From NCBI GenBank assembly GCA_022376925.1, contig JAIOJX010000032.1:102788794-102852793 (forward strand): DNA of 64,000 bases, read 5' to 3'. Positions 1 to 64,000 of this stretch are shown piece after piece (positions within the stretch are counted from its first letter, which is position 1; the number at the start of each line of letters is the position of its first letter). The notes beneath the pieces are model-generated. The model saw only the letters and a program-made list of their open reading frames with translations, did no database searches and was not told the origin of the DNA. A program made the position numbers and the translations under genes. The DNA is from Tragulus kanchil. Its lineage: Eukaryota > Chordata > Mammalia > Artiodactyla > Tragulidae.

Positions 1-72
1 CCCAGCTGAAAGATGGAACTTGGGTCTGCTGTATTGCAGGCAGATTCTTTACTGTCTGAGCCACCAGGGAAG
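1..72 (-). mobile_element. 5' fragment of a tRNA-derived ruminant SINE
   Basis: Read on the minus strand this is the tRNA-like head of a Bov-tA or CHR-type SINE: the phrase for 'ccaccagggaag' at the right edge is the complement of the usual SINE start, followed by the 'ctgcattgcaggcagattcttt' type segment. The window edge cuts it, so the family cannot be settled. Confidence 0.7.
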
Positions 73-309
73 TACATAAACTCTAATACCCCTGACCTTA
101 CTGACAAGGCATGGAACTGCTGAGGAGCTAGAAATCTTTGTTTTCTCCCCTCACCTGCCTCCAGAAGGATGCTCAATGAGTAGAAGGTCAGGACCACAGA
201 GAGCAGCAGTTGCATGATTCAAGTGTTCCCTGTCTTCAGCCTTCCCCCTAGACATATAGTCCCCTCAAAGACCAACCAGGCCATGTCCCTGAGTAGTTTG
301 GTTCCTATG

Positions 310-685
310 GTCTTAGTCAGCTTAGACTGCCATAACAAAATACCATAATCTAGGTGGCTTAAACAACAGGGATCTATTTTTCACGGTTCTGAAAGTTGGG
401 AAGTCCAAGATCAAAGTGCTGACTGATTCGATCGCCAATGAAAGCTCTCTTCCTGACTTGCAGAAGGCAGCCTTCTCTCTGTGTCCTCACACGACAGAGA
501 GAAAGTTCTCTATTGTCTCTTCTCATAAAGACAGTAATCTCACCACCAAGGCCCCATCCTCAGAACCTCAGCTAAACCTAATTACTTCTCCCAAAGGTCC
601 CCCCTCCAAATACTATCACACTAGGGCTTAGGGTTTCAACATATGAATTTGGGGGTGGAGAGATACAACTCAGTCCAAAAGACCT
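310..685 (-). mobile_element. MLT1-type LTR (ERVL-MaLR), solo
   Basis: The segment matches the antisense of an MLT1 LTR as I know it: the 'cataacaaaataccataatc' block, the 'ggcttaaacaacagg' block, a 'gtgtcctcacacg' block and the terminal 'gggtttcaacatatgaattt' block all occur in order. No internal retroviral region flanks it, so it is a solo LTR. It is diverged and ancient. The subfamily cannot be assigned by eye. Confidence 0.8.
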
Positions 686-714
686 ACTATTCACCAAGAT
701 CTATATGGTGGTAT

Positions 715-1530
715 TTTTTTTCTGTTGAATTTTTTAAACTGAAGTATAGTTGATTTGCAACATCATATTAGTTTCAGGTGTACAACATAGCAATTCAACA
801 TTTATGTAGATTATACTCCATTTAAAGTCACTACAGGGCTTCCCCTAGTGGTCCAGTGGGTAAAGACACCGCCTTGCAGTGCAAGGGGTGCCGGTTCGAT
901 CCCTGTCCTGGGAAGATCCCACGTGCCACAGAGCGGCTGGACTGATGTGTCCAATTACCGAGCCAGAGCTCTGGAGCGCATGCGCCCAGAGCCGGTGCTC
1001 TGTGACAACAGAGGCCACCGTGATGGGAGGCCCACATGGGCCAAAGAACAAAGACGGATGAAAATAGAGAATTGAAAGACCAATAGAAGTGGCCTGCCCA
1101 TCCCCCTCCCTCCCCACCCCACCCTCCAAAAGATAAAAAAAATAATAATAATAAAGTCACTACAAAATAATGGCCATATTTTTCTGTACTGCACAATACA
1201 TCCCTGTTTCCCTACCAATTTATACAGAGCAGCCTATACCACTCAGCCCCCACCCTTATCCTTATACCATTTCTCCTCTGCCTTCCTCTCCCCACTGGTA
1301 ATCATCAGTCTGTTCTCTATATTTGAGTCTGTTTCTGTTTTGCTATATTCATTCATTTACTTTTAGATTCTACATATAAGTGATAGAATATAATATTTGT
1401 CTTTTTATTTATGATTTGTTTTATAAACAATGATACTCTCTAGGGCCATGCATGTTGTTGCTAATGGTACACTTTTGTTCTTCTTATGGATGGGCAATAT
1501 TCCATTGCATATATATACCACATCAAGAAG
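715..1530 (-). mobile_element. L1 LINE 3' portion, antisense, split by a SINE
   Basis: Antisense L1 3' sequence is recognisable from 'gaagtatagttgatttgcaa', 'gtttcaggtgtacaacatag', 'agattctacatataagtgat' and 'gggccatgcatgttgttgc', in the order found in artiodactyl L1 copies. The SINE at 836-1152 interrupts it, and the L1 resumes immediately after the repeated target site. It is 5' truncated and non-coding. Confidence 0.8.
836..1152 (+). mobile_element. CHR-type tRNA-derived SINE, young subfamily
   Basis: A full-length SINE with a tRNA-like head (A box near 'gtggtccagtgggtaaag', B box 'ggttcgatccc'), a GC-rich body with a 'gcgcatgcgccc' palindrome, a pyrimidine-rich stretch and an A-rich tail with 'aat' repeats. 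A perfect 12-bp target-site duplication (aaagtcactaca) lies at 824-835 and 1153-1164. It inserted into an L1. Its body is nearly the same as the copies at 25485, 29764, 46438 and 47412. Confidence 0.9.
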
Positions 1531-2360
1531 CCATTTGGTTTTATCTCCTCTGGAATTGGCCCAAGGTAGGCCCATAGCCATTTCAGCAGGGCTCCCTGCA
1601 TTCTGAGGAAAAACCATGAGAGTCCCACAGCCTGCATATGATTTGGGTTCAGTATCACTCATTCTGCCACCCTATCCTTTCTGATCTTCCATTCAGTTTC
1701 TTTATCTGTAAAACTTGTGGCAGCAATACCTTCCTGAAGGGCTGTTTTGGATATTAAATGAGATGCTCTATGACACCACTGCTGGCAGAAAATAGGTGTT
1801 CAACAAACAGGAGCTGATGCCTCCCAGCATCAGTCAACACTTGGGCACTAGGCTTAGTAGATTAAGGATGTTCTCCTGAACTGAGCTGAAGTGCATACTG
1901 CCTCAATGACTCATTCAAATCGATGTTCTTTGACCTGCAAAGTTGCTTACAGCTGGTACATTCTTTTTAACTATGTTGATGGTCTTCTGGTCCTAGCATC
2001 AGCCTACTTTCCAAAGGTGGTTTTAGTCTATTTGCATCTACAATGTTTTGATTTATAGTCAAACCCTCAGATGACAACCCTCCTTCTCTTATTTTCGAAG
2101 TCTTTGTGTATACCTCTTCAGCAAAACCTGTCAGCTGCCCTACAATTCTCAGGAGAGGAAATTCCATCCTTTGTACAGCCAATACCAGAGAAACTACTTC
2201 CTAGTGGTTTAGTTATAGCTGGCATGAGGTTATGAGTTTGGTTTGGAGGTTGTAAATGAGCCCATAGAGGGCAACTTATGAGTAGGTGTGCCGCCCTCAG
2301 TGAGGTTAGGCTGTTCTCGTGGGCTGAAGAGCATGGTTTCACTTGGGCATGCATTACTGT

Positions 2361-2404
2361 GATGGTGGTGATGGTGGTGGTGTAACAGTAGCAGCAGCAG
2401 CAAC
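2361..2404. repeat. Interrupted GGT/GAT and CAG triplet tract
   Basis: A short run of 'gatggtggt' type triplets is followed by 'gcagcagcagcaac'. The tract appears again unchanged at 3558-3601 in copy B of D1. Because triplet tracts are mutable, identical length in both copies argues for a very recent or artificial duplication. Confidence 0.8.
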
Positions 2405-2669
2405 ATGAGACTAGTGTTTTTTTCAATTCAGTTATACATTCTCTGTAAAAGAGAGAACGGGCTCCTCAACCTAGTAGAACACTGAGATTATCCTACCCAG
2501 TCTGTCATATTTACAGATGAAGATATAAAGAGTCACTAGCCCAGCCAGCAAAGGAGGGAAATAGCTCTGGTGAGCAATGAGGGGATAGCTATGGAGGTCC
2601 AACATTCAGCCTTCTATTTGGCTAATGAAAAACAAGGCCAAAGAGGTCATTACACAGTTAGAAAGCCAC

Positions 2670-2810
2670 AATTATCTCATTAATGCTCACTGGGGAAACA
2701 ATGGAAACAGTGACAGACTTTAGTTTCTTGGGCTCCAAAATCACTGTAGTCAGTGACTGCAGCCATGAAATTAGACGCTTGCTCCTTGGAAGAAAAGCTA
2801 TGAGAAACCT
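2670..2810 (+). mobile_element. BovB LINE fragment, truncated by junction D1
   Basis: Translation gives the C-terminal reverse-transcriptase part of BovB (ETVTDFSFLGSKITV...CSHEIRR). It is cut at 2810 where copy A of D1 ends. The same piece at 3867-4007 continues into a longer BovB 3' end. Confidence 0.85.
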
Positions 2811-3866
2811 CTTCCATTCAGTTTCTTTATGCATATGATTTGGGTTCAGTATCACTCATTCTGCCACCCTATCCTTTCTGATCTTCCATTCAGTTTCTTT
2901 ATCTGTAAAACTTGTGGCAGCAATACCTTCCTGAAGGGCTGTTTTGGATATTAAATGAGATGCTCTATGACACCACTGCTGGCAGAAAATAGGTGTTCAA
3001 CAAACAGGAGCTGATGCCTCCCAGCATCAGTCAACACTTGGGCACTAGGCTTAGTAGATTAAGGATGTTCTCCTGAACTGAGCTGAAGTGCATACTGCCT
3101 CAATGACTCATTCAAATCGATGTTCTTTGACCTGCAAAGTTGCTTACAGCTGGTACATTCTTTTTAACTATGTTGATGGTCTTCTGGTCCTAGCATCAGC
3201 CTACTTTCCAAAGGTGGTTTTAGTCTATTTGCATCTACAATGTTTTGATTTATAGTCAAACCCTCAGATGACAACCCTCCTTCTCTTATTTTCGAAGTCT
3301 TTGTGTATACCTCTTCAGCAAAACCTGTCAGCTGCCCTACAATTCTCAGGAGAGGAAATTCCATCCTTTGTACAGCCAATACCAGAGAAACTACTTCCTA
3401 GTGGTTTAGTTATAGCTGGCATGAGGTTATGAGTTTGGTTTGGAGGTTGTAAATGAGCCCATAGAGGGCAACTTATGAGTAGGTGTGCCGCCCTCAGTGA
3501 GGTTAGGCTGTTCTCGTGGGCTGAAGAGCATGGTTTCACTTGGGCATGCATTACTGTGATGGTGGTGATGGTGGTGGTGTAACAGTAGCAGCAGCAGCAA
3601 CATGAGACTAGTGTTTTTTTCAATTCAGTTATACATTCTCTGTAAAAGAGAGAACGGGCTCCTCAACCTAGTAGAACACTGAGATTATCCTACCCAGTCT
3701 GTCATATTTACAGATGAAGATATAAAGAGTCACTAGCCCAGCCAGCAAAGGAGGGAAATAGCTCTGGTGAGCAATGAGGGGATAGCTATGGAGGTCCAAC
3801 ATTCAGCCTTCTATTTGGCTAATGAAAAACAAGGCCAAAGAGGTCATTACACAGTTAGAAAGCCAC

Positions 3867-4497
3867 AATTATCTCATTAATGCTCACTGGGGAAACAATG
3901 GAAACAGTGACAGACTTTAGTTTCTTGGGCTCCAAAATCACTGTAGTCAGTGACTGCAGCCATGAAATTAGACGCTTGCTCCTTGGAAGAAAAGCTATGA
4001 GAAACCTAGACAGTGTATTCAAAAGCAGAGACATTACTGACAAATGTTCATATAATCAAAGCTATGGTTTTTCCAGTAATCATCTACAGATATGAGTTGG
4101 ACCGTAAAAAAGGCTAAGTGCCAAAGAATGGATGCTTTCGAACTGCGGTGCTGGAGAAGATACTTGAGAGTCCCTTGGACTGCAAGAAGATCAAGCCAGT
4201 AAATCTTAAAGGAAATCAATCCTTAATATTCACTGGAAGGACTGATGCTGAAGCTGAAGCTCCAATACTTTGGCCACCTGATTCAAAGAGCTGACTGATT
4301 GGAAAAGACCCTGATGTTAGGAAAGATTGGAGGCAGAAGGAGAAGGGGATGACGGAGGATGAGATGGTTAGATGGCATCGCTGACTCAATGGACATGAGT
4401 TTGAGTAAGTTCTGGGAGATGGGGAAGGAGAGGGAAGCCTGGTGCGCTATACTCCATGGGGTAACAGAGTCAGACACAACTGAGTGACTAACAAACA
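3867..4497 (+). mobile_element. BovB LINE 3' end (RTE class), degenerate
   Basis: Reading across frames gives typical BovB ORF2 C-terminal pieces: SFLGSKITV, CSHEIRR, GRKAMRNLDSVFKSRDIT, then 'FELRCWRRYLRVPW'-like, 'ILKEINP', 'LMLKLKLQYFGHL' and 'MRWLDGI'-like segments. Stops and frameshifts break the frame. The 3' tail reads 'gagtcagacacaactgagtg' and then an AAC-rich end. BovB is characteristic of ruminants (and of some squamates), which supports the host call. Confidence 0.9.
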
Positions 4498-4671
4498 ACA
4501 AAAAATCCCCATCTTGAGAATCTTTTACCCTGGGCCTAACATACAGCCACAGAAATACATTGACAGCACTGCAAAAGTTGCATGCCATATTTCTCAAATT
4601 TGTGTCACATTACCAGTCCATATCACCTGTGGTTTATCATAAAATAGCATTTTTATAAATATGCTTATTCT

Positions 4672-4878
4672 TAATGTATGGTCAGTTGTGCCCAACTCTT
4701 TGTGACCCTATGCACTGTAGCCTGCCAGGCTCCTCTTCCCATGGGATTTTCCAGGCAAGAATACTGGAGTGGGTTGTCATTTCCTCCTCTAGGGGATCTT
4801 CTCGATCCCGAGGTTGAACCCATGTCTCTTGCATCTCCTGCATTAACAAGCAGGTTCTTTGCCACTAATGCCGCCTAT
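4672..4878 (-). mobile_element. Bov-tA SINE, antisense
   Basis: The complement reads as a full Bov-tA: tRNA-like head, 'gaagatcccctagagg', 'atactccagtat' type centre and a 3' end matching the BovB tail (complement of 'gtcagttgtgcccaactctt'). It is moderately diverged. Confidence 0.85.
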
Positions 4879-4879
4879 T

Positions 4880-5275
4880 CCCATTAAATTGCACAGTTGT
4901 AAGACCATAGCAATACATCACTCAAAATCTATTCTTGTTTCAACTGGTATGAAACTGTCTCCTTCAAAACTTTAAAAGGCATAATTGTGCACAAAAGTAT
5001 CTCTATTGTTATGCTTTTTTGCCAGCTGAGAAACAAAACAGATTAATTAAATTGCAGTTTGGCTATTTGAGGTGTGAATTGGTTAAATATAACCATTTCA
5101 ATCGATGATATTTTGTCACTCTGTTTTGGTATTTCTTCACTTTTAATACACTTTTATTACAAATCTCCAAAAGGGGCCCACATCTCTACTTTGGAGGATC
5201 CTCGGTTTTTACATGCAACATCTTTCACAACCCAGTTCTTCTACTCACATGGCTATGTGACTTCATCACTGTCTC
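4880..5275. other. No recognisable feature
   Basis: AT-rich sequence between a Bov-tA and an MLT1 LTR. I see no exon-like open frame, RNA gene or repeat family that I can name. Confidence 0.5.
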
Positions 5276-5635
5276 AGTTCAGGCTGCTCTACCACTGTCT
5301 GGGTGACTCTAGCAGCAAACATTGATGTCTCATTGTTCTGGGGGCTGAGAAGTCTATGATCACGGCACCAGCAGGGTTTGGTCCAGGTGAAGATCCTCCT
5401 TCTGACTTGCAGATGACTGCTGCTTGCTGTGTCCACACGTGGTAGAGAGTTCTCTCATTCCTGTCTATCCCTCTTCTTACAAGGGCACTAATCCCATCAT
5501 GGGGCCCCATCCTTATCGTCTCCTCTAAACCTACTTATCTCCCAAAGAGCCTAGCTCCTAATACCATCACTTTGGGGATTAGGGTTTCAACATATGAATC
5601 TGGGGAGGGGACCCAATTCAATTCATAATGACGGA
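5276..5635 (-). mobile_element. MLT1-type LTR, solo, antisense
   Basis: Blocks shared with the LTR at 310-685 occur in the same order: 'gttctgggggctgagaag', 'cttgcagatgactgctgctt', 'cttacaagggcactaatccc' and 'agggtttcaacatatgaatc'. There is no adjacent internal region. It is clearly older and more diverged than the ruminant SINEs. Confidence 0.8.
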
Positions 5636-5740
5636 GTTACTGACATCCCTAAACCTCAATCTCCTCATTTATAAAGCAAAGATCATAACAGCCTCTACCT
5701 CCACAAGGTGGTTGAGAGGATAATGGCTATATGGGGTCAG
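5636..5740 (-). mobile_element. MIR SINE fragment
   Basis: 'aacctcaatctcctcattta' followed by 'ataacagcctctacct' and 'ggttgagaggataat' is the antisense MIR core. Short and diverged. Confidence 0.65.
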
Positions 5741-5892
5741 GAAAAGGAGGAATAAGTGCTCATGCATGGGTTTGGTGGTAGTGACGGAAATTATCCTTTA
5801 GATTTCTAGAGTGTTACAAACACATTAGCTATCAGCATTATACTCAGACACGCACCTCTCTTTGCTCTGTAGTTATACACATCAAATAACAT

Positions 5893-5960
5893 TCTTGTTG
5901 TTAAGTCACTAAGTCGTGTCCAACTCTTTGTGAACCCATGTGCTTGCAATGGCAAACTGA
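5893..5960 (-). mobile_element. Short Bov-tA/BovB 3' tail fragment
   Basis: 'gttgttaagtcactaagtcg' followed by 'tgtccaactctttgtga' is the complement of the tail shared by BovB and Bov-tA. A 44-bp stretch of it recurs at the D2 junction (7123-7166). Confidence 0.75.
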
Positions 5961-5974
5961 AATAACAAAAAGAG

Positions 5975-8327
5975 AAAAATGTCTATAAAAATCAAAATGT
6001 CTAACCCCAATTGAGCATTTTCCCCAGAGTGTTACATTCCCCAAGCACATCTTCCTGTGCTATTCCCACTGCCAATTTGCCCTCCCAGGATGGTACATCA
6101 TTAGGAGTAATAGTTACCAAATGGACGGAGAAAGAGAGCCAGGGTGGATGGTAGTAAGAGTGGGAAGTGAATTCCCTGCTTTAGAAGGCTGTTCCCAAGC
6201 AATGGAAGACCAGACACTCTGGGACAAAAGTGGACATTCCAGTCTAATGCTGTGGTTCTATTTTTGAGGTCAAAGTGAATTTTTTTTCAACCTCATCCCA
6301 TCAGTGATATAGCAGAGGAAAACCCTCCCAGGGACCTGCAAGTTATTCATAGGAGTCATCCCTTCCACACTATTGCAACTTTAAGTCTTATTGTGTGTTT
6401 AGGAATATTTCTATGGGGAAAAAACGGGATGATTAAACTGGGCTTGGCTGGAAAGCCATCACCATAGCCTTAAAACCATGATTCTTAACCATTAACAAGG
6501 CTGTAGAGCATTTCAGTGGTTTTAATCCAGCTGGTAATAATATGGATCTGGCATCTTTCTGGTCAATGTGATGCAGGAAGTTTTTAAAATTATTTTGTCA
6601 CCAACATACTTCCAAATCAGATGTATGAGATGTGACTGGTGAGGCTTCATCTATCGTGAGCTTTCTCCATAGCTCATTCCTTCATTCAGCAAACCTTGGT
6701 GAAAACGTGCCATGTCCCAGGCCTTTGTTTGGCCTTTAGAGTCAAAGGTAACTAAGTATATCATCCACATTTCTCTTGATGATGTGGAAGCTTTATCTTA
6801 TATTTGGTCTCTGTACTCTGCTTTCTAATAAGGAAGCATTTTCTATATGATCATTCATCATTACTTTCTTTTTTTGCACAAAAATATGTCCCTCGATGAT
6901 CCTCAAGGACGAGTCTACAGAGATTCGGTCCAATATCCAGATGTGTGAGTACATTTAGAAGAGTCGCCAGACCTTTGGAACAATACTTCTTATAACTTGA
7001 TTCAGCTACAGAAACCTTTCTGAGACCCTTTTCAAGTTTAATATTGCTTTCCTGAGGCTCATCCATTCTCTGGTGCCTCTTATCTTAGGTTCTTCCAAGC
7101 CACCTGCTGCAGCTGACCCAGGCACTAAGTCGTGTCCAACTCTTTGTGAACCCATGTGCTTGCATGGAAAAAAACAAAAAATGTCTATAAAAATCAAAAT
7201 GTCTAACCCCAATTGAGCATTTTCCCCAGAGTGTTACATTCCCCAAGCACATCTTCCTGTGCTATTCCCACTGCCAATTTGCCCTCCCAGGATGGTACAT
7301 CATTAGGAGTAATAGTTACCAAATGGACGGAGAAAGAGAGCCAGGGTGGATGGTAGTAAGAGTGGGAAGTGAATTCCCTGCTTTAGAAGGCTGTTCCCAA
7401 GCAATGGAAGACCAGACACTCTGGGACAAAAGTGGACATTCCAGTCTAATGCTGTGGTTCTATTTTTGAGGTCAAAGTGAATTTTTTTTCAACCTCATCC
7501 CATCAGTGATATAGCAGAGGAAAACCCTCCCAGGGACCTGCAAGTTATTCATAGGAGTCATCCCTTCCACACTATTGCAACTTTAAGTCTTATTGTGTGT
7601 TTAGGAATATTTCTATGGGGGAAAAAAAACGGGATGATTAAACTGGGCTTGGCTGGAAAGCCATCACCATAGCCTTAAAACCATGATTCTTAACCATTAA
7701 CAAGGCTGTAGAGCATTTCAGTGGTTTTAATCCAGCTGGTAATAATATGGATCTGGCATCTTTCTGGTCAATGTGATGCAGGAAGTTTTTAAAATTATTT
7801 TGTCACCAACATACTTCCAAATCAGATGTATGAGATGTGACTGGTGAGGCTTCATCTATCGTGAGCTTTCTCCATAGCTCATTCCTTCATTCAGCAAACC
7901 TTGGTGAAAACGTGCCATGTCCCAGGCCTTTGTTTGGCCTTTAGAGTCAAAGGTAACTAAGTATATCATCCACATTTCTCTTGATGATGTGGAAGCTTTA
8001 TCTTATATTTGGTCTCTGTACTCTGCTTTCTAATAAGGAAGCATTTTCTATATGATCATTCATCATTACTTTCTTTTTTTGCACAAAAATATGTCCCTCG
8101 ATGATCCTCAAGGACGAGTCTACAGAGATTCGGTCCAATATCCAGATGTGTGAGTACATTTAGAAGAGTCGCCAGACCTTTGGAACAATACTTCTTATAA
8201 CTTGATTCAGCTACAGAAACCTTTCTGAGACCCTTTTCAAGTTTAATATTGCTTTCCTGAGGCTCATCCATTCTCTGGTGCCTCTTATCTTAGGTTCTTC
8301 CAAGCCACCTGCTGCAGCTGACCCAGG
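5975..8327. repeat. Tandem duplication D2 (~1.15-kb unit, offset 1202-1205)
   Basis: Copy A is 5975-7122 and copy B about 7177-8327. Between them, 7123-7176 resembles the DNA just left of copy A (5908-5975) but with several small deletions. Within the units I saw three extra bases in copy B, all in the G/A homopolymer near 6413 (copy B 7617-7628). The noisy junction looks like unpolished sequence. Confidence 0.93.
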
Positions 8328-9365
8328 TTCACTACTCCAGAATTGGAGAGTCATTTCCTGTTTCAAGTATTGGAAGAGATTTGAATGAGATGATCCAGAG
8401 CAGCTGTTCTCTCAAGCCACAGAAGGGAGAACAAAAGGAAGGGCACTGACCTGGGGTAGAGAGACATGTGTTCTTACCCACACCATCTCCAGTTTTCTGA
8501 GTGGCGAGCAGAAATTTATTAGGGCTGGACCCAGCACTGTGATCTCCTTCTGAACTTCACTCCTCTCCTCTACCCCATCCTACCTCTTTTCAGAGTCTCT
8601 TTTCCCAGGCTGAGAAGAGCTAATTCATGTTGAAATGTTACTTTAAACGAACAGTTAACCAATATTAGAAACCAGTAGGGGGGTTGGGGGAGTGTTGAGC
8701 AAACACCCAGTTTACACCTTCTTGCTCAAACAGCACTTCTTTCCTAAACACTTCTGACTCATGCACTTTGCTGAGAGCTGGAAAGGCAAAGATGAAATAA
8801 GGCTCTGACGCGAATATCCAAACAAGCTCTGGGAATTCAGAGGTAAAACCTAACTCATCTTAAGAGAACAAGGAAAATTTCCTAAGGGACAGAAAGAGTT
8901 GCCTGAGCAGTCTCTGGAAGAAACAACGTGTGTTGGTTAGCCAGAAAGAAAGAAAAAGAAAGACGTCATAAGTAAAGGAAACCATGAGCAACTGCTCTGT
9001 GGTGCGAAGTAGCAGTGTGTACCTACCAGAAGTGTGAAGTTACAAGAAGAAAAGCTGAAGTTGGGGCAGACAGATGAGGACAGGAAAGACCAAAGGAAAC
9101 CATTTCCAAAAGTCCTTGCAAGCTGAGAATGAGATCACCCCTCAGCAACAACCTTCCAGTGGCTTCCTCTGCACTCAAATGAAGATCCAATTTCCAAGGA
9201 ATAATGCATACACTAGACTGACTCTAGAAAAGAATGAGCTAATCAGGTTGTTTAGAGGTTCTTTAGAGAAGTGCAACTTTTTTTGCTGTTTTTGAGAAAT
9301 GTGATTTTTATTCTAACTGGGAGGGAAAACACTGTATTTTTCATTTTTAAAACCATAGGGAAAAG
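8328..9365. other. No recognisable feature
   Basis: Mixed-composition DNA without a nameable repeat or credible exon. A short purine-rich run (agaaagaaagaaaaagaaag) lies near 8943-8962. Open frames here are short and have no recognisable domain. Confidence 0.5.
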
Positions 9366-9369
9366 AAAT

Positions 9370-10480
9370 GCACAAATTATTATTTTGAGCATATAAAATA
9401 TCAAAAGACAGTATAATGAACATCTTCATATCCTTCACTCTTGTAAGAACTAAACCATGTCAGACACCATTGATGTCATCCTCCCTGATCTCATTCCCTT
9501 CCCTGCATCCCAGAGGAAACCACTGTTCTGAAGCTCATACGTGGCATGCCCTTTCTCACTTTTGTGTTTTTAATCATCTATGCCCTTGTCAAGCAGTAAT
9601 ACTGTTTTCACACTGTTTTAGCAAGATACACTGATTCTTCTACAGCTTGCTTCTTTCACTCAACATCATTTTTGAGACACACCCATATTGCTATATATAA
9701 CTCCACTTGCTTTGTTTTAATGCTGCATAGTATTACTTTGTATGAATACAGAAATACACCACCATTTATTTTCTCTATTCGCTTAATGATGGACATTTAG
9801 GTTATTTCTAGTGATCTGCTATTACAGATAAGGTCGCCATGACCATTTTTGTACACGTGGCACTATTGGTAAAGAATCCGCCTGCCAACGTAGGAGATGC
9901 AAAAGACACAGATTTAATCCCTGGGTCGGGAAGATCCCCTGGAGAAGAAAATGGCAACCCATTCCAGTATTCTTGCCAGAAAATTCCATGGACAGAGGAG
10001 TCTAGTGGGCTACAGTCCATGTGCGTCACAAAGAGTTGGATACAACTGAGCACACATACACTCTATGAGTGTATGGAGTATCTCTGGGCAATGTACTTAC
10101 TCTGTCATAGGGTACACACATCTTCAACTTAACTAGCTTTTGCCAAAATTCCTTCCACAGAGATCTTACTAATTCAAACTCCTACCACCAGTGTATGAGA
10201 ATTCCTGGGACCCTACCTTCTTGCTAATGCAAGACTTTTACATTTTTACCAGTTTTACCTGGTAAGTGTGAAATAGTATTGAATGATAGTATCAATTTGC
10301 ATTTCTTTGATTATTAATGAGGTGGAGCATCTTTTCATTTTTGTTGGATTTTTGTAAATTAAAAATTTAACATCCTTTGCCCATTCTTCTTTTGGACCCT
10401 TTATTTCTTCCTTAGTAATTTACAAGTGTTCTTTGTATCTCATGGATAAAACTCTTTTGTGTTGCTCACATTAGAATATC
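9370..10480 (-). mobile_element. Old L1 LINE fragment, antisense, split by Bov-tA
   Basis: The text 'cattcccttccctgcatccc', 'cttctttcactcaacatcat', 'atgctgcatagtattacttt' and 'caatttgcatttctttgatt' is antisense mammalian L1 3' sequence of an old subfamily. The Bov-tA at 9848-10052 interrupts it; the L1 resumes with 'cacacatcttcaactt'. Confidence 0.75.
9848..10052 (+). mobile_element. Bov-tA SINE
   Basis: Typical order: 'ggtaaagaatccgcctgcca', 'tccctgggtcgggaagatcc', 'cctggagaagaaaatggcaa', 'ccatggacagaggagtctag' and the BovB-like tail 'agttggatacaactgagca'. It is inserted in an old L1 and is mildly diverged. Confidence 0.9.
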
Positions 10481-10799
10481 AGTAAATTTCCTCAAAGACC
10501 AGAAATAGACAAAACAGATTCTTGGGTGTTCTTTCAGCTGAATTTTGAGCATTGTCTAGTGATTCCAGGGTTATCAGATGCTATCCCCCTTTGACTGTGT
10601 TTGAATGACTAAGCTATCTCATGGCTCTGTGGGGAATAAAACTTCACATAAAAAACTAATCAGAAAGCAAATACTTCCTGTTCAGGTCACCACAAATAAT
10701 TCCTGCTCATAGTGATCAAAATGGATTTTGTCTGAAAGAGATTAGAGGTCTCTATAAGTCAAATTCACTTTAATCTCTTCTTACTCCCCTCATAAATTA

Positions 10800-10995
10800 A
10801 TGTTAAAAAAATCTTTCACACTCATTTCTATTATATTTATATGAGAGTAGTAATTTTATATGCTCAAAATCATTTTTTATAATTTAAAATTATTAAATAT
10901 ATTTTTAAATTATATTTTATATACTCAAAATTATATTTAAAAATTATATTTAAAAGCCTTTGTATACATGCATATATAAATAATATGTATAACAT
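10800..10995. repeat. AT-rich low-complexity tract
   Basis: Nearly pure A/T with repeated 'aaaattatattt' words, flanked by unassigned DNA from 10480. It could be a decayed LINE tail; nothing more can be said. Confidence 0.7.
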
Positions 10996-11084
10996 ATATA
11001 CTTTAGAAAACTTCTGACTTTTTGCCTAACTAGAAAATTCATGACATTTTGACTCCACTTGTTTGACTTAGTATAAATAGAACA

Positions 11085-11290
11085 CTAGATTTCTAATTCA
11101 AAGAAATAGATACACAAAATTTTACCATTTAGCACCGGGAACCATAGTCAATATCTTGTAATAACCTATCATGGAAAATAATCTGAAAAATAACGTATGT
11201 GTGTATGTATAACTGAACCACCTTGCTGTGTACCAGAAACATTGTAAGTCAGCTCTGCTTCAATTATATGTATATATATATATATAAAGA
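11085..11290 (+). mobile_element. L1 3' UTR end with TA microsatellite
   Basis: 'gtatgtataactgaaccacc' followed by 'ttgctgtgtaccagaaacat' and 'ttgtaagtcagctctgcttc' is the sense 3' end of artiodactyl L1. The tail has become a (TA)n run near 11268-11286. Confidence 0.75.
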
Positions 11291-12064
11291 AAAAAAGTTA
11301 TATTTTTAGCAAGGGAGCAATTTGCAAAGAAAAAAGTAATAATCAAGGAAAGCTGACCCTTCCAAGCAGAGCCTGCTGTTGGCAGACAGTACAACTGAGT
11401 CTGCAGGTTGCGTACTCAGGCCCCCTACAGTGAGTGGCCAACTCTGAGACAGTGAAAGCTGAGTCTGAATGGCAGGGGCTTGAGAGGAGTCCTGAAGGGC
11501 CACATTTCCCTATTTGGTGATGTGGGCAATGTGCGTAACCTCTCCGCACATCAGCCTCCATCTGCAAATCTGGAATGAAAGCATTCAGGGCTCCCATGAG
11601 AATTAATGAAGCAATGTATGTGAACTACATATGACATAAGAATATGATCATATTAACAGTAGCATTAGCAACTGACATTTTGGATGCTTCTTTTGAGACT
11701 AGATAAAAAGCGGCAAGTGGGGAAACAGGGTTAGACACTCTGAAGCCCCAGCTCTTAAGCAGGAATCTAACTAGTAGTTATGTTATTGTCCCAATAGAGT
11801 TGACTGGGCATTCAGAGACAGGCTGGGGAGCAGACTCTGGCCCCCCACTAGCCACAGGACTGTGTGTGATTCACACCCCTTCTCTGAGCCACAGCTGTGC
11901 ATTCCCTTTCCTTGAATAAACTCACTTCCTCTAGTAAGTCCTGTACTGACGTGATGGTGCAGGCAAATTGAGGAGGTCTAGGGGCTCCAGTTCCTGAACT
12001 CTTAAGATGGAGGTAAAGTGCTGGCTCATTTAACTCCTCATTAGTGTCCCAGGATTCCTTCCAA

Positions 12065-12530
12065 CAAGTACCACAAATAGAGTGCCTTAAAGCAACAGCA
12101 ATGTACTGTCTCACAGTTCTAGAAGTCAGCTCAGTTTAGTCACTCAGTCGTGTCCAACTTTTTGCCACCCCATGGACTGCAGCACGCCAGGTTTCCCTGT
12201 CCTTCACTATCATCCAGAGCTTGCTCAAACTCATGTCCATTGAGTCGGTGATGCCATCCGACCATCTCATCCACTGTCATCTCCTCCTCCTTCCACCTTC
12301 TATTTTTTCTTTCTAGAGGTCAGGCATCCAAAATTAAGGTGCCGACAGCTGCATTCTACCTCTGAAACCTTGTCCTTCCTCACCTTTTCTGAGCTTCTGG
12401 TGGTGGCTAGTCCATCCTTGGCTCCAGTCCCTGTCTCTGTTGTCACATGGCATTCTCATCACATGGTCATCTTATAAGGACACCAGTCACATTATATTAA
12501 GGGCCTGCCCTACTATGGTATGATCTCATC
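12065..12530 (-). mobile_element. MLT1-type LTR with nested BovB tail (copy A)
   Basis: LTR blocks ('tgccttaaagcaacagcaat', 'ctcacagttctagaagtca', 'cttataaggacaccagtcac') are split by a BovB 3' fragment at about 12127-12297. In copy B the same LTR occupies 13163-13735 and runs on to its natural end. Part of it returns a third time at 14490-14822 in D4. Confidence 0.8.
12127..12297 (-). mobile_element. BovB 3' tail, antisense, nested in LTR
   Basis: 'gtcactcagtcgtgtccaac' followed by 'ccatggactgcagcacgcca', 'caaactcatgtccattgagt' and 'gatgccatccgaccatctca' is the antisense BovB 3' end. It is repeated at 13225-13395 by D3. Confidence 0.85.
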
Positions 12531-13400
12531 AGTGGCCAACTCTGAGACAGTGAAAGCTGAGTCTGAATGGCAGGGGCTTGAGAGGAGTCCTGAAGGGCCA
12601 CATTTCCCTATTTGGTGATGTGGGCAATGTGCGTAACCTCTCCGCACATCAGCCTCCATCTGCAAATCTGGAATGAAAGCATTCAGGGCTCCCATGAGAA
12701 TTAATGAAGCAATGTATGTGAACTACATATGACATAAGAATATGATCATATTAACAGTAGCATTAGCAACTGACATTTTGGATGCTTCTTTTGAGACTAG
12801 ATAAAAAGCGGCAAGTGGGGAAACAGGGTTAGACACTCTGAAGCCCCAGCTCTTAAGCAGGAATCTAACTAGTAGTTATGTTATTGTCCCAATAGAGTTG
12901 ACTGGGCATTCAGAGACAGGCTGGGGAGCAGACTCTGGCCCCCCACTAGCCACAGGACTGTGTGTGATTCACACCCCTTCTCTGAGCCACAGCTGTGCAT
13001 TCCCTTTCCTTGAATAAACTCACTTCCTCTAGTAAGTCCTGTACTGACGTGATGGTGCAGGCAAATTGAGGAGGTCTAGGGGCTCCAGTTCCTGAACTCT
13101 TAAGATGGAGGTAAAGTGCTGGCTCATTTAACTCCTCATTAGTGTCCCAGGATTCCTTCCAACAAGTACCACAAATAGAGTGCCTTAAAGCAACAGCAAT
13201 GTACTGTCTCACAGTTCTAGAAGTCAGCTCAGTTTAGTCACTCAGTCGTGTCCAACTTTTTGCCACCCCATGGACTGCAGCACGCCAGGTTTCCCTGTCC
13301 TTCACTATCATCCAGAGCTTGCTCAAACTCATGTCCATTGAGTCGGTGATGCCATCCGACCATCTCATCCACTGTCATCTCCTCCTCCTTCCACCTTCTA

Positions 13401-15572
13401 TTTTTTCTTTCTAGAGGTCAGGCATCCAAAATTAAGGTGCCGACAGCTGCATTCTACCTCTGAAACCTTGTCCTTCCTCACCTTTTCTGAGCTTCTGGTG
13501 GTGGCTAGTCCATCCTTGGCTCCAGTCCCTGTCTCTGTTGTCACATGGCATTCTCATCACATGGTCATCTTATAAGGACACCAGTCACATTATATTAAGG
13601 GCCTGCCCTACTATGGTATGATCTCATCTTAACTAATCCCATCTGCAACAATCCTATTTCCAAACAAGAAGACATAGGAGGTAAGCAAGATTTAACATAT
13701 CCATTGAGGGAAGCACATTCAACTCAAAACAGTACCCAGATGGGTACCCTGAGTAGTAGAGACCTTCAGGACCCGAGGCTGACCTAGCATGATCTTCCCT
13801 GCAGTACTGGAGTTTTGGCCTTCCAGCTCCAGAGAAAACAGAAACCCAAATCCCTTTGGAATCTGGGGTGGAAATTTGGAGAGAGCAGTCACACTTTCCA
13901 GTGCCTAGTTTTCTTTGATGTAGCTTCCGGTTCACAGTGGGATGGCTTTGATAAAATGGAGGGGTAAGAGACCCACCCTTTCATCTTGAAAGATGAGGGA
14001 AGTAAAGTGTCAAAACTGCTATACTAGATTAGTGCTCCCTTTTCAGAGAACACAGCCCTATTCTAGAAACCATGAGAGGCAATAATCTGGCTCAAAAAGA
14101 AAAAAAAAAAAAAAAAACATTCTGTAGGATGCAGGAAGGGAAGAGAGCCAGCATTCTTAGTGTGAGAGCCTCCTCTGTGCCAGGTCATATGTGGAACGGT
14201 TTACAAACACCATCTCTTTCAGTCTTCGGGAGAATTCTTTGATGATCAACCCCATTGGACAAATAAGGAAACAGGTTAAAAGACATTAATTAAATATTTC
14301 CCAAGTCCCACAGCTAAAGAGGTGTCCATGCTAGGATTTAAATCCAGATTTGTTGCACAATCGAGTTTATAATCTTTCTTCTATGTTGTCTGTTGATAAT
14401 TTTAAATCAGATCACATATATAAGCACTTCAAGCATTATATCTGACAGAGGAGGAAATATGCATTTATATCCAGCCTTCCTTCCTCACCTTTTTTCTTTC
14501 TAGAGGTCAGGCATCCAAAATTAAGGTGCCGACAGCTGCATTCTACCTCTGAAACCTTGTCCTTCCTCACCTTTTCTGAGCTTCTGGTGGTGGCTAGTCC
14601 ATCCTTGGCTCCAGTCCCTGTCTCTGTTGTCACATGGCATTCTCATCACATGGTCATCTTATAAGGACACCAGTCACATTATATTAAGGGCCTGCCCTAC
14701 TATGGTATGATCTCATCTTAACTAATCCCATCTGCAACAATCCTATTTCCAAACAAGAAGACATAGGAGGTAAGCAAGATTTAACATATCCATTGAGGGA
14801 AGCACATTCAACTCAAAACAGTACCCAGATGGGTACCCTGAGTAGTAGAGACCTTCAGGACCCGAGGCTGACCTAGCATGATCTTCCCTGCAGTACTGGA
14901 GTTTTGGCCTTCCAGCTCCAGAGAAAACAGAAACCCAAATCCCTTTGGAATCTGGGGTGGAAATTTGGAGAGAGCAGTCACACTTTCCAGTGCCTAGTTT
15001 TCTTTGATGTAGCTTCCGGTTCACAGTGGGATGGCTTTGATAAAATGGAGGGGTAAGAGACCCACCCTTTCATCTTGAAAGATGAGGGAAGTAAAGTGTC
15101 AAAACTGCTATACTAGATTAGTGCTCCCTTTTCAGAGAACACAGCCCTATTCTAGAAACCATGAGAGGCAATAATCTGGCTCAAAAAGAAAAAAAAAAAA
15201 AAAAAACATTCTGTAGGATGCAGGAAGGGAAGAGAGCCAGCATTCTTAGTGTGAGAGCCTCCTCTGTGCCAGGTCATATGTGGAACGGTTTACAAACACC
15301 ATCTCTTTCAGTCTTCGGGAGAATTCTTTGATGATCAACCCCATTGGACAAATAAGGAAACAGGTTAAAAGACATTAATTAAATATTTCCCAAGTCCCAC
15401 AGCTAAAGAGGTGTCCATGCTAGGATTTAAATCCAGATTTGTTGCACAATCGAGTTTATAATCTTTCTTCTATGTTGTCTGTTGATAATTTTAAATCAGA
15501 TCACATATATAAGCACTTCAAGCATTATATCTGACAGAGGAGGAAATATGCATTTATATCCAGCCTTCCTTC
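13401..15572. repeat. Tandem duplication D4 (1083-bp unit, offset 1089)
   Basis: Copy A is 13401-14483 and copy B 14490-15572. The six filler bases with their flanks form a 15-bp match (ccttcctcacctttt) to 13472-13486, 71 bp inside the unit. The A-homopolymers near 14100 and 15190 are of similar length. D4 begins inside copy B of D3, so the two are chained. Confidence 0.94.
14160..14370 (+). mobile_element. MIR SINE (repeated at 15249-15460)
   Basis: The MIR order is clear: 'cctcctctgtgccaggtcat', 'acaaataaggaaacaggtta', 'cccaagtcccacagctaaag', and 'ctaggatttaaatccagatt'. The second copy comes from D4, not from a second insertion. Confidence 0.8.
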
Positions 15573-16105
15573 AGAGACTGTTTCTGGAATGAGTAAATGA
15601 CATCCAATCAACACACAGCGCCCTTGAATCCTTTCATTCTCATGTGAACTCTCCCTCCTCTGAACTCCCAGGACTTCATTCTTTCCCTCTCGAGTAGAAC
15701 TTATCTGCCTGCTCCCATACCCACCCCTTGGCTAGTGCCTCAGAAAAGTGATAAGTCTCAGTTATCCTTGTAACTCACTGGGGTCCTGCACTAGACTGAT
15801 ATGCAGCAGATGCTCAATATCAGTCTATAGCATGAATGAATAAGTAAAAGCTCCTACAAAGCACATAGCTCAGTACTGGTTAAAGTGGTAGGTTTAACCT
15901 GACAGCATCCCTAGGAAGTTTAAAGGAAAACCTGAGCTGGGATTCAGAACAGCCCTCCAGGCCTAGCACGGTCACTAATCTATCACACTGACTTGGGCTC
16001 CTCTCAGCCCTCTCTTACCCACCCATAAGAAATACAAGGGATTGCACTGCTCTGTGACTACCAAGAGGAGTGGGATTGGGGGAAGGAGGGGAGGGAGGTT
16101 AAAAA
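15573..16105. other. No recognisable feature
   Basis: Unique-looking DNA with a G/A-rich stretch at 16070-16115 (ggaaggaggggagggaggtt). No exon, RNA or nameable repeat family seen. Confidence 0.5.
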
Positions 16106-16117
16106 GGGAGGGGATAT

Positions 16118-16300
16118 AGGCATGCTTAAGGCTGATTCATGTTGTATGGCAGAAACCAACACAATATTGTGAAGCAATTATCCTCCATCCCACGTATACC
16201 CGTGACTGATTCATGTTGACGTATGGCAAAAACCATCACAATATTATAAAGTAATTATCCTCCAGTTAAAATTAATTAAATAAATAAATAATAAATTAAC
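16118..16300 (+). mobile_element. Ruminant L1 3' end with internal repeat
   Basis: The words 'gctgattcatgttgtatggc' and 'aatattgtgaagcaattatc' recur as 'ctgattcatgttgacgtatg' and 'aatattataaagtaattatc', giving two tandem versions of the typical ruminant L1 3' terminal motif. An A-rich tail with 'aaat' repeats follows. Confidence 0.75.
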
Positions 16301-16304
16301 TAAT

Positions 16305-16625
16305 TAAAGACTTCCTTAGTGGTACAGTGAATAAGAATCTGCCTGCCAATGCAGAGGACATGGGTTCTATCCCTAATCCAGGAAGATTCCACATGCCCCA
16401 GAGCAACTAAGCCAGTGTGTCACAACTACTAAGTCTATGCTTCAGAGCTCACAAGCTACAACTACTGAAGCCCATGCACCTAGAGACTGTTCTCTGCAAC
16501 AAGAGAAGCCACCACAAGAACTCCACACACCTCATAGAAGAGTAGTCACTGCCTGCGGAAACTAGAAAAAGCTCGAGCACAACAATGAAGACTCAGCACA
16601 ACCAAAAATAAATAAATAAATAAAT
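16305..16625 (+). mobile_element. CHR-2 type tRNA-derived SINE
   Basis: 'gacttccttagtggtacagt', 'aggaagattccacatgcccc', 'gagcaactaagccagtgtgt', 'gaagactcagcacaacc' and an 'aaataaataaat' tail match the long ruminant tRNA-Glu-type SINE. It is more diverged than the young subfamily at 836. Confidence 0.85.
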
Positions 16626-16634
16626 AATAATAAC

Positions 16635-16812
16635 GGGCTTCCCAGGTGGTGCTAGTGGTAAAGAACCCATCTTCCAGTGCAGAAGACCTAAGAGACCCAC
16701 GTTCAATTCCTGGATTGGGAGGATGCCCTCAGAGGGCATGGCAATCCACTCCTGTATTCTTGCCTAGAGAACTCCACAGATAGAGGAGCCTAGCAGGGTG
16801 CAGTTCATAAAT
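16635..16812 (+). mobile_element. Bov-tA SINE
   Basis: Begins 'gggcttcccaggtggtgcta', then 'gtggtaaagaacccatcttc', 'atggcaatccactcctgtat' and 'atagaggagcctagcagggt'. The 3' tail is truncated. It sits directly behind the CHR-2 SINE tail, a common A-rich landing site. Confidence 0.88.
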
Positions 16813-17184
16813 TTTAAAAATTACAGAAGCTTGAACTTGTGACTTCAGACCTCCTCTAATTTCTTCATCTAGGTTCTGGCGTTTCCAAAGTCAGAAGGGG
16901 TAACAGATTACAAGGTATCCAGATGCCAGCAGGACCTAGGCTGCCCAGTGACAGACAATCCTTTCTCAGGTCTCCGTTTTCCTAAGCCAGAAAAATTAGT
17001 ATTTGAGCACCTTTCCATCTTCCTCTTGCTAGTTCCCAACAGAGCACTTTCTAAAGACAGTTAGAATGAAGGACCATACTCTCTTGGTGGGAGGTTCCTC
17101 CTAGAGCCGTAAAGAATGCCAGAACCTGGACCATGTTTCCGTGAGAAACGGAACATCCACTCCTGTTCCCTACTGAGAAGGAGC

Positions 17185-17355
17185 TGTAATGGTGCTAGTT
17201 AACCCTCATCGCGCACCATTGCCCCTGCACTGTGGAATGCCTTTGCAAGCATTTCTGCATGTGATTCTCATGCGAGGCATACGTGCACCATAATTGCTAT
17301 TCCACCATTTACAAATCAGGAAACTGGCACTCCAAAGAGGCTCGGGGTCATCAAC
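17185..17355 (+). mobile_element. MIR SINE
   Basis: 'tttacaaatcaggaaactgg' followed by 'cactccaaagaggctcgg' is the MIR core, preceded by the usual '...attctcatgcgaggcat' segment. Confidence 0.65.
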
Positions 17356-17399
17356 CAGGATCACCACACCCCAAGGTCCACTTTCTTCTTTTATTTTCA

Positions 17400-18525
17400 C
17401 TTTTTAAAAAAAAATAAGAAATCTATTCCCTTGGTACCAAATTCAAAATTCAAATACGTGTGCAGAATGAATCAGTGTTTCTCCCATGCTTGGTCTCCCA
17501 GCATCTCATTCTCTGGGAAGGAATCACTGTTAGCTATTTGTCCCATAAGAAGTATTTGTGTATCTCTCACTAACAGAGGCATGTGGCTATCCTTATCCAT
17601 CTGTAACACCTTGTAGGCAGGGTTCTGCCCTTTCTTATTCCATTTATCAGTATTGCCAGGTGTTCTTCCAAATCAGGATTTTAGTATCTGCCTAGCTCCT
17701 TGTGATGGCTGGATACAGCCCATCATCTGAAAATCCCATGATTTTGAAAGACATATACAGAGAGCAAGCTCTCTGTGATGATAGCAGGGAGGAGTTGAGA
17801 AGCTGGGCTGCCACATCCACATGCCTAGGGTCACTGAGCATTTCAGATCAACCTGACTCTTTATGAGATCCCTACGCAAAGACTTTCCACCTCTTTGAAG
17901 ACTAACTGAAACAATGCACAAAAAGAATTCTGGTTTTTACACCCAGTAAGTACCCAGCTATACTAAAGGCTATGCTGACAGGTGTCTGACTCAATGGGTC
18001 AAAATGCTGTGATAATAGAGAGGACCAGAAGTCAGGGAAGGACTCTGCCCTCTTCCCCAAGATCAGTGGAGTGAAGGGAAGAGCAGACAGCCTGCATTCA
18101 AAGCCCTGCTCCGCCACTCACTGTGTGTGGCAGAGATGGCTACACATGGATTCATAGCACACCTCCACTCTCTGAGTGTGGATGGGTAAACAGTCACCCA
18201 TCCGGTAATTACCTTTCCCAGGCTTCTTTGCACCTGGTGTGGCTTTATTCTCACTAAGGCATTGTAAATGGAGATTGCTTGCCCTCCACTCCGTCTCGCC
18301 CCTTTCCTGTGGACTGGAACACATGTGTGGTGGTGGCAGAACACGTGAAGGCAGTCAAGGCAACACTGTAATGGCCAAATGAGAAGGCACCCAGGTAGCT
18401 GAGTCACTCAGGGAGCCGAGCTGTGTGTGGCCCACTCCACACGTGCACTTTCTGGAGTAAACTGTTATGTGAGAGAGCAGCCACTTGGATCTGGCTTTAG
18501 TGGTGGTATTTTGAGGTCTCTCTTA
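17400..18525. other. No recognisable feature
   Basis: Non-repetitive by eye. Short open frames on both strands have no recognisable domain and no splice-framed structure that I can defend. Confidence 0.45.
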
Positions 18526-18529
18526 GCAT

Positions 18530-18735
18530 ATCTTAACTCTTAGCTCAATTAATATACAGTGTGACCTTGGAAAAACTCTTTGATATCCTTAAGCCTCATT
18601 TTCTATGTCTTTGAATCCCTCATAAAAACTAAAGATAAAGCAACCAAAACACCCAGCACAGTTTTGACTCAATAAATGGTTCTCTGGGGCCCAGTTTCCC
18701 TATCTGTTAAATGGGTATATTAAGCATACTTGTAC
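18530..18735 (-). mobile_element. MIR SINE fragments, antisense
   Basis: 'gtgtgaccttggaaaaactc' with 'taagcctcattttctatgtc', then 'cccagtttccctatctgtta' with 'aatgggtatatt', are antisense MIR cores. Two partial copies may lie side by side. Confidence 0.65.
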
Positions 18736-18873
18736 AGAAACCAAATGACACATCACTGTAAAGTTAATACACAAACTATGAAACCCTGTGCAAAAATCAG
18801 CATTGCTTTATGATGCTCTGGAAACCTTGCTTGTGTTGCATAAATGCTTCACTAATGTCCGCGGGGACAGTAA

Positions 18874-21017
18874 GCCAAGCACATGTGCTCTCCTGGGGAC
18901 AAAGGGAGGTCAATTGGTGTCTCTTGATGATGTTCCCAGCATGTATCATCCCAGAAGGTCATGTGCCTGAGTGCTGGACCATCTGAATCTCCTCCAAGTC
19001 AACACCAAATGGCAGATATCAACAACTTCATGGCCCTCTGCAAACCACTGCTGGCAACAAACAACTGTACATGGCATGGCATTTCAGAATTTACAGAGCA
19101 GTTTCAACCTTGGAACCCAGCAAGTAGGCAGGACAATTTACATTTGAGGTAACTGGGGTGCTGAGGTTCTGAGATGGGCCACCACTTGCCCAAGGACTTA
19201 TGGTTAGGCATAAGTATGGGGTCCATACTATACAAACAGCATCTCAGGCCTGTATCCAAGGCTAAAGTTCTTTCTATTTCCCTCCTGTTATACATCTCCT
19301 GCAACAGAGGAAAATGTGCTCATATGGGACCCAAGCGACAAAGCATAGCATTGAAACTTCTTCACTCATTCAATAAAGGGTCTCTCCCTATCTGGCCCTG
19401 CACTGGGCCCTGCACAGACCAATGGGCCATATACAGAGTCTGCTCTCCCAGACCTCCCACACAGCAAGTGTCTGGATCATTAGACCACGTAGTGAGGATC
19501 TACCATGCCAGGTGCTTCACTTGAGCAGTCTCTAATTCTTACAACAAAGCTGCAAAGTGTGTTTTCCCCAAAATTTTATGATTGGTGATGGAGGCTCAGA
19601 GACACCGAGTGATGTGTTTGAAGTCACTCAGCCAAGAAGTGGTAAAAGTGGAATTAGAGTTTAAGTTTGTTGGATGCCAGAGGCGCTTTCCTCAAGAATA
19701 CAAAGGACTCCTCAAAATATCTTCAATATAGCATGTCCAGGATAAAACCATAAATGACATAGTACCTATTGGGTGCTGTCACATGATATCCAGTGACCCA
19801 ATTCAACTAATCTATTTCTGTTTTTGATTTCTAAATTGATAACTTCATATAATCATAGAATATCAGAGAAAAAAGATAGTCTAGTCAAATCTCCTCAGTG
19901 TACAGACGGAGGAGGTAAGGACCAGAAAACAGCATTGCAGATGCCCGGAAACAAGTAAGTGCCAAGCACATGTGCTCTCCTGGGGACAAAGGGAGGTCAA
20001 TTGGTGTCTCTTGATGATGTTCCCAGCATGTATCATCCCAGAAGGTCATGTGCCTGAGTGCTGGACCATCTGAATCTCCTCCAAGTCAACACCAAATGGC
20101 AGATATCAACAACTTCATGGCCCTCTGCAAACCACTGCTGGCAACAAACAACTGTACATGGCATGGCATTTCAGAATTTACAGAGCAGTTTCAACCTTGG
20201 AACCCAGCAAGTAGGCAGGACAATTTACATTTGAGGTAACTGGGGTGCTGAGGTTCTGAGATGGGCCACCACTTGCCCAAGGACTTATGGTTAGGCATAA
20301 GTATGGGGTCCATACTATACAAACAGCATCTCAGGCCTGTATCCAAGGCTAAAGTTCTTTCTATTTCCCTCCTGTTATACATCTCCTGCAACAGAGGAAA
20401 ATGTGCTCATATGGGACCCAAGCGACAAAGCATAGCATTGAAACTTCTTCACTCATTCAATAAAGGGTCTCTCCCTATCTGGCCCTGCACTGGGCCCTGC
20501 ACAGACCAATGGGCCATATACAGAGTCTGCTCTCCCAGACCTCCCACACAGCAAGTGTCTGGATCATTAGACCACGTAGTGAGGATCTACCATGCCAGGT
20601 GCTTCACTTGAGCAGTCTCTAATTCTTACAACAAAGCTGCAAAGTGTGTTTTCCCCAAAATTTTATGATTGGTGATGGAGGCTCAGAGACACCGAGTGAT
20701 GTGTTTGAAGTCACTCAGCCAAGAAGTGGTAAAAGTGGAATTAGAGTTTAAGTTTGTTGGATGCCAGAGGCGCTTTCCTCAAGAATACAAAGGACTCCTC
20801 AAAATATCTTCAATATAGCATGTCCAGGATAAAACCATAAATGACATAGTACCTATTGGGTGCTGTCACATGATATCCAGTGACCCAATTCAACTAATCT
20901 ATTTCTGTTTTTGATTTCTAAATTGATAACTTCATATAATCATAGAATATCAGAGAAAAAAGATAGTCTAGTCAAATCTCCTCAGTGTACAGACGGAGGA
21001 GGTAAGGACCAGAAAAC
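18874..21017. repeat. Tandem duplication D5 (1057-bp unit, offset 1087)
   Basis: Copy A is 18874-19930 and copy B 19961-21017. The 30-bp filler (19931-19960) reads like a compressed version of the DNA left of copy A (about 18799-18873): 'cagcattgc', a 'ggaaac' word and 'gtaag...gccaagc' appear in order with stretches missing. Units look identical. Confidence 0.94.
19485..19685 (+). mobile_element. MIR SINE (repeated at 20572-20772)
   Basis: 'taccatgccaggtgcttcac', 'ttcttacaacaaagctgcaa', 'ggtgatggaggctcagagac' and 'gccaagaagtggtaaaagtg' match MIR in order. The second copy is made by D5. Confidence 0.8.
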
Positions 21018-21095
21018 GTATCTTGTCCAAGATCACACAGCACACTTAATAGCAGAGCTGGAACTCAAGCATGTATATGTCTGAATTTAAAGCTC
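20960..21095 (+). mobile_element. MIR-like fragment
   Basis: 'tgtacagacggaggaggtaa' followed by 'atcttgtccaagatcacaca' and 'agcagagctggaactcaagc' resembles the MIR 3' half. Copy A of D5 is cut inside it at 19930. Confidence 0.6.
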
Positions 21096-21261
21096 CAGTT
21101 ATTTCCATTTCACCATGTTCTCGTTGCCCACTCTGGGACTTGGCACTCACCTTTACATTCTTTTTGTCTAAAGAGTGTCTCTTGCTTGAGGCAGGAACTG
21201 GTTGCAATTCATCTTAGGGTCTCCAGTGCTTGACGTGGAAAATAATGCCCTCAGGAATGCA

Positions 21262-21375
21262 TGGCAACTGAATGGGATGAAACCACAGTAATCATCCCCA
21301 TTATATGGATGAAGAAACTGAGGTTCAAGGAGATTAGAGCATCTGTCCAAGGTTACAGAGCTCACAAGCAGCCGT
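21262..21375 (+). mobile_element. MIR SINE core
   Basis: 'atcatccccattatatggat' then 'gaagaaactgaggttcaagg' and 'tgtccaaggttacagagctc' is the conserved MIR centre. Confidence 0.75.
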
Positions 21376-22985
21376 CACCTGGAGGACTTATCAGCCCCAC
21401 TGCAACCTGGAAAACAGGGTCAGCATTCAGTCCCAAATATGGACCTTTACCCACCTCCTCTTAGCGTTGCAAAGAGCTCTGGCTGGGGTAGGGTGGGGGG
21501 GTCCTTTTGGAGGACCAGGTACGTGACTCAGCTGGAAATCATGACAAGTGTGCAGGGTGGAGGAAGACCCATCCCCAGAAAGCCCCTCCTCTTGCAGAGG
21601 GGCCTGAGGCTCAACTGCCAAATAAGTCACACATGTTTGGAAGTCAGTGAAGAGCCTCACTGGGGGCCAGGAGAGAGATCCGTTCTGGGGGTTCTGCCAG
21701 GCCTTGAGAAGGGGCTGCCAACGCGAGGTCAGGACGGGGAGAGGACAGATGTGTCCACAGCCCTGCCAGAGGCCATGCTGGCCCCAGCACCTCACTCCCC
21801 CTCCCCCAACCAGAGACATAACTCTATTCCAAGCTCAGAGTGTTCCAGTTCCCAGATTAGACCATGGAGAAGTGGTTCCACGTGGACTTTTCACTTACAC
21901 AACTCCCACCCCCACCCCCACCCCCAGCCCAGATCACAGGCCAGCCGTTTCGTGTCAGTATGAGCATGTTACTCTTTATTTTCTTCTCTCTTGAATGCAC
22001 AAACATAACTCTGCCAGACCTTAATATCCATGTGAGCTCTCAAGAAACCCGGTTTAAACATGTTTGCACGTCAGGACCAAAGCAATACCACATGTGGCTG
22101 CTGAAACAAGGTGTCCTCTACGTGGCAAGTGGCTGCCTCCTTCAGCCTTGGGGATGATTCTGGGAGGGACAGAGAGACATAGCCCACCCCTGCCACCTCA
22201 CTCTCTACGTGGATCTTCTCATTTTTGAATTGTTCATCTTAATCTTGTAGGTGAAAACTTAATGTGAATAGCTCAAAGTCATTCACTCACTCAACACACA
22301 CTGCTCATTTCCACCAGTTGGCTCAATCTGGATTTTTGTAGAGAAAAACGTTTTTCTCCTATATAAGAGGATGCCCTCATGGATTCCCTTGTGTTTCATG
22401 CAAAGTTTCCTGAAGTGCAGAAAGCAAAGACTAATTCTATGAGAGTCTAAGAGGCACGGGAAAAGTGAATTCTGGTGCACAGATTAGCCTGAAAGCCACT
22501 GATTAAACAGCAGTTACCCAGGAAATCACTGATTAAAGAAATCATTCAGTGAAGGATTTTCTTAAATACAGGATTTTTCAAAGCTTTTAACTGGTTAAAG
22601 TGCATTTCACTCTCCCGGCAGAGTAAGTGTGTAGAGTATGCAATATTTCCCCAAAGTTATGAGCTAGATTTTTAAGGAAAACTCCTTTGGAAACAATTTC
22701 CCCAGTGTATTTGGTGGAATCATATGAAATTACTAACATTTGACTTTTTTTTTAATCTGCAAAACAGCATCTCTGTACGTTTCAATCTATGTATGATGGT
22801 GGGGGAAGGGAATCACATGTTTTGTGCCTCCTTTATGGTGTCTCATAATTTGCTGTGACTCCAAGGGTACTTGACATGTAACCTTTAATGTGCTTGCTGT
22901 TAGAGCTGGAAATAGCCCTACCCCAAATTCATGCTTATCCTTCCATAGTATGGACTTGTCACAGGAAGAAATTGCCCAACCAGAG
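21376..22985. other. No gene seen; C-rich tract at 21898-21928
   Basis: Moderately GC-rich to 22160, then AT-richer. A (CCCCCA)n-like tract ('cacccccacccccaccccca') lies near 21906-21925 and opens frames in three registers, which explains the 97-174-residue readings here. No domain is recognisable. Confidence 0.5.
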
Positions 22986-22997
22986 ACTATGTTGCCC

Positions 22998-25171
22998 AGC
23001 ACCCCCTACAGCCAGGTGGGTATAGAGAGCTACTATTCACTATGAAGTGTGAACACACATGACCCATGCCACTGCCAAGCAAAAGTAGGTGAGAGTCAGG
23101 TATGTCTGCCCCACCCTCTCTTTTGCCCATCATCTGGCAGAATACAGAGGCTTCCATGGTCCCAGAGGCAGACAGATCCACAAGACAGAAGGGCACTCAG
23201 CCTTGATTCACCACCTGATGGAAAGTCACCCACCAATGAGGCACACTCACCTTTAACTATTAGATAAGGGAGAAATAAATTGATTTGGGGCTGGGGCCTG
23301 GGATGATCTTGTCATCATCACAGGGGAAAGTGTTATCCTAACTAATACAGTAAAGTAGGGAGCAGGTAGGGAAAATGACTGACCATCCAGAACCCTGAAG
23401 GTGGTGACAGAGTAGAACAAAGGAAGACCAATCTCAACACAACAAAGAGACCACCAGTCAGGATGGTCCGATGGCTTGGAAGCTCTCTTAGTTGATGCTC
23501 TAGCAAAATGCCATAGACTGAGCCGCTTATGAACAATAGGAGTTTATTTCATACAGTTCTGGAGGCTGGCCATCTAAGATCAAGGTGCTGGCAAATTGGA
23601 TGTTTGGTGAGAGCTCCCTTCTTGGTTCATAGATAGCTTTTCACTGAGTCCTCACATGGTGGAAAGGATGAAGGCCCCTCTGGGGTCTCTTTTTTAATCT
23701 CATTCATGAAGTCTATGCCATTATGACCTAGTTATTTCTCAAAAGTCCCACCTCCAAACATCAAGACTTTAGGGACTAGATTTCAATATATGAATCTGGG
23801 GACACATAAGTGCTCAGTCCAAAGTGAAAGCCAATGCAATTTGTAGGATGTATACTATGAATCAGGAGCTGTGCTGATGATAAGACTATTGTGCAAAATG
23901 CTAACATTTGGTCTAGATGCTGCCACACCTTCCTTCCACTCACTCTCACCACATCTAATCAGCCTCACCAAATTCTATGGATTCCACATTATCTGTCCCA
24001 TGACCCTATCCCCTCCTTATCACCTCTGCTCTAGATACACGGTCTCCTTCAGATCTCCCTAATGCCAGGCTCACACCAGACCCCAGCACCCCTACAACCA
24101 GGTGGGTATAGAGAGCTACTATTCACTATGAAGTGTGAACACACATGACCCATGCCACTGCCAAGCAAAAGTAGGTGAGAGTCAGGTATGTCTGCCCCAC
24201 CCTCTCTTTTGCCCATCATCTGGCAGAATACAGAGGCTTCCATGGTCCCAGAGGCAGACAGATCCACAAGACAGAAGGGCACTCAGCCTTGATTCACCAC
24301 CTGATGGAAAGTCACCCACCAATGAGGCACACTCACCTTTAACTATTAGATAAGGGAGAAATAAATTGATTTGGGGCTGGGGCCTGGGATGATCTTGTCA
24401 TCATCACAGGGGAAAGTGTTATCCTAACTAATACAGTAAAGTAGGGAGCAGGTAGGGAAAATGACTGACCATCCAGAACCCTGAAGGTGGTGACAGAGTA
24501 GAACAAAGGAAGACCAATCTCAACACAACAAAGAGACCACCAGTCAGGATGGTCCGATGGCTTGGAAGCTCTCTTAGTTGATGCTCTAGCAAAATGCCAT
24601 AGACTGAGCCGCTTATGAACAATAGGAGTTTATTTCATACAGTTCTGGAGGCTGGCCATCTAAGATCAAGGTGCTGGCAAATTGGATGTTTGGTGAGAGC
24701 TCCCTTCTTGGTTCATAGATAGCTTTTCACTGAGTCCTCACATGGTGGAAAGGATGAAGGCTCTCTCTGGGGTCTCTTTTTTAATCTCATTCATGAAGTC
24801 TATGCCATTATGACCTAGTTATTTCTCAAAAGTCCCACCTCCAAACATCAAGACTTTAGGGACTAGATTTCAATATATGAATCTGGGGACACATAAGTGC
24901 TCAGTCCAAAGTGAAAGCCAATGCAATTTGTAGGATGTATACTATGAATCAGGAGCTGTGCTGATGATAAGACTATTGTGCAAAATGCTAACATTTGGTC
25001 TAGATGCTGCCACACCTTCCTTCCACTCACTCTCACCACATCTAATCAGCCTCACCAAATTCTATGGATTCCACATTATCTGTCCCATGACCCTATCCCC
25101 TCCTTATCACCTCTGCTCTAGATACACGGTCTCCTTCAGATCTCCCTAATGCCAGGCTCACACCAGACCCC
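22998..25171. repeat. Tandem duplication D6 (1087-bp unit, offset 1086-1087)
   Basis: Copy A is 22998-24084 and copy B 24085-25171, joined without filler and sharing 'ccc' at the joint. Differences are a missing C and a G/A change within the first 20 bp of copy B, and one base-length change plus a substitution near 23680/24763. Confidence 0.94.
23487..23828 (-). mobile_element. MLT1/MST-type MaLR LTR (repeated at 24573-24915)
   Basis: 'gatgctctagcaaaatgcca', 'cagttctggaggctggccat', 'aagatcaaggtgctggcaaa', 'gagtcctcacatggtggaaa', and 'caatatatgaatctggggac' appear in antisense LTR order. Solo, no internal region. Duplicated by D6. Confidence 0.82.
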
Positions 25172-27185
25172 CAAAGGCACTCACAGAAAGATTTCAAAGG
25201 GATTTCCCTAATGCTGAAAATCTAACCATCTCTCTCCCTGCATAAACCGTTAAGTGGCTTCAAGTCTGCCTGAGATAAGGTCCAAACCCCTCAGATAGAG
25301 AATTGGGCAAACAGGTCCCCATCTTCTGAGTTGGGATTCTTGAGTGCAATGAAAAGAGGATGAATTTTGGAGACAGACTACTCTTGGTTTCCTCCTTGAT
25401 GTCACCACCTCCTACCTGCTTGGCTGTTCACAAGGATCTCACACTTTTCATCTTCCATTTCTTCACCAATAAAATGGAACACTGGGGCTTCTCCTGGTGG
25501 TCCAGTGGGTAAAGACACCGCCTTGCAGTGCAAGGGGTGCCGATTCAATCCCTGGCCTGGGAAGATCCCACGTGCCGCGGAGCGGCTGGACCAATGTGTC
25601 CAATTACCGAGCCAGAGCTCTGGCGCGCATGCGCCCAGAGCCGGCACTCTGCAACGACAGTGGCCACCGCGATGGGAGACCCACAGGAGCCAAAGAACAA
25701 AGACGGATGAAAATAGAGAAATGAAAGACCAATAGAAGTGGCCCGCCCATCCCCCTCCCTCCCCACCCCACCCTCCAAAAGATAAATAAATAAAATTAAA
25801 AAAAAAAAAAATGGAACACTGCCACAACGTCCTTCAGGTAGAAACTGCTCCATGTTAATTTTTTCTTCCTTTCACATAAATAGAGCCGAGGGTACTAGAC
25901 AGGGAGGTTGGGAAGACTGACTCTTCTCCCAGACTGCCCCAGGGGGTACCTGGCAGAGAGCAGCGCTCCTGGCACAGAGCAGGTGCTCCATGCCCACCAG
26001 ATGGATCGGGACTAGAGCCCTGACTCTCAGCCAGGTATCCTTGACTCTTACAGCCATATGTGGATTCAATTCCATACCCTTTGATCGCAAAATGCTAACA
26101 TTTGGTCTAGATGCTGCCACACCTTCCTTCCACTCACTCTCACCACATCTAATCAGCCTCACCAAATTCTATGGATTCCACATTATCTGTCCCATGACCC
26201 TATCCCCTCCTTATCACCTCTGCTCTAGATACACGGTCTCCTTCAGATCTCCCTAATGCCAGGCTCACACCAGACCCCCAAAGGCACTCACAGAAAGATT
26301 TCAAAGGGATTTCCCTAATGCTGAAAATCTAACCATCTCTCTCCCTGCATAAACCGTTAAGTGGCTTCAAGTCTGCCTGAGATAAGGTCCAAACCCCTCA
26401 GATAGAGAATTGGGCAAACAGGTCCCCATCTTCTGAGTTGGGATTCTTGAGTGCAATGAAAAGAGGATGAATTTTGGAGACAGACTACTCTTGGTTTCCT
26501 CCTTGATGTCACCACCTCCTACCTGCTTGGCTGTTCACAAGGATCTCACACTTTTCATCTTCCATTTCTTCACCAATAAAATGGAACACTGGGGCTTCTC
26601 CTGGTGGTCCAGTGGGTAAAGACACCGCCTTGCAGTGCAAGGGGTGCCGATTCAATCCCTGGCCTGGGAAGATCCCACGTGCCGCGGAGCGGCTGGACCA
26701 ATGTGTCCAATTACCGAGCCAGAGCTCTGGCGCGCATGCGCCCAGAGCCGGCACTCTGCAACGACAGTGGCCACCGCGATGGGAGACCCACAGGAGCCAA
26801 AGAACAAAGACGGATGAAAATAGAGAAATGAAAGACCAATAGAAGTGGCCCGCCCATCCCCCTCCCTCCCCACCCCACCCTCCAAAAGATAAATAAATAA
26901 AATTAAAAAAAAAAAAAATGGAACACTGCCACAACGTCCTTCAGGTAGAAACTGCTCCATGTTAATTTTTTCTTCCTTTCACATAAATAGAGCCGAGGGT
27001 ACTAGACAGGGAGGTTGGGAAGACTGACTCTTCTCCCAGACTGCCCCCAGGGGGGTACCTGGCAGAGAGCAAGCGCTCCCTGGCACAGAGCAGGTGCTCC
27101 ATGCCCACCAGATGGATCGGGACTAGAGCCCTGACTCTCAGCCAGGTATCCTTGACTCTTACAGCCATATGTGGATTCAATTCCA
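24980..27185. repeat. Tandem duplication D7 (~1.1-kb unit, offset 1107-1111)
   Basis: Copy A is 24980-26074, filler 26075-26086 (taccctttgatc), copy B 26087-27185. The last 150 bp of copy A lack four bases present in B, in C, G and A runs and near 'agcagcgctcctgg' (25930-25965). The unit contains a complete young SINE, so both SINE copies share one insertion event. Confidence 0.94.
25485..25808 (+). mobile_element. CHR-type young SINE (repeated at 26592-26915)
   Basis: Full length, starting 'gggcttctcctggtggtcca' and ending in an A-rich tail after 'gataaataaataaaatt'. A target-site duplication 'atggaacactg' flanks it (ends at 25484 and 25821). The copy at 26592-26915 has the same target site because D7 duplicated the locus. 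The body matches the SINE at 836 closely. Confidence 0.92.
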
Positions 27186-29168
27186 GGCATGAGAAGGTGG
27201 CTGTTCCTGTGGAGTCTGCTGCACTTTGCTGTCTCCACCATATAGTAAACACCAAGCTTCTTAAAGGACTGAAGGAACTCTGCTCTTCACCCCACCAGAT
27301 CTCCCCAAAATGAAAAACAACTTCGCACATCAGAGAAGCAGACAGGGGGTAGCAAGTGGGTATATTAGCCCTGGTTCCAGCAGCAAACTGACCTCTACAC
27401 CAGGCAGGCAAAGTCTTAGAGTCCTTTCTACTGATCTTTGGAAATAAGATGGAAAGGAAAACATTTACCACCTCAAAGCAAACATCTGCATTGCAGTTCC
27501 TGGGGAGGAGTTCATGGAGAGAGCTCGCCCTCCTTGAGGGCTCCCAGGAGAGGTCAGCAATGTGTGGGCCATTTTCCTATGAAAGAAGGGCCAGGCTCCC
27601 AGAGATGTCCCCTAGACAGCCCTCCCTCACAGATGATGTTAAAAACCCTCTTTGCACACCTGCTCTTCCTTCTTTGGCTCTGAGACAATTCCTGTCCCTG
27701 AGGCAGTTCATTTCATTGCTGATCTCATTTTATGAAATGAGTATCATTTAGTTCACTTTAATGAATGTGGCCCCTTTGTTCTACCTACACTCTCCAGCTA
27801 AAATAAACTTTAGGGCAAAGACAGGAAGTGACATTCAAACTCATACAAAACTTCACAGGAAAGGTAGTTGTTCTATACAGTGAACGCATCCTGATATATC
27901 AAGCATGCACCATGCAATCATAGAATTATGACATCTCAAAGTTCAAAGTAACCATATCTAGCTCTCGAACTTCCATGATGAGATTCAACAACTCCCCAAT
28001 GTTTTTCAAGAAAAATTGTCCCTCCCACCCCACCCACCAAAAGATAAATAAATAAAATTAAAAAAAAAAAAAATGGAACACTGCCACAACGTCCTTCAGG
28101 TAGAAACTGCTCCATGTTAATTTTTTCTTCCTTTCACATAAATAGAGCCGAGGGTACTAGACAGGGAGGTTGGGAAGACTGACTCTTCTCCCAGACTGCC
28201 CCCAGGGGGGTACCTGGCAGAGAGCAAGCGCTCCCTGGCACAGAGCAGGTGCTCCATGCCCACCAGATGGATCGGGACTAGAGCCCTGACTCTCAGCCAG
28301 GTATCCTTGACTCTTACAGCCATATGTGGATTCAATTCCAGGCATGAGAAGGTGGCTGTTCCTGTGGAGTCTGCTGCACTTTGCTGTCTCCACCATATAG
28401 TAAACACCAAGCTTCTTAAAGGACTGAAGGAACTCTGCTCTTCACCCCACCAGATCTCCCCAAAATGAAAAACAACTTCGCACATCAGAGAAGCAGACAG
28501 GGGGTAGCAAGTGGGTATATTAGCCCTGGTTCCAGCAGCAAACTGACCTCTACACCAGGCAGGCAAAGTCTTAGAGTCCTTTCTACTGATCTTTGGAAAT
28601 AAGATGGAAAGGAAAACATTTACCACCTCAAAGCAAACATCTGCATTGCAGTTCCTGGGGAGGAGTTCATGGAGAGAGCTCGCCCTCCTTGAGGGCTCCC
28701 AGGAGAGGTCAGCAATGTGTGGGCCATTTTCCTATGAAAGAAGGGCCAGGCTCCCAGAGATGTCCCCTAGACAGCCCTCCCTCACAGATGATGTTAAAAA
28801 CCCTCTTTGCACACCTGCTCTTCCTTCTTTGGCTCTGAGACAATTCCTGTCCCTGAGGCAGTTCATTTCATTGCTGATCTCATTTTATGAAATGAGTATC
28901 ATTTAGTTCACTTTAATGAATGTGGCCCCTTTGTTCTACCTACACTCTCCAGCTAAAATAAACTTTAGGGCAAAGACAGGAAGTGACATTCAAACTCATA
29001 CAAAACTTCACAGGAAAGGTAGTTGTTCTATACAGTGAACGCATCCTGATATATCAAGCATGCACCATGCAATCATAGAATTATGACATCTCAAAGTTCA
29101 AAGTAACCATATCTAGCTCTCGAACTTCCATGATGAGATTCAACAACTCCCCAATGTTTTTTCAAGAA
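26865..29168. repeat. Tandem duplication D8 (~1.15-kb unit, offset 1155-1156)
   Basis: Copy A is about 26865-28012, filler about 28013-28020, copy B about 28021-29168. Copy B starts inside the pyrimidine-rich stretch and tail of the young SINE, with a C-run shortened and a T-to-A change; one T is missing from a T-run ten bases before the end of copy A. D8 is chained to D7. Confidence 0.93.
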
Positions 29169-29590
29169 TTAAACAAAGGGAATGGCTCAGTAGTCCCTGG
29201 AGACCACATGAAAAGATAAGTATCCACTACCAATTTACCATGTATGATAGAGATTGTAGTTAAAATACCTAATAGACATTTCCTTCCCACCTTTTTCATC
29301 TATGCATACACACAGAGGCTTGTGTTTCCCTAATCTTGCGACTAGCAGCAGCCTTGTGACTCAGGCTAACTCAGTGATATATATGGAGAAACTTACTGGA
29401 GAATTTCAGGAAGATGTTCTCACCTGATAGAGAGATGCTACTGTGACATCTCTGGGTATCCTCTGGCTTCCTACCTTTGAAAATAATCATTTGAGGACTG
29501 AGGCTGAAGTAGCTCTATTTTTGAAAGATTTATTATGTGGACAACTTTTAAAGTCTTTATTGAACTTGTCACAATATTTCTTTGACTTTA
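29169..29590. other. No recognisable feature
   Basis: AT-rich DNA between D8 and a SINE. Nothing nameable seen on either strand. Confidence 0.45.
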
Positions 29591-29594
29591 TGTT

Positions 29595-29712
29595 TTGGTT
29601 TTTTGGCCACAAGGCAGATGGGATCCTAACTCCCCTACCAGGGATTGAACCTGCAGGCCCTGGACTGGAAGGCAACGTCTTAACTACTGGACCACCAGTG
29701 ATGTCCTGAGGC
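29595..29712 (-). mobile_element. Short CHR-type SINE, antisense
   Basis: 'ggttttttggccacaaggca', 'ccagggattgaacctgcagg' and 'cttaactactggaccaccag' is the antisense tRNA-like head plus short body of a CHR SINE. The open frame crossing it is SINE-derived. Confidence 0.85.
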
Positions 29713-29763
29713 AGCTCTATGCAAATCATAAGGCAATGAGCCTGAAGACAAAGACAGTGTTCT

Positions 29764-30072
29764 CGGGCTTCCCCTGGTGGTCCAGTGGATAAGGACACCG
29801 CCTTGCAGTGCAAGGGGCGCCGGTTCGAGCCCTGGCCTGGGAAGATCCCACGTGCCGCGGAGTGGCTGGACTGATGTGTCCAATCAGCGAGCCGGAGCTC
29901 TGGAGCGCATGCGCCCAGAGCCGGCACTCTGCAATGACAGAAGCTACCGCGATGGGAGGCCCACAGGAGCCAAAGAACAAAGACGGATGAAAACAGAGAA
30001 AGGAAAGACCAATGGAAGTGGCCCGCCCGCTCCCCTCCCTCCCCAACCCGACCCCCGCCCAAAAAAAAAAAA
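29764..30072 (+). mobile_element. CHR-type young SINE
   Basis: Full length from 'cgggcttcccctggtggtcc' to a pure A tail. A perfect 13-bp target-site duplication (aagacagtgttct) lies at 29751-29763 and 30073-30085. CpG sites in the body are largely intact ('gccgcggag', 'gcgcatgcgccc', 'taccgcgatgg'), which points to a recent insertion. Confidence 0.93.
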
Positions 30073-30189
30073 AAGACAGTGTTCTGAGGAAAGAACAACG
30101 GAAGGGTGGAAAGAGGCTGGTTTTATGTTGAGGTTCTGGTTTCTTTTGGTTTTGGCTCTTTGGCCCCTTCAGACTGGAACTGCCTACTT

Positions 30190-30655
30190 CTTTTCTTATT
30201 GAAATACAGTTGATTTGCAATGTTTTAGGTGTATAGCAAAGTGATTCGGTTATATGTGTGTGTATGTGTGTCTGTATGTGTGCATTCTTTTTGAGATCCT
30301 TTTCCATAATAGATTATTGCAAAATATTGAATATAGTTCCCTGTACTATACAGTAGGTCCTTGTTGTTTACCTGTTTTACATATGTAGTGTGTATCTGTT
30401 AATCAAGTTCCCAATTTATCCCTCTTTCCCCCTTTCCTCTTTGGCAACCATAAGTTTGTCTTTTGGTATTTGTGAATCTATTTCTGTCTTATAAATAAGC
30501 TCATTTGTATCATTTTTTTTAGATTCTACATATAAGTGATATTATATGCTAGTCTCTATTTGACTTACTTCACTTTGTGTGAGAATATCTAGGTCCATCC
30601 ATGTTACTGCAAATGGGGAAATGCCTACTCTTAGGCCATCGTTAGTCAAGTGTTC
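30190..30655 (-). mobile_element. L1 LINE 3' portion, antisense
   Basis: 'gaaatacagttgatttgcaa', 'ccctgtactatacagtaggt', 'ccttgttgtttacctgtttt', 'tctacatataagtgatatta' and 'tctaggtccatccatgttac' follow the antisense artiodactyl L1 order. A TG-rich tract (30255-30282) lies inside. Confidence 0.85.
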
Positions 30656-30717
30656 ATTTACTTGCATTCAGAGTATCTTAACTGAGGCATGCATTATTAA
30701 TCCATAGTATACAGATG

Positions 30718-32913
30718 CCTTCGGACATGAAAAAAACCAAGGGGAGTAGATGATTCAAGGATTGAAAATATAAAATAAATCTTTATAAAAACTGGACAAA
30801 TACATATATATTTAATGTTATCAATATATCCCCTTGTGATATATCCCCTTCTTTAAAATAGGAATGATAACAATACCTACAGCAAGGGATTTTTCTAAGG
30901 ATTAAATGATTTAATACATACAGGGCAAAGTCAATAGTGCTGGCTAATTATAGCCATCATGTTAATCAACTATATATGTGTGTGTATATATACAGCATTT
31001 TTTAATAAAACACATGAGCCAGGGCAGTGGATTTAGAATTAGAAAACCTGGCTTCTGGACAGATACTTCTTCTCTTTGATCACCTATCAATATTTGTGGC
31101 TGTTTTTAGTTCCTGTGTCAGAAGGCGTTGAAAGTTTGATGAATCAGATGAATTCAGAGTTATAGCACATTGCCAATTCAGTAATGAAATAAATGTATCA
31201 CTGAAAGTCTTTAAAAAACGACATTAGTAAATAAAATGGAACTTTGGTTGTGCAACCAAGGAAGAGTCTGAAAATAATTTCATATGCAATTCATTTTCTT
31301 TTCCTAAAACAATAGCTGGACAATAACCAATCTGAGCAGGAAAGTAGATGGACAAGGAATGTGAATGCTTGGGGTCTAGGCTGAGCCCACTTCTGACCTG
31401 CTGATGTGCTTCTTGGTAAGTTCTTTCTCATCTTGGAGCCTCAGTCTCCTCATTTGTAAACTGGGACAAAGAGCCTGGTGGAAGAGTTGGACATCACGGT
31501 CCCTATCTCAGCTCCACTCCTCAGCTGGGACACCCATCAAAAATGAGGACAAAAAACCCAGCAGCCTCACAGGAAAGCTGTAAAAGTCAAGCGTTAGAAC
31601 ATGTGAAATATAAATTATGACTGGAGCCCATCCCAGTTTCAATATTCTAAGTTGTGTATAAAACGTGGCCTGGAAGATAGAAAGCAACAAAAGAGATGGC
31701 ATAGTCTTTGTCCACAAAACCACATCCCAGACAGGACGGCGTGGGGCCCACCAGGGGGCCAAGGCTTCCTTGCACTCAAAAGGCTCTCAGCCCACCTTTA
31801 GGACAAAGTGGACTGGAGCCCTGGATCCCTTCGGACATGAAAAAACCAAGAGGAGTAGATGATTCAAGGATTGAAAATATAAAATAAATCTTTATAAAAA
31901 CTGGACAAATACATATATATTTAATGTTATCAATATATCCCCTTGTGATATATCCCCTTCTTTAAAATAGGAATGATAACAATACCTACAGCAAGGGATT
32001 TTTCTAAGGATTAAATGATTTAATACATACAGGGCAAAGTCAATAGTGCTGGCTAATTATAGCCATCATGTTAATCAACTATATATGTGTGTATATATAC
32101 AGCATTTTTTAATAAAACACATGAGCCAGGGCAGTGGATTTAGAATTAGAAAACCTGGCTTCTGGACAGATACTTCTTCTCTTTGATCACCTATCAATAT
32201 TTGTGGCTGTTTTTAGTTCCTGTGTCAGAAGGCGTTGAAAGTTTGATGAATCAGATGAATTCAGAGTTATAGCACATTGCCAATTCAGTAATGAAATAAA
32301 TGTATCACTGAAAGTCTTTAAAAAACGACATTAGTAAATAAAATGGAACTTTGGTTGTGCAACCAAGGAAGAGTCTGAAAATAATTTCATATGCAATTCA
32401 TTTTCTTTTCCTAAAACAATAGCTGGACAATAACCAATCTGAGCAGGAAAGTAGATGGACAAGGAATGTGAATGCTTGGGGTCTAGGCTGAGCCCACTTC
32501 TGACCTGCTGATGTGCTTCTTGGTAAGTTCTTTCTCATCTTGGAGCCTCAGTCTCCTCATTTGTAAACTGGGACAAAGAGCCTGGTGGAAGAGTTGGACA
32601 TCACGGTCCCTATCTCAGCTCCACTCCTCAGCTGGGACACCCATCAAAAATGAGGACAAAAAACCCAGCAGCCTCACAGGAAAGCTGTAAAAGTCAAGCG
32701 TTAGAACATGTGAAATATAAATTATGACTGGAGCCCATCCCAGTTTCAATATTCTAAGTTGTGTATAAAACGTGGCCTGGAAGATAGAAAGCAACAAAAG
32801 AGATGGCATAGTCTTTGTCCACAAAACCACATCCCAGACAGGACGGCGTGGGGCCCACCAGGGGGCCAAGGCTTCCTTGCACTCAAAAGGCTCTCAGCCC
32901 ACCTTTAGGACAA
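30718..32913. repeat. Tandem duplication D9 (~1.09-kb unit, offset 1107-1110)
   Basis: Copy A is 30718-31806, filler 31807-31827 (21 bp), copy B 31828-32913. Copy B has one A fewer in an A-run and a G/A change within 25 bp of its start, and one GT unit fewer in the dinucleotide run near 30978/32086. Confidence 0.94.
30845..30955 (-). mobile_element. MIR SINE, antisense (repeated at about 31953-32062)
   Basis: 'aaaataggaatgataacaat', 'acctacagcaagggattttt' and 'aggattaaatgatttaatac' is antisense MIR. A second antisense MIR ('cctcagtctcctcatttgta') lies at 31390-31480 and again at 32497-32587. Confidence 0.75.
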
Positions 32914-33166
32914 GGGACATGTGTTGGACTCAGGAGACAAGAGGCCTCTAAGGGACCCCTGGGTGCCAGTATAAGAAATGATTGGGCAGTAAATATGGGA
33001 AAGCTACAACTTCTGGGAAATAGACTTCTATAGGATATCTTCAGTGCCTGAGTAGTCACTATCAGAATTCTCACAGTAATGAGGTCAGATGGAAGCAAAG
33101 ACTGAACGTGAAACAGCCACTGTTGTGTGCTTCCACCTATAACAGTAACTTTCATTCAAAGAGTAG

Positions 33167-33169
<3 letters not shown>

Positions 33170-33200
<31 letters not shown>
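33170..33200. repeat. (AC)n microsatellite
   Basis: Uninterrupted AC dinucleotides, about 15 units, directly after 'gagtagcat'. Likely length-polymorphic. Confidence 0.95.
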
Positions 33201-33204
<4 letters not shown>

Positions 33205-33209
33205 TTGAC

Positions 33210-33630
33210 ACTAAAGATTATGACCCCACAAAGAAGAGGGTGTCATGGGCAGAAGTTCTCTCTTTCATGGTCAGATGTGCCTCATCTAATAACACAAAAA
33301 AATGTACAATGCAAATGGCTTACAAAGTAATGCTGCAATTTACCAAAGAGGTACAGATGTTATGACATCAATGAAAGTGATGCTAAAGAATTGCATAAAT
33401 CATAAACCATGTCAGTGACAAATGTTAATTTGGCAGGTAGACTAGTTAGCCATTGAAGACAAGAAAGCTGAAAAGGAGAATGACACCACAGGCACTTCTA
33501 AGGAGAGTGTTTCTAATGCAGTATAAATGAAGCTCAAGAAAAAATTAATGACTTCTATCATATTTATACAAATTACTCTGCTTTTAATCATGCTGCAAGA
33601 GTCAGATGTAAAGAACGCATTTCACACTAG
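33210..33630. other. No recognisable feature
   Basis: AT-rich DNA before D10. Open frames of 67-85 residues begin in the AC repeat and carry no domain. Confidence 0.45.
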
Positions 33631-33634
33631 CATA

Positions 33635-35836
33635 TGCTATTAGGAACACAATACCAAAGAAACCCAGATCTGATTCATTCTTATTTCACTGTAAGCCATT
33701 CACATGTAATTTCAATGAAACCTAAATTTTGTTAAAAATAAGACAAAATAATGCTAGTTTTTATTTTCAAAATAATCTCCAACTAAACCTTTGCGTTTTT
33801 TTTACTCGTCCTCATGAAAACACTGTCCTTATTCTAAGTTTAGTCATTTTAAGTGACTAATCTTGGACATGAGAGCTTCTTTTGTGTGGCCAGACAACAA
33901 TAACCCTTTCTGGACTCTGAGGACCTGGGAATGAGCACATCAGACAGAAGACACAGCGTGTATGACAGCTGTTGGGGGGCGGGGGGCAAGAAAGGCTTTT
34001 ATGCACTGAAAGATGTGAGGAAATGAGTGAAAGGAAGGATAATGAGTAAATGTGGGACAACATAAGTGAGAGGGGTCAACAGGGACCGGCTCAGGCAGGG
34101 CCTGAAACCCATGTTAGGCAGTTAAAATACACACTCAAAGGGGACTGGGGGGTGAATTTCAAGCGTATGTCCTTCCTTGAGGGTTTGGTGGATGGAGGTG
34201 CTGCTCCGGGAGCCTAGGCAACAGGAACATTAAATCCAGAAGAAGATGGTGAGTTTCGTGCAGAAAAGACAGTATGTGGTGTCTAGGGACTGGCACGTGG
34301 ACATGCCCAGAAGCCATTTTAGAAAAAGAGGTCTGAGGATGATCAGACAGGAATGGGCCAAAGACAAGGGTGGGAGAGTTACTGCTTTGGAGGATACGAC
34401 AGAAACCAGACTCACAGATATAATCCCCCAAAGAGCATGCAGATGAGAAGAGAAATCAACAAATAAAAGAGCTAAGAAAGAGTCAGCAGCCCACCCAGGT
34501 GACTCAGGCCAGAATATTGTTACCAGATCCCCAAGCAGCAATAGGAGGAAATCAAGAATGGAAATGAGAGACGTTCGAGAGGCTACATTTATAGTAATCG
34601 AATTTTATTTCTATGTTCTCCCTTTTCAAAACGTTAATCATATCACTGAACTTGCCTTGTTACATGTTGCCAATTTGGTAATGAAATAAGAGTGCTAACT
34701 TGATCTCTAAGGGAAAACTTGATTATACCCGTAAATATGAATTTCTGATTTGCTATTAGGAACACAATACCAAAGAAACCCAGATCTGATTCATTCTTAT
34801 TTCACTGTAAGCCATTCACATGTAATTTCAATGAAACCTAAATTTTGTTAAAAATAAGACAAAATAATGCTAGTTTTTATTTTCAAAATAATCTCCAACT
34901 AAACCTTTGCGTTTTTACTCGTCCTCATGAAAACACTGTCCTTATTCTAAGTTTAGTCATTTTAAGTGACTAATCTTGGACATGAGAGCTTCTTTTGTGT
35001 GGCCAGACAACAATAACCCTTTCTGGACTCTGAGGACCTGGGAATGAGCACATCAGACAGAAGACACAGCGTGTATGACAGCTGTTGGGGGGCGGGGGGC
35101 AAGAAAGGCTTTTATGCACTGAAAGATGTGAGGAAATGAGTGAAAGGAAGGATAATGAGTAAATGTGGGACAACATAAGTGAGAGGGGTCAACAGGGACC
35201 GGCTCAGGCAGGGCCTGAAACCCATGTTAGGCAGTTAAAATACACACTCAAAGGGGACTGGGGGGTGAATTTCAAGCGTATGTCCTTCCTTGAGGGTTTG
35301 GTGGATGGAGGTGCTGCTCCGGGAGCCTAGGCAACAGGAACATTAAATCCAGAAGAAGATGGTGAGTTTCGTGCAGAAAAGACAGTATGTGGTGTCTAGG
35401 GACTGGCACGTGGACATGCCCAGAAGCCATTTTAGAAAAAGAGGTCTGAGGATGATCAGACAGGAATGGGCCAAAGACAAGGGTGGGAGAGTTACTGCTT
35501 TGGAGGATACGACAGAAACCAGACTCACAGATATAATCCCCCAAAGAGCATGCAGATGAGAAGAGAAATCAACAAATAAAAGAGCTAAGAAAGAGTCAGC
35601 AGCCCACCCAGGTGACTCAGGCCAGAATATTGTTACCAGATCCCCAAGCAGCAATAGGAGGAAATCAAGAATGGAAATGAGAGACGTTCGAGAGGCTACA
35701 TTTATAGTAATCGAATTTTATTTCTATGTTCTCCCCTTTTCAAAACGTTAATCATATCACTGAACTTGCCTTGTTACATGTTGCCAATTTGGTAATGAAA
35801 TAAGAGTGCTAACTTGATCTCTAAGGGAAAACTTGA
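33635..35836. repeat. Tandem duplication D10 (~1.09-kb unit, offset 1113-1116)
   Basis: Copy A is 33635-34722, filler 34723-34750 (28 bp, AT-rich), copy B 34751-35836. The T-run near 33797 is three bases longer in A; the C-run near 34621 is one base shorter in A. No substitutions noticed. Confidence 0.94.
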
Positions 35837-36184
35837 ATCGGTCAAAATAACCTTTTCTCCTTGTAAATATAAGAATGTTCTCTGATTGTGCAACTTGAGT
35901 TGCAAGGCCAGTTGATGTGAAATAATTTCATATGGAACTACCTCACATCCACTCCACCCCTAAAGTCAAATATGAAGTAGCAGAGATGAAAAAGAAGAGA
36001 AAAAACTAGGCATCGAAAGGCTAGAGAACTAATTTCGTTCTGCCATTGACAGGCATTGAGGTCTGAGATGAATCATTCTGAGTCTCATCTGCGAAGTTTG
36101 AAAAATGTTCAAAAAATGGGCTTGACAATGCCTGAAGTCTCTTGCAGTGGTGAGACGACAGTTCTGCCAGTGGGCAGCTAACTC

Positions 36185-36310
36185 TCACTGAACCTCTATA
36201 ATGTCCCAGACCCATACATATCTCATATTATTTAATATACATAGCATCCCTATGAGACAAGCACTATTGTTTCCAGTTTAGAGATGGCAAAACTGAAGGT
36301 CAGATAAAGT
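36185..36310 (+). mobile_element. MIR SINE (repeated at 37292-37417)
   Basis: 'actattgtttccagtttaga' then 'gatggcaaaactgaaggtca' preceded by 'ctctataatgtcccagaccc' gives the MIR order. The second copy is due to D11. Confidence 0.7.
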
Positions 36311-36505
36311 CAATGTGATATTTGAAAGAATTTAGGCTTTGGTGTCCGATAAGTCTGACTTTTAATAGGTTATAATACTTACAAGGCCCGATATCAATGT
36401 ACTGCCTTTCAGTTCTGTACCCACCTTCATTGCCTGGCTTTGTGCTGCTGAAGCTGGACCCTGTGAATATTTCTCCTTTGTCAGATGGCAAAATGCTAAG
36501 CTTTG

Positions 36506-36520
36506 TCAGTAGAGGGCGCT
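36506..36520 (+). promoter_or_regulatory. Candidate CTCF-binding motif (repeated at 37613-37627)
   Basis: The 15-mer tcagtagagggcgct fits the CTCF core consensus at all but one strongly preferred position (the first C of CCA is T). The element is not inside a SINE that I recognise. A motif alone does not prove binding; flanking conservation is unknown. Confidence 0.4.
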
Positions 36521-37993
36521 GCAGGAGCAAGGCTCTTTCCTTTCTGATTCCACGTGCTTGCTTTCTTCTGGCTCCTGTGGTAAATAGCAACCAGCGTGTA
36601 AAGGACACCCAATATCAGTGGTGCTCACATTTCAGCAAGTTTCAGCAGCACCCCAAAAGGCAAATCTGTAGCAAATGTGAGTAGCACTCTCCCAAGCAAC
36701 CCCTCAGGAGGTCTTAGTCACACCCCAGAAGATGTGTCCCTAGAGGGTTCTGTTGGCCTCCCATGGGCTGGTTTCCCATTTGTGGCACCTCAGCGGACCT
36801 TTCCACCATCCAGGAGATTATGTCACACCTCTTCATTGAGTTCTGAATCTCAGCCTAGAAAGTAAGAATCCTCTTCTAAAATTTTTGTTGCCAATTTGGT
36901 AATGAAATAAGAGTGCTAACTTGATCTCTAAGGGAAAACTTGAATCGGTCAAAATAACCTTTTCTCCTTGTAAATATAAGAATGTTCTCTGATTGTGCAA
37001 CTTGAGTTGCAAGGCCAGTTGATGTGAAATAATTTCATATGGAACTACCTCACATCCACTCCACCCCTAAAGTCAAATATGAAGTAGCAGAGATGAAAAA
37101 GAAGAGAAAAAACTAGGCATCGAAAGGCTAGAGAACTAATTTCGTTCTGCCATTGACAGGCATTGAGGTCTGAGATGAATCATTCTGAGTCTCATCTGCG
37201 AAGTTTGAAAAATGTTCAAAAAATGGGCTTGACAATGCCTGAAGTCTCTTGCAGTGGTGAGACGACAGTTCTGCCAGTGGGCAGCTAACTCTCACTGAAC
37301 CTCTATAATGTCCCAGACCCATACATATCTCATATTATTTAATATACATAGCATCCCTATGAGACAAGCACTATTGTTTCCAGTTTAGAGATGGCAAAAC
37401 TGAAGGTCAGATAAAGTCAATGTGATATTTGAAAGAATTTAGGCTTTGGTGTCCGATAAGTCTGACTTTTAATAGGTTATAATACTTACAAGGCCCGATA
37501 TCAATGTACTGCCTTTCAGTTCTGTACCCACCTTCATTGCCTGGCTTTGTGCTGCTGAAGCTGGACCCTGTGAATATTTCTCCTTTGTCAGATGGCAAAA
37601 TGCTAAGCTTTGTCAGTAGAGGGCGCTGCAGGAGCAAGGCTCTTTCCTTTCTGATTCCACGTGCTTGCTTTCTTCTGGCTCCTGTGGTAAATAGCAACCA
37701 GCGTGTAAAGGACACCCAATATCAGTGGTGCTCACATTTCAGCAAGTTTCAGCAGCACCCCAAAAGGCAAATCTGTAGCAAATGTGAGTAGCACTCTCCC
37801 AAGCAACCCCTCAGGAGGTCTTAGTCACACCCCAGAAGATGTGTCCCTAGAGGGTTCTGTTGGCCTCCCATGGGCTGGTTTCCCATTTGTGGCACCTCAG
37901 CGGACCTTTCCACCATCCAGGAGATTATGTCACACCCTCTTCATTGAGTTCTGAATCTCAGCCTAGAAAGTAAGAATCCTCTTCTAAAATTTT

Positions 37994-38585
37994 GCCTTCC
38001 TTGCATACTGAAAGAAAATCCCCTTGTCCTCAATTCACCGCACTTCTGACAGCAAATGTGGAGGAGGCCCACTGCTGACCTGTCCAATGGCTGAACAGGA
38101 CTATTAACCCATTCTCTCGTTGCCAGTGGGCAGGGCCCACTGAGGCAGTAACCAGTGACTGAGCATGACCCATTGCAGAAGGTCCTCTGGAAATCATCCT
38201 TCAGGGCCTTCCCAACTTGGGCGTCCTGTGGCCACTGGATTCTTTAATCCCACAACCCCTTAGCTCCCAACATGTCTTGTGCAAACACTGAATCTCTTTT
38301 CACTTCTTGTCCTCACAACGGGGAAGGGGCTGTGCAGTCAGGCTGCGTCATCTATCTCCTGGCATCTGTTACTACCCAGTCTCCCCTTAAAGGACTTCCT
38401 GCCCAGATATAGAGGGCTCCCCCAGCCCCAGCCTGCTATGATCCACGTCCCAGCAGCTGGGACCATGACCTCCCCACCAGGCTCACAGAGGGAAGATGAA
38501 AGAAATCCTGCACAGTCACCCCCACTGATGGTGACATGTCTACTACACAGCTGCTTGTCTTTCCCCACAGCATGCACGCTCGCAC
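37994..38585. other. No recognisable feature
   Basis: Moderately GC-rich DNA between D11 and the CA repeat. The long open frame that starts at 38279 is driven by the simple repeats downstream and has no domain. Confidence 0.45.
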
Positions 38586-38586
38586 T

Positions 38587-38588
<2 letters not shown>

Positions 38589-38619
<31 letters not shown>
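38589..38619. repeat. (CA)n microsatellite
   Basis: A run of CA units following 'cgcactcgcg'. A further mixed (CT)n, (CCCTCT)n and (CA)n block lies at 38735-38802. Confidence 0.95.
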
Positions 38620-38621
<2 letters not shown>

Positions 38622-38734
38622 ACTCCCTCATACACACATACTCACTAGTGACCCAGCACATCCAATCACTTCTTGTCTTCCAGCACACACAAACTGTGAC
38701 ACAGACCCTCTTGGTCTTTCCACTCACATTCCTT

Positions 38735-38815
38735 CTCTCTGTCTCTCTCTCTCTCTCTCCCCCTCTCCCTCTCCCTCTCCCTCTCATACACACACACACA
38801 TTCATGCACACACAC
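38735..38815. repeat. Compound (CT)n / (CCCTCT)n / (CA)n tract
   Basis: The order is 'gtctctctctctctctctcc', then hexamer 'ccctct' repeats, then 'acacacacacattcatgcac'. Such tracts open frames in several registers and account for the long but meaningless readings on both strands. Confidence 0.93.
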
Positions 38816-38879
38816 ATCAAGGACTACTTCTGGCCCAGGGAAAAAACACTGAACTCAAGATATATGACCCTGATTTTCC

Positions 38880-39165
38880 TCTCTCTCTCTGGACCTAGTA
38901 AGCAAATGCTGCCCACAACTATTCTCTATGCCCTCCAGGCTCTCTCTATGTGCTCCCTCATGCCTTCTCTAAGATCTCTGTGGTTGGGCTCCTCTCTCTG
39001 CCCCCCAGGCCCCTCTCTGTGGTCCTTTGGGCTCCCCTCTGTGTTCTTCCAGGTCTTTCTCTGTGTTCCCTCAGCCCCTCTCTGTGCCCCTTCAGGCTCC
39101 AGTCTGTGCTCACCCAGACCCTCTCTGCTCCCTCCAACACCCAACCTGCCCTCCAAGGGCCTCGC
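38880..39165. repeat. Degenerate CT-rich minisatellite (~25-30-bp unit)
   Basis: About ten imperfect repeats of a unit like 'cctctctgtgttccttcagg' can be followed, for example at 39013, 39032, 39057, 39078 and 39102. Units vary in length, so no fixed reading frame is repeated. It is not part of any ~1.1-kb duplication. Confidence 0.75.
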
Positions 39166-39489
39166 CCTCCTGTCAAGCCCAAAGTGAATCAGGGTCAAAG
39201 TGCTGAAGTCAACAATGTTTTCTAAGCATGAAATTATGTTCTCAGGTGAAAGGAGGACGTGAAGAATGTCTCTCTGTTCTTGGGTTCAAACAAGGATGCT
39301 AACTAAGAGAGTCTTTGAGGCAGAAGGAGGCTAAGCAGGCTACAGCACCCTTTTCTTCAGCCACAAGGTAGGAGGGGGGTCCTGGGGGAGCTAGAAGTGA
39401 TTCACTTTTGTACCTCATCACAAAGCATGTTTATCCCCCATACTAAGGGAGCATCTACTAAGCCACTTTTCTCATCCTAAAATAGTAAC

Positions 39490-39725
39490 AAGTATTGATG
39501 AGTTCTTATTCTCTGCTAGAGACTGTGATAAGCACTTGGATACATATTAATATGTTAAAACCAACAATAACCTTACAAATATTATTATGATTATTGTTTC
39601 TGCCAATGACAAAGCCAAGGATTAAGAGAATTTAATATGCCCAATATTACCCAGTAGATAAGAAAGGAACTGGTAAAAAAATTTGTGGGAAACCTCAAGC
39701 CCACAGTTAACCACCAGACTCCACT
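39490..39725 (+). mobile_element. MIR SINE
   Basis: 'ttattctctgctagagactg', 'tgataagcacttggatacat', 'aataaccttacaaatattat' and 'ccaatattacccagtagata' follow the MIR order. An antisense MIR piece ('aaatcccttaatctctctgg') follows at 39757-39850. Confidence 0.7.
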
Positions 39726-39851
39726 ATCTCTCCTGTCCCTTACTGCGGGACTCAGACAGAATTAAGTTCAAATCCTGACCCCACAGTTGACTTGACTGTG
39801 TGGCCCCAGGCAAATCCCTTAATCTCTCTGGGTTTCCATTTCCAAACTACT

Positions 39852-39948
39852 AGAAATCCCATGGACAGAGTAGCCTGGCAGGCTACAGCCCATGGGGTCG
39901 CAGAGAATCACACACAACTTAGCAACTGAACAACAGCAACAACAAATT
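39852..39948 (+). mobile_element. Bov-tA/BovB 3' tail fragment
   Basis: 'aaatcccatggacagagtag', 'cctggcaggctacagcccat' and 'ggggtcgcagagaatcacac' are the 3' half of Bov-tA, ending in an AAC-rich tail. Confidence 0.85.
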
Positions 39949-39949
39949 A

Positions 39950-41010
39950 CTGTTATAAGTGTATGGGTCCAAGTCTCAGTTCACAAATAAATAATAACAT
40001 GGAATAATCAAAGCTCCAAACTTGGTTCAAAGGGTCAGTTACTCCTCCCTCCCCATAGCAAAGGGGCTCGCTGCCAGTAAGAAGTCCCTCCCCACCCTAA
40101 GTGGGGTGGGGAGAAGAAGAGGAGAGCCATGGACCCTCCTCCTCCTCCTCCTCTTTACCCTGCCACATTTCCTCATCCTCTGGCTAACTGTGCTTTCTCC
40201 ACACCCCCACCCCCGCCAGGGCTGAGGAGAGAAGAAAAAAAGGCAAGGACATTCTTAATGGGTTGATCCTGCCCTGTGATAGTTTTATCACACTCTCTCA
40301 GCTCAGCAACGTTTCAAGTTCATTCTTTAACATAAATTCATGGTTTCTCAAAGACCCCACCTGCAGCTCCCTTGACAATAACACATTCCCCTTCACCTTG
40401 TCACTTACAGCTTCTGCAGCCTCTCAGAACCCAGAAATCCACCACTTGCCTTTTTCTATTGAGTCTGTTCCCCACTCCAGTGAGGCACACACACCAGCGC
40501 CCTGTCCCCTGTGGCCCACACTTAGTCCATAGGAAACTCTCTCACAAACTTTGTTCCAACAAACTCCAGAAATGTAAGTATCTTTTATCTGAGTCATAAA
40601 GTCACTGGGCATCAGATACCAAAGTAAACTGTGAGACAGGACTCCCCAGAGGTCTTCATATTCATAACTTTAATACGCCTTCCAATATGTATTCTCCTTA
40701 GTACCCAAATTTTTAACTGGGTTCACTGTTGTGATTAAATTTTCCCACTGGGATATAAACAAAGTGTCGTGTGAGGATGTCTAAGATGTCTCTTTAAAGT
40801 GAGAGGATACACGCATCTCTGTTCCTTCTTCCACCCTATTGCTGGAAGAACGGATGTGCTGGCTGGTGCTCTAGCATTCATCCTAAACCATAACGACAGA
40901 GGTCTCGCTCTAAGGAAGATGGAACAGAAAACTGGAAAGCAACTGTGATCATTGATCCATCAAACCAATTTTTGATTGGCTGGCCCCAGACTTCATTTAC
41001 TGAGATGAGT
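39950..41010. other. No gene seen; short (CCT)n run
   Basis: Unassigned DNA. A 'ctcctcctcctcctcctc' run lies at about 40137-40154. Open frames up to 89 residues have no recognisable domain. Confidence 0.45.
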
Positions 41011-41013
41011 TTC

Positions 41014-43270
41014 AATTTGATTTAAATCACTATTTAATTTTTTCTTTCCTGACTCTAATCCTAACACACTGTGTAATAGTCTGTCCTATGGCTAAGTCCT
41101 AGTGCATCATGGTTCTGATTCAGAACCTTCTAATTCATGTTCCTTCAGACAGTTTCCAATTTTCACTATTAGGAATAACATTGTAATAGGTTTTTGCTCA
41201 TATTGCAGGTTACTCCCTAAGGTAGAAAATAAAGCTTTTGCTGCAGATATAGGTCTGCATAACTTTCCTAAAGTTAGACTCTTATCCTTTTAGAAGCAGC
41301 AGTGAGGAGTTCACATTGTTCCTATAATTAACATGCCTATGGACTTTAGAACATACCTCATGGGACTTGTCAGCTCTTGGGACTACAGTGCTGCATAACA
41401 AACATTTCAAAACTCAATAGCTTTCAATGACAATTCTTCTCACAATTACAAATCTGCAGATCAGCTCTGCTTCAACTGATTTGGTCTAAACTGGGCTGGG
41501 AAGCTCTGCTCCAGCCTGCTGACCACAGGGTCTGGCCAGAATGTGGTCGAGTCAGGTCTGCTTCTCGTGTTTTTATTCTTGAGCCCAGGCTGAAAAGGGG
41601 ATAGCTACCCTATAGCACTGGTAAGGGGTGATAAATGAGCCAGGCCACGAGAGTGACACTATTCAGAGAAGATTTAGCAGAAAAGACAGGAAGCAAGTGG
41701 TCAAGCTCTTCTCTAGACATTTTCAAAGAACACTGTATGCAAATGAGCTGATTAGGCAAGACTTGGAATCAATAAAAAACACTGACTGAGCACCTACTCT
41801 GGCTAAGCCTATGCTAGGTATTTTCAGAAGTATCCTATCAATCCTATAAATAAGGAAACTTAGCCATACATGCTAAGGTTATAGAGATTCGGTGCTAAAA
41901 ACAGACAAAAGACAAGGAGAAATGCTTTGAAATTCTCCACCCACCTCAGTCAGTGCTGAGGATCTGACTGTTGCCACACAGGTGAAAGGAGTTGAGTGGC
42001 CAAACCTGGGCAACCAAATCTGAGGTTCAGGTAAATGGCTCTCACATCTGACTTCCCAAATCCAAAGCCTGGGTCTACTATCTTCTGTGCACATTTAGCA
42101 AGGTATTTAGCCTATCTGTGGCTCAGTTTCCTAGCTGCAAAATTTGATTTAAATCACTATTTAATTTTTTCTTTCCTGACTCTAATCCTAACACACTGTG
42201 TAATAGTCTGTCCTATGGCTAAGTCCTAGTGCATCATGGTTCTGATTCAGAACCTTCTAATTCATGTTCCTTCAGACAGTTTCCAATTTTCACTATTAGG
42301 AATAACATTGTAATAGGTTTTTGCTCATATTGCAGGTTACTCCCTAAGGTAGAAAATAAAGCTTTTGCTGCAGATATAGGTCTGCATAACTTTCCTAAAG
42401 TTAGACTCTTATCCTTTTAGAAGCAGCAGTGAGGAGTTCACATTGTTCCTATAATTAACATGCCTATGGACTTTAGAACATACCTCATGGGACTTGTCAG
42501 CTCTTGGGACTACAGTGCTGCATAACAAACATTTCAAAACTCAATAGCTTTCAATGACAATTCTTCTCACAATTACAAATCTGCAGATCAGCTCTGCTTC
42601 AACTGATTTGGTCTAAACTGGGCTGGGAAGCTCTGCTCCAGCCTGCTGACCACAGGGTCTGGCCAGAATGTGGTCGAGTCAGGTCTGCTTCTCGTGTTTT
42701 TATTCTTGAGCCCAGGCTGAAAAGGGGATAGCTACCCTATAGCACTGGTAAGGGGTGATAAATGAGCCAGGCCACGAGAGTGACACTATTCAGAGAAGAT
42801 TTAGCAGAAAAGACAGGAAGCAAGTGGTCAAGCTCTTCTCTAGACATTTTCAAAGAACACTGTATGCAAATGAGCTGATTAGGCAAGACTTGGAATCAAT
42901 AAAAAACACTGACTGAGCACCTACTCTGGCTAAGCCTATGCTAGGTATTTTCAGAAGTATCCTATCAATCCTATAAATAAGGAAACTTAGCCATACATGC
43001 TAAGGTTATAGAGATTCGGTGCTAAAAACAGACAAAAGACAAGGAGAAATGCTTTGAAATTCTCCACCCACCTCAGTCAGTGCTGAGGATCTGACTGTTG
43101 CCACACAGGTGAAAGGAGTTGAGTGGCCAAACCTGGGCAACCAAATCTGAGGTTCAGGTAAATGGCTCTCACATCTGACTTCCCAAATCCAAAGCCTGGG
43201 TCTACTATCTTCTGTGCACATTTAGCAAGGTATTTAGCCTATCTGTGGCTCAGTTTCCCTAGCTGCAAAA
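41014..43270. repeat. Tandem duplication D12 (1127-bp unit, offset 1127-1128)
   Basis: Copy A is 41014-42140 and copy B 42141-43268, sharing 'aa' at the joint and with no filler. The only difference noticed is one C fewer in 'tttcctagc' about 12 bp before the end of copy A. Copy A ends inside an antisense MIR that continues after copy B. Confidence 0.95.
41785..41885 (+). mobile_element. MIR SINE (repeated at 42912-43012)
   Basis: 'ctgagcacctactctggcta', 'gcctatgctaggtattttca' and 'ataaataaggaaacttagcc' match MIR. An antisense MIR at 43215-43345 ('ggctcagtttccctagctgc') is intact only after copy B. Confidence 0.75.
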
Positions 43271-43345
43271 TAGGGAGATAAGAGAGTGTACCTCATTGGG
43301 TTATTGCAATGACGGTGAAATAACATACCTACATTTCTTGCAGCA

Positions 43346-43560
43346 GCACCAGGCCCAGAGAAAGTGCTTGATTCATGTTTCTTTTATACCAGAGTGGAAC
43401 ATACAACTTCTATCAAAACTCAGATTTACTAAGAACATGTGGTTCCTTTGTTTTGTGTATAAATATTTTCCTCCTAACTAATAGATTTGTTGTACTTTTT
43501 CCAGTGTTTACTAATTTCAAAGAAGAAAGTATGAGATAGATGTTTTAGTTTACATTTGGG
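43346..43560. other. No recognisable feature
   Basis: AT-rich DNA between a MIR and the dispersed repeat at 43585. Nothing further seen. Confidence 0.4.
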
Positions 43561-43584
43561 CAGATAATTGAGGCTAAAATTTTT

Positions 43585-43690
43585 CATACATTTATCAGTT
43601 AGAATGTTTTTAGAAGTCTTTCAAAAACGACTAATCTCTATCCTCTGAGAGTAGACTTGATTTTTGGAAATAGCCAAAAGCCATTCAAAA
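43585..43690. repeat. Unnamed dispersed repeat, member 1
   Basis: About 100 bp shared with 46431-46890 (which is split by a SINE): 'agaagtctttcaaaaacgac', 'ctctatcctctgagagtaga' and 'cttgatttttggaaatagcc' correspond to 'agaagttctttcaacacggc', 'ttttatcctctaagagtaga' and 'tttgatttttagaagtcact'. A weaker match may lie at 35800-35850. The family is not one I can name; an old DNA transposon is possible. Confidence 0.5.
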
Positions 43691-43694
43691 GGAT

Positions 43695-44345
43695 GACCTG
43701 TTTACTTCCATGTCTAATCAGGTTTGAAGCTCAGTATAACACAATAACATAAATGATCCTTTCAAAGAATGTTTACTCTCTAAGGGGAAATGAAGGCTTA
43801 AGCTCTCAGACATACCAGTCTTCTGGCTCCCTTCCTGGCTCCTCTCCAAGATGACATCTGGGTGTAAGGGGGAAGGGATGGGATTTATGTGACATTATGG
43901 AAGGTAAAAAGTCAGTTTTTCTGGCTGCTCTGGTTCTTCTGGCACAGTTAGGGTAGGAGTCCCTCATCCACCTGCTAGGATTCACAGCCAAAGTGTGAGT
44001 CTGCACAAGAGTAACTTGTGGTTCAGGCTTTCCACAGCTGGTCAGAGCCCAGGGGCCTGCCTGGATGGCCTTGCCTTTTAGCAGCTTCCTCTGGCAGTTT
44101 AAACTCCTCTGCGAGCTCTCGACCCCCTCCCATCTGCGATGACTCCCATTTGGCTTGGCCCAGGTGTTCCACAGAGCAGTCCTTTCCCCTGAGTACCTTG
44201 ACACTGCCCAACTATGAGGATCCCAACTGGCAGTGCATCCCAGCCAAATTTCCACCACTTTCTGTGGGGCCATTTCTGCCTGGCCACATCACACTGCAAT
44301 ATGGATGTGGTCCCATTCCACTGACAATATATCAGCAGAATCTCT
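43695..44345. other. No recognisable feature
   Basis: The stretch 43800-44340 is GC-richer and carries overlapping open frames of 62-155 residues on both strands, none with a domain, signal peptide or splice-framed structure that I can support. Confidence 0.45.
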
Positions 44346-44349
44346 ACTA

Positions 44350-44775
44350 GGTTTTCCACCAGTCATATATGGATGTGAGAGTCAGACCATAAAGAAGGCT
44401 GAACATCAAAAAAAAAAAAAAAATGTTGCTTTCAAACTGTGGTGCTGGAGAAGAGTCTTGAGAGTCCCTTGTACAGCAAGGATATCAAAACAGTCTATCT
44501 TAAAGGAAATCAATCCTGAATATTCATTGGAAGCACTGATGCTGAAGCTGAAGCTCCAATACTATGGCCACTTGATGCAAAGAGCCAACTCATTGGAAAA
44601 GACTGACGCTGGGAAAGACTGAGGGCTGCAATCTCAAGGGCATGAAGGAGGATGAGATAGTCAGATGGCATCACCGATTCAATGGACATGCCTTGAGCAA
44701 ACTCTGGGAGACAGTGAAGGACAGGGAAGCCTGGTGTGCTGCAGTCCATGGGTTTTCAAAGAGGGACATGCCTTA
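44350..44775 (+). mobile_element. BovB LINE 3' end
   Basis: Translation across frames gives YGCESQTIKKAEHQ, then after an A17 run FKLWCWRRVLRVP, ILKEINPEYSLEALMLKLKLQYYGHLM and a degenerate C-terminus: the BovB ORF2 end. The A-run at 44409-44423 breaks the frame. The tail grades into (GAA)n at 44782-44802. Confidence 0.9.
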
Positions 44776-44781
44776 GTAACT

Positions 44782-44802
44782 GAAGAAGAAGAAGAAGAAG
44801 AG
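44782..44802. repeat. (GAA)n microsatellite at a BovB tail
   Basis: Six to seven GAA units directly follow 'gccttagtaact', the degenerate BovB 3' end. LINE/SINE tails often seed such repeats. Confidence 0.9.
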
Positions 44803-44804
44803 CC

Positions 44805-45830
44805 CCCTCTGCCCTCAGTTATACTTATTTAATGTACCTCCCAACTTGTTGCACCAAAGCTGGAGAATATCCAATACAAGTTTATCTCTTACCTCCTCAT
44901 TCCTTCTTTCTCTTTCTCTGACTTTTTCACTATCTTACTGGGTCTCAAAAGGCCAGATAGCTTCTCTATGATCACATTATGCCCTCAGTCTTTCACCTTG
45001 GCTTCCGAGAGATGCCTTAACAGAGCATAAAAGTATTTTTGGTACACACTGGGGAACTCCATAAGCTGGGTAAATCATAATGCATTGTTGAAAAGCTAAA
45101 GGGGAAGATTAAAGGAATTTAGAATTCCTCTTTCAAGATAACACCTGGCTTGGTGAGGTTATTTTCCTGCTGAATAATTCTATTTTATTTGTCAGAGGAA
45201 GAATATTAACTTGCCCTTTCTTTTTTGCATTCCTTCTGTTATAAATCATAATCTAGCCCCAGGATGATGGATGCTTCAAGTCAGCTAGAGCAAAGGTCAG
45301 GAAAGGAAGAAAGCAAAATAGAAAAACACATTAATAGTTTTCAAAGCATTTCCTTCATAAAGCCATTATGACCAGTTATAATGATAATTATCCTTTCCTT
45401 TCTTCCTCTAATTTGGCCTAGAGCTTCTCCACTCTATATATCATGCATAGGAATTTGTGTGAACATGTGGGCCTTGTTGAAAATCTGCTTCAAACAGACC
45501 AGCTGCTAAATGATGTTTTTTAGAAAATGAAGGAAACCTGGTATTAGATAGTATCAATAAATCATTGTTGATCTGGTTGTGATAATGTAATTAAAGTTAG
45601 GTTTTGAAAAACTTTACTTTTTTAATGTAGAAAAATGACATGATTTCTAAGATCTGCTTTAAAATATTGCAGCAAAATAAAAGGCAGAAAGGCTAGCTGG
45701 TAGATGAACCGAGTATGGTAAAATGCTGAGTTGAAGCTGAGTACTGGCTCCAGAGAGATGTTTCTGTAATGTGGTAGACAATTTTAAAATTAAAAAGATT
45801 TTCAAACTGTATGAGAAACTATAAAATACA
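44805..45830. other. No recognisable feature
   Basis: AT-rich DNA with no nameable repeat and no credible exon. Longest open frames are under 80 residues. Confidence 0.45.
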
Positions 45831-45834
45831 ACCC

Positions 45835-45962
45835 CTGGAGAAGGAAATGGCAGCCCACTCCAGTGTTATTGCCTGGAGAATTTCATGGACAGAGGAGCCT
45901 GGCAGGCTACAATCAATGGGGTCACAAAGAGTCAGCCACAACTTAGCAATCAACACACAAAC
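45835..45962 (+). mobile_element. Bov-tA 3' monomer
   Basis: 'ctggagaaggaaatggcagc', 'ccactccagtgttattgcct' and 'acagaggagcctggcaggct' lead into 'gtcagccacaacttagcaat' and a CA-rich tail. The tRNA-like head is missing. Confidence 0.88.
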
Positions 45963-45992
45963 ACTCACACACACACATAAAATACAAGTAAT

Positions 45993-46228
45993 GGGGGCTT
46001 CCCTGGTGGTCCAGTGGGAAAAGAGTCTGCCTTGAAATGCAAGGGGCACCAGTTCGATCCCTGGCCAGGGAAGATCCCATGTGCCACGGAGCAGCTGGAC
46101 CCGTGTGTCCAATTATGAGCCAGAGCTCTGGAGCACGTGCACCCAGAGCCGATGCTCTGCAGCCAGAAAGGCCACTGCAGTGGGAGGCCCATACAGGCCA
46201 AAGAAAATAAATAAATAAACAAAAAATC
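45993..46228 (+). mobile_element. CHR-type SINE, older relative of the young subfamily
   Basis: Begins 'ggcttccctggtggtccagt' and shares the 'gagccagagctctggagca' and 'acccagagccgatgctctgc' body with the young copies, but lacks the 3' 'ggatgaaaatagagaaatg' segment and ends 'gccaaagaaaataaataaat'. Many CpG sites have decayed. Confidence 0.88.
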
Positions 46229-46437
46229 AAGAGGACAAAATTTTTTAAAAAATACATGTGTGCAACACTTAATGATCAGTTCAAGAGTAATATTGATTAT
46301 ACATAATTTTCACTTTAGAAGATCAAGTGTAACTCAACCTGATAGCAATGCCATCTGGCCAGACTTAGTTTCCCAACATTTGGGAGAGATTTTAATGAGG
46401 TTAAACTCTTCATAGATTTAATACCCAGTAAATGTTT

Positions 46438-46789
46438 TGGTTTTGGTTTTGGTTTTAAAGATTTATCTATTTATTTATTTATTAATTTATTTTGGGCGGG
46501 GGTCGGGTTGGGGAGGGAGGGGAGCGGGCGGGCCACTTCTATTGGTCTTTCATTTCTCTATTTTCATCCGTCTTTATTCTTTGGCTCCTGTGGGCCTCCC
46601 ATCGCGGTGGTGCCTGTCGTTGCAGAGCACAGGCTCTGGGCTCATGCGCTCCAGAGCTCCAGCTCGGTGATTGGACACATCGGTCCAGCCACTCCACAGC
46701 ACATGGGATCTTCCCAGGCCAGGGATCGAATCGGCGCCCCTTGCACTGCAAGACGGTGTCTTTATCCACTGGACCACCAGGGGAAGCCC
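46438..46789 (-). mobile_element. CHR-type young SINE, antisense
   Basis: Full-length young-subfamily copy in reverse. A perfect 18-bp target-site duplication (aatacccagtaaatgttt) lies at 46420-46437 and 46790-46807. Its A-rich tail contains a 'ccaaaa' repeat (seen here as repeated 'ttttgg') and an 'aaat' repeat. It interrupts the unnamed dispersed repeat. Confidence 0.94.
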
Positions 46790-46949
46790 AATACCCAGTA
46801 AATGTTTAGAAGTTCTTTCAACACGGCTAAATTTTATCCTCTAAGAGTAGATTTGATTTTTAGAAGTCACTAAAAGTCATTTATAGCTACCTGACAAATA
46901 AGCAGGCCATCAACAGGGAGAATGATCAGCCCTCATTTTGAGCCCCCTA

Positions 46950-47166
46950 ATTTTTTTTTCTTGTTTGTTTGGCTATGTCAGGTCTTAACTGCAGTACACA
47001 GACTCTTTGCTACTTCATGTGGGGTCTTTTGTGGTGGTGCACAGGCTCAGTAAGGCTTAGCTGCTCTGCCTCTTGTGGGATCTTAGTTCCCTGACAAAGG
47101 GTCAAACCCGTATCTCCTACATTGCGAAATGGATTCTTAACCACTGGACCACCAGGGAAACCTCTA
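46950..47166 (-). mobile_element. CHR-type SINE, antisense
   Basis: 'gtgggatcttagttccctga', 'gggtcaaacccgtatctcct' and 'cttaaccactggaccaccag' form the antisense head; the tail is T-rich at the left. Diverged, older than the young subfamily. Confidence 0.85.
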
Positions 47167-47411
47167 ATGCCCTCATCTAAAAAAGGACTAGGCCTCGTTT
47201 TTTACCCAGGCCTACGGACAGTCTCCTGGAAAGCCCTACTCACCTAGAGACGCGAGTATCTCCTGCTGATATAAGCTCACCAAAGCAAGGAAACCACCTC
47301 TCACTCAAGGGAGATATAGTACTCCCTTGAATGACACTGATGATGTGGAAGATGACAGCAACAATGCATCTTGCACCAAGTAAGTGCCGGGCATTATAAA
47401 GACACAGTACC

Positions 47412-47705
47412 CGGCTTCCCTGGTGGTCCAGTGGGTAAGGACACCACCTTGCAGTGCAAAGGGCGCCGGTTCGATCCCTGGCCTGGGAAGATCCCACGTG
47501 CCGTGGAGCGGCTGGACTGATGTGTCCAATTACTGAGCCAGAGCTCTGGAGCACATGCACCCAGAGCCAATGCTCTGCGACAACAGAGGCCACCGCGACA
47601 GGACGCCCACACGGGCCAAAGAACAAACATGGATGAAGATAGACAGATGAAAGACCAATAGAAGTGGCCCACCCATCCCCTTCCTCCCCCCACCTCAAAA
47701 AAAAT
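47412..47705 (+). mobile_element. CHR-type young SINE (repeated at 48558-48851)
   Basis: Full length, flanked by a perfect 10-bp target-site duplication (acacagtacc) at 47402-47411 and 47706-47715. The second copy at 48558-48851 has the same flanks and comes from D13. A few CpGs have mutated ('gagcacatgcaccca' for 'gagcgcatgcgccca'). Confidence 0.92.
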
Positions 47706-47884
47706 ACACAGTACCTCTCAAATTTTTCCAGAAAAGTGCCTCTATGTACAGGAGTAAGAGAGCCCAGCAGCTTGTAAAACTTAACTTGAAGGCCAATTAG
47801 AGCAAGTGCAAAATTTCATTGAAGTCTTCTGTTTTACCTTGTAAAAGAATACGACTTTTACACTCTGTTCCTCATAATATTACC

Positions 47885-48128
47885 AGCTAACATTTGCTGA
47901 GCACTTAAAAGAAATGCAATTTCAAGCTTTTTCCACATGTGAATTCTTCTACCTTTTCGGTGTTTCTATGAAGCTGGCAGTAGTATTACCTCTATTCTGC
48001 AGGTGAGAAAACTGAGGTACAGAGAGGTTAACTAGTTTACTTGAGATTGCCCAGCTGGCGAGTGGGAGAGCCAGAATTTAGACCCAGAGAGTCTGGCTCC
48101 AGAGCCTGTGCCCTTTACCACTATGATG
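47885..48128 (+). mobile_element. MIR SINE, well preserved (repeated at 49031-49274)
   Basis: 'catttgctgagcacttaaaa', 'ctattctgcaggtgagaaaa', 'ctgaggtacagagaggttaa', 'gattgcccagctggcgagtg' and 'ggctccagagcctgtgccct' make an almost complete MIR. Part of its 3' end occurs a third time from 50313 with a 14-bp deletion. Confidence 0.88.
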
Positions 48129-49574
48129 TGTTTCCTCCACGGGTTCTTTAAATTAAAAAAGAATCAGTGGCATCTTCTAATTTATTGTCCACCTGTAGTT
48201 TGGAGCATCAGAGCCAGCCTGCGCCTTCTCAAGGTCCTGACCTGTATGACCATGGAATCAGAGGTATGACTGCCCAATTGTAAAAACATAAACAGGTACT
48301 ATTATCTCCAGTCCTCAGGATGACGGAGCAAAGTAAATATTTTTATTCTGTTTAAACCTTCGCCAAACTCAGGGTGACTCCCTCTGATACAGGGTTTCAT
48401 TTCATTCTTTATAAAATATAATGAAGGGCTTCTCTGGCAGCATGACAGCAACAATTGGGAGATATAGTACTCTTGAATGACACTGATGATGTGGAAGATG
48501 ACAGCAACAATGCATCTTGCACCAAGTAAGTGCCGGGCATTATAAAGACACAGTACCCGGCTTCCCTGGTGGTCCAGTGGGTAAGGACACCACCTTGCAG
48601 TGCAAAGGGCGCCGGTTCGATCCCTGGCCTGGGAAGATCCCACGTGCCGTGGAGCGGCTGGACTGATGTGTCCAATTACTGAGCCAGAGCTCTGGAGCAC
48701 ATGCACCCAGAGCCAATGCTCTGCGACAACAGAGGCCACCGCGACAGGACGCCCACACGGGCCAAAGAACAAACATGGATGAAGATAGACAGATGAAAGA
48801 CCAATAGAAGTGGCCCACCCATCCCCTTCCTCCCCCCACCTCAAAAAAAATACACAGTACCTCTCAAATTTTTCCAGAAAAGTGCCTCTATGTACAGGAG
48901 TAAGAGAGCCCAGCAGCTTGTAAAACTTAACTTGAAGGCCAATTAGAGCAAGTGCAAAATTTCATTGAAGTCTTCTGTTTTACCTTGTAAAAGAATACGA
49001 CTTTTACACTCTGTTCCTCATAATATTACCAGCTAACATTTGCTGAGCACTTAAAAGAAATGCAATTTCAAGCTTTTTCCACATGTGAATTCTTCTACCT
49101 TTTCGGTGTTTCTATGAAGCTGGCAGTAGTATTACCTCTATTCTGCAGGTGAGAAAACTGAGGTACAGAGAGGTTAACTAGTTTACTTGAGATTGCCCAG
49201 CTGGCGAGTGGGAGAGCCAGAATTTAGACCCAGAGAGTCTGGCTCCAGAGCCTGTGCCCTTTACCACTATGATGTGTTTCCTCCACGGGTTCTTTAAATT
49301 AAAAAAGAATCAGTGGCATCTTCTAATTTATTGTCCACCTGTAGTTTGGAGCATCAGAGCCAGCCTGCGCCTTCTCAAGGTCCTGACCTGTATGACCATG
49401 GAATCAGAGGTATGACTGCCCAATTGTAAAAACATAAACAGGTACTATTATCTCCAGTCCTCAGGATGACGGAGCAAAGTAAATATTTTTATTCTGTTTA
49501 AACCTTCGCCAAACTCAGGGTGACTCCTCTCTGATACAGGGTTTCATTTCATTCTTTATAAAATATAATGAAGG

Positions 49575-49866
49575 GCTTCTCTGGCAGCTCAATGGTAAAG
49601 AAACTACCTGCCGTTACAGGAGACACGGGTTCGATCACTGATCCAGGAAGATCCCACATGCTGCTGAGCAACAAAACCTATGTGCCACAGCTATTGAGTC
49701 TGAGTTCTAGAGCCCAGCAGTTGCAACTACTGAGCCCATGTCCCATGACTACTGAAGCCTGTGTACCCTAAAGCCCTTGCTCCACAACAAGACAAGCCAG
49801 TGGAGTGAGAAGGCCCCACTCGCCATAACTAGAGAAAAGCCCACACAGCAATGAAGACCCAGCACA
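49575..49866 (+). mobile_element. CHR-2 type SINE (repeated at 50687-50978)
   Basis: 'gggcttctctggcagctcaa', 'atccaggaagatcccacatg', 'ctgctgagcaacaaaaccta' and 'gcaatgaagacccagcacag' match the long ruminant SINE. The 3' end runs straight into an antisense BovB. Confidence 0.85.
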
Positions 49867-50290
49867 GTCCAGTGCAGTTCACTCACTCAGTCTTCTCTTT
49901 GCAACCCCATCGACTGCAGAATGCCAGACTTTCCTGTCCTTTATCATTCCCAGAGCCTGCTCAAACTCATGTCCACTGACTCAGTGATGCCATCCAACCA
50001 TCTCATCCTCTGTTGTTCCCTTCTCCTTTTGCCTTTTATTTTTCCCAACATCAGGCTCTTTTCCAATGAGTCATCTCTTTGCATCAGTTGGACAAAGTAT
50101 TGGAGTTTCAGCTTCAGCATTAGTCCTTCCCATGAATATCCAGGATTGATTTCCTTTAGGATTGACTGGTTTGATCTCCTTGCAGTCCAAGATGTTCTCA
50201 AGAGCCTTCTCCAACACCACAGTTCAAAAGCATCAAGTCTTCAGTGCTCAGCCTTCTTTATGGTCCAGCTCTCACATCCATACATGACTA
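49867..50290 (-). mobile_element. BovB 3' end, antisense, cut by junction D14
   Basis: The complement translates as MRTSWTARRSNQSILKEINP and further BovB ORF2 C-terminal sequence. It stops at 50290, where copy A of D14 ends. The uninterrupted version is at 50979-51702. Confidence 0.88.
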
Positions 50291-50978
50291 AACTAGCTCT
50301 TTTTAAACAATCGAGATTGCCCAGCTGGCGAGTGGGAGAGCCAGAATTTAGACCCAGAGATTTGTGCCCTTTACCACTATGATGTGTTTCCTCCACGGGT
50401 TCTTTAAATTAAAAAAGAATCAGTGGCATCTTCTAATTTATTGTCCACCTGTAGTTTGGAGCATCAGAGCCAGCCTGCGCCTTCTCAAGGTCCTGACCTG
50501 TATGACCATGGAATCAGAGGTATGACTGCCCAATTGTAAAAACATAAACAGGTACTATTATCTCCAGTCCTCAGGATGACGGAGCAAAGTAAATATTTTT
50601 ATTCTGTTTAAACCTTCGCCAAACTCAGGGTGACTCCCCTCTCTGATACAGGGTTTCATTTCATTCTTTATAAAATATAATGAAGGGCTTCTCTGGCAGC
50701 TCAATGGTAAAGAAACTACCTGCCGTTACAGGAGACACGGGTTCGATCACTGATCCAGGAAGATCCCACATGCTGCTGAGCAACAAAACCTATGTGCCAC
50801 AGCTATTGAGTCTGAGTTCTAGAGCCCAGCAGTTGCAACTACTGAGCCCATGTCCCATGACTACTGAAGCCTGTGTACCCTAAAGCCCTTGCTCCACAAC
50901 AAGACAAGCCAGTGGAGTGAGAAGGCCCCACTCGCCATAACTAGAGAAAAGCCCACACAGCAATGAAGACCCAGCACA

Positions 50979-51702
50979 GTCCAGTGCAGTTCACTCACTC
51001 AGTCTTCTCTTTGCAACCCCATCGACTGCAGAATGCCAGACTTTCCTGTCCTTTATCATTCCCAGAGCCTGCTCAAACTCATGTCCACTGACTCAGTGAT
51101 GCCATCCAACCATCTCATCCTCTGTTGTTCCCTTCTCCTTTTGCCTTTTATTTTTCCCAACATCAGGCTCTTTTCCAATGAGTCATCTCTTTGCATCAGT
51201 TGGACAAAGTATTGGAGTTTCAGCTTCAGCATTAGTCCTTCCCATGAATATCCAGGATTGATTTCCTTTAGGATTGACTGGTTTGATCTCCTTGCAGTCC
51301 AAGATGTTCTCAAGAGCCTTCTCCAACACCACAGTTCAAAAGCATCAAGTCTTCAGTGCTCAGCCTTCTTTATGGTCCAGCTCTCACATCCATACATGAC
51401 TACTGGGAAAACCATAGCTTTGACTATACAGAGTTTTGTCAGAAAGTGATATCTCTGCTTCTGAAAATGCTGTCCAGGTTTGTCATAGCTTTTCTTCCAA
51501 GGAGTAAGCATCTTTAAATTTCATGGCTGCAGTCATCATCTGTAGTAATTTTTAGAGCCCAAGAACATAAAGTCTGTCACTGTTTTCACTGTTTGCCCAT
51601 CTATTTGCCACAAAGTGATAGGACCTAATGCCATGATTTTTGTTTTTTGAGTGTTGAGTTTTAGGCCAGCTTTTTCAGTCTCCTCTTTCACCTTCATCAA
51701 GA
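50979..51702 (-). mobile_element. BovB 3' portion, antisense, longer copy
   Basis: Beyond the part shared with 49867-50290 it continues through 'gggaaaaccatagctttgac', 'gcttctgaaaatgctgtcca', 'ttccaaggagtaagcatctt', 'aaatttcatggctgcagtca' and 'atgatttttgttttttgagt', all antisense BovB ORF2. Frames are broken. It is truncated at its 5' end near 51702. Confidence 0.9.
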
Positions 51703-53828
51703 GCACGAAACACTAGGATATTCATCCCTCTGAGTCAGTCACATCTGATTGACTCCCAGCCTGTCCAGTGTGCAGTTCTGTGGCTGTGGGCAAATGTGCT
51801 CATCAAGCTTCCTTTTACTTATCCAAAGAACAGTCAAAGTATTATTACCATATCTGTGTGATGATCATACAAAGTCCTTCCAGGACTAAATAAGACAACA
51901 TATGGAAAGGTAGTAAAGTTGTGGTTGGTGAATCATTAAGATCTCAGTGAACAGAATTTATTTGGAGTCCATAATAGTGTATACTGCACAACCATTTCAG
52001 GAAACCATCCTCCTAAGAAGAACCAGAAAAGGCTCTAGAGTTGGATGTCTAGAATATGCATTTGCATACTCCTCAGAAATGTTTTTATTGCTTATTTATT
52101 GGAAGACTCTTGGAAGACCAGCTTCTGTGATCTGGAGCCTATTTCTGGAAACTCTTTTGCATCTATCCTCTCACAGGCAGATCCACTGAAGGCCCAGCTG
52201 AAGGATCCATCTATACCCATGATGAATATATAACCACCAGCACATAAGGTAATCGACAGGCAACAAAGCCTACCCTTTCACTCTGCCTGCCCAGTGTGGT
52301 TCTAAGCACCCCACCAGGCTAAGCAGTTTCCCTAGAGTGACAGAGCTGGGACATTGTAGAGCTGTGATTGGAACCCTGGTAGTCAGGCTCCATTCCTGCA
52401 CTTCACCATTAGCCTGGAGTGCTTCCAGCCATGCTATGATGCTTCTCACCAAATGCTAGCCACCATTCCACAGTCTGACAGGCCCCCATAACCCTGCCCA
52501 GTCTTTGCCTTTAGACCAGCACCTTCCCTGATCCCATGCTGTTCTCACCAGTAGCAAAGGTGATGAGGAGCCCAGAGCTCTGGTTCAGCCTCCCAGAGGG
52601 CCAAACCCCCACCTCCCTCCCAAGCCTGCCCTCCTCCCCGCAGTTCAACCCACTACAGCTGACTGGGGTCCCTCCCTCCCCAATAGTTTTGGAATCAAGA
52701 CTGATACTATTACACCCCTAGAACTCTCAGCAGGCTGGGAACTCAAACTCACTTTTTCAGTCTCCTCTTTCACCTTCATCAAGAGCACGAAACACTAGGA
52801 TATTCATCCCTCTGAGTCAGTCACATCTGATTGACTCCCAGCCTGTCCAGTGTGCAGTTCTGTGGCTGTGGGCAAATGTGCTCATCCAGCTTTCTTTTCC
52901 TTATCCAAAGAACAGTCAAAGTATTATTACCATATCTGTGTGATGATCATACAAAGTCCTTCCAGGACTAAATAAGACAACATATGGAAAGGTAGTAAAG
53001 TTGTGGTTGGTGAATCATTAAGATCTCAGTGAACAGAATTTATTTGGAGTCCATAATAGTGTATACTGCACAACCATTTCAGGAAACCATCCTCCTAAGA
53101 AGAACCAGAAAAGGCTCTAGAGTTGGATGTCTAGAATATGCATTTGCATACTCCTCAGAAATGTTTTTATTGCTTATTTATTGGAAGACTCTTGGAAGAC
53201 CAGCTTCTGTGGTCTGGAGCCTCTTTCTGGAAACTTTTTTGCATCTATCCTCTCACAGGCAGATCCACTGAAGGCCCAGCTGAAGGATCCATCTATACCC
53301 ATGATGAATATATAACCACCAGCACATAAGGTAATCGACAGGCAACAAAGCCTACCCTTTCACTCTGCCTGCCCAGTGTGGTTCTAAGCACCCCACCAGG
53401 CTAAGCAGTTTCCCTAGAGTGACAGAGCTGGGACATTGTAGAGCTGTGATTGGAACCCTGGTAGTCAGGCTCCATTCCTGCACTTCACCATTAGCCTGGA
53501 GTGCTTCCAGCCATGCTATGATGCTTCTCACCAAATGCTAGCCACCATTCCACAGTCTGACAGGCCCCCATAACCCTGCCCAGTCTTTGCCTTTAGACCA
53601 GCACCTTCCCTGATCCCATGCTGTTCTCACCAGTAGCAAAGGTGATGAGGAGCCCAGAGCTCTGGTTCAGCCTCCCAGAGGGCCAAACCCCCACCTCCCT
53701 CCCAAGCCTGCCCTCCTCCCCGCAGTTCAACCCACTACAGCTGACTGGGGTCCCTCCCCCTCCCCAATAGTTTTTGGAATCAAGACTGATACTATTACAC
53801 CCCCTAGAACTCTCAGCAGGCTGGGAAC
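51670..53828. repeat. Tandem duplication D15, diverged (offset 1082-1086)
   Basis: Copy A is 51670-52742, filler 52743-52751 (tcaaactca), copy B 52752-53828. Unlike the others it shows six substitutions: A positions 51805, 51811, 51817, 52130, 52141 and 52154, plus about four homopolymer-length changes. That is roughly 0.6% substitution divergence, the sort of level expected between alleles. Confidence 0.94.
52290..52435 (+). mobile_element. MIR SINE fragment (repeated at 53372-53517)
   Basis: 'ctagagtgacagagctggga', 'gctgtgattggaaccctggt' and 'caggctccattcctgcactt' fit the MIR 3' half. Duplicated by D15. Confidence 0.65.
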
Positions 53829-54510
53829 AAAGGAGGTCCCACCAACAATTCAGAGCCCTCACTTGCTGATGAAGGAATCCTGCCTACCTCAAAGCTTCTC
53901 CTGGGGTTTTCTGAGACATCTCATAAACACTGGGTTACCTCAAGGACACCTGCAGCTTGGACGGGCTCCTCCCTGCCAACGTTGCTACCCATCTTTCTTC
54001 CCAGGGCTCCCAGACCTGTACCTTTCTGGACTCACAACAGACTTTAAGTCAACCACATTCACTGGGAAGAGAGCCCTCTCCCCAAACTGTATCTCACTTT
54101 GCTCAAAACCAAGTCTCACAAAGGGTTTTGTAAGAACCATACCCTAAGCCTTTGCCCCCTCTATTTATAAGACTGGAACCTAAACCTTGGAAACAGAACC
54201 AGCAGTGAGAGTTCATCAACCTCTTCCTCCCGTGCCCTTTCACGTTCCCTTCTCCTCTGACTCCAGGGATCTGTGAACTGCATCCTCCTAGTGGCTCCCG
54301 TTCCCCACAAATGCACCCTAGGAGGCAGTGGTCAGGAGCTCAGCTGGCCAGGGCATGGTTTAAGGCTCCCCTGGGCTCAACTAGATTCATCCATGACAAA
54401 AGGTGTCTGGGAACAGCAGTCGTGGTTATGTGTGCACAGTGGGATGGATCACTTACAGACAATGTGTCGTTAAACCCACATCTGCAAATTAGGTAACACT
54501 ATCCCAGCAA
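53829..54510. other. No recognisable feature
   Basis: GC-moderate DNA. Open frames of 61-94 residues have no domain. No CpG island and no promoter motif that I would defend. Confidence 0.45.
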
Positions 54511-54512
54511 CA

Positions 54513-54735
54513 GGGGCTACCCAGGCAGTACTAGTGACAATAAAAAAGCCCCTGCCAATGCAGGAGACATAAGAGACGTGGGTTCAATCCCTGGGTGGAG
54601 AAGATCCCCTGGAGAAGGACATGGCAGTGCACCTCAGTATTCTTGGCTGGAGAATCCCATTGACAGAGGAGTCACATGGGCTATAGTCCTCATGTGCTAC
54701 AGAATTGGACACAGTAAGACTGCACGCACACACAT
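54513..54735 (+). mobile_element. Bov-tA SINE
   Basis: 'ggggctacccaggcagtact', 'gcccctgccaatgcaggaga', 'agatcccctggagaaggaca' and 'tgacagaggagtcacatggg' form a diverged Bov-tA with a CA-rich tail. Confidence 0.85.
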
Positions 54736-54739
54736 CCCC

Positions 54740-55490
54740 AGTAACAAAGAGATGGGCACAGAGAGATTTGGTGATGACCCCAAGGCTATGGGATCAGAAG
54801 GTTAAACATTAAGATTCAAGGCCAGTTGCTCCCTGACTGTGCTTTTTCCCAGCTTCCCTTTCCTGTCCAGCCTGTGCTCTCTATCAGTGTCTCCTCAGCC
54901 CCTGTTCTATGCCCTGGAGCCAGGATGGAGACAGGATTGGGGAGGAGGGTGCAAGGAGCAAGAAAACTCAGGCCCGGCTGGGATCATGGGTTTCTCATTG
55001 TCTGACGTTTCAGTCCTAATAGTCATAGGGGATTATCAAGGTGAGGGGAGAATGAAGAAGATAGGGACACACTTCTTGAATTGTATTAATAGATTAAGAA
55101 ATTCAAAATAGCCCCTCTTCCTAGGGACTGAGGAAGACTTTGGATTCCCAAGGCTCCAGGGATTCTCAGAGGAGCCCTGTGTCCCTTTAAGGGATCCTAA
55201 GGGATTTTGATGTGCAAGGTTTATTTTAGGCAAAGAGAGAGAAAGGCAGAGAGAAGCATGAGAGTGTCATGTGAAAACTAACAGGGTTGGATTTCTTGGT
55301 GGGGAGGGACTCTTTTGGACTCTGGCCACCCCCTCCTGTACCAGGTGGGTTTCCCAGAGAGCAGCTCTTGCCTGCCTAAGAACATCCAAGTAGAAACTGC
55401 TGCTCAGTAGCCTAGGATTACGGGTGAGACTGAGGCGCCCAGGATGCCAACCAAGCCAGGCTCGCAGCAAGGCTCCATTTGAACTCATGC
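54740..55490. other. No recognisable feature
   Basis: Non-repetitive by eye; no exon or RNA gene that can be supported. Confidence 0.45.
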
Positions 55491-55494
55491 ATGC

Positions 55495-55695
55495 ATCAAG
55501 CATTAATCACACATGAGCTGGATACTTTGATAGTACCGTGAATCATGTGGGCATAATCATATAATTATACAGGGAATGGTTATCCCTATTTAATAGTGAG
55601 AAAACTAAGCTTTAGAAAAATGAAGGGGCTAAGGTCACATAGCTGGAGGATGTCAACCCTGCAGTTCAAACACAGTTTTCTGCGGCTCTGGACCC
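55495..55695 (+). mobile_element. MIR SINE
   Basis: 'ggttatccctatttaatagt', 'gagaaaactaagctttagaa', 'ggctaaggtcacatagctgg' and 'aaccctgcagttcaaacaca' follow MIR. Antisense MIR pieces follow at 55840-55995 and 56320-56420. Confidence 0.75.
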
Positions 55696-55839
55696 AGTCT
55701 CCCCAGACACCGAGGTCCCAGATTGTGCTCCAGTGAGGACTCGGCCCTGCACTTGGTCAAGTGTCACGCCCTGTGATAAGGGGGCCAGGAAAGCAGAGCA
55801 GCTCAGCAGATAGACTGTGAACCTGGACCAGCCTAGCAG

Positions 55840-55998
55840 TCCCGCCCACCTCTGCAGCCTACCTGCCCTGTGGTTCATTATTTAAACTCTCTCCATCTGA
55901 GTTTTCTCAGCTGTAACATGGGGCTATCAAGTCCTACTTCTTAAGGGAGATGGGGATTAAACAAGAAATGAAAGTCACGTAGGCCAGCATCTGGCACG
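55840..55998 (-). mobile_element. MIR SINE, antisense
   Basis: 'ctccatctgagttttctcag' then 'ctgtaacatggggctatcaa' and 'gtaggccagcatctggcacg' is antisense MIR. Confidence 0.72.
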
Positions 55999-56319
55999 TA
56001 GCTGCAGCTATTACCGTGACTGAAATGAGGCATGTGGGAGGAAGTGTGTGAGAGAGAGATGCTGGACCCAAAGCCACACCCGGCAGAGTTGTTTCTGTGT
56101 AGCTGGAGTCCCATGGACAACACCTTGTCCAGGGCTCGGCAGGAGCCTATAAACACAAGAGACGAGAAATAGTTATCTCCCACCTTCCAGGTGGGTAGAG
56201 GGGATGCCAGGAGCCTAAGCCTAAACAGAGAAGCTGAGCTATTGAAAGGGTGGTGCAAGCCTTCTTGTCCAGAAGACCCTCTCTATGCAATCGCACACGG
56301 AACTGTGTCCTCCTTCACT

Positions 56320-56425
56320 CATTCCTGGCTACATGGCCTTGGGAGGGAACTTCGCCTCTCTGAGACTCAGTTTCCTCCTCTTTAAATTATGTGGGGATAT
56401 GCCTATCTCATTAAGAAAAAGAGCC
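56320..56425 (-). mobile_element. MIR SINE, antisense
   Basis: 'ggctacatggccttgggagg', 'ctctctgagactcagtttcc' and 'ggggatatgcctatctcatt' is antisense MIR. Confidence 0.75.
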
Positions 56426-56429
56426 ACTG

Positions 56430-56532
56430 GCAGTCCAGCGGTTAAGACTACATACTTCCTGCAGGGCGCGCGGGTTCGATCCCTGATCTGGAAACTAAGA
56501 TCTCATAAGCCACATGGCTCAGCTTAAAAGAA
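56430..56532 (+). mobile_element. Short CHR-type SINE
   Basis: 'ctggcagtccagcggttaag' followed by 'gggttcgatccctgatctgg' and 'aaactaagatctcataagcc' is a tRNA-like head with a short body and an A-rich tail. The start is worn. Confidence 0.82.
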
Positions 56533-56534
56533 AA

Positions 56535-57160
56535 AAAGAATGCGTATAAGCCACCTAGTGTAGTCCCTGGTGCACAGAAGTGCTGAAGAGACAGAAAGCA
56601 TATTATCTGCCCTTTTCATGCCCTCTTGGCAAGCTCTGACCTGCGCACCTCAAAACCCTCCCAGCACCAGGTGGGAGGAAGCCTCCAGCAGCCTCCACGC
56701 CTCTGTGTGCGCACACATGTACACACCCCCAGAGGACAGATCAGGTCAGAGACAATCTCAGAAGATGTGTAACTTCTGCAAGGTGGCAGGAGACTCTCGT
56801 GGTTCTAGAACGAATGTCTGCTGAAGAGTCGACCAGCTCTATCTTCTGCCCCAGAGTCAGAACTGCAAGAAGCACTGCTGCCCAGAATCTTCACATTATT
56901 CCCTTTCCCCCACCCCAGCCCCCTCCTCCAGGCCCTGGAGGCCATTCAGTTTGGCCAGCCTTTGGGCATGTTTCCACTTCAGCTGCTGCAAGTACTTATC
57001 GAGCAGAGCTCCTCTTTGACCTGAGCTCCTCACCTGTCAGGCCCTGGTGAGAGCCAGAGCTGGGACGTAGACAGGAAGATGGTTCAAGGTGTCAGCTTGA
57101 GAGGGCCACAGGAGGCCCTTTAATCGGCAGCCTGAGGAAAAGCCTTCCCAGGCTTACCTA
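56535..57160. other. No recognisable feature
   Basis: GC-richer than its surroundings. Open frames of 83-84 residues have no recognisable domain. I considered an exon here and could not support one. Confidence 0.4.
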
Positions 57161-57164
57161 GCAT

Positions 57165-57392
57165 CAGCTGATTGAGTGCCTTCCGTTCCCTTCCTGGTGG
57201 CTACAGGCAATCAAGCTGGCCTTCAGGTTCACACGTCTTGTCCAGCCCTTGAAGCAGGCACTGTGTTCCCTGTTTTACAAATGGGAACACCAAGTTCAGA
57301 GAAGAGACATCACTTTCTCCCAACCACACGAGTAGTGAGAAACACAGTCACAGCCTCAACTTTCCTGTTTCCTAATCCAGGGCTCTGATCCA
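57165..57392 (+). mobile_element. MIR SINE
   Basis: 'gctgattgagtgccttccgt' ... 'ccctgttttacaaatgggaa' ... 'caccaagttcagagaagaga' give a diverged MIR. Confidence 0.6.
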
Positions 57393-57409
57393 GGATGTGG
57401 CCCATATAA

Positions 57410-57860
57410 CAGCAGTCCCCAATCTTCTTGGCACCAAGGACCAGTTCCATGGAAGACAATTTTTCCACAGACTGAGGTGGAGAGGGTTGATTTCAGGATG
57501 ATTCAAGCACATTACATTTAGTGTACACTTTTCTATTATTATTATTACATTGTGATATATAATGTAATAATTATACAACTCACCATAAGGCAGAATCAGA
57601 TCATCAAGCACTAGATTCTCATAAGGAGTACACAATCTAGATTCCTCATGTGTGCAGTTCACAGTAGGATTCACGCTCCTATGAGAATATAATGCTGCCT
57701 GATCTGACAGGAGGTGGAGCTCAGGCAGTAACGCAAGTCATGGGGAACGGCAGTAACACAGATGAAGCTTCACTCACTAAATCACCTCCTACTGTGTGGC
57801 CCCAGTATGAGCAGGCCACAGACTGGTGCTATTCCATGGCCCAGGACTTGGGGACCCCTG
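57410..57860. mobile_element. hAT-Charlie (MER1-group) DNA transposon, near complete
   Basis: Terminal inverted repeats are visible: 'cagcagtccccaat' at the left and 'ttggggacccctg' at the right. Internal words 'ggaagacaatttttccacag', 'caggatgattcaagcacatt', 'aattatacaactcaccataa' and 'ctgatctgacaggaggtgga' fit a known MER1-type Charlie element. Imperfect 8-bp target sites flank it: ccatataa (57402-57409) and ccttgtaa (57861-57868), six of eight matching. It has no transposase and is ancient. Confidence 0.82.
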
Positions 57861-57929
57861 CCTTGTAATGCTACAGCCAAATAAGAAGAATGAGAAAACA
57901 ACATCACAGCCCTGGCACAAATGAAGAGC

Positions 57930-58295
57930 TCAATATAATTTGCCCAGGGCCTCTTCATGATCATATTTACTCCTACAACACCCTAGAGGGGAAAATATTA
58001 TCTCCATTTTTGGAGAACTGAGGGACAGGGGTCAGCAAACTGGCCCACCTCTGTAAATAAAGTTTAATGGGAACACAGCTACACTCATGCCTCTCTGTGC
58101 TGTCCACAGCTGTTTCTACACTACAGCAGCAGAGGAGAGTGTTGCAACAGAGAATATAGGCCTTGAGTATTCACTGTCTGGCTCTTTGAAGGAAAAAAAG
58201 TGCTGACCTCTCACCTCAGAAATTTGAGAAAATTCCCACTTTGATAAGTGGCAGAACCAGGACTCCAACAGAGACTTCACTCTAAATTCTGCATT
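57930..58295 (+). mobile_element. MIR SINE split by a hAT transposon
   Basis: 'ccctagaggggaaaatatta', 'tctccatttttggagaactg' before and 'gataagtggcagaaccagga' after the insert belong to one MIR, with the DNA transposon at 58026-58212 between them. Confidence 0.65.
58026..58212. mobile_element. Non-autonomous hAT-like DNA transposon
   Basis: Left end 'caggggtcagcaaactggcc', internal 'taaataaagtttaatgggaa' and 'cacagctacactcatgc', right end 'agtgctgacctctc' form a short inverted-terminal element of a familiar mammalian MER type. I do not assign the subfamily. The 3' part is repeated from 59213 by D16. Confidence 0.7.
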
Positions 58296-58452
58296 TTTAC
58301 CTTCCTTGCACAGTCCAACACAGCTCAACATTCAGCTATTCAGTAACTCTCTCCTTGTGACTACTACGGGGTGCATTGTGTCCCCCTACCTGACCCAGGC
58401 AGAATGTATATGTTGCAGTCCTAACCCATGTATCTCAGCATGTAACTTCCCC

Positions 58453-58494
58453 GTGTGTGTGTATGTGTCTGTGTGTCTGTGTGTGTGTGTGTTT
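58453..58494. repeat. (GT)n-rich microsatellite (repeated at 59573-59616)
   Basis: 'gtgtgtgtgtatgtgtctgt' leads into a purer GT run. Copy B is one unit longer. Such a tract should differ more between old duplicates. Confidence 0.92.
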
Positions 58495-59019
58495 GTGGGG
58501 CAGACGGTAGGGGAGCAATAAGGGAAGGCTCTTTTAAGGCTATGTTGCTTGATGGGAAGGAGAAGTAGGGATTAGCCAAGGAGTGGGAACTCTGAGCTAT
58601 GTGCTGTGCTCCTGTCCTTCCCATCAAGTAGTGATATGACCTCAGACCCACCTTCTCTTTTCTGGACCTTTACTTTCCTCTCAGGCTATAAAGGTAGCTT
58701 GGTCCTATGTAGCTTCCTTCAAGTTCTAAAAGCCTGTGGTATCTTTGGCATCAAATTCAGGCCAAATAAAAATTGCTTTTGTGTCTTTCCTACCCTAGAA
58801 TAATACACATTACTTTTCTACCCAAAATTAAATTGGGAATGTCCTTAGCAAGCCTCCAAGCTCCCTAAGGTCCAGGATGGAGTCTATCCAATGGGTGTGC
58901 CTCCCATTCTCAGGATAGACCCTAGTACAGTGAGAAGCAAAGGCCCTCTTGGTCTATGTCTTTTAGAGATGGTGAGGTCACCTTGTAAAATCAGAAACAT
59001 TAAAAGGGATCCTATCAGA

Positions 59020-59214
59020 ATTCCTAGTGGCTCAGTGGTAGAGAATCCTCCTGCCAATGCAGAAGACACAGGAAACACAGGTTTGATCCCTGGGTCAGGA
59101 AGATTCCCTGGAGTAGAAAATGGCAACACACTCCAGAATTCTAGCCTGGAAAATTCCATGGATAGAGGAGACTAGAAGGCTACAGTCCATGGGGTCGCAG
59201 TGTCAGACCCAACT
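59020..59214 (+). mobile_element. Bov-tA SINE (repeated at 60142-60338)
   Basis: 'ctagtggctcagtggtagag', 'gaatcctcctgccaatgcag', 'ccctggagtagaaaatggca', 'atggatagaggagactagaa' and 'catggggtcgcagtgtcaga' give a full Bov-tA. The first copy loses its tail at the D16 junction; the second ends 'acccaactgaacatg'. Confidence 0.9.
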
Positions 59215-60339
59215 CTGTGCTGTCCACAGCTGTTTCTACACTACAGCAGCAGAGGAGAGTGTTGCAACAGAGAATATAGGCCTTGAGTATTCACTGTCTG
59301 GCTCTTTGAAGGAAAAAAAGTGCTGACCTCTCACCTCAGAAATTTGAGAAAATTCCCACTTTGATAAGTGGCAGAACCAGGACTCCAACAGAGACTTCAC
59401 TCTAAATTCTGCATTTTTACCTTCCTTGCACAGTCCAACACAGCTCAACATTCAGCTATTCAGTAACTCTCTCCTTGTGACTACTACGGGGTGCATTGTG
59501 TCCCCCTACCTGACCCAGGCAGAATGTATATGTTGCAGTCCTAACCCATGTATCTCAGCATGTAACTTCCCCGTGTGTGTGTATGTGTCTGTGTGTCTGT
59601 GTGTGTGTGTGTGTTTGTGGGGCAGACGGTAGGGGAGCAATAAGGGAAGGCTCTTTTAAGGCTATGTTGCTTGATGGGAAGGAGAAGTAGGGATTAGCCA
59701 AGGAGTGGGAACTCTGAGCTATGTGCTGTGCTCCTGTCCTTCCCATCAAGTAGTGATATGACCTCAGACCCACCTTCTCTTTTCTGGACCTTTACTTTCC
59801 TCTCAGGCTATAAAGGTAGCTTGGTCCTATGTAGCTTCCTTCAAGTTCTAAAAGCCTGTGGTATCTTTGGCATCAAATTCAGGCCAAATAAAAATTGCTT
59901 TTGTGTCTTTCCTACCCTAGAATAATACACATTACTTTTCTACCCAAAATTAAATTGGGAATGTCCTTAGCAAGCCTCCAAGCTCCCTAAGGTCCAGGAT
60001 GGAGTCTATCCAATGGGTGTGCCTCCCATTCTCAGGATAGACCCTAGTACAGTGAGAAGCAAAGGCCCTCTTGGTCTATGTCTTTTAGAGATGGTGAGGT
60101 CACCTTGTAAAATCAGAAACATTAAAAGGGATCCTATCAGAATTCCTAGTGGCTCAGTGGTAGAGAATCCTCCTGCCAATGCAGAAGACACAGGAAACAC
60201 AGGTTTGATCCCTGGGTCAGGAAGATTCCCTGGAGTAGAAAATGGCAACACACTCCAGAATTCTAGCCTGGAAAATTCCATGGATAGAGGAGACTAGAAG
60301 GCTACAGTCCATGGGGTCGCAGTGTCAGACCCAACTGAA

Positions 60340-60840
60340 CATGTACACATGTCCTATGGAAATAAAATGATAGTTGTTAAGACCCTATGCCCATGTTATC
60401 ACACGCAGTTGTGACATGTGACATGTCCTATGGGACATGTGTCATTATCCCCACCCATTCACAGATAAGGAATAGGCATTAACATTTGTGGAATAGCAAG
60501 AGGCTTTAATGAAGGAAAGAGATTTGCTCACAGTCCTGAGTAATAACTAATCCTACATAAAGCTAAATCAAAACTGAAATTAACTCCAAAGCCCATGCCC
60601 TTCATTCATTCATTTAAAATATCATGCCTCGCACACAATGGATACTGCTGGCTTATCCCACACTATGGCATCCATAGCCCTGGAAGATCCAGAAGCAGAA
60701 AAAGAGGGAGTGGAGGAGGGGTGAAAAGGCAGACACACCCCTCTTCCCTGATTCAGGTCCTGCAGGCTAAAGCCTGGGCTGGACCAGGAGAAAATAAATT
60801 CTAAATTGGAAATGAAATTGAGACTTTAAAGAACTAACTG
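60340..60840. other. No gene seen; small internal direct repeat
   Basis: Near 60413-60442 the words 'gacatgtgacatgtcctatg' and 'ggacatgtg' repeat. Weak MIR-like text ('cccattcacagataagg') lies near 60453. Otherwise nothing recognisable. Confidence 0.45.
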
Positions 60841-60845
60841 GCCAG

Positions 60846-61126
60846 GGCTTTCCTTGTGGTCCAGTGGGTAAAGAGTCCACCTTGCAGTACAAGGGGCACC
60901 AATTCGATCCCTGGTCCAGGAAGATCCCATGTGCCACGAAGCGGCTGGACTAGTGTGTCCAATTACAAGCCAGCGCTCTGGAAAGCATGCACCCAGAGCC
61001 GGTGCTCTGCAATGAGAGAGGCCACTGCAGTGAGAGGCTCACACAGGTTAAAGAATAAGAATGGATGAAAATAAATAAGTAAAAAACCAATGCAAGAGGC
61101 CAAAATGTAAAAAGAAAAAGGAGAAA
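60846..61126 (+). mobile_element. CHR-type SINE, intermediate-age relative of the young subfamily
   Basis: Starts 'ggctttccttgtggtccagt'; a perfect 18-bp target-site duplication (aaagaactaactggccag) lies at 60828-60845 and 61127-61144. It keeps the diagnostic 3' words 'gaatggatgaaaataaataa' and 'accaatgcaagaggcc', which correspond to the young family's 'gacggatgaaaatagagaaa' and 'accaatagaagtggcc', but lacks the pyrimidine-rich stretch. Confidence 0.92.
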
Positions 61127-61172
61127 AAAGAACTAACTGGCCAGAAAATGCTCAAATCGGCTTTAAAGGGAT

Positions 61173-63328
61173 GCTCCATCAAACACATCTGAAGGCAATG
61201 ATTAGAGGGAAATAAATGTATTTCACGCTTGCATCTCAACAAGCTCTACTTGTTCAATCTACTCATTGTAAAAGGATGGGCCCACTATGGCAGGAGAGAC
61301 ACAGGGTCCCAGGGAGAGACAGAGCAGAGGATCCAGCCCAGCTGTGTGGGGTCAGAGACCTCCCTGAGGAGCCTCACAGGACAAACAGTCAAGCAAAGAC
61401 ATGGTGTGGAAACAGAGAAATGTCCACTATGGCTACAGTGACAGGTGAGTGGGCGTAGAGTCTGGAGAAGTGAGGGGAGGCAAGAACAGACCACAGAGGC
61501 CTTCCCAGGTCAAGGTGAGAATGCCAGACTTTGTTCTGAGGGTAAAAGAACCTTTACTGGATTTTAGGCAAAATAACAACAATCCAGCTTGCCTTTATAA
61601 AGTATAGTCTGGTTGTAGATTGGAGTAGAGATTGGACAAGTGAAGAGGCCAATTCAGGAAGCTTGTGATGAAATCTGAGGGATGATGGTTGTTTGGACCA
61701 GTAACCATGGAGATGGGAAGGGGGTGGTGTGGAGATGATTTCAAAGGGCCTAGCAGTATTCTATGGAGAAAGTTTTGTCATCTACAATTTCTCCAGAAGA
61801 AATTTACGACATCAGGAGGAATGTGTCATTACTGATCCAAAGATGTACTTGACTAAGATGACCCTGGGCAGGCAGCCAGGCCTTGCCCCTGATGAGGGTT
61901 GCTGGTGGCTCTGGAACATGGGGCTGGGAGGGAAGGGAAGGGGCTCAAGGGGCTGAGAACACTAGGACCAAAGTGTGGAAGTGAACTCACAGTCTCCATT
62001 ATCCAGCAGACTTGGGGTTCCTCCTGACTTAGACACTAACCACTTACAGAAGCCACTTGACCACCATGAGCTTAGAGTTCTCTATATGTTAAGTGGGTGT
62101 AATAAGACTTCTTTCTTACAAATCTTGCAGAGAGGTTGGGAAAGTTATAAATTGAGACCAATAAATTTGGTCCAAGCATAGTCCATTTATTTAGGCACTG
62201 GAGACTAAGAGATGTGAGCAGACCTGGAAGATACTCTGGAATTGAGCTATGCATTAACAAGGCTCCATCAAACACATCTGAAGGCAATGATTAGAGGGAA
62301 ATAAATGTATTTCACGCTTGCATCTCAACAAGCTCTACTTGTTCAATCTACTCATTGTAAAAGGATGGGCCCACTATGGCAGGAGAGACACAGGGTCCCA
62401 GGGAGAGACAGAGCAGAGGATCCAGCCCAGCTGTGTGGGGTCAGAGACCTCCCTGAGGAGCCTCACAGGACAAACAGTCAAGCAAAGACATGGTGTGGAA
62501 ACAGAGAAATGTCCACTATGGCTACAGTGACAGGTGAGTGGGCGTAGAGTCTGGAGAAGTGAGGGGAGGCAAGAACAGACCACAGAGGCCTTCCCAGGTC
62601 AAGGTGAGAATGCCAGACTTTGTTCTGAGGGTAAAAGAACCTTTACTGGATTTTAGGCAAAATAACAACAATCCAGCTTGCCTTTATAAAGTATAGTCTG
62701 GTTGTAGATTGGAGTAGAGATTGGACAAGTGAAGAGGCCAATTCAGGAAGCTTGTGATGAAATCTGAGGGATGATGGTTGTTTGGACCAGTAACCATGGA
62801 GATGGGAAGGGGGTGGTGTGGAGATGATTTCAAAGGGCCTAGCAGTATTCTATGGAGAAAGTTTTGTCATCTACAATTTCTCCAGAAGAAATTTACGACA
62901 TCAGGAGGAATGTGTCATTACTGATCCAAAGATGTACTTGACTAAGATGACCCTGGGCAGGCAGCCAGGCCTTGCCCCTGATGAGGGTTGCTGGTGGCTC
63001 TGGAACATGGGGCTGGGAGGGAAGGGAAGGGGCTCAAGGGGCTGAGAACACTAGGACCAAAGTGTGGAAGTGAACTCACAGTCTCCATTATCCAGCAGAC
63101 TTGGGGTTCCTCCTGACTTAGACACTAACCACTTACAGAAGCCACTTGACCACCATGAGCTTAGAGTTTCTCTATATGTTAAGTGGGTGTAATAAGACTT
63201 CTTTCTTACAAATCTTGCAGAGAGGTTGGGAAAGTTAAGTAAATTGAGACCAATAAATTTGGTCCAAGCATAGTCCATTTATTTAGGCACTGGAGACTAA
63301 GAGATGTGAGCAGACCTGGAAGATACTC
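61173..63328. repeat. Tandem duplication D17 (~1.07-kb unit, offset 1089-1092)
   Basis: Copy A is 61173-62236, filler 62237-62261 (25 bp), copy B 62262-63328. Copy A lacks one T near 62088 and two bases near 62147, both within 150 bp of its end; the rest looks identical. Confidence 0.94.
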
Positions 63329-63544
63329 AGAAGTTAGAAGGGGAATTGGCGATTTTGATTGATTGTGGTGGGTAAGACAAGTCAGGATGATGCTCAGACT
63401 GAGGATACACGACCTCTCCTGCAGGTCCCCCAACCTGCTGACCCTGTGTGTAGGAAGCTGAGGTGATCGTCCATTCCTCTTTCCCTCATCACCAAGAAAT
63501 TCTCTAGAAGACAGGAGTCCCATAAAAATGAAAATAATAAAAAC

Positions 63545-63725
63545 AAACACTCACGTATTTGCTACTTGCCAACTTAGGCCCTGATACTCCCTCACAACAA
63601 TGACCTGTGAGTCAGCAAGCAGAATCCTGTCATTTCACATGTGAGGAAACTGAGGCTCAGAGAAAGGAAGCAGCGACTGAGACCCTCATGTGAATAAGGA
63701 GCAGCTCCCATTCTCAAACCTGGGC
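63545..63725 (+). mobile_element. MIR SINE
   Basis: 'tgtcatttcacatgtgagga' then 'aactgaggctcagagaaagg' is the MIR core; 'cccattctcaaacctgggcc' fits the 3' part. Confidence 0.75.
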
Positions 63726-63735
63726 CTGACTGTAG

Positions 63736-63772
63736 CACACACACGCACGCGCGCACCCCCCTACACACACAG
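63736..63772. repeat. (CA/CG)n tract
   Basis: 'gcacacacacgcacgcgcgc' followed by a C run and 'tacacacacag'. The remaining sequence to 64000 shows nothing recognisable. Confidence 0.88.
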
Positions 63773-64000
63773 TGGGTGGCCCTGCCAGTTCTACCAGTTC
63801 CGACTGATTTAGAGGGGAGGCTTGTCAGGAACAGCCAGGCGCCTGAGTGAATTTGTGACCCCACAGCCAGGTGTTCCTGTCGGCTGCTGACGGCACCTGG
63901 ATTACGTGTGGCAGGAAGAGGGACAGGCCCCAGGCTTTCAACACCAAATCTTTGCCCCAACTCACTGCAACTCTGAGAGGGCTCCTGCTCTCAAATGTCC

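What the first reader, a model, noticed from the sequence alone, without database searches (positions are those of the whole stretch)
1634..63328. Seventeen direct tandem duplications of nearly constant length (~1.1 kb) across one 64-kb window
Direct copies follow each other at offsets 1197, 1202-1205, 1098, 1089, 1087, 1086-1087, 1107-1111, 1155, 1107-1110, 1113-1116, 1107-1108, 1127, 1146-1148, 1110-1124, 1082-1086, 1120-1122 and 1089-1092. The units share no sequence and cut through every kind of element. A constant length without constant content points to a length-dependent process. The simplest is an assembly in which pieces overlapping by ~1.1 kb were joined without merging. A biological process with a fixed ~1.1-kb step would be new.
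Basis: partly seen in the sequence, partly recalled or inferred. Interest (0 to 1): 0.9.

Follow-up and report, generated by a model that had tools for sequence, protein, structure and literature searches.

The report
Assembly joins that repeat 1.1 kb
Seventeen pieces of about 1.1 kb appear twice in a row here, almost certainly because assembly software joined overlapping pieces without merging the overlaps, so this looks like an error in the sequence record and not biology.

Summary
The window holds 17 direct tandem pairs, copy 1 length 1062-1219 bp (mean 1111, CV 3.7%), 98.5-100% identical, adding 19,058 bases, 30% of the window.

Three features point to an assembly artefact. (1) In 27 of 31 indels the copy missing bases is the one whose junction-facing end is nearer; 19 of 31 are homopolymer-run indels; the middle 60% of the units differs in 14 of 11,351 columns, the outer 40% in 64 of 7,565. 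(2) Eleven of 17 junctions carry 6-25 bp of filler. Of the nine fillers of at least 9 bp, four match same-strand sequence within about 75 bp of a unit boundary, two of them with bases missing as in noisy reads; a fifth is weak and four have no clear source. (3) Length is constant while content and piece length (1834-6463 bp) vary.

Best explanation: consecutive consensus blocks share a stretch of fixed length, probably the node of a wtdbg-type assembler, and were concatenated without merging it. The artefact verdict is strong; the software is inferred from recalled defaults. The closest known kind is the homotype false duplication (PMC8081667). No reads, whole genome or independent assembly could be examined.

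The parts
1633..4007 (.). Pair 1: copies 1633-2810 and 2830-4007, filler 19 bp
   Evidence: 100% over 1178 bp; filler equals unit bases 54-72, same strand
5904..8327 (.). Pair 2: copies 5904-7122 and 7120-8327
   Evidence: 98.5%; copy 2 lacks 14 bases within the first 75 bp of the unit
11433..13628 (.). Pair 3: copies 11433-12530 and 12531-13628, no filler
   Evidence: 100% over 1098 bp
13401..15572 (.). Pair 4: copies 13401-14483 and 14490-15572, filler 6 bp
   Evidence: 100% over 1083 bp
18869..21017 (.). Pair 5: copies 18869-19930 and 19954-21017, filler 23 bp
   Evidence: 99.8%; filler resembles, with bases missing, the sequence 43-70 bp upstream of copy 1
22995..25171 (.). Pair 6: copies 22995-24084 and 24082-25171
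   Evidence: 99.6%
24980..27185 (.). Pair 7: copies 24980-26074 and 26087-27185, filler 12 bp
   Evidence: 99.6%; four single bases missing from copy 1 near its end; filler has no clear local source
26863..29168 (.). Pair 8: copies 26863-28012 and 28019-29168, filler 6 bp
   Evidence: 99.7%
30714..32913 (.). Pair 9: copies 30714-31806 and 31824-32913, filler 17 bp
   Evidence: 99.5%; filler has no clear local source
33632..35836 (.). Pair 10: copies 33632-34722 and 34748-35836, filler 25 bp
   Evidence: 99.5%; part of the filler resembles, with bases missing, the sequence 26-45 bp past copy 2
35779..37993 (.). Pair 11: copies 35779-36885 and 36886-37993, no filler
   Evidence: 99.9%
41014..43271 (.). 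Pair 12: copies 41014-42143 and 42141-43271
   Evidence: 99.9%
47309..49588 (.). Pair 13: copies 47309-48441 and 48457-49588, filler 15 bp
   Evidence: 99.7%; first 14 bases of the filler equal bases 42-55 of copy 2
49189..51402 (.). Pair 14: copies 49189-50290 and 50313-51402, filler 22 bp
   Evidence: 98.6%; copy 2 lacks 14 bases near its start; filler has no clear local source
51670..53828 (.). Pair 15: copies 51670-52742 and 52752-53828, filler 9 bp
   Evidence: 99.1%, with six substitutions in the 5' half; filler has no clear local source
58093..60336 (.). Pair 16: copies 58093-59214 and 59213-60336
   Evidence: 99.8%
61173..63328 (.). Pair 17: copies 61173-62236 and 62262-63328, filler 25 bp
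   Evidence: 99.7%; filler weakly resembles unit bases 55-71, but the reverse strand scores equally

Best explanation
The pairs are probably not in the animal's DNA. They are overlaps between consecutive consensus blocks of a long-read assembly that were concatenated without merging (a homotype false duplication). The overlap has a fixed nominal length set by the software, which is why about 1.1 kb recurs whatever the sequence. The most likely source (about 0.6 of the 0.96 given below) is a wtdbg-type fuzzy-Bruijn-graph assembler, in which, as I recall, neighbouring edges share one node of 1024 read bases by default, a consensus is made per edge, and edges are then joined by aligning the shared node. 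Where that join fails, the node is written twice. Shown here: the pairs, their constant length, the polarity of the indels, the local origin of four of nine testable fillers, and the minimum unit spacing. Inferred: unmerged overlap as the cause. Inferred and partly recalled: the software family.
For: Constant length (17 pairs, 1062-1219 bp, CV 3.7%) beside widely varying length of the 16 pieces between junctions (1834-6463 bp, CV 45%). The copy that lacks bases is the one nearer the junction in 27 of 31 indels: in the 3' half copy 1 is short in 15 of 15, in the 5' half copy 2 is short in 12 of 16 (Fisher p 1.6e-5; one vote per pair and half 6:2 against 0:9, p 0.002). Flipping copy labels by pair gives P 0.0007. 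19 of 31 indels are homopolymer-run indels. 14 of 11,351 columns differ in the middle 60% of the units, 64 of 7,565 in the outer 40%. Fillers: over the nine of at least 9 bp, the summed best same-strand match to four local 120-bp regions is 94.5 against a null of 65.0 +/- 4.6 (0 of 2000 reach it); the reverse strand gives 70.5 (P 0.09). Unit starts lie at least 732 bp apart in collapsed coordinates (P 0.007 under uniform placement, a test chosen after seeing the data), as expected if nodes may overlap only in part. PMC8081667 (passages) describes homotype duplications from overlapping sequences at contig boundaries and ties one example to a FALCON bug, later fixed.
Against: No reads, depth or assembly record were available, so the artefact is inferred from sequence alone. 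The node length (1024), bin size (256) and node overlap limit (256) of wtdbg2 are recalled; its paper is not held, and the passages seen show only that node-len is set by users to 1536-2560. Mean 1111 bp exceeds 1024 by 8.5%; I put this down to deletion-biased reads and alignment slack, untested. If lengths are scaled by that factor, the expected minimum spacing is about 833 bp and two of 16 spacings (732, 776) fall below it; two of five unit overlaps (323 and 400 bp) exceed the recalled limit. Seventeen failed joins in 64 kb is very many; one paper seen in passages reports duplication ratios of only about 1 for all its assemblers, wtdbg2 included, on C. elegans (PMC12037172), so this would not be the program's usual behaviour. 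Four of 31 indels go against the polarity; 13 of 14 substitutions lie in the 5' half, an asymmetry I do not explain, six of them in pair 15 away from the unit ends. Four of nine fillers (pairs 7, 9, 14, 15) have no clear local source and pair 17 matches both strands equally.
Confidence: 0.96

Rival explanations
1. Unmerged overlaps, but from another pipeline step (overlap-layout-consensus bug, gap filling, joining of overlapping local assemblies), not wtdbg-type nodes. This is a share of the 0.96 above, not an addition to it.
For: Makes the same sequence predictions; PMC8081667 ties a homotype duplication in the hummingbird assembly to a FALCON bug (passages).
Against: [quoted passage not shown] Fixed-step polishing chunks would give regular pieces, whereas these run from 1834 to 6463 bp.
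Confidence: 0.35
2. A biological burst of tandem duplication with a fixed step of about 1.1 kb (replication-coupled, joined by polymerase theta with templated inserts).
For: Short inserts at 11 of 17 junctions, two of them carrying exact copies (19 and 14 bases) of nearby sequence, which recalls templated insertions of polymerase-theta joining (recalled).
Against: Would not make homopolymer deletions cluster at the junction-facing end of each copy, nor inserts that resemble neighbouring sequence with bases missing (pairs 5 and 10); needs 17 events in about 45 kb of original DNA, all too recent to have diverged (14 of 11,351 middle columns differ), at one length within 3.7%. Tandem duplicator tumours, as recalled, have median spans near 10 kb or more with wide spread.
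Confidence: 0.01
3. Heterotype false duplication: two diverged haplotypes placed in tandem.
For: Pair 15 carries six substitutions, which could be allelic.
Against: Three of 17 pairs are identical (1, 3, 4) and the middle of the units differs in 14 of 11,351 columns; length would follow local heterozygosity, not a constant.
Confidence: 0.02
4. The pairs were put into the record on purpose (a planted or simulated sequence).
For: The regularity is striking.
Against: Error polarity and noisy fillers look like consensus ends and would be an unusual thing to simulate.
Confidence: 0.01

Closest known systems
Homotype false duplication, type 'overlapping sequences at contig boundaries' (PMC8081667; also PMC9516828)
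   Same: Tandem copies of one locus at piece boundaries, near-identical, with poorer consensus at the boundary.
   Different: Here the length is fixed near 1.1 kb, there is no N between the copies, and 17 occur in 64 kb; the published type is often as long as a corrected read and, after scaffolding, has a gap between copies (passages).
Unmerged shared nodes between edges of a wtdbg/wtdbg2 fuzzy Bruijn graph (recalled)
   Same: Fixed nominal node length near 1 kb; variable edge length; partial overlap of neighbouring nodes.
   Different: I saw no description of this failure in the listings (25 of 80 rows shown) or in the passages read; the link is inference from recalled defaults.
Tandem duplicator phenotype in tumours (recalled)
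   Same: Many tandem duplications with preferred sizes.
   Different: Recalled sizes of about 10 kb and larger with wide spread; not 17 in 64 kb with 3.7% length variation and polarised homopolymer indels.

Membership tests
Homotype false duplication at piece boundaries | Two near-identical copies of one locus placed in tandem | tested here: met
   17 pairs, 98.5-100%; that both come from one locus is the inference under test
Homotype false duplication at piece boundaries | Consensus quality differs between copies | tested here: met
   27 of 31 indels have the short copy on its junction-facing half; 64 of 7,565 outer against 14 of 11,351 middle columns differ. An indirect test, without read depth
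Homotype false duplication at piece boundaries | No haplotype-specific variants between copies | tested here: inconclusive
   Few differences overall, but pair 15 has six substitutions; no reads to test alleles
Homotype false duplication at piece boundaries | Low read depth over the copies, discordant reads, k-mer copy number excess | not testable with these tools
   No reads available
[quoted passage not shown]
   No assembly gap: the window holds only A, C, G and T. A read-depth gap, which PMC9516828 accepts in its place (passages), cannot be tested
wtdbg-type unmerged node | Duplicate length constant whatever the content | tested here: met
   CV 3.7% over 17 pairs
wtdbg-type unmerged node | Duplicate length equals the node length (1024 by default, recalled; users set other values) | tested here: inconclusive
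   Mean 1111, 8.5% above; values of 1536-2560 are reported by users
wtdbg-type unmerged node | Neighbouring nodes overlap by at most 256 read bases (recalled) | tested here: inconclusive
   Unit overlaps 58, 192, 228, 323 and 400 bp; minimum start spacing 732 bp
wtdbg-type unmerged node | The assembly was made with wtdbg or wtdbg2 | not testable with these tools
   Window source not named; own-genome search unanswered in all eight tries
Biological fixed-step tandem duplication | Differences between copies spread evenly | tested here: not met
   Indels clustered at junction-facing ends

The most novel reading that the evidence does not exclude
A germline or cell-line process that makes tandem duplications of a fixed length near 1.1 kb, all very recent, joined with short inserts copied from nearby DNA.
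Probability: 0.01. Interest if true: 0.95.

Novelty: not a real feature. Interest (0 to 1): 0.12.

Why it matters
As biology it probably does not matter. As quality control it does: 30% of this record's length here is the second copy of something. If that were genome-wide it would fake exon and regulatory duplications, inflate genome size and mislead copy-number studies. Fixed length, junction-facing homopolymer deletions and noisy local filler together form a signature that could be looked for in an assembly without reads.

Tried and rejected
Anchored test: the fillers do not simply continue the flanks. Left-anchored to the sequence after copy 2 they score 22 against 19.7 +/- 5.2 (143 of 400 random draws reach it), right-anchored to the sequence before copy 1 they score 19 against 18.6 +/- 5.5 (195 of 400); unanchored in the same short flanks, 60 (13 of 400) and 49 (283 of 400) against 51.0 +/- 4.5 (11 fillers). 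The likeness is clear only when offsets of tens of bases are allowed.

Single filler comparisons are 72 in all and uncorrected; besides the five reported, reverse-strand matches with P below 0.05 occur for pairs 1, 9, 10, 15 and 17. The summed test is the one I rely on.

Bin lattice: the 16 start-to-start spacings showed no multiple of 256 bp to my eye; I ran no formal test.

Repeats across boundaries: self-hits below 97% identity cross the entry or exit of 3 of 17 pairs (1, 8, 14) and no junction. This shows that some units cut through dispersed repeats but does not separate artefact from biology. Tandem Repeats Finder (longest period 500) cannot see these pairs and listed 13 rows of short arrays.

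Identification of the source: Rfam gave no match at gathering scores; 10 of the 27 ORFs gave no Pfam match at E 0.01; one stretch of 6,401 bases had no match among plasmids. One ORF (44218-44622) resembles the C-terminal part of BovB reverse transcriptase as I recall it, so a ruminant is plausible but untested.

Literature (10 searches, all used): listings, some capped (20 of 178, 20 of 25, 25 of 80), and passages, not full text, of 11 papers. None that I saw describes this failure. PMC13251582 looked for artificial duplications in wtdbg2 assemblies only above 100 kb. PMC12174438 gives span classes in units that do not fit my recollection; sizes quoted are recalled. PMC10372904 reports a sika deer assembly made with wtdbg 1.2.8 from PacBio reads; I have no evidence that the window comes from it.
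Full report
OBSERVATION. A self-BLAST of the 64,000-base window shows 17 direct, adjacent, near-identical pairs. Copy 1 lengths are 1062-1219 bp (mean 1111, SD 41, CV 3.7%), start offsets 1082-1216, identity 98.5-100%; the copies overlap by up to 3 bp, abut, or are separated by 6-25 bp. The extra copies amount to 19,058 bases, 29.8% of the window. Apart from the overlaps between neighbouring units, the other direct matches of 150 bp or more are dispersed repeats at 77-92% identity. One correction to 'the units share no sequence': five neighbouring unit pairs overlap by 58-400 bp, and some units carry copies of the same dispersed repeats.

WHAT THE COPIES DISAGREE ON. I aligned each pair end to end and listed the differences: 31 indels in 14 pairs and 14 substitutions in 7 pairs; pairs 1, 3 and 4 are identical. 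In the 3' half of the unit copy 1 is the short one in 15 of 15 indels. In the 5' half copy 2 is the short one in 12 of 16 (Fisher p 1.6e-5; with one vote per pair and half, 6:2 against 0:9, p 0.002). Thus in 27 of 31 the missing bases lie in the copy whose junction-facing end is nearer. Relabelling the copies at random by pair reaches this in 0.07% of 200,000 trials. Nineteen of 31 are homopolymer-run indels. The middle 60% of the units differs in 14 of 11,351 columns, the outer 40% in 64 of 7,565. This is what two independent consensus blocks give when each gets worse towards its own end. I know of no reason for real duplicates to lose homopolymer bases at the junction side of each copy. Against this reading: four indels go the other way (pairs 2, 5, 14 and 16). 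Thirteen of the 14 substitutions lie in the 5' half, seven of them in the first 5% of the unit and six in pair 15; the lack of a matching group at the 3' end, and the six in pair 15, are unexplained.

THE FILLER AT THE JUNCTIONS. Eleven of 17 junctions carry 6-25 bp between the copies. They do not simply continue the flanks. When offsets are allowed, several resemble sequence tens of bases away on the same strand: pair 1 equals unit bases 54-72 exactly; pair 13 has 14 bases equal to bases 42-55 of copy 2; pair 5 resembles, with five bases missing, the sequence 43-70 bp upstream of copy 1; pair 10 in part resembles, with three bases missing, the sequence 26-45 bp past copy 2; pair 17 is a weaker likeness of unit bases 55-71. 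Over the nine fillers of at least 9 bp (the two of 6 bp were dropped) the summed same-strand score is 94.5 against a null of 65.0 +/- 4.6, reached in 0 of 2000 draws; the reverse strand gives 70.5, P 0.09. Singly, the four clear cases have P 0.012-0.018 in that test (its null includes the true places), pair 17 has P 0.06 with the reverse strand equally good, and pairs 7, 9, 14 and 15 show no clear source. The missing bases in pairs 5 and 10 fit noisy long-read sequence left at a block end. Exact templated inserts of a repair polymerase would be a possible reading for pairs 1 and 13 alone.

WHY THE LENGTH IS CONSTANT. The 16 pieces between junctions run from 1834 to 6463 bp (CV 45%), while the overlaps vary by 3.7%. 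PMC8081667 says that homotype duplicates at contig boundaries are often as long as a corrected read (passages). A fixed overlap is more natural where the assembler works with nodes of set length. In wtdbg-type assemblers, as I recall, reads are cut into 256-bp bins, a node is 1024 read bases by default, neighbouring nodes may overlap by up to 256, and a consensus is made for each edge between two nodes and joined to the next over the shared node. That predicts a duplicate near 1 kb when a join fails, and a minimum distance between units. Observed: mean 1111 bp, and unit starts at least 732 bp apart in collapsed coordinates (P 0.007 under uniform placement, a test chosen after seeing the data), near 1024 minus 256. 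Deviations: 8.5% above 1024; if lengths are scaled by that factor, two of 16 spacings fall below the expected minimum; two of five overlaps (323 and 400 bp) are above the recalled limit. The wtdbg2 paper is not held. Papers that used the program report node-len values of 1536, 2048, 2304 and 2560 (passages), all multiples of 256. PMC12037172 (passages) reports duplication ratios near 1 for its assemblers, wtdbg2 included, on C. elegans, so dense failure of joins would not be usual. I put the software family at about 0.6 and the artefact at 0.96.

WHAT IS KNOWN. Homotype false duplications from overlapping sequences at contig boundaries are described in PMC8081667 (passages), one example tied to a FALCON bug, and measured in PMC9516828 (passages). 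This case resembles them but has a fixed length, no N between copies and a high density. I saw no description of this particular failure in the listings and passages I could see.

LIMITS. Whether the pattern is genome-wide is unknown.

VERDICT.

Noticed in passing
51670-53828: Pair 15 alone carries six substitutions in its 5' half, in two groups of three spaced 6-13 bp apart; they do not look like piece-end errors and may be allelic or due to wrong polishing.
   Followed up: partly
44218-44622: ORF resembling, from memory, the C-terminal part of a BovB LINE reverse transcriptase; Pfam gave no match at E 0.01.
   Followed up: partly
836-1155, 25485-25803, 29765-30074, 45995-46205, 46470-46789, 47413-47694, 60845-61101: A dispersed repeat of about 200-320 bp in at least seven places besides its duplicated copies (one on the other strand), 79-92% alike; several copies lie in stop-free stretches of more than 120 codons.
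   Followed up: no
3888-4442 and 51036-51599: Two inverted copies of a repeat of about 565 bp, 81% alike, each crossing the exit of a copy 2 (pairs 1 and 14) and therefore, by coordinates, cut short at the end of copy 1.
   Followed up: partly
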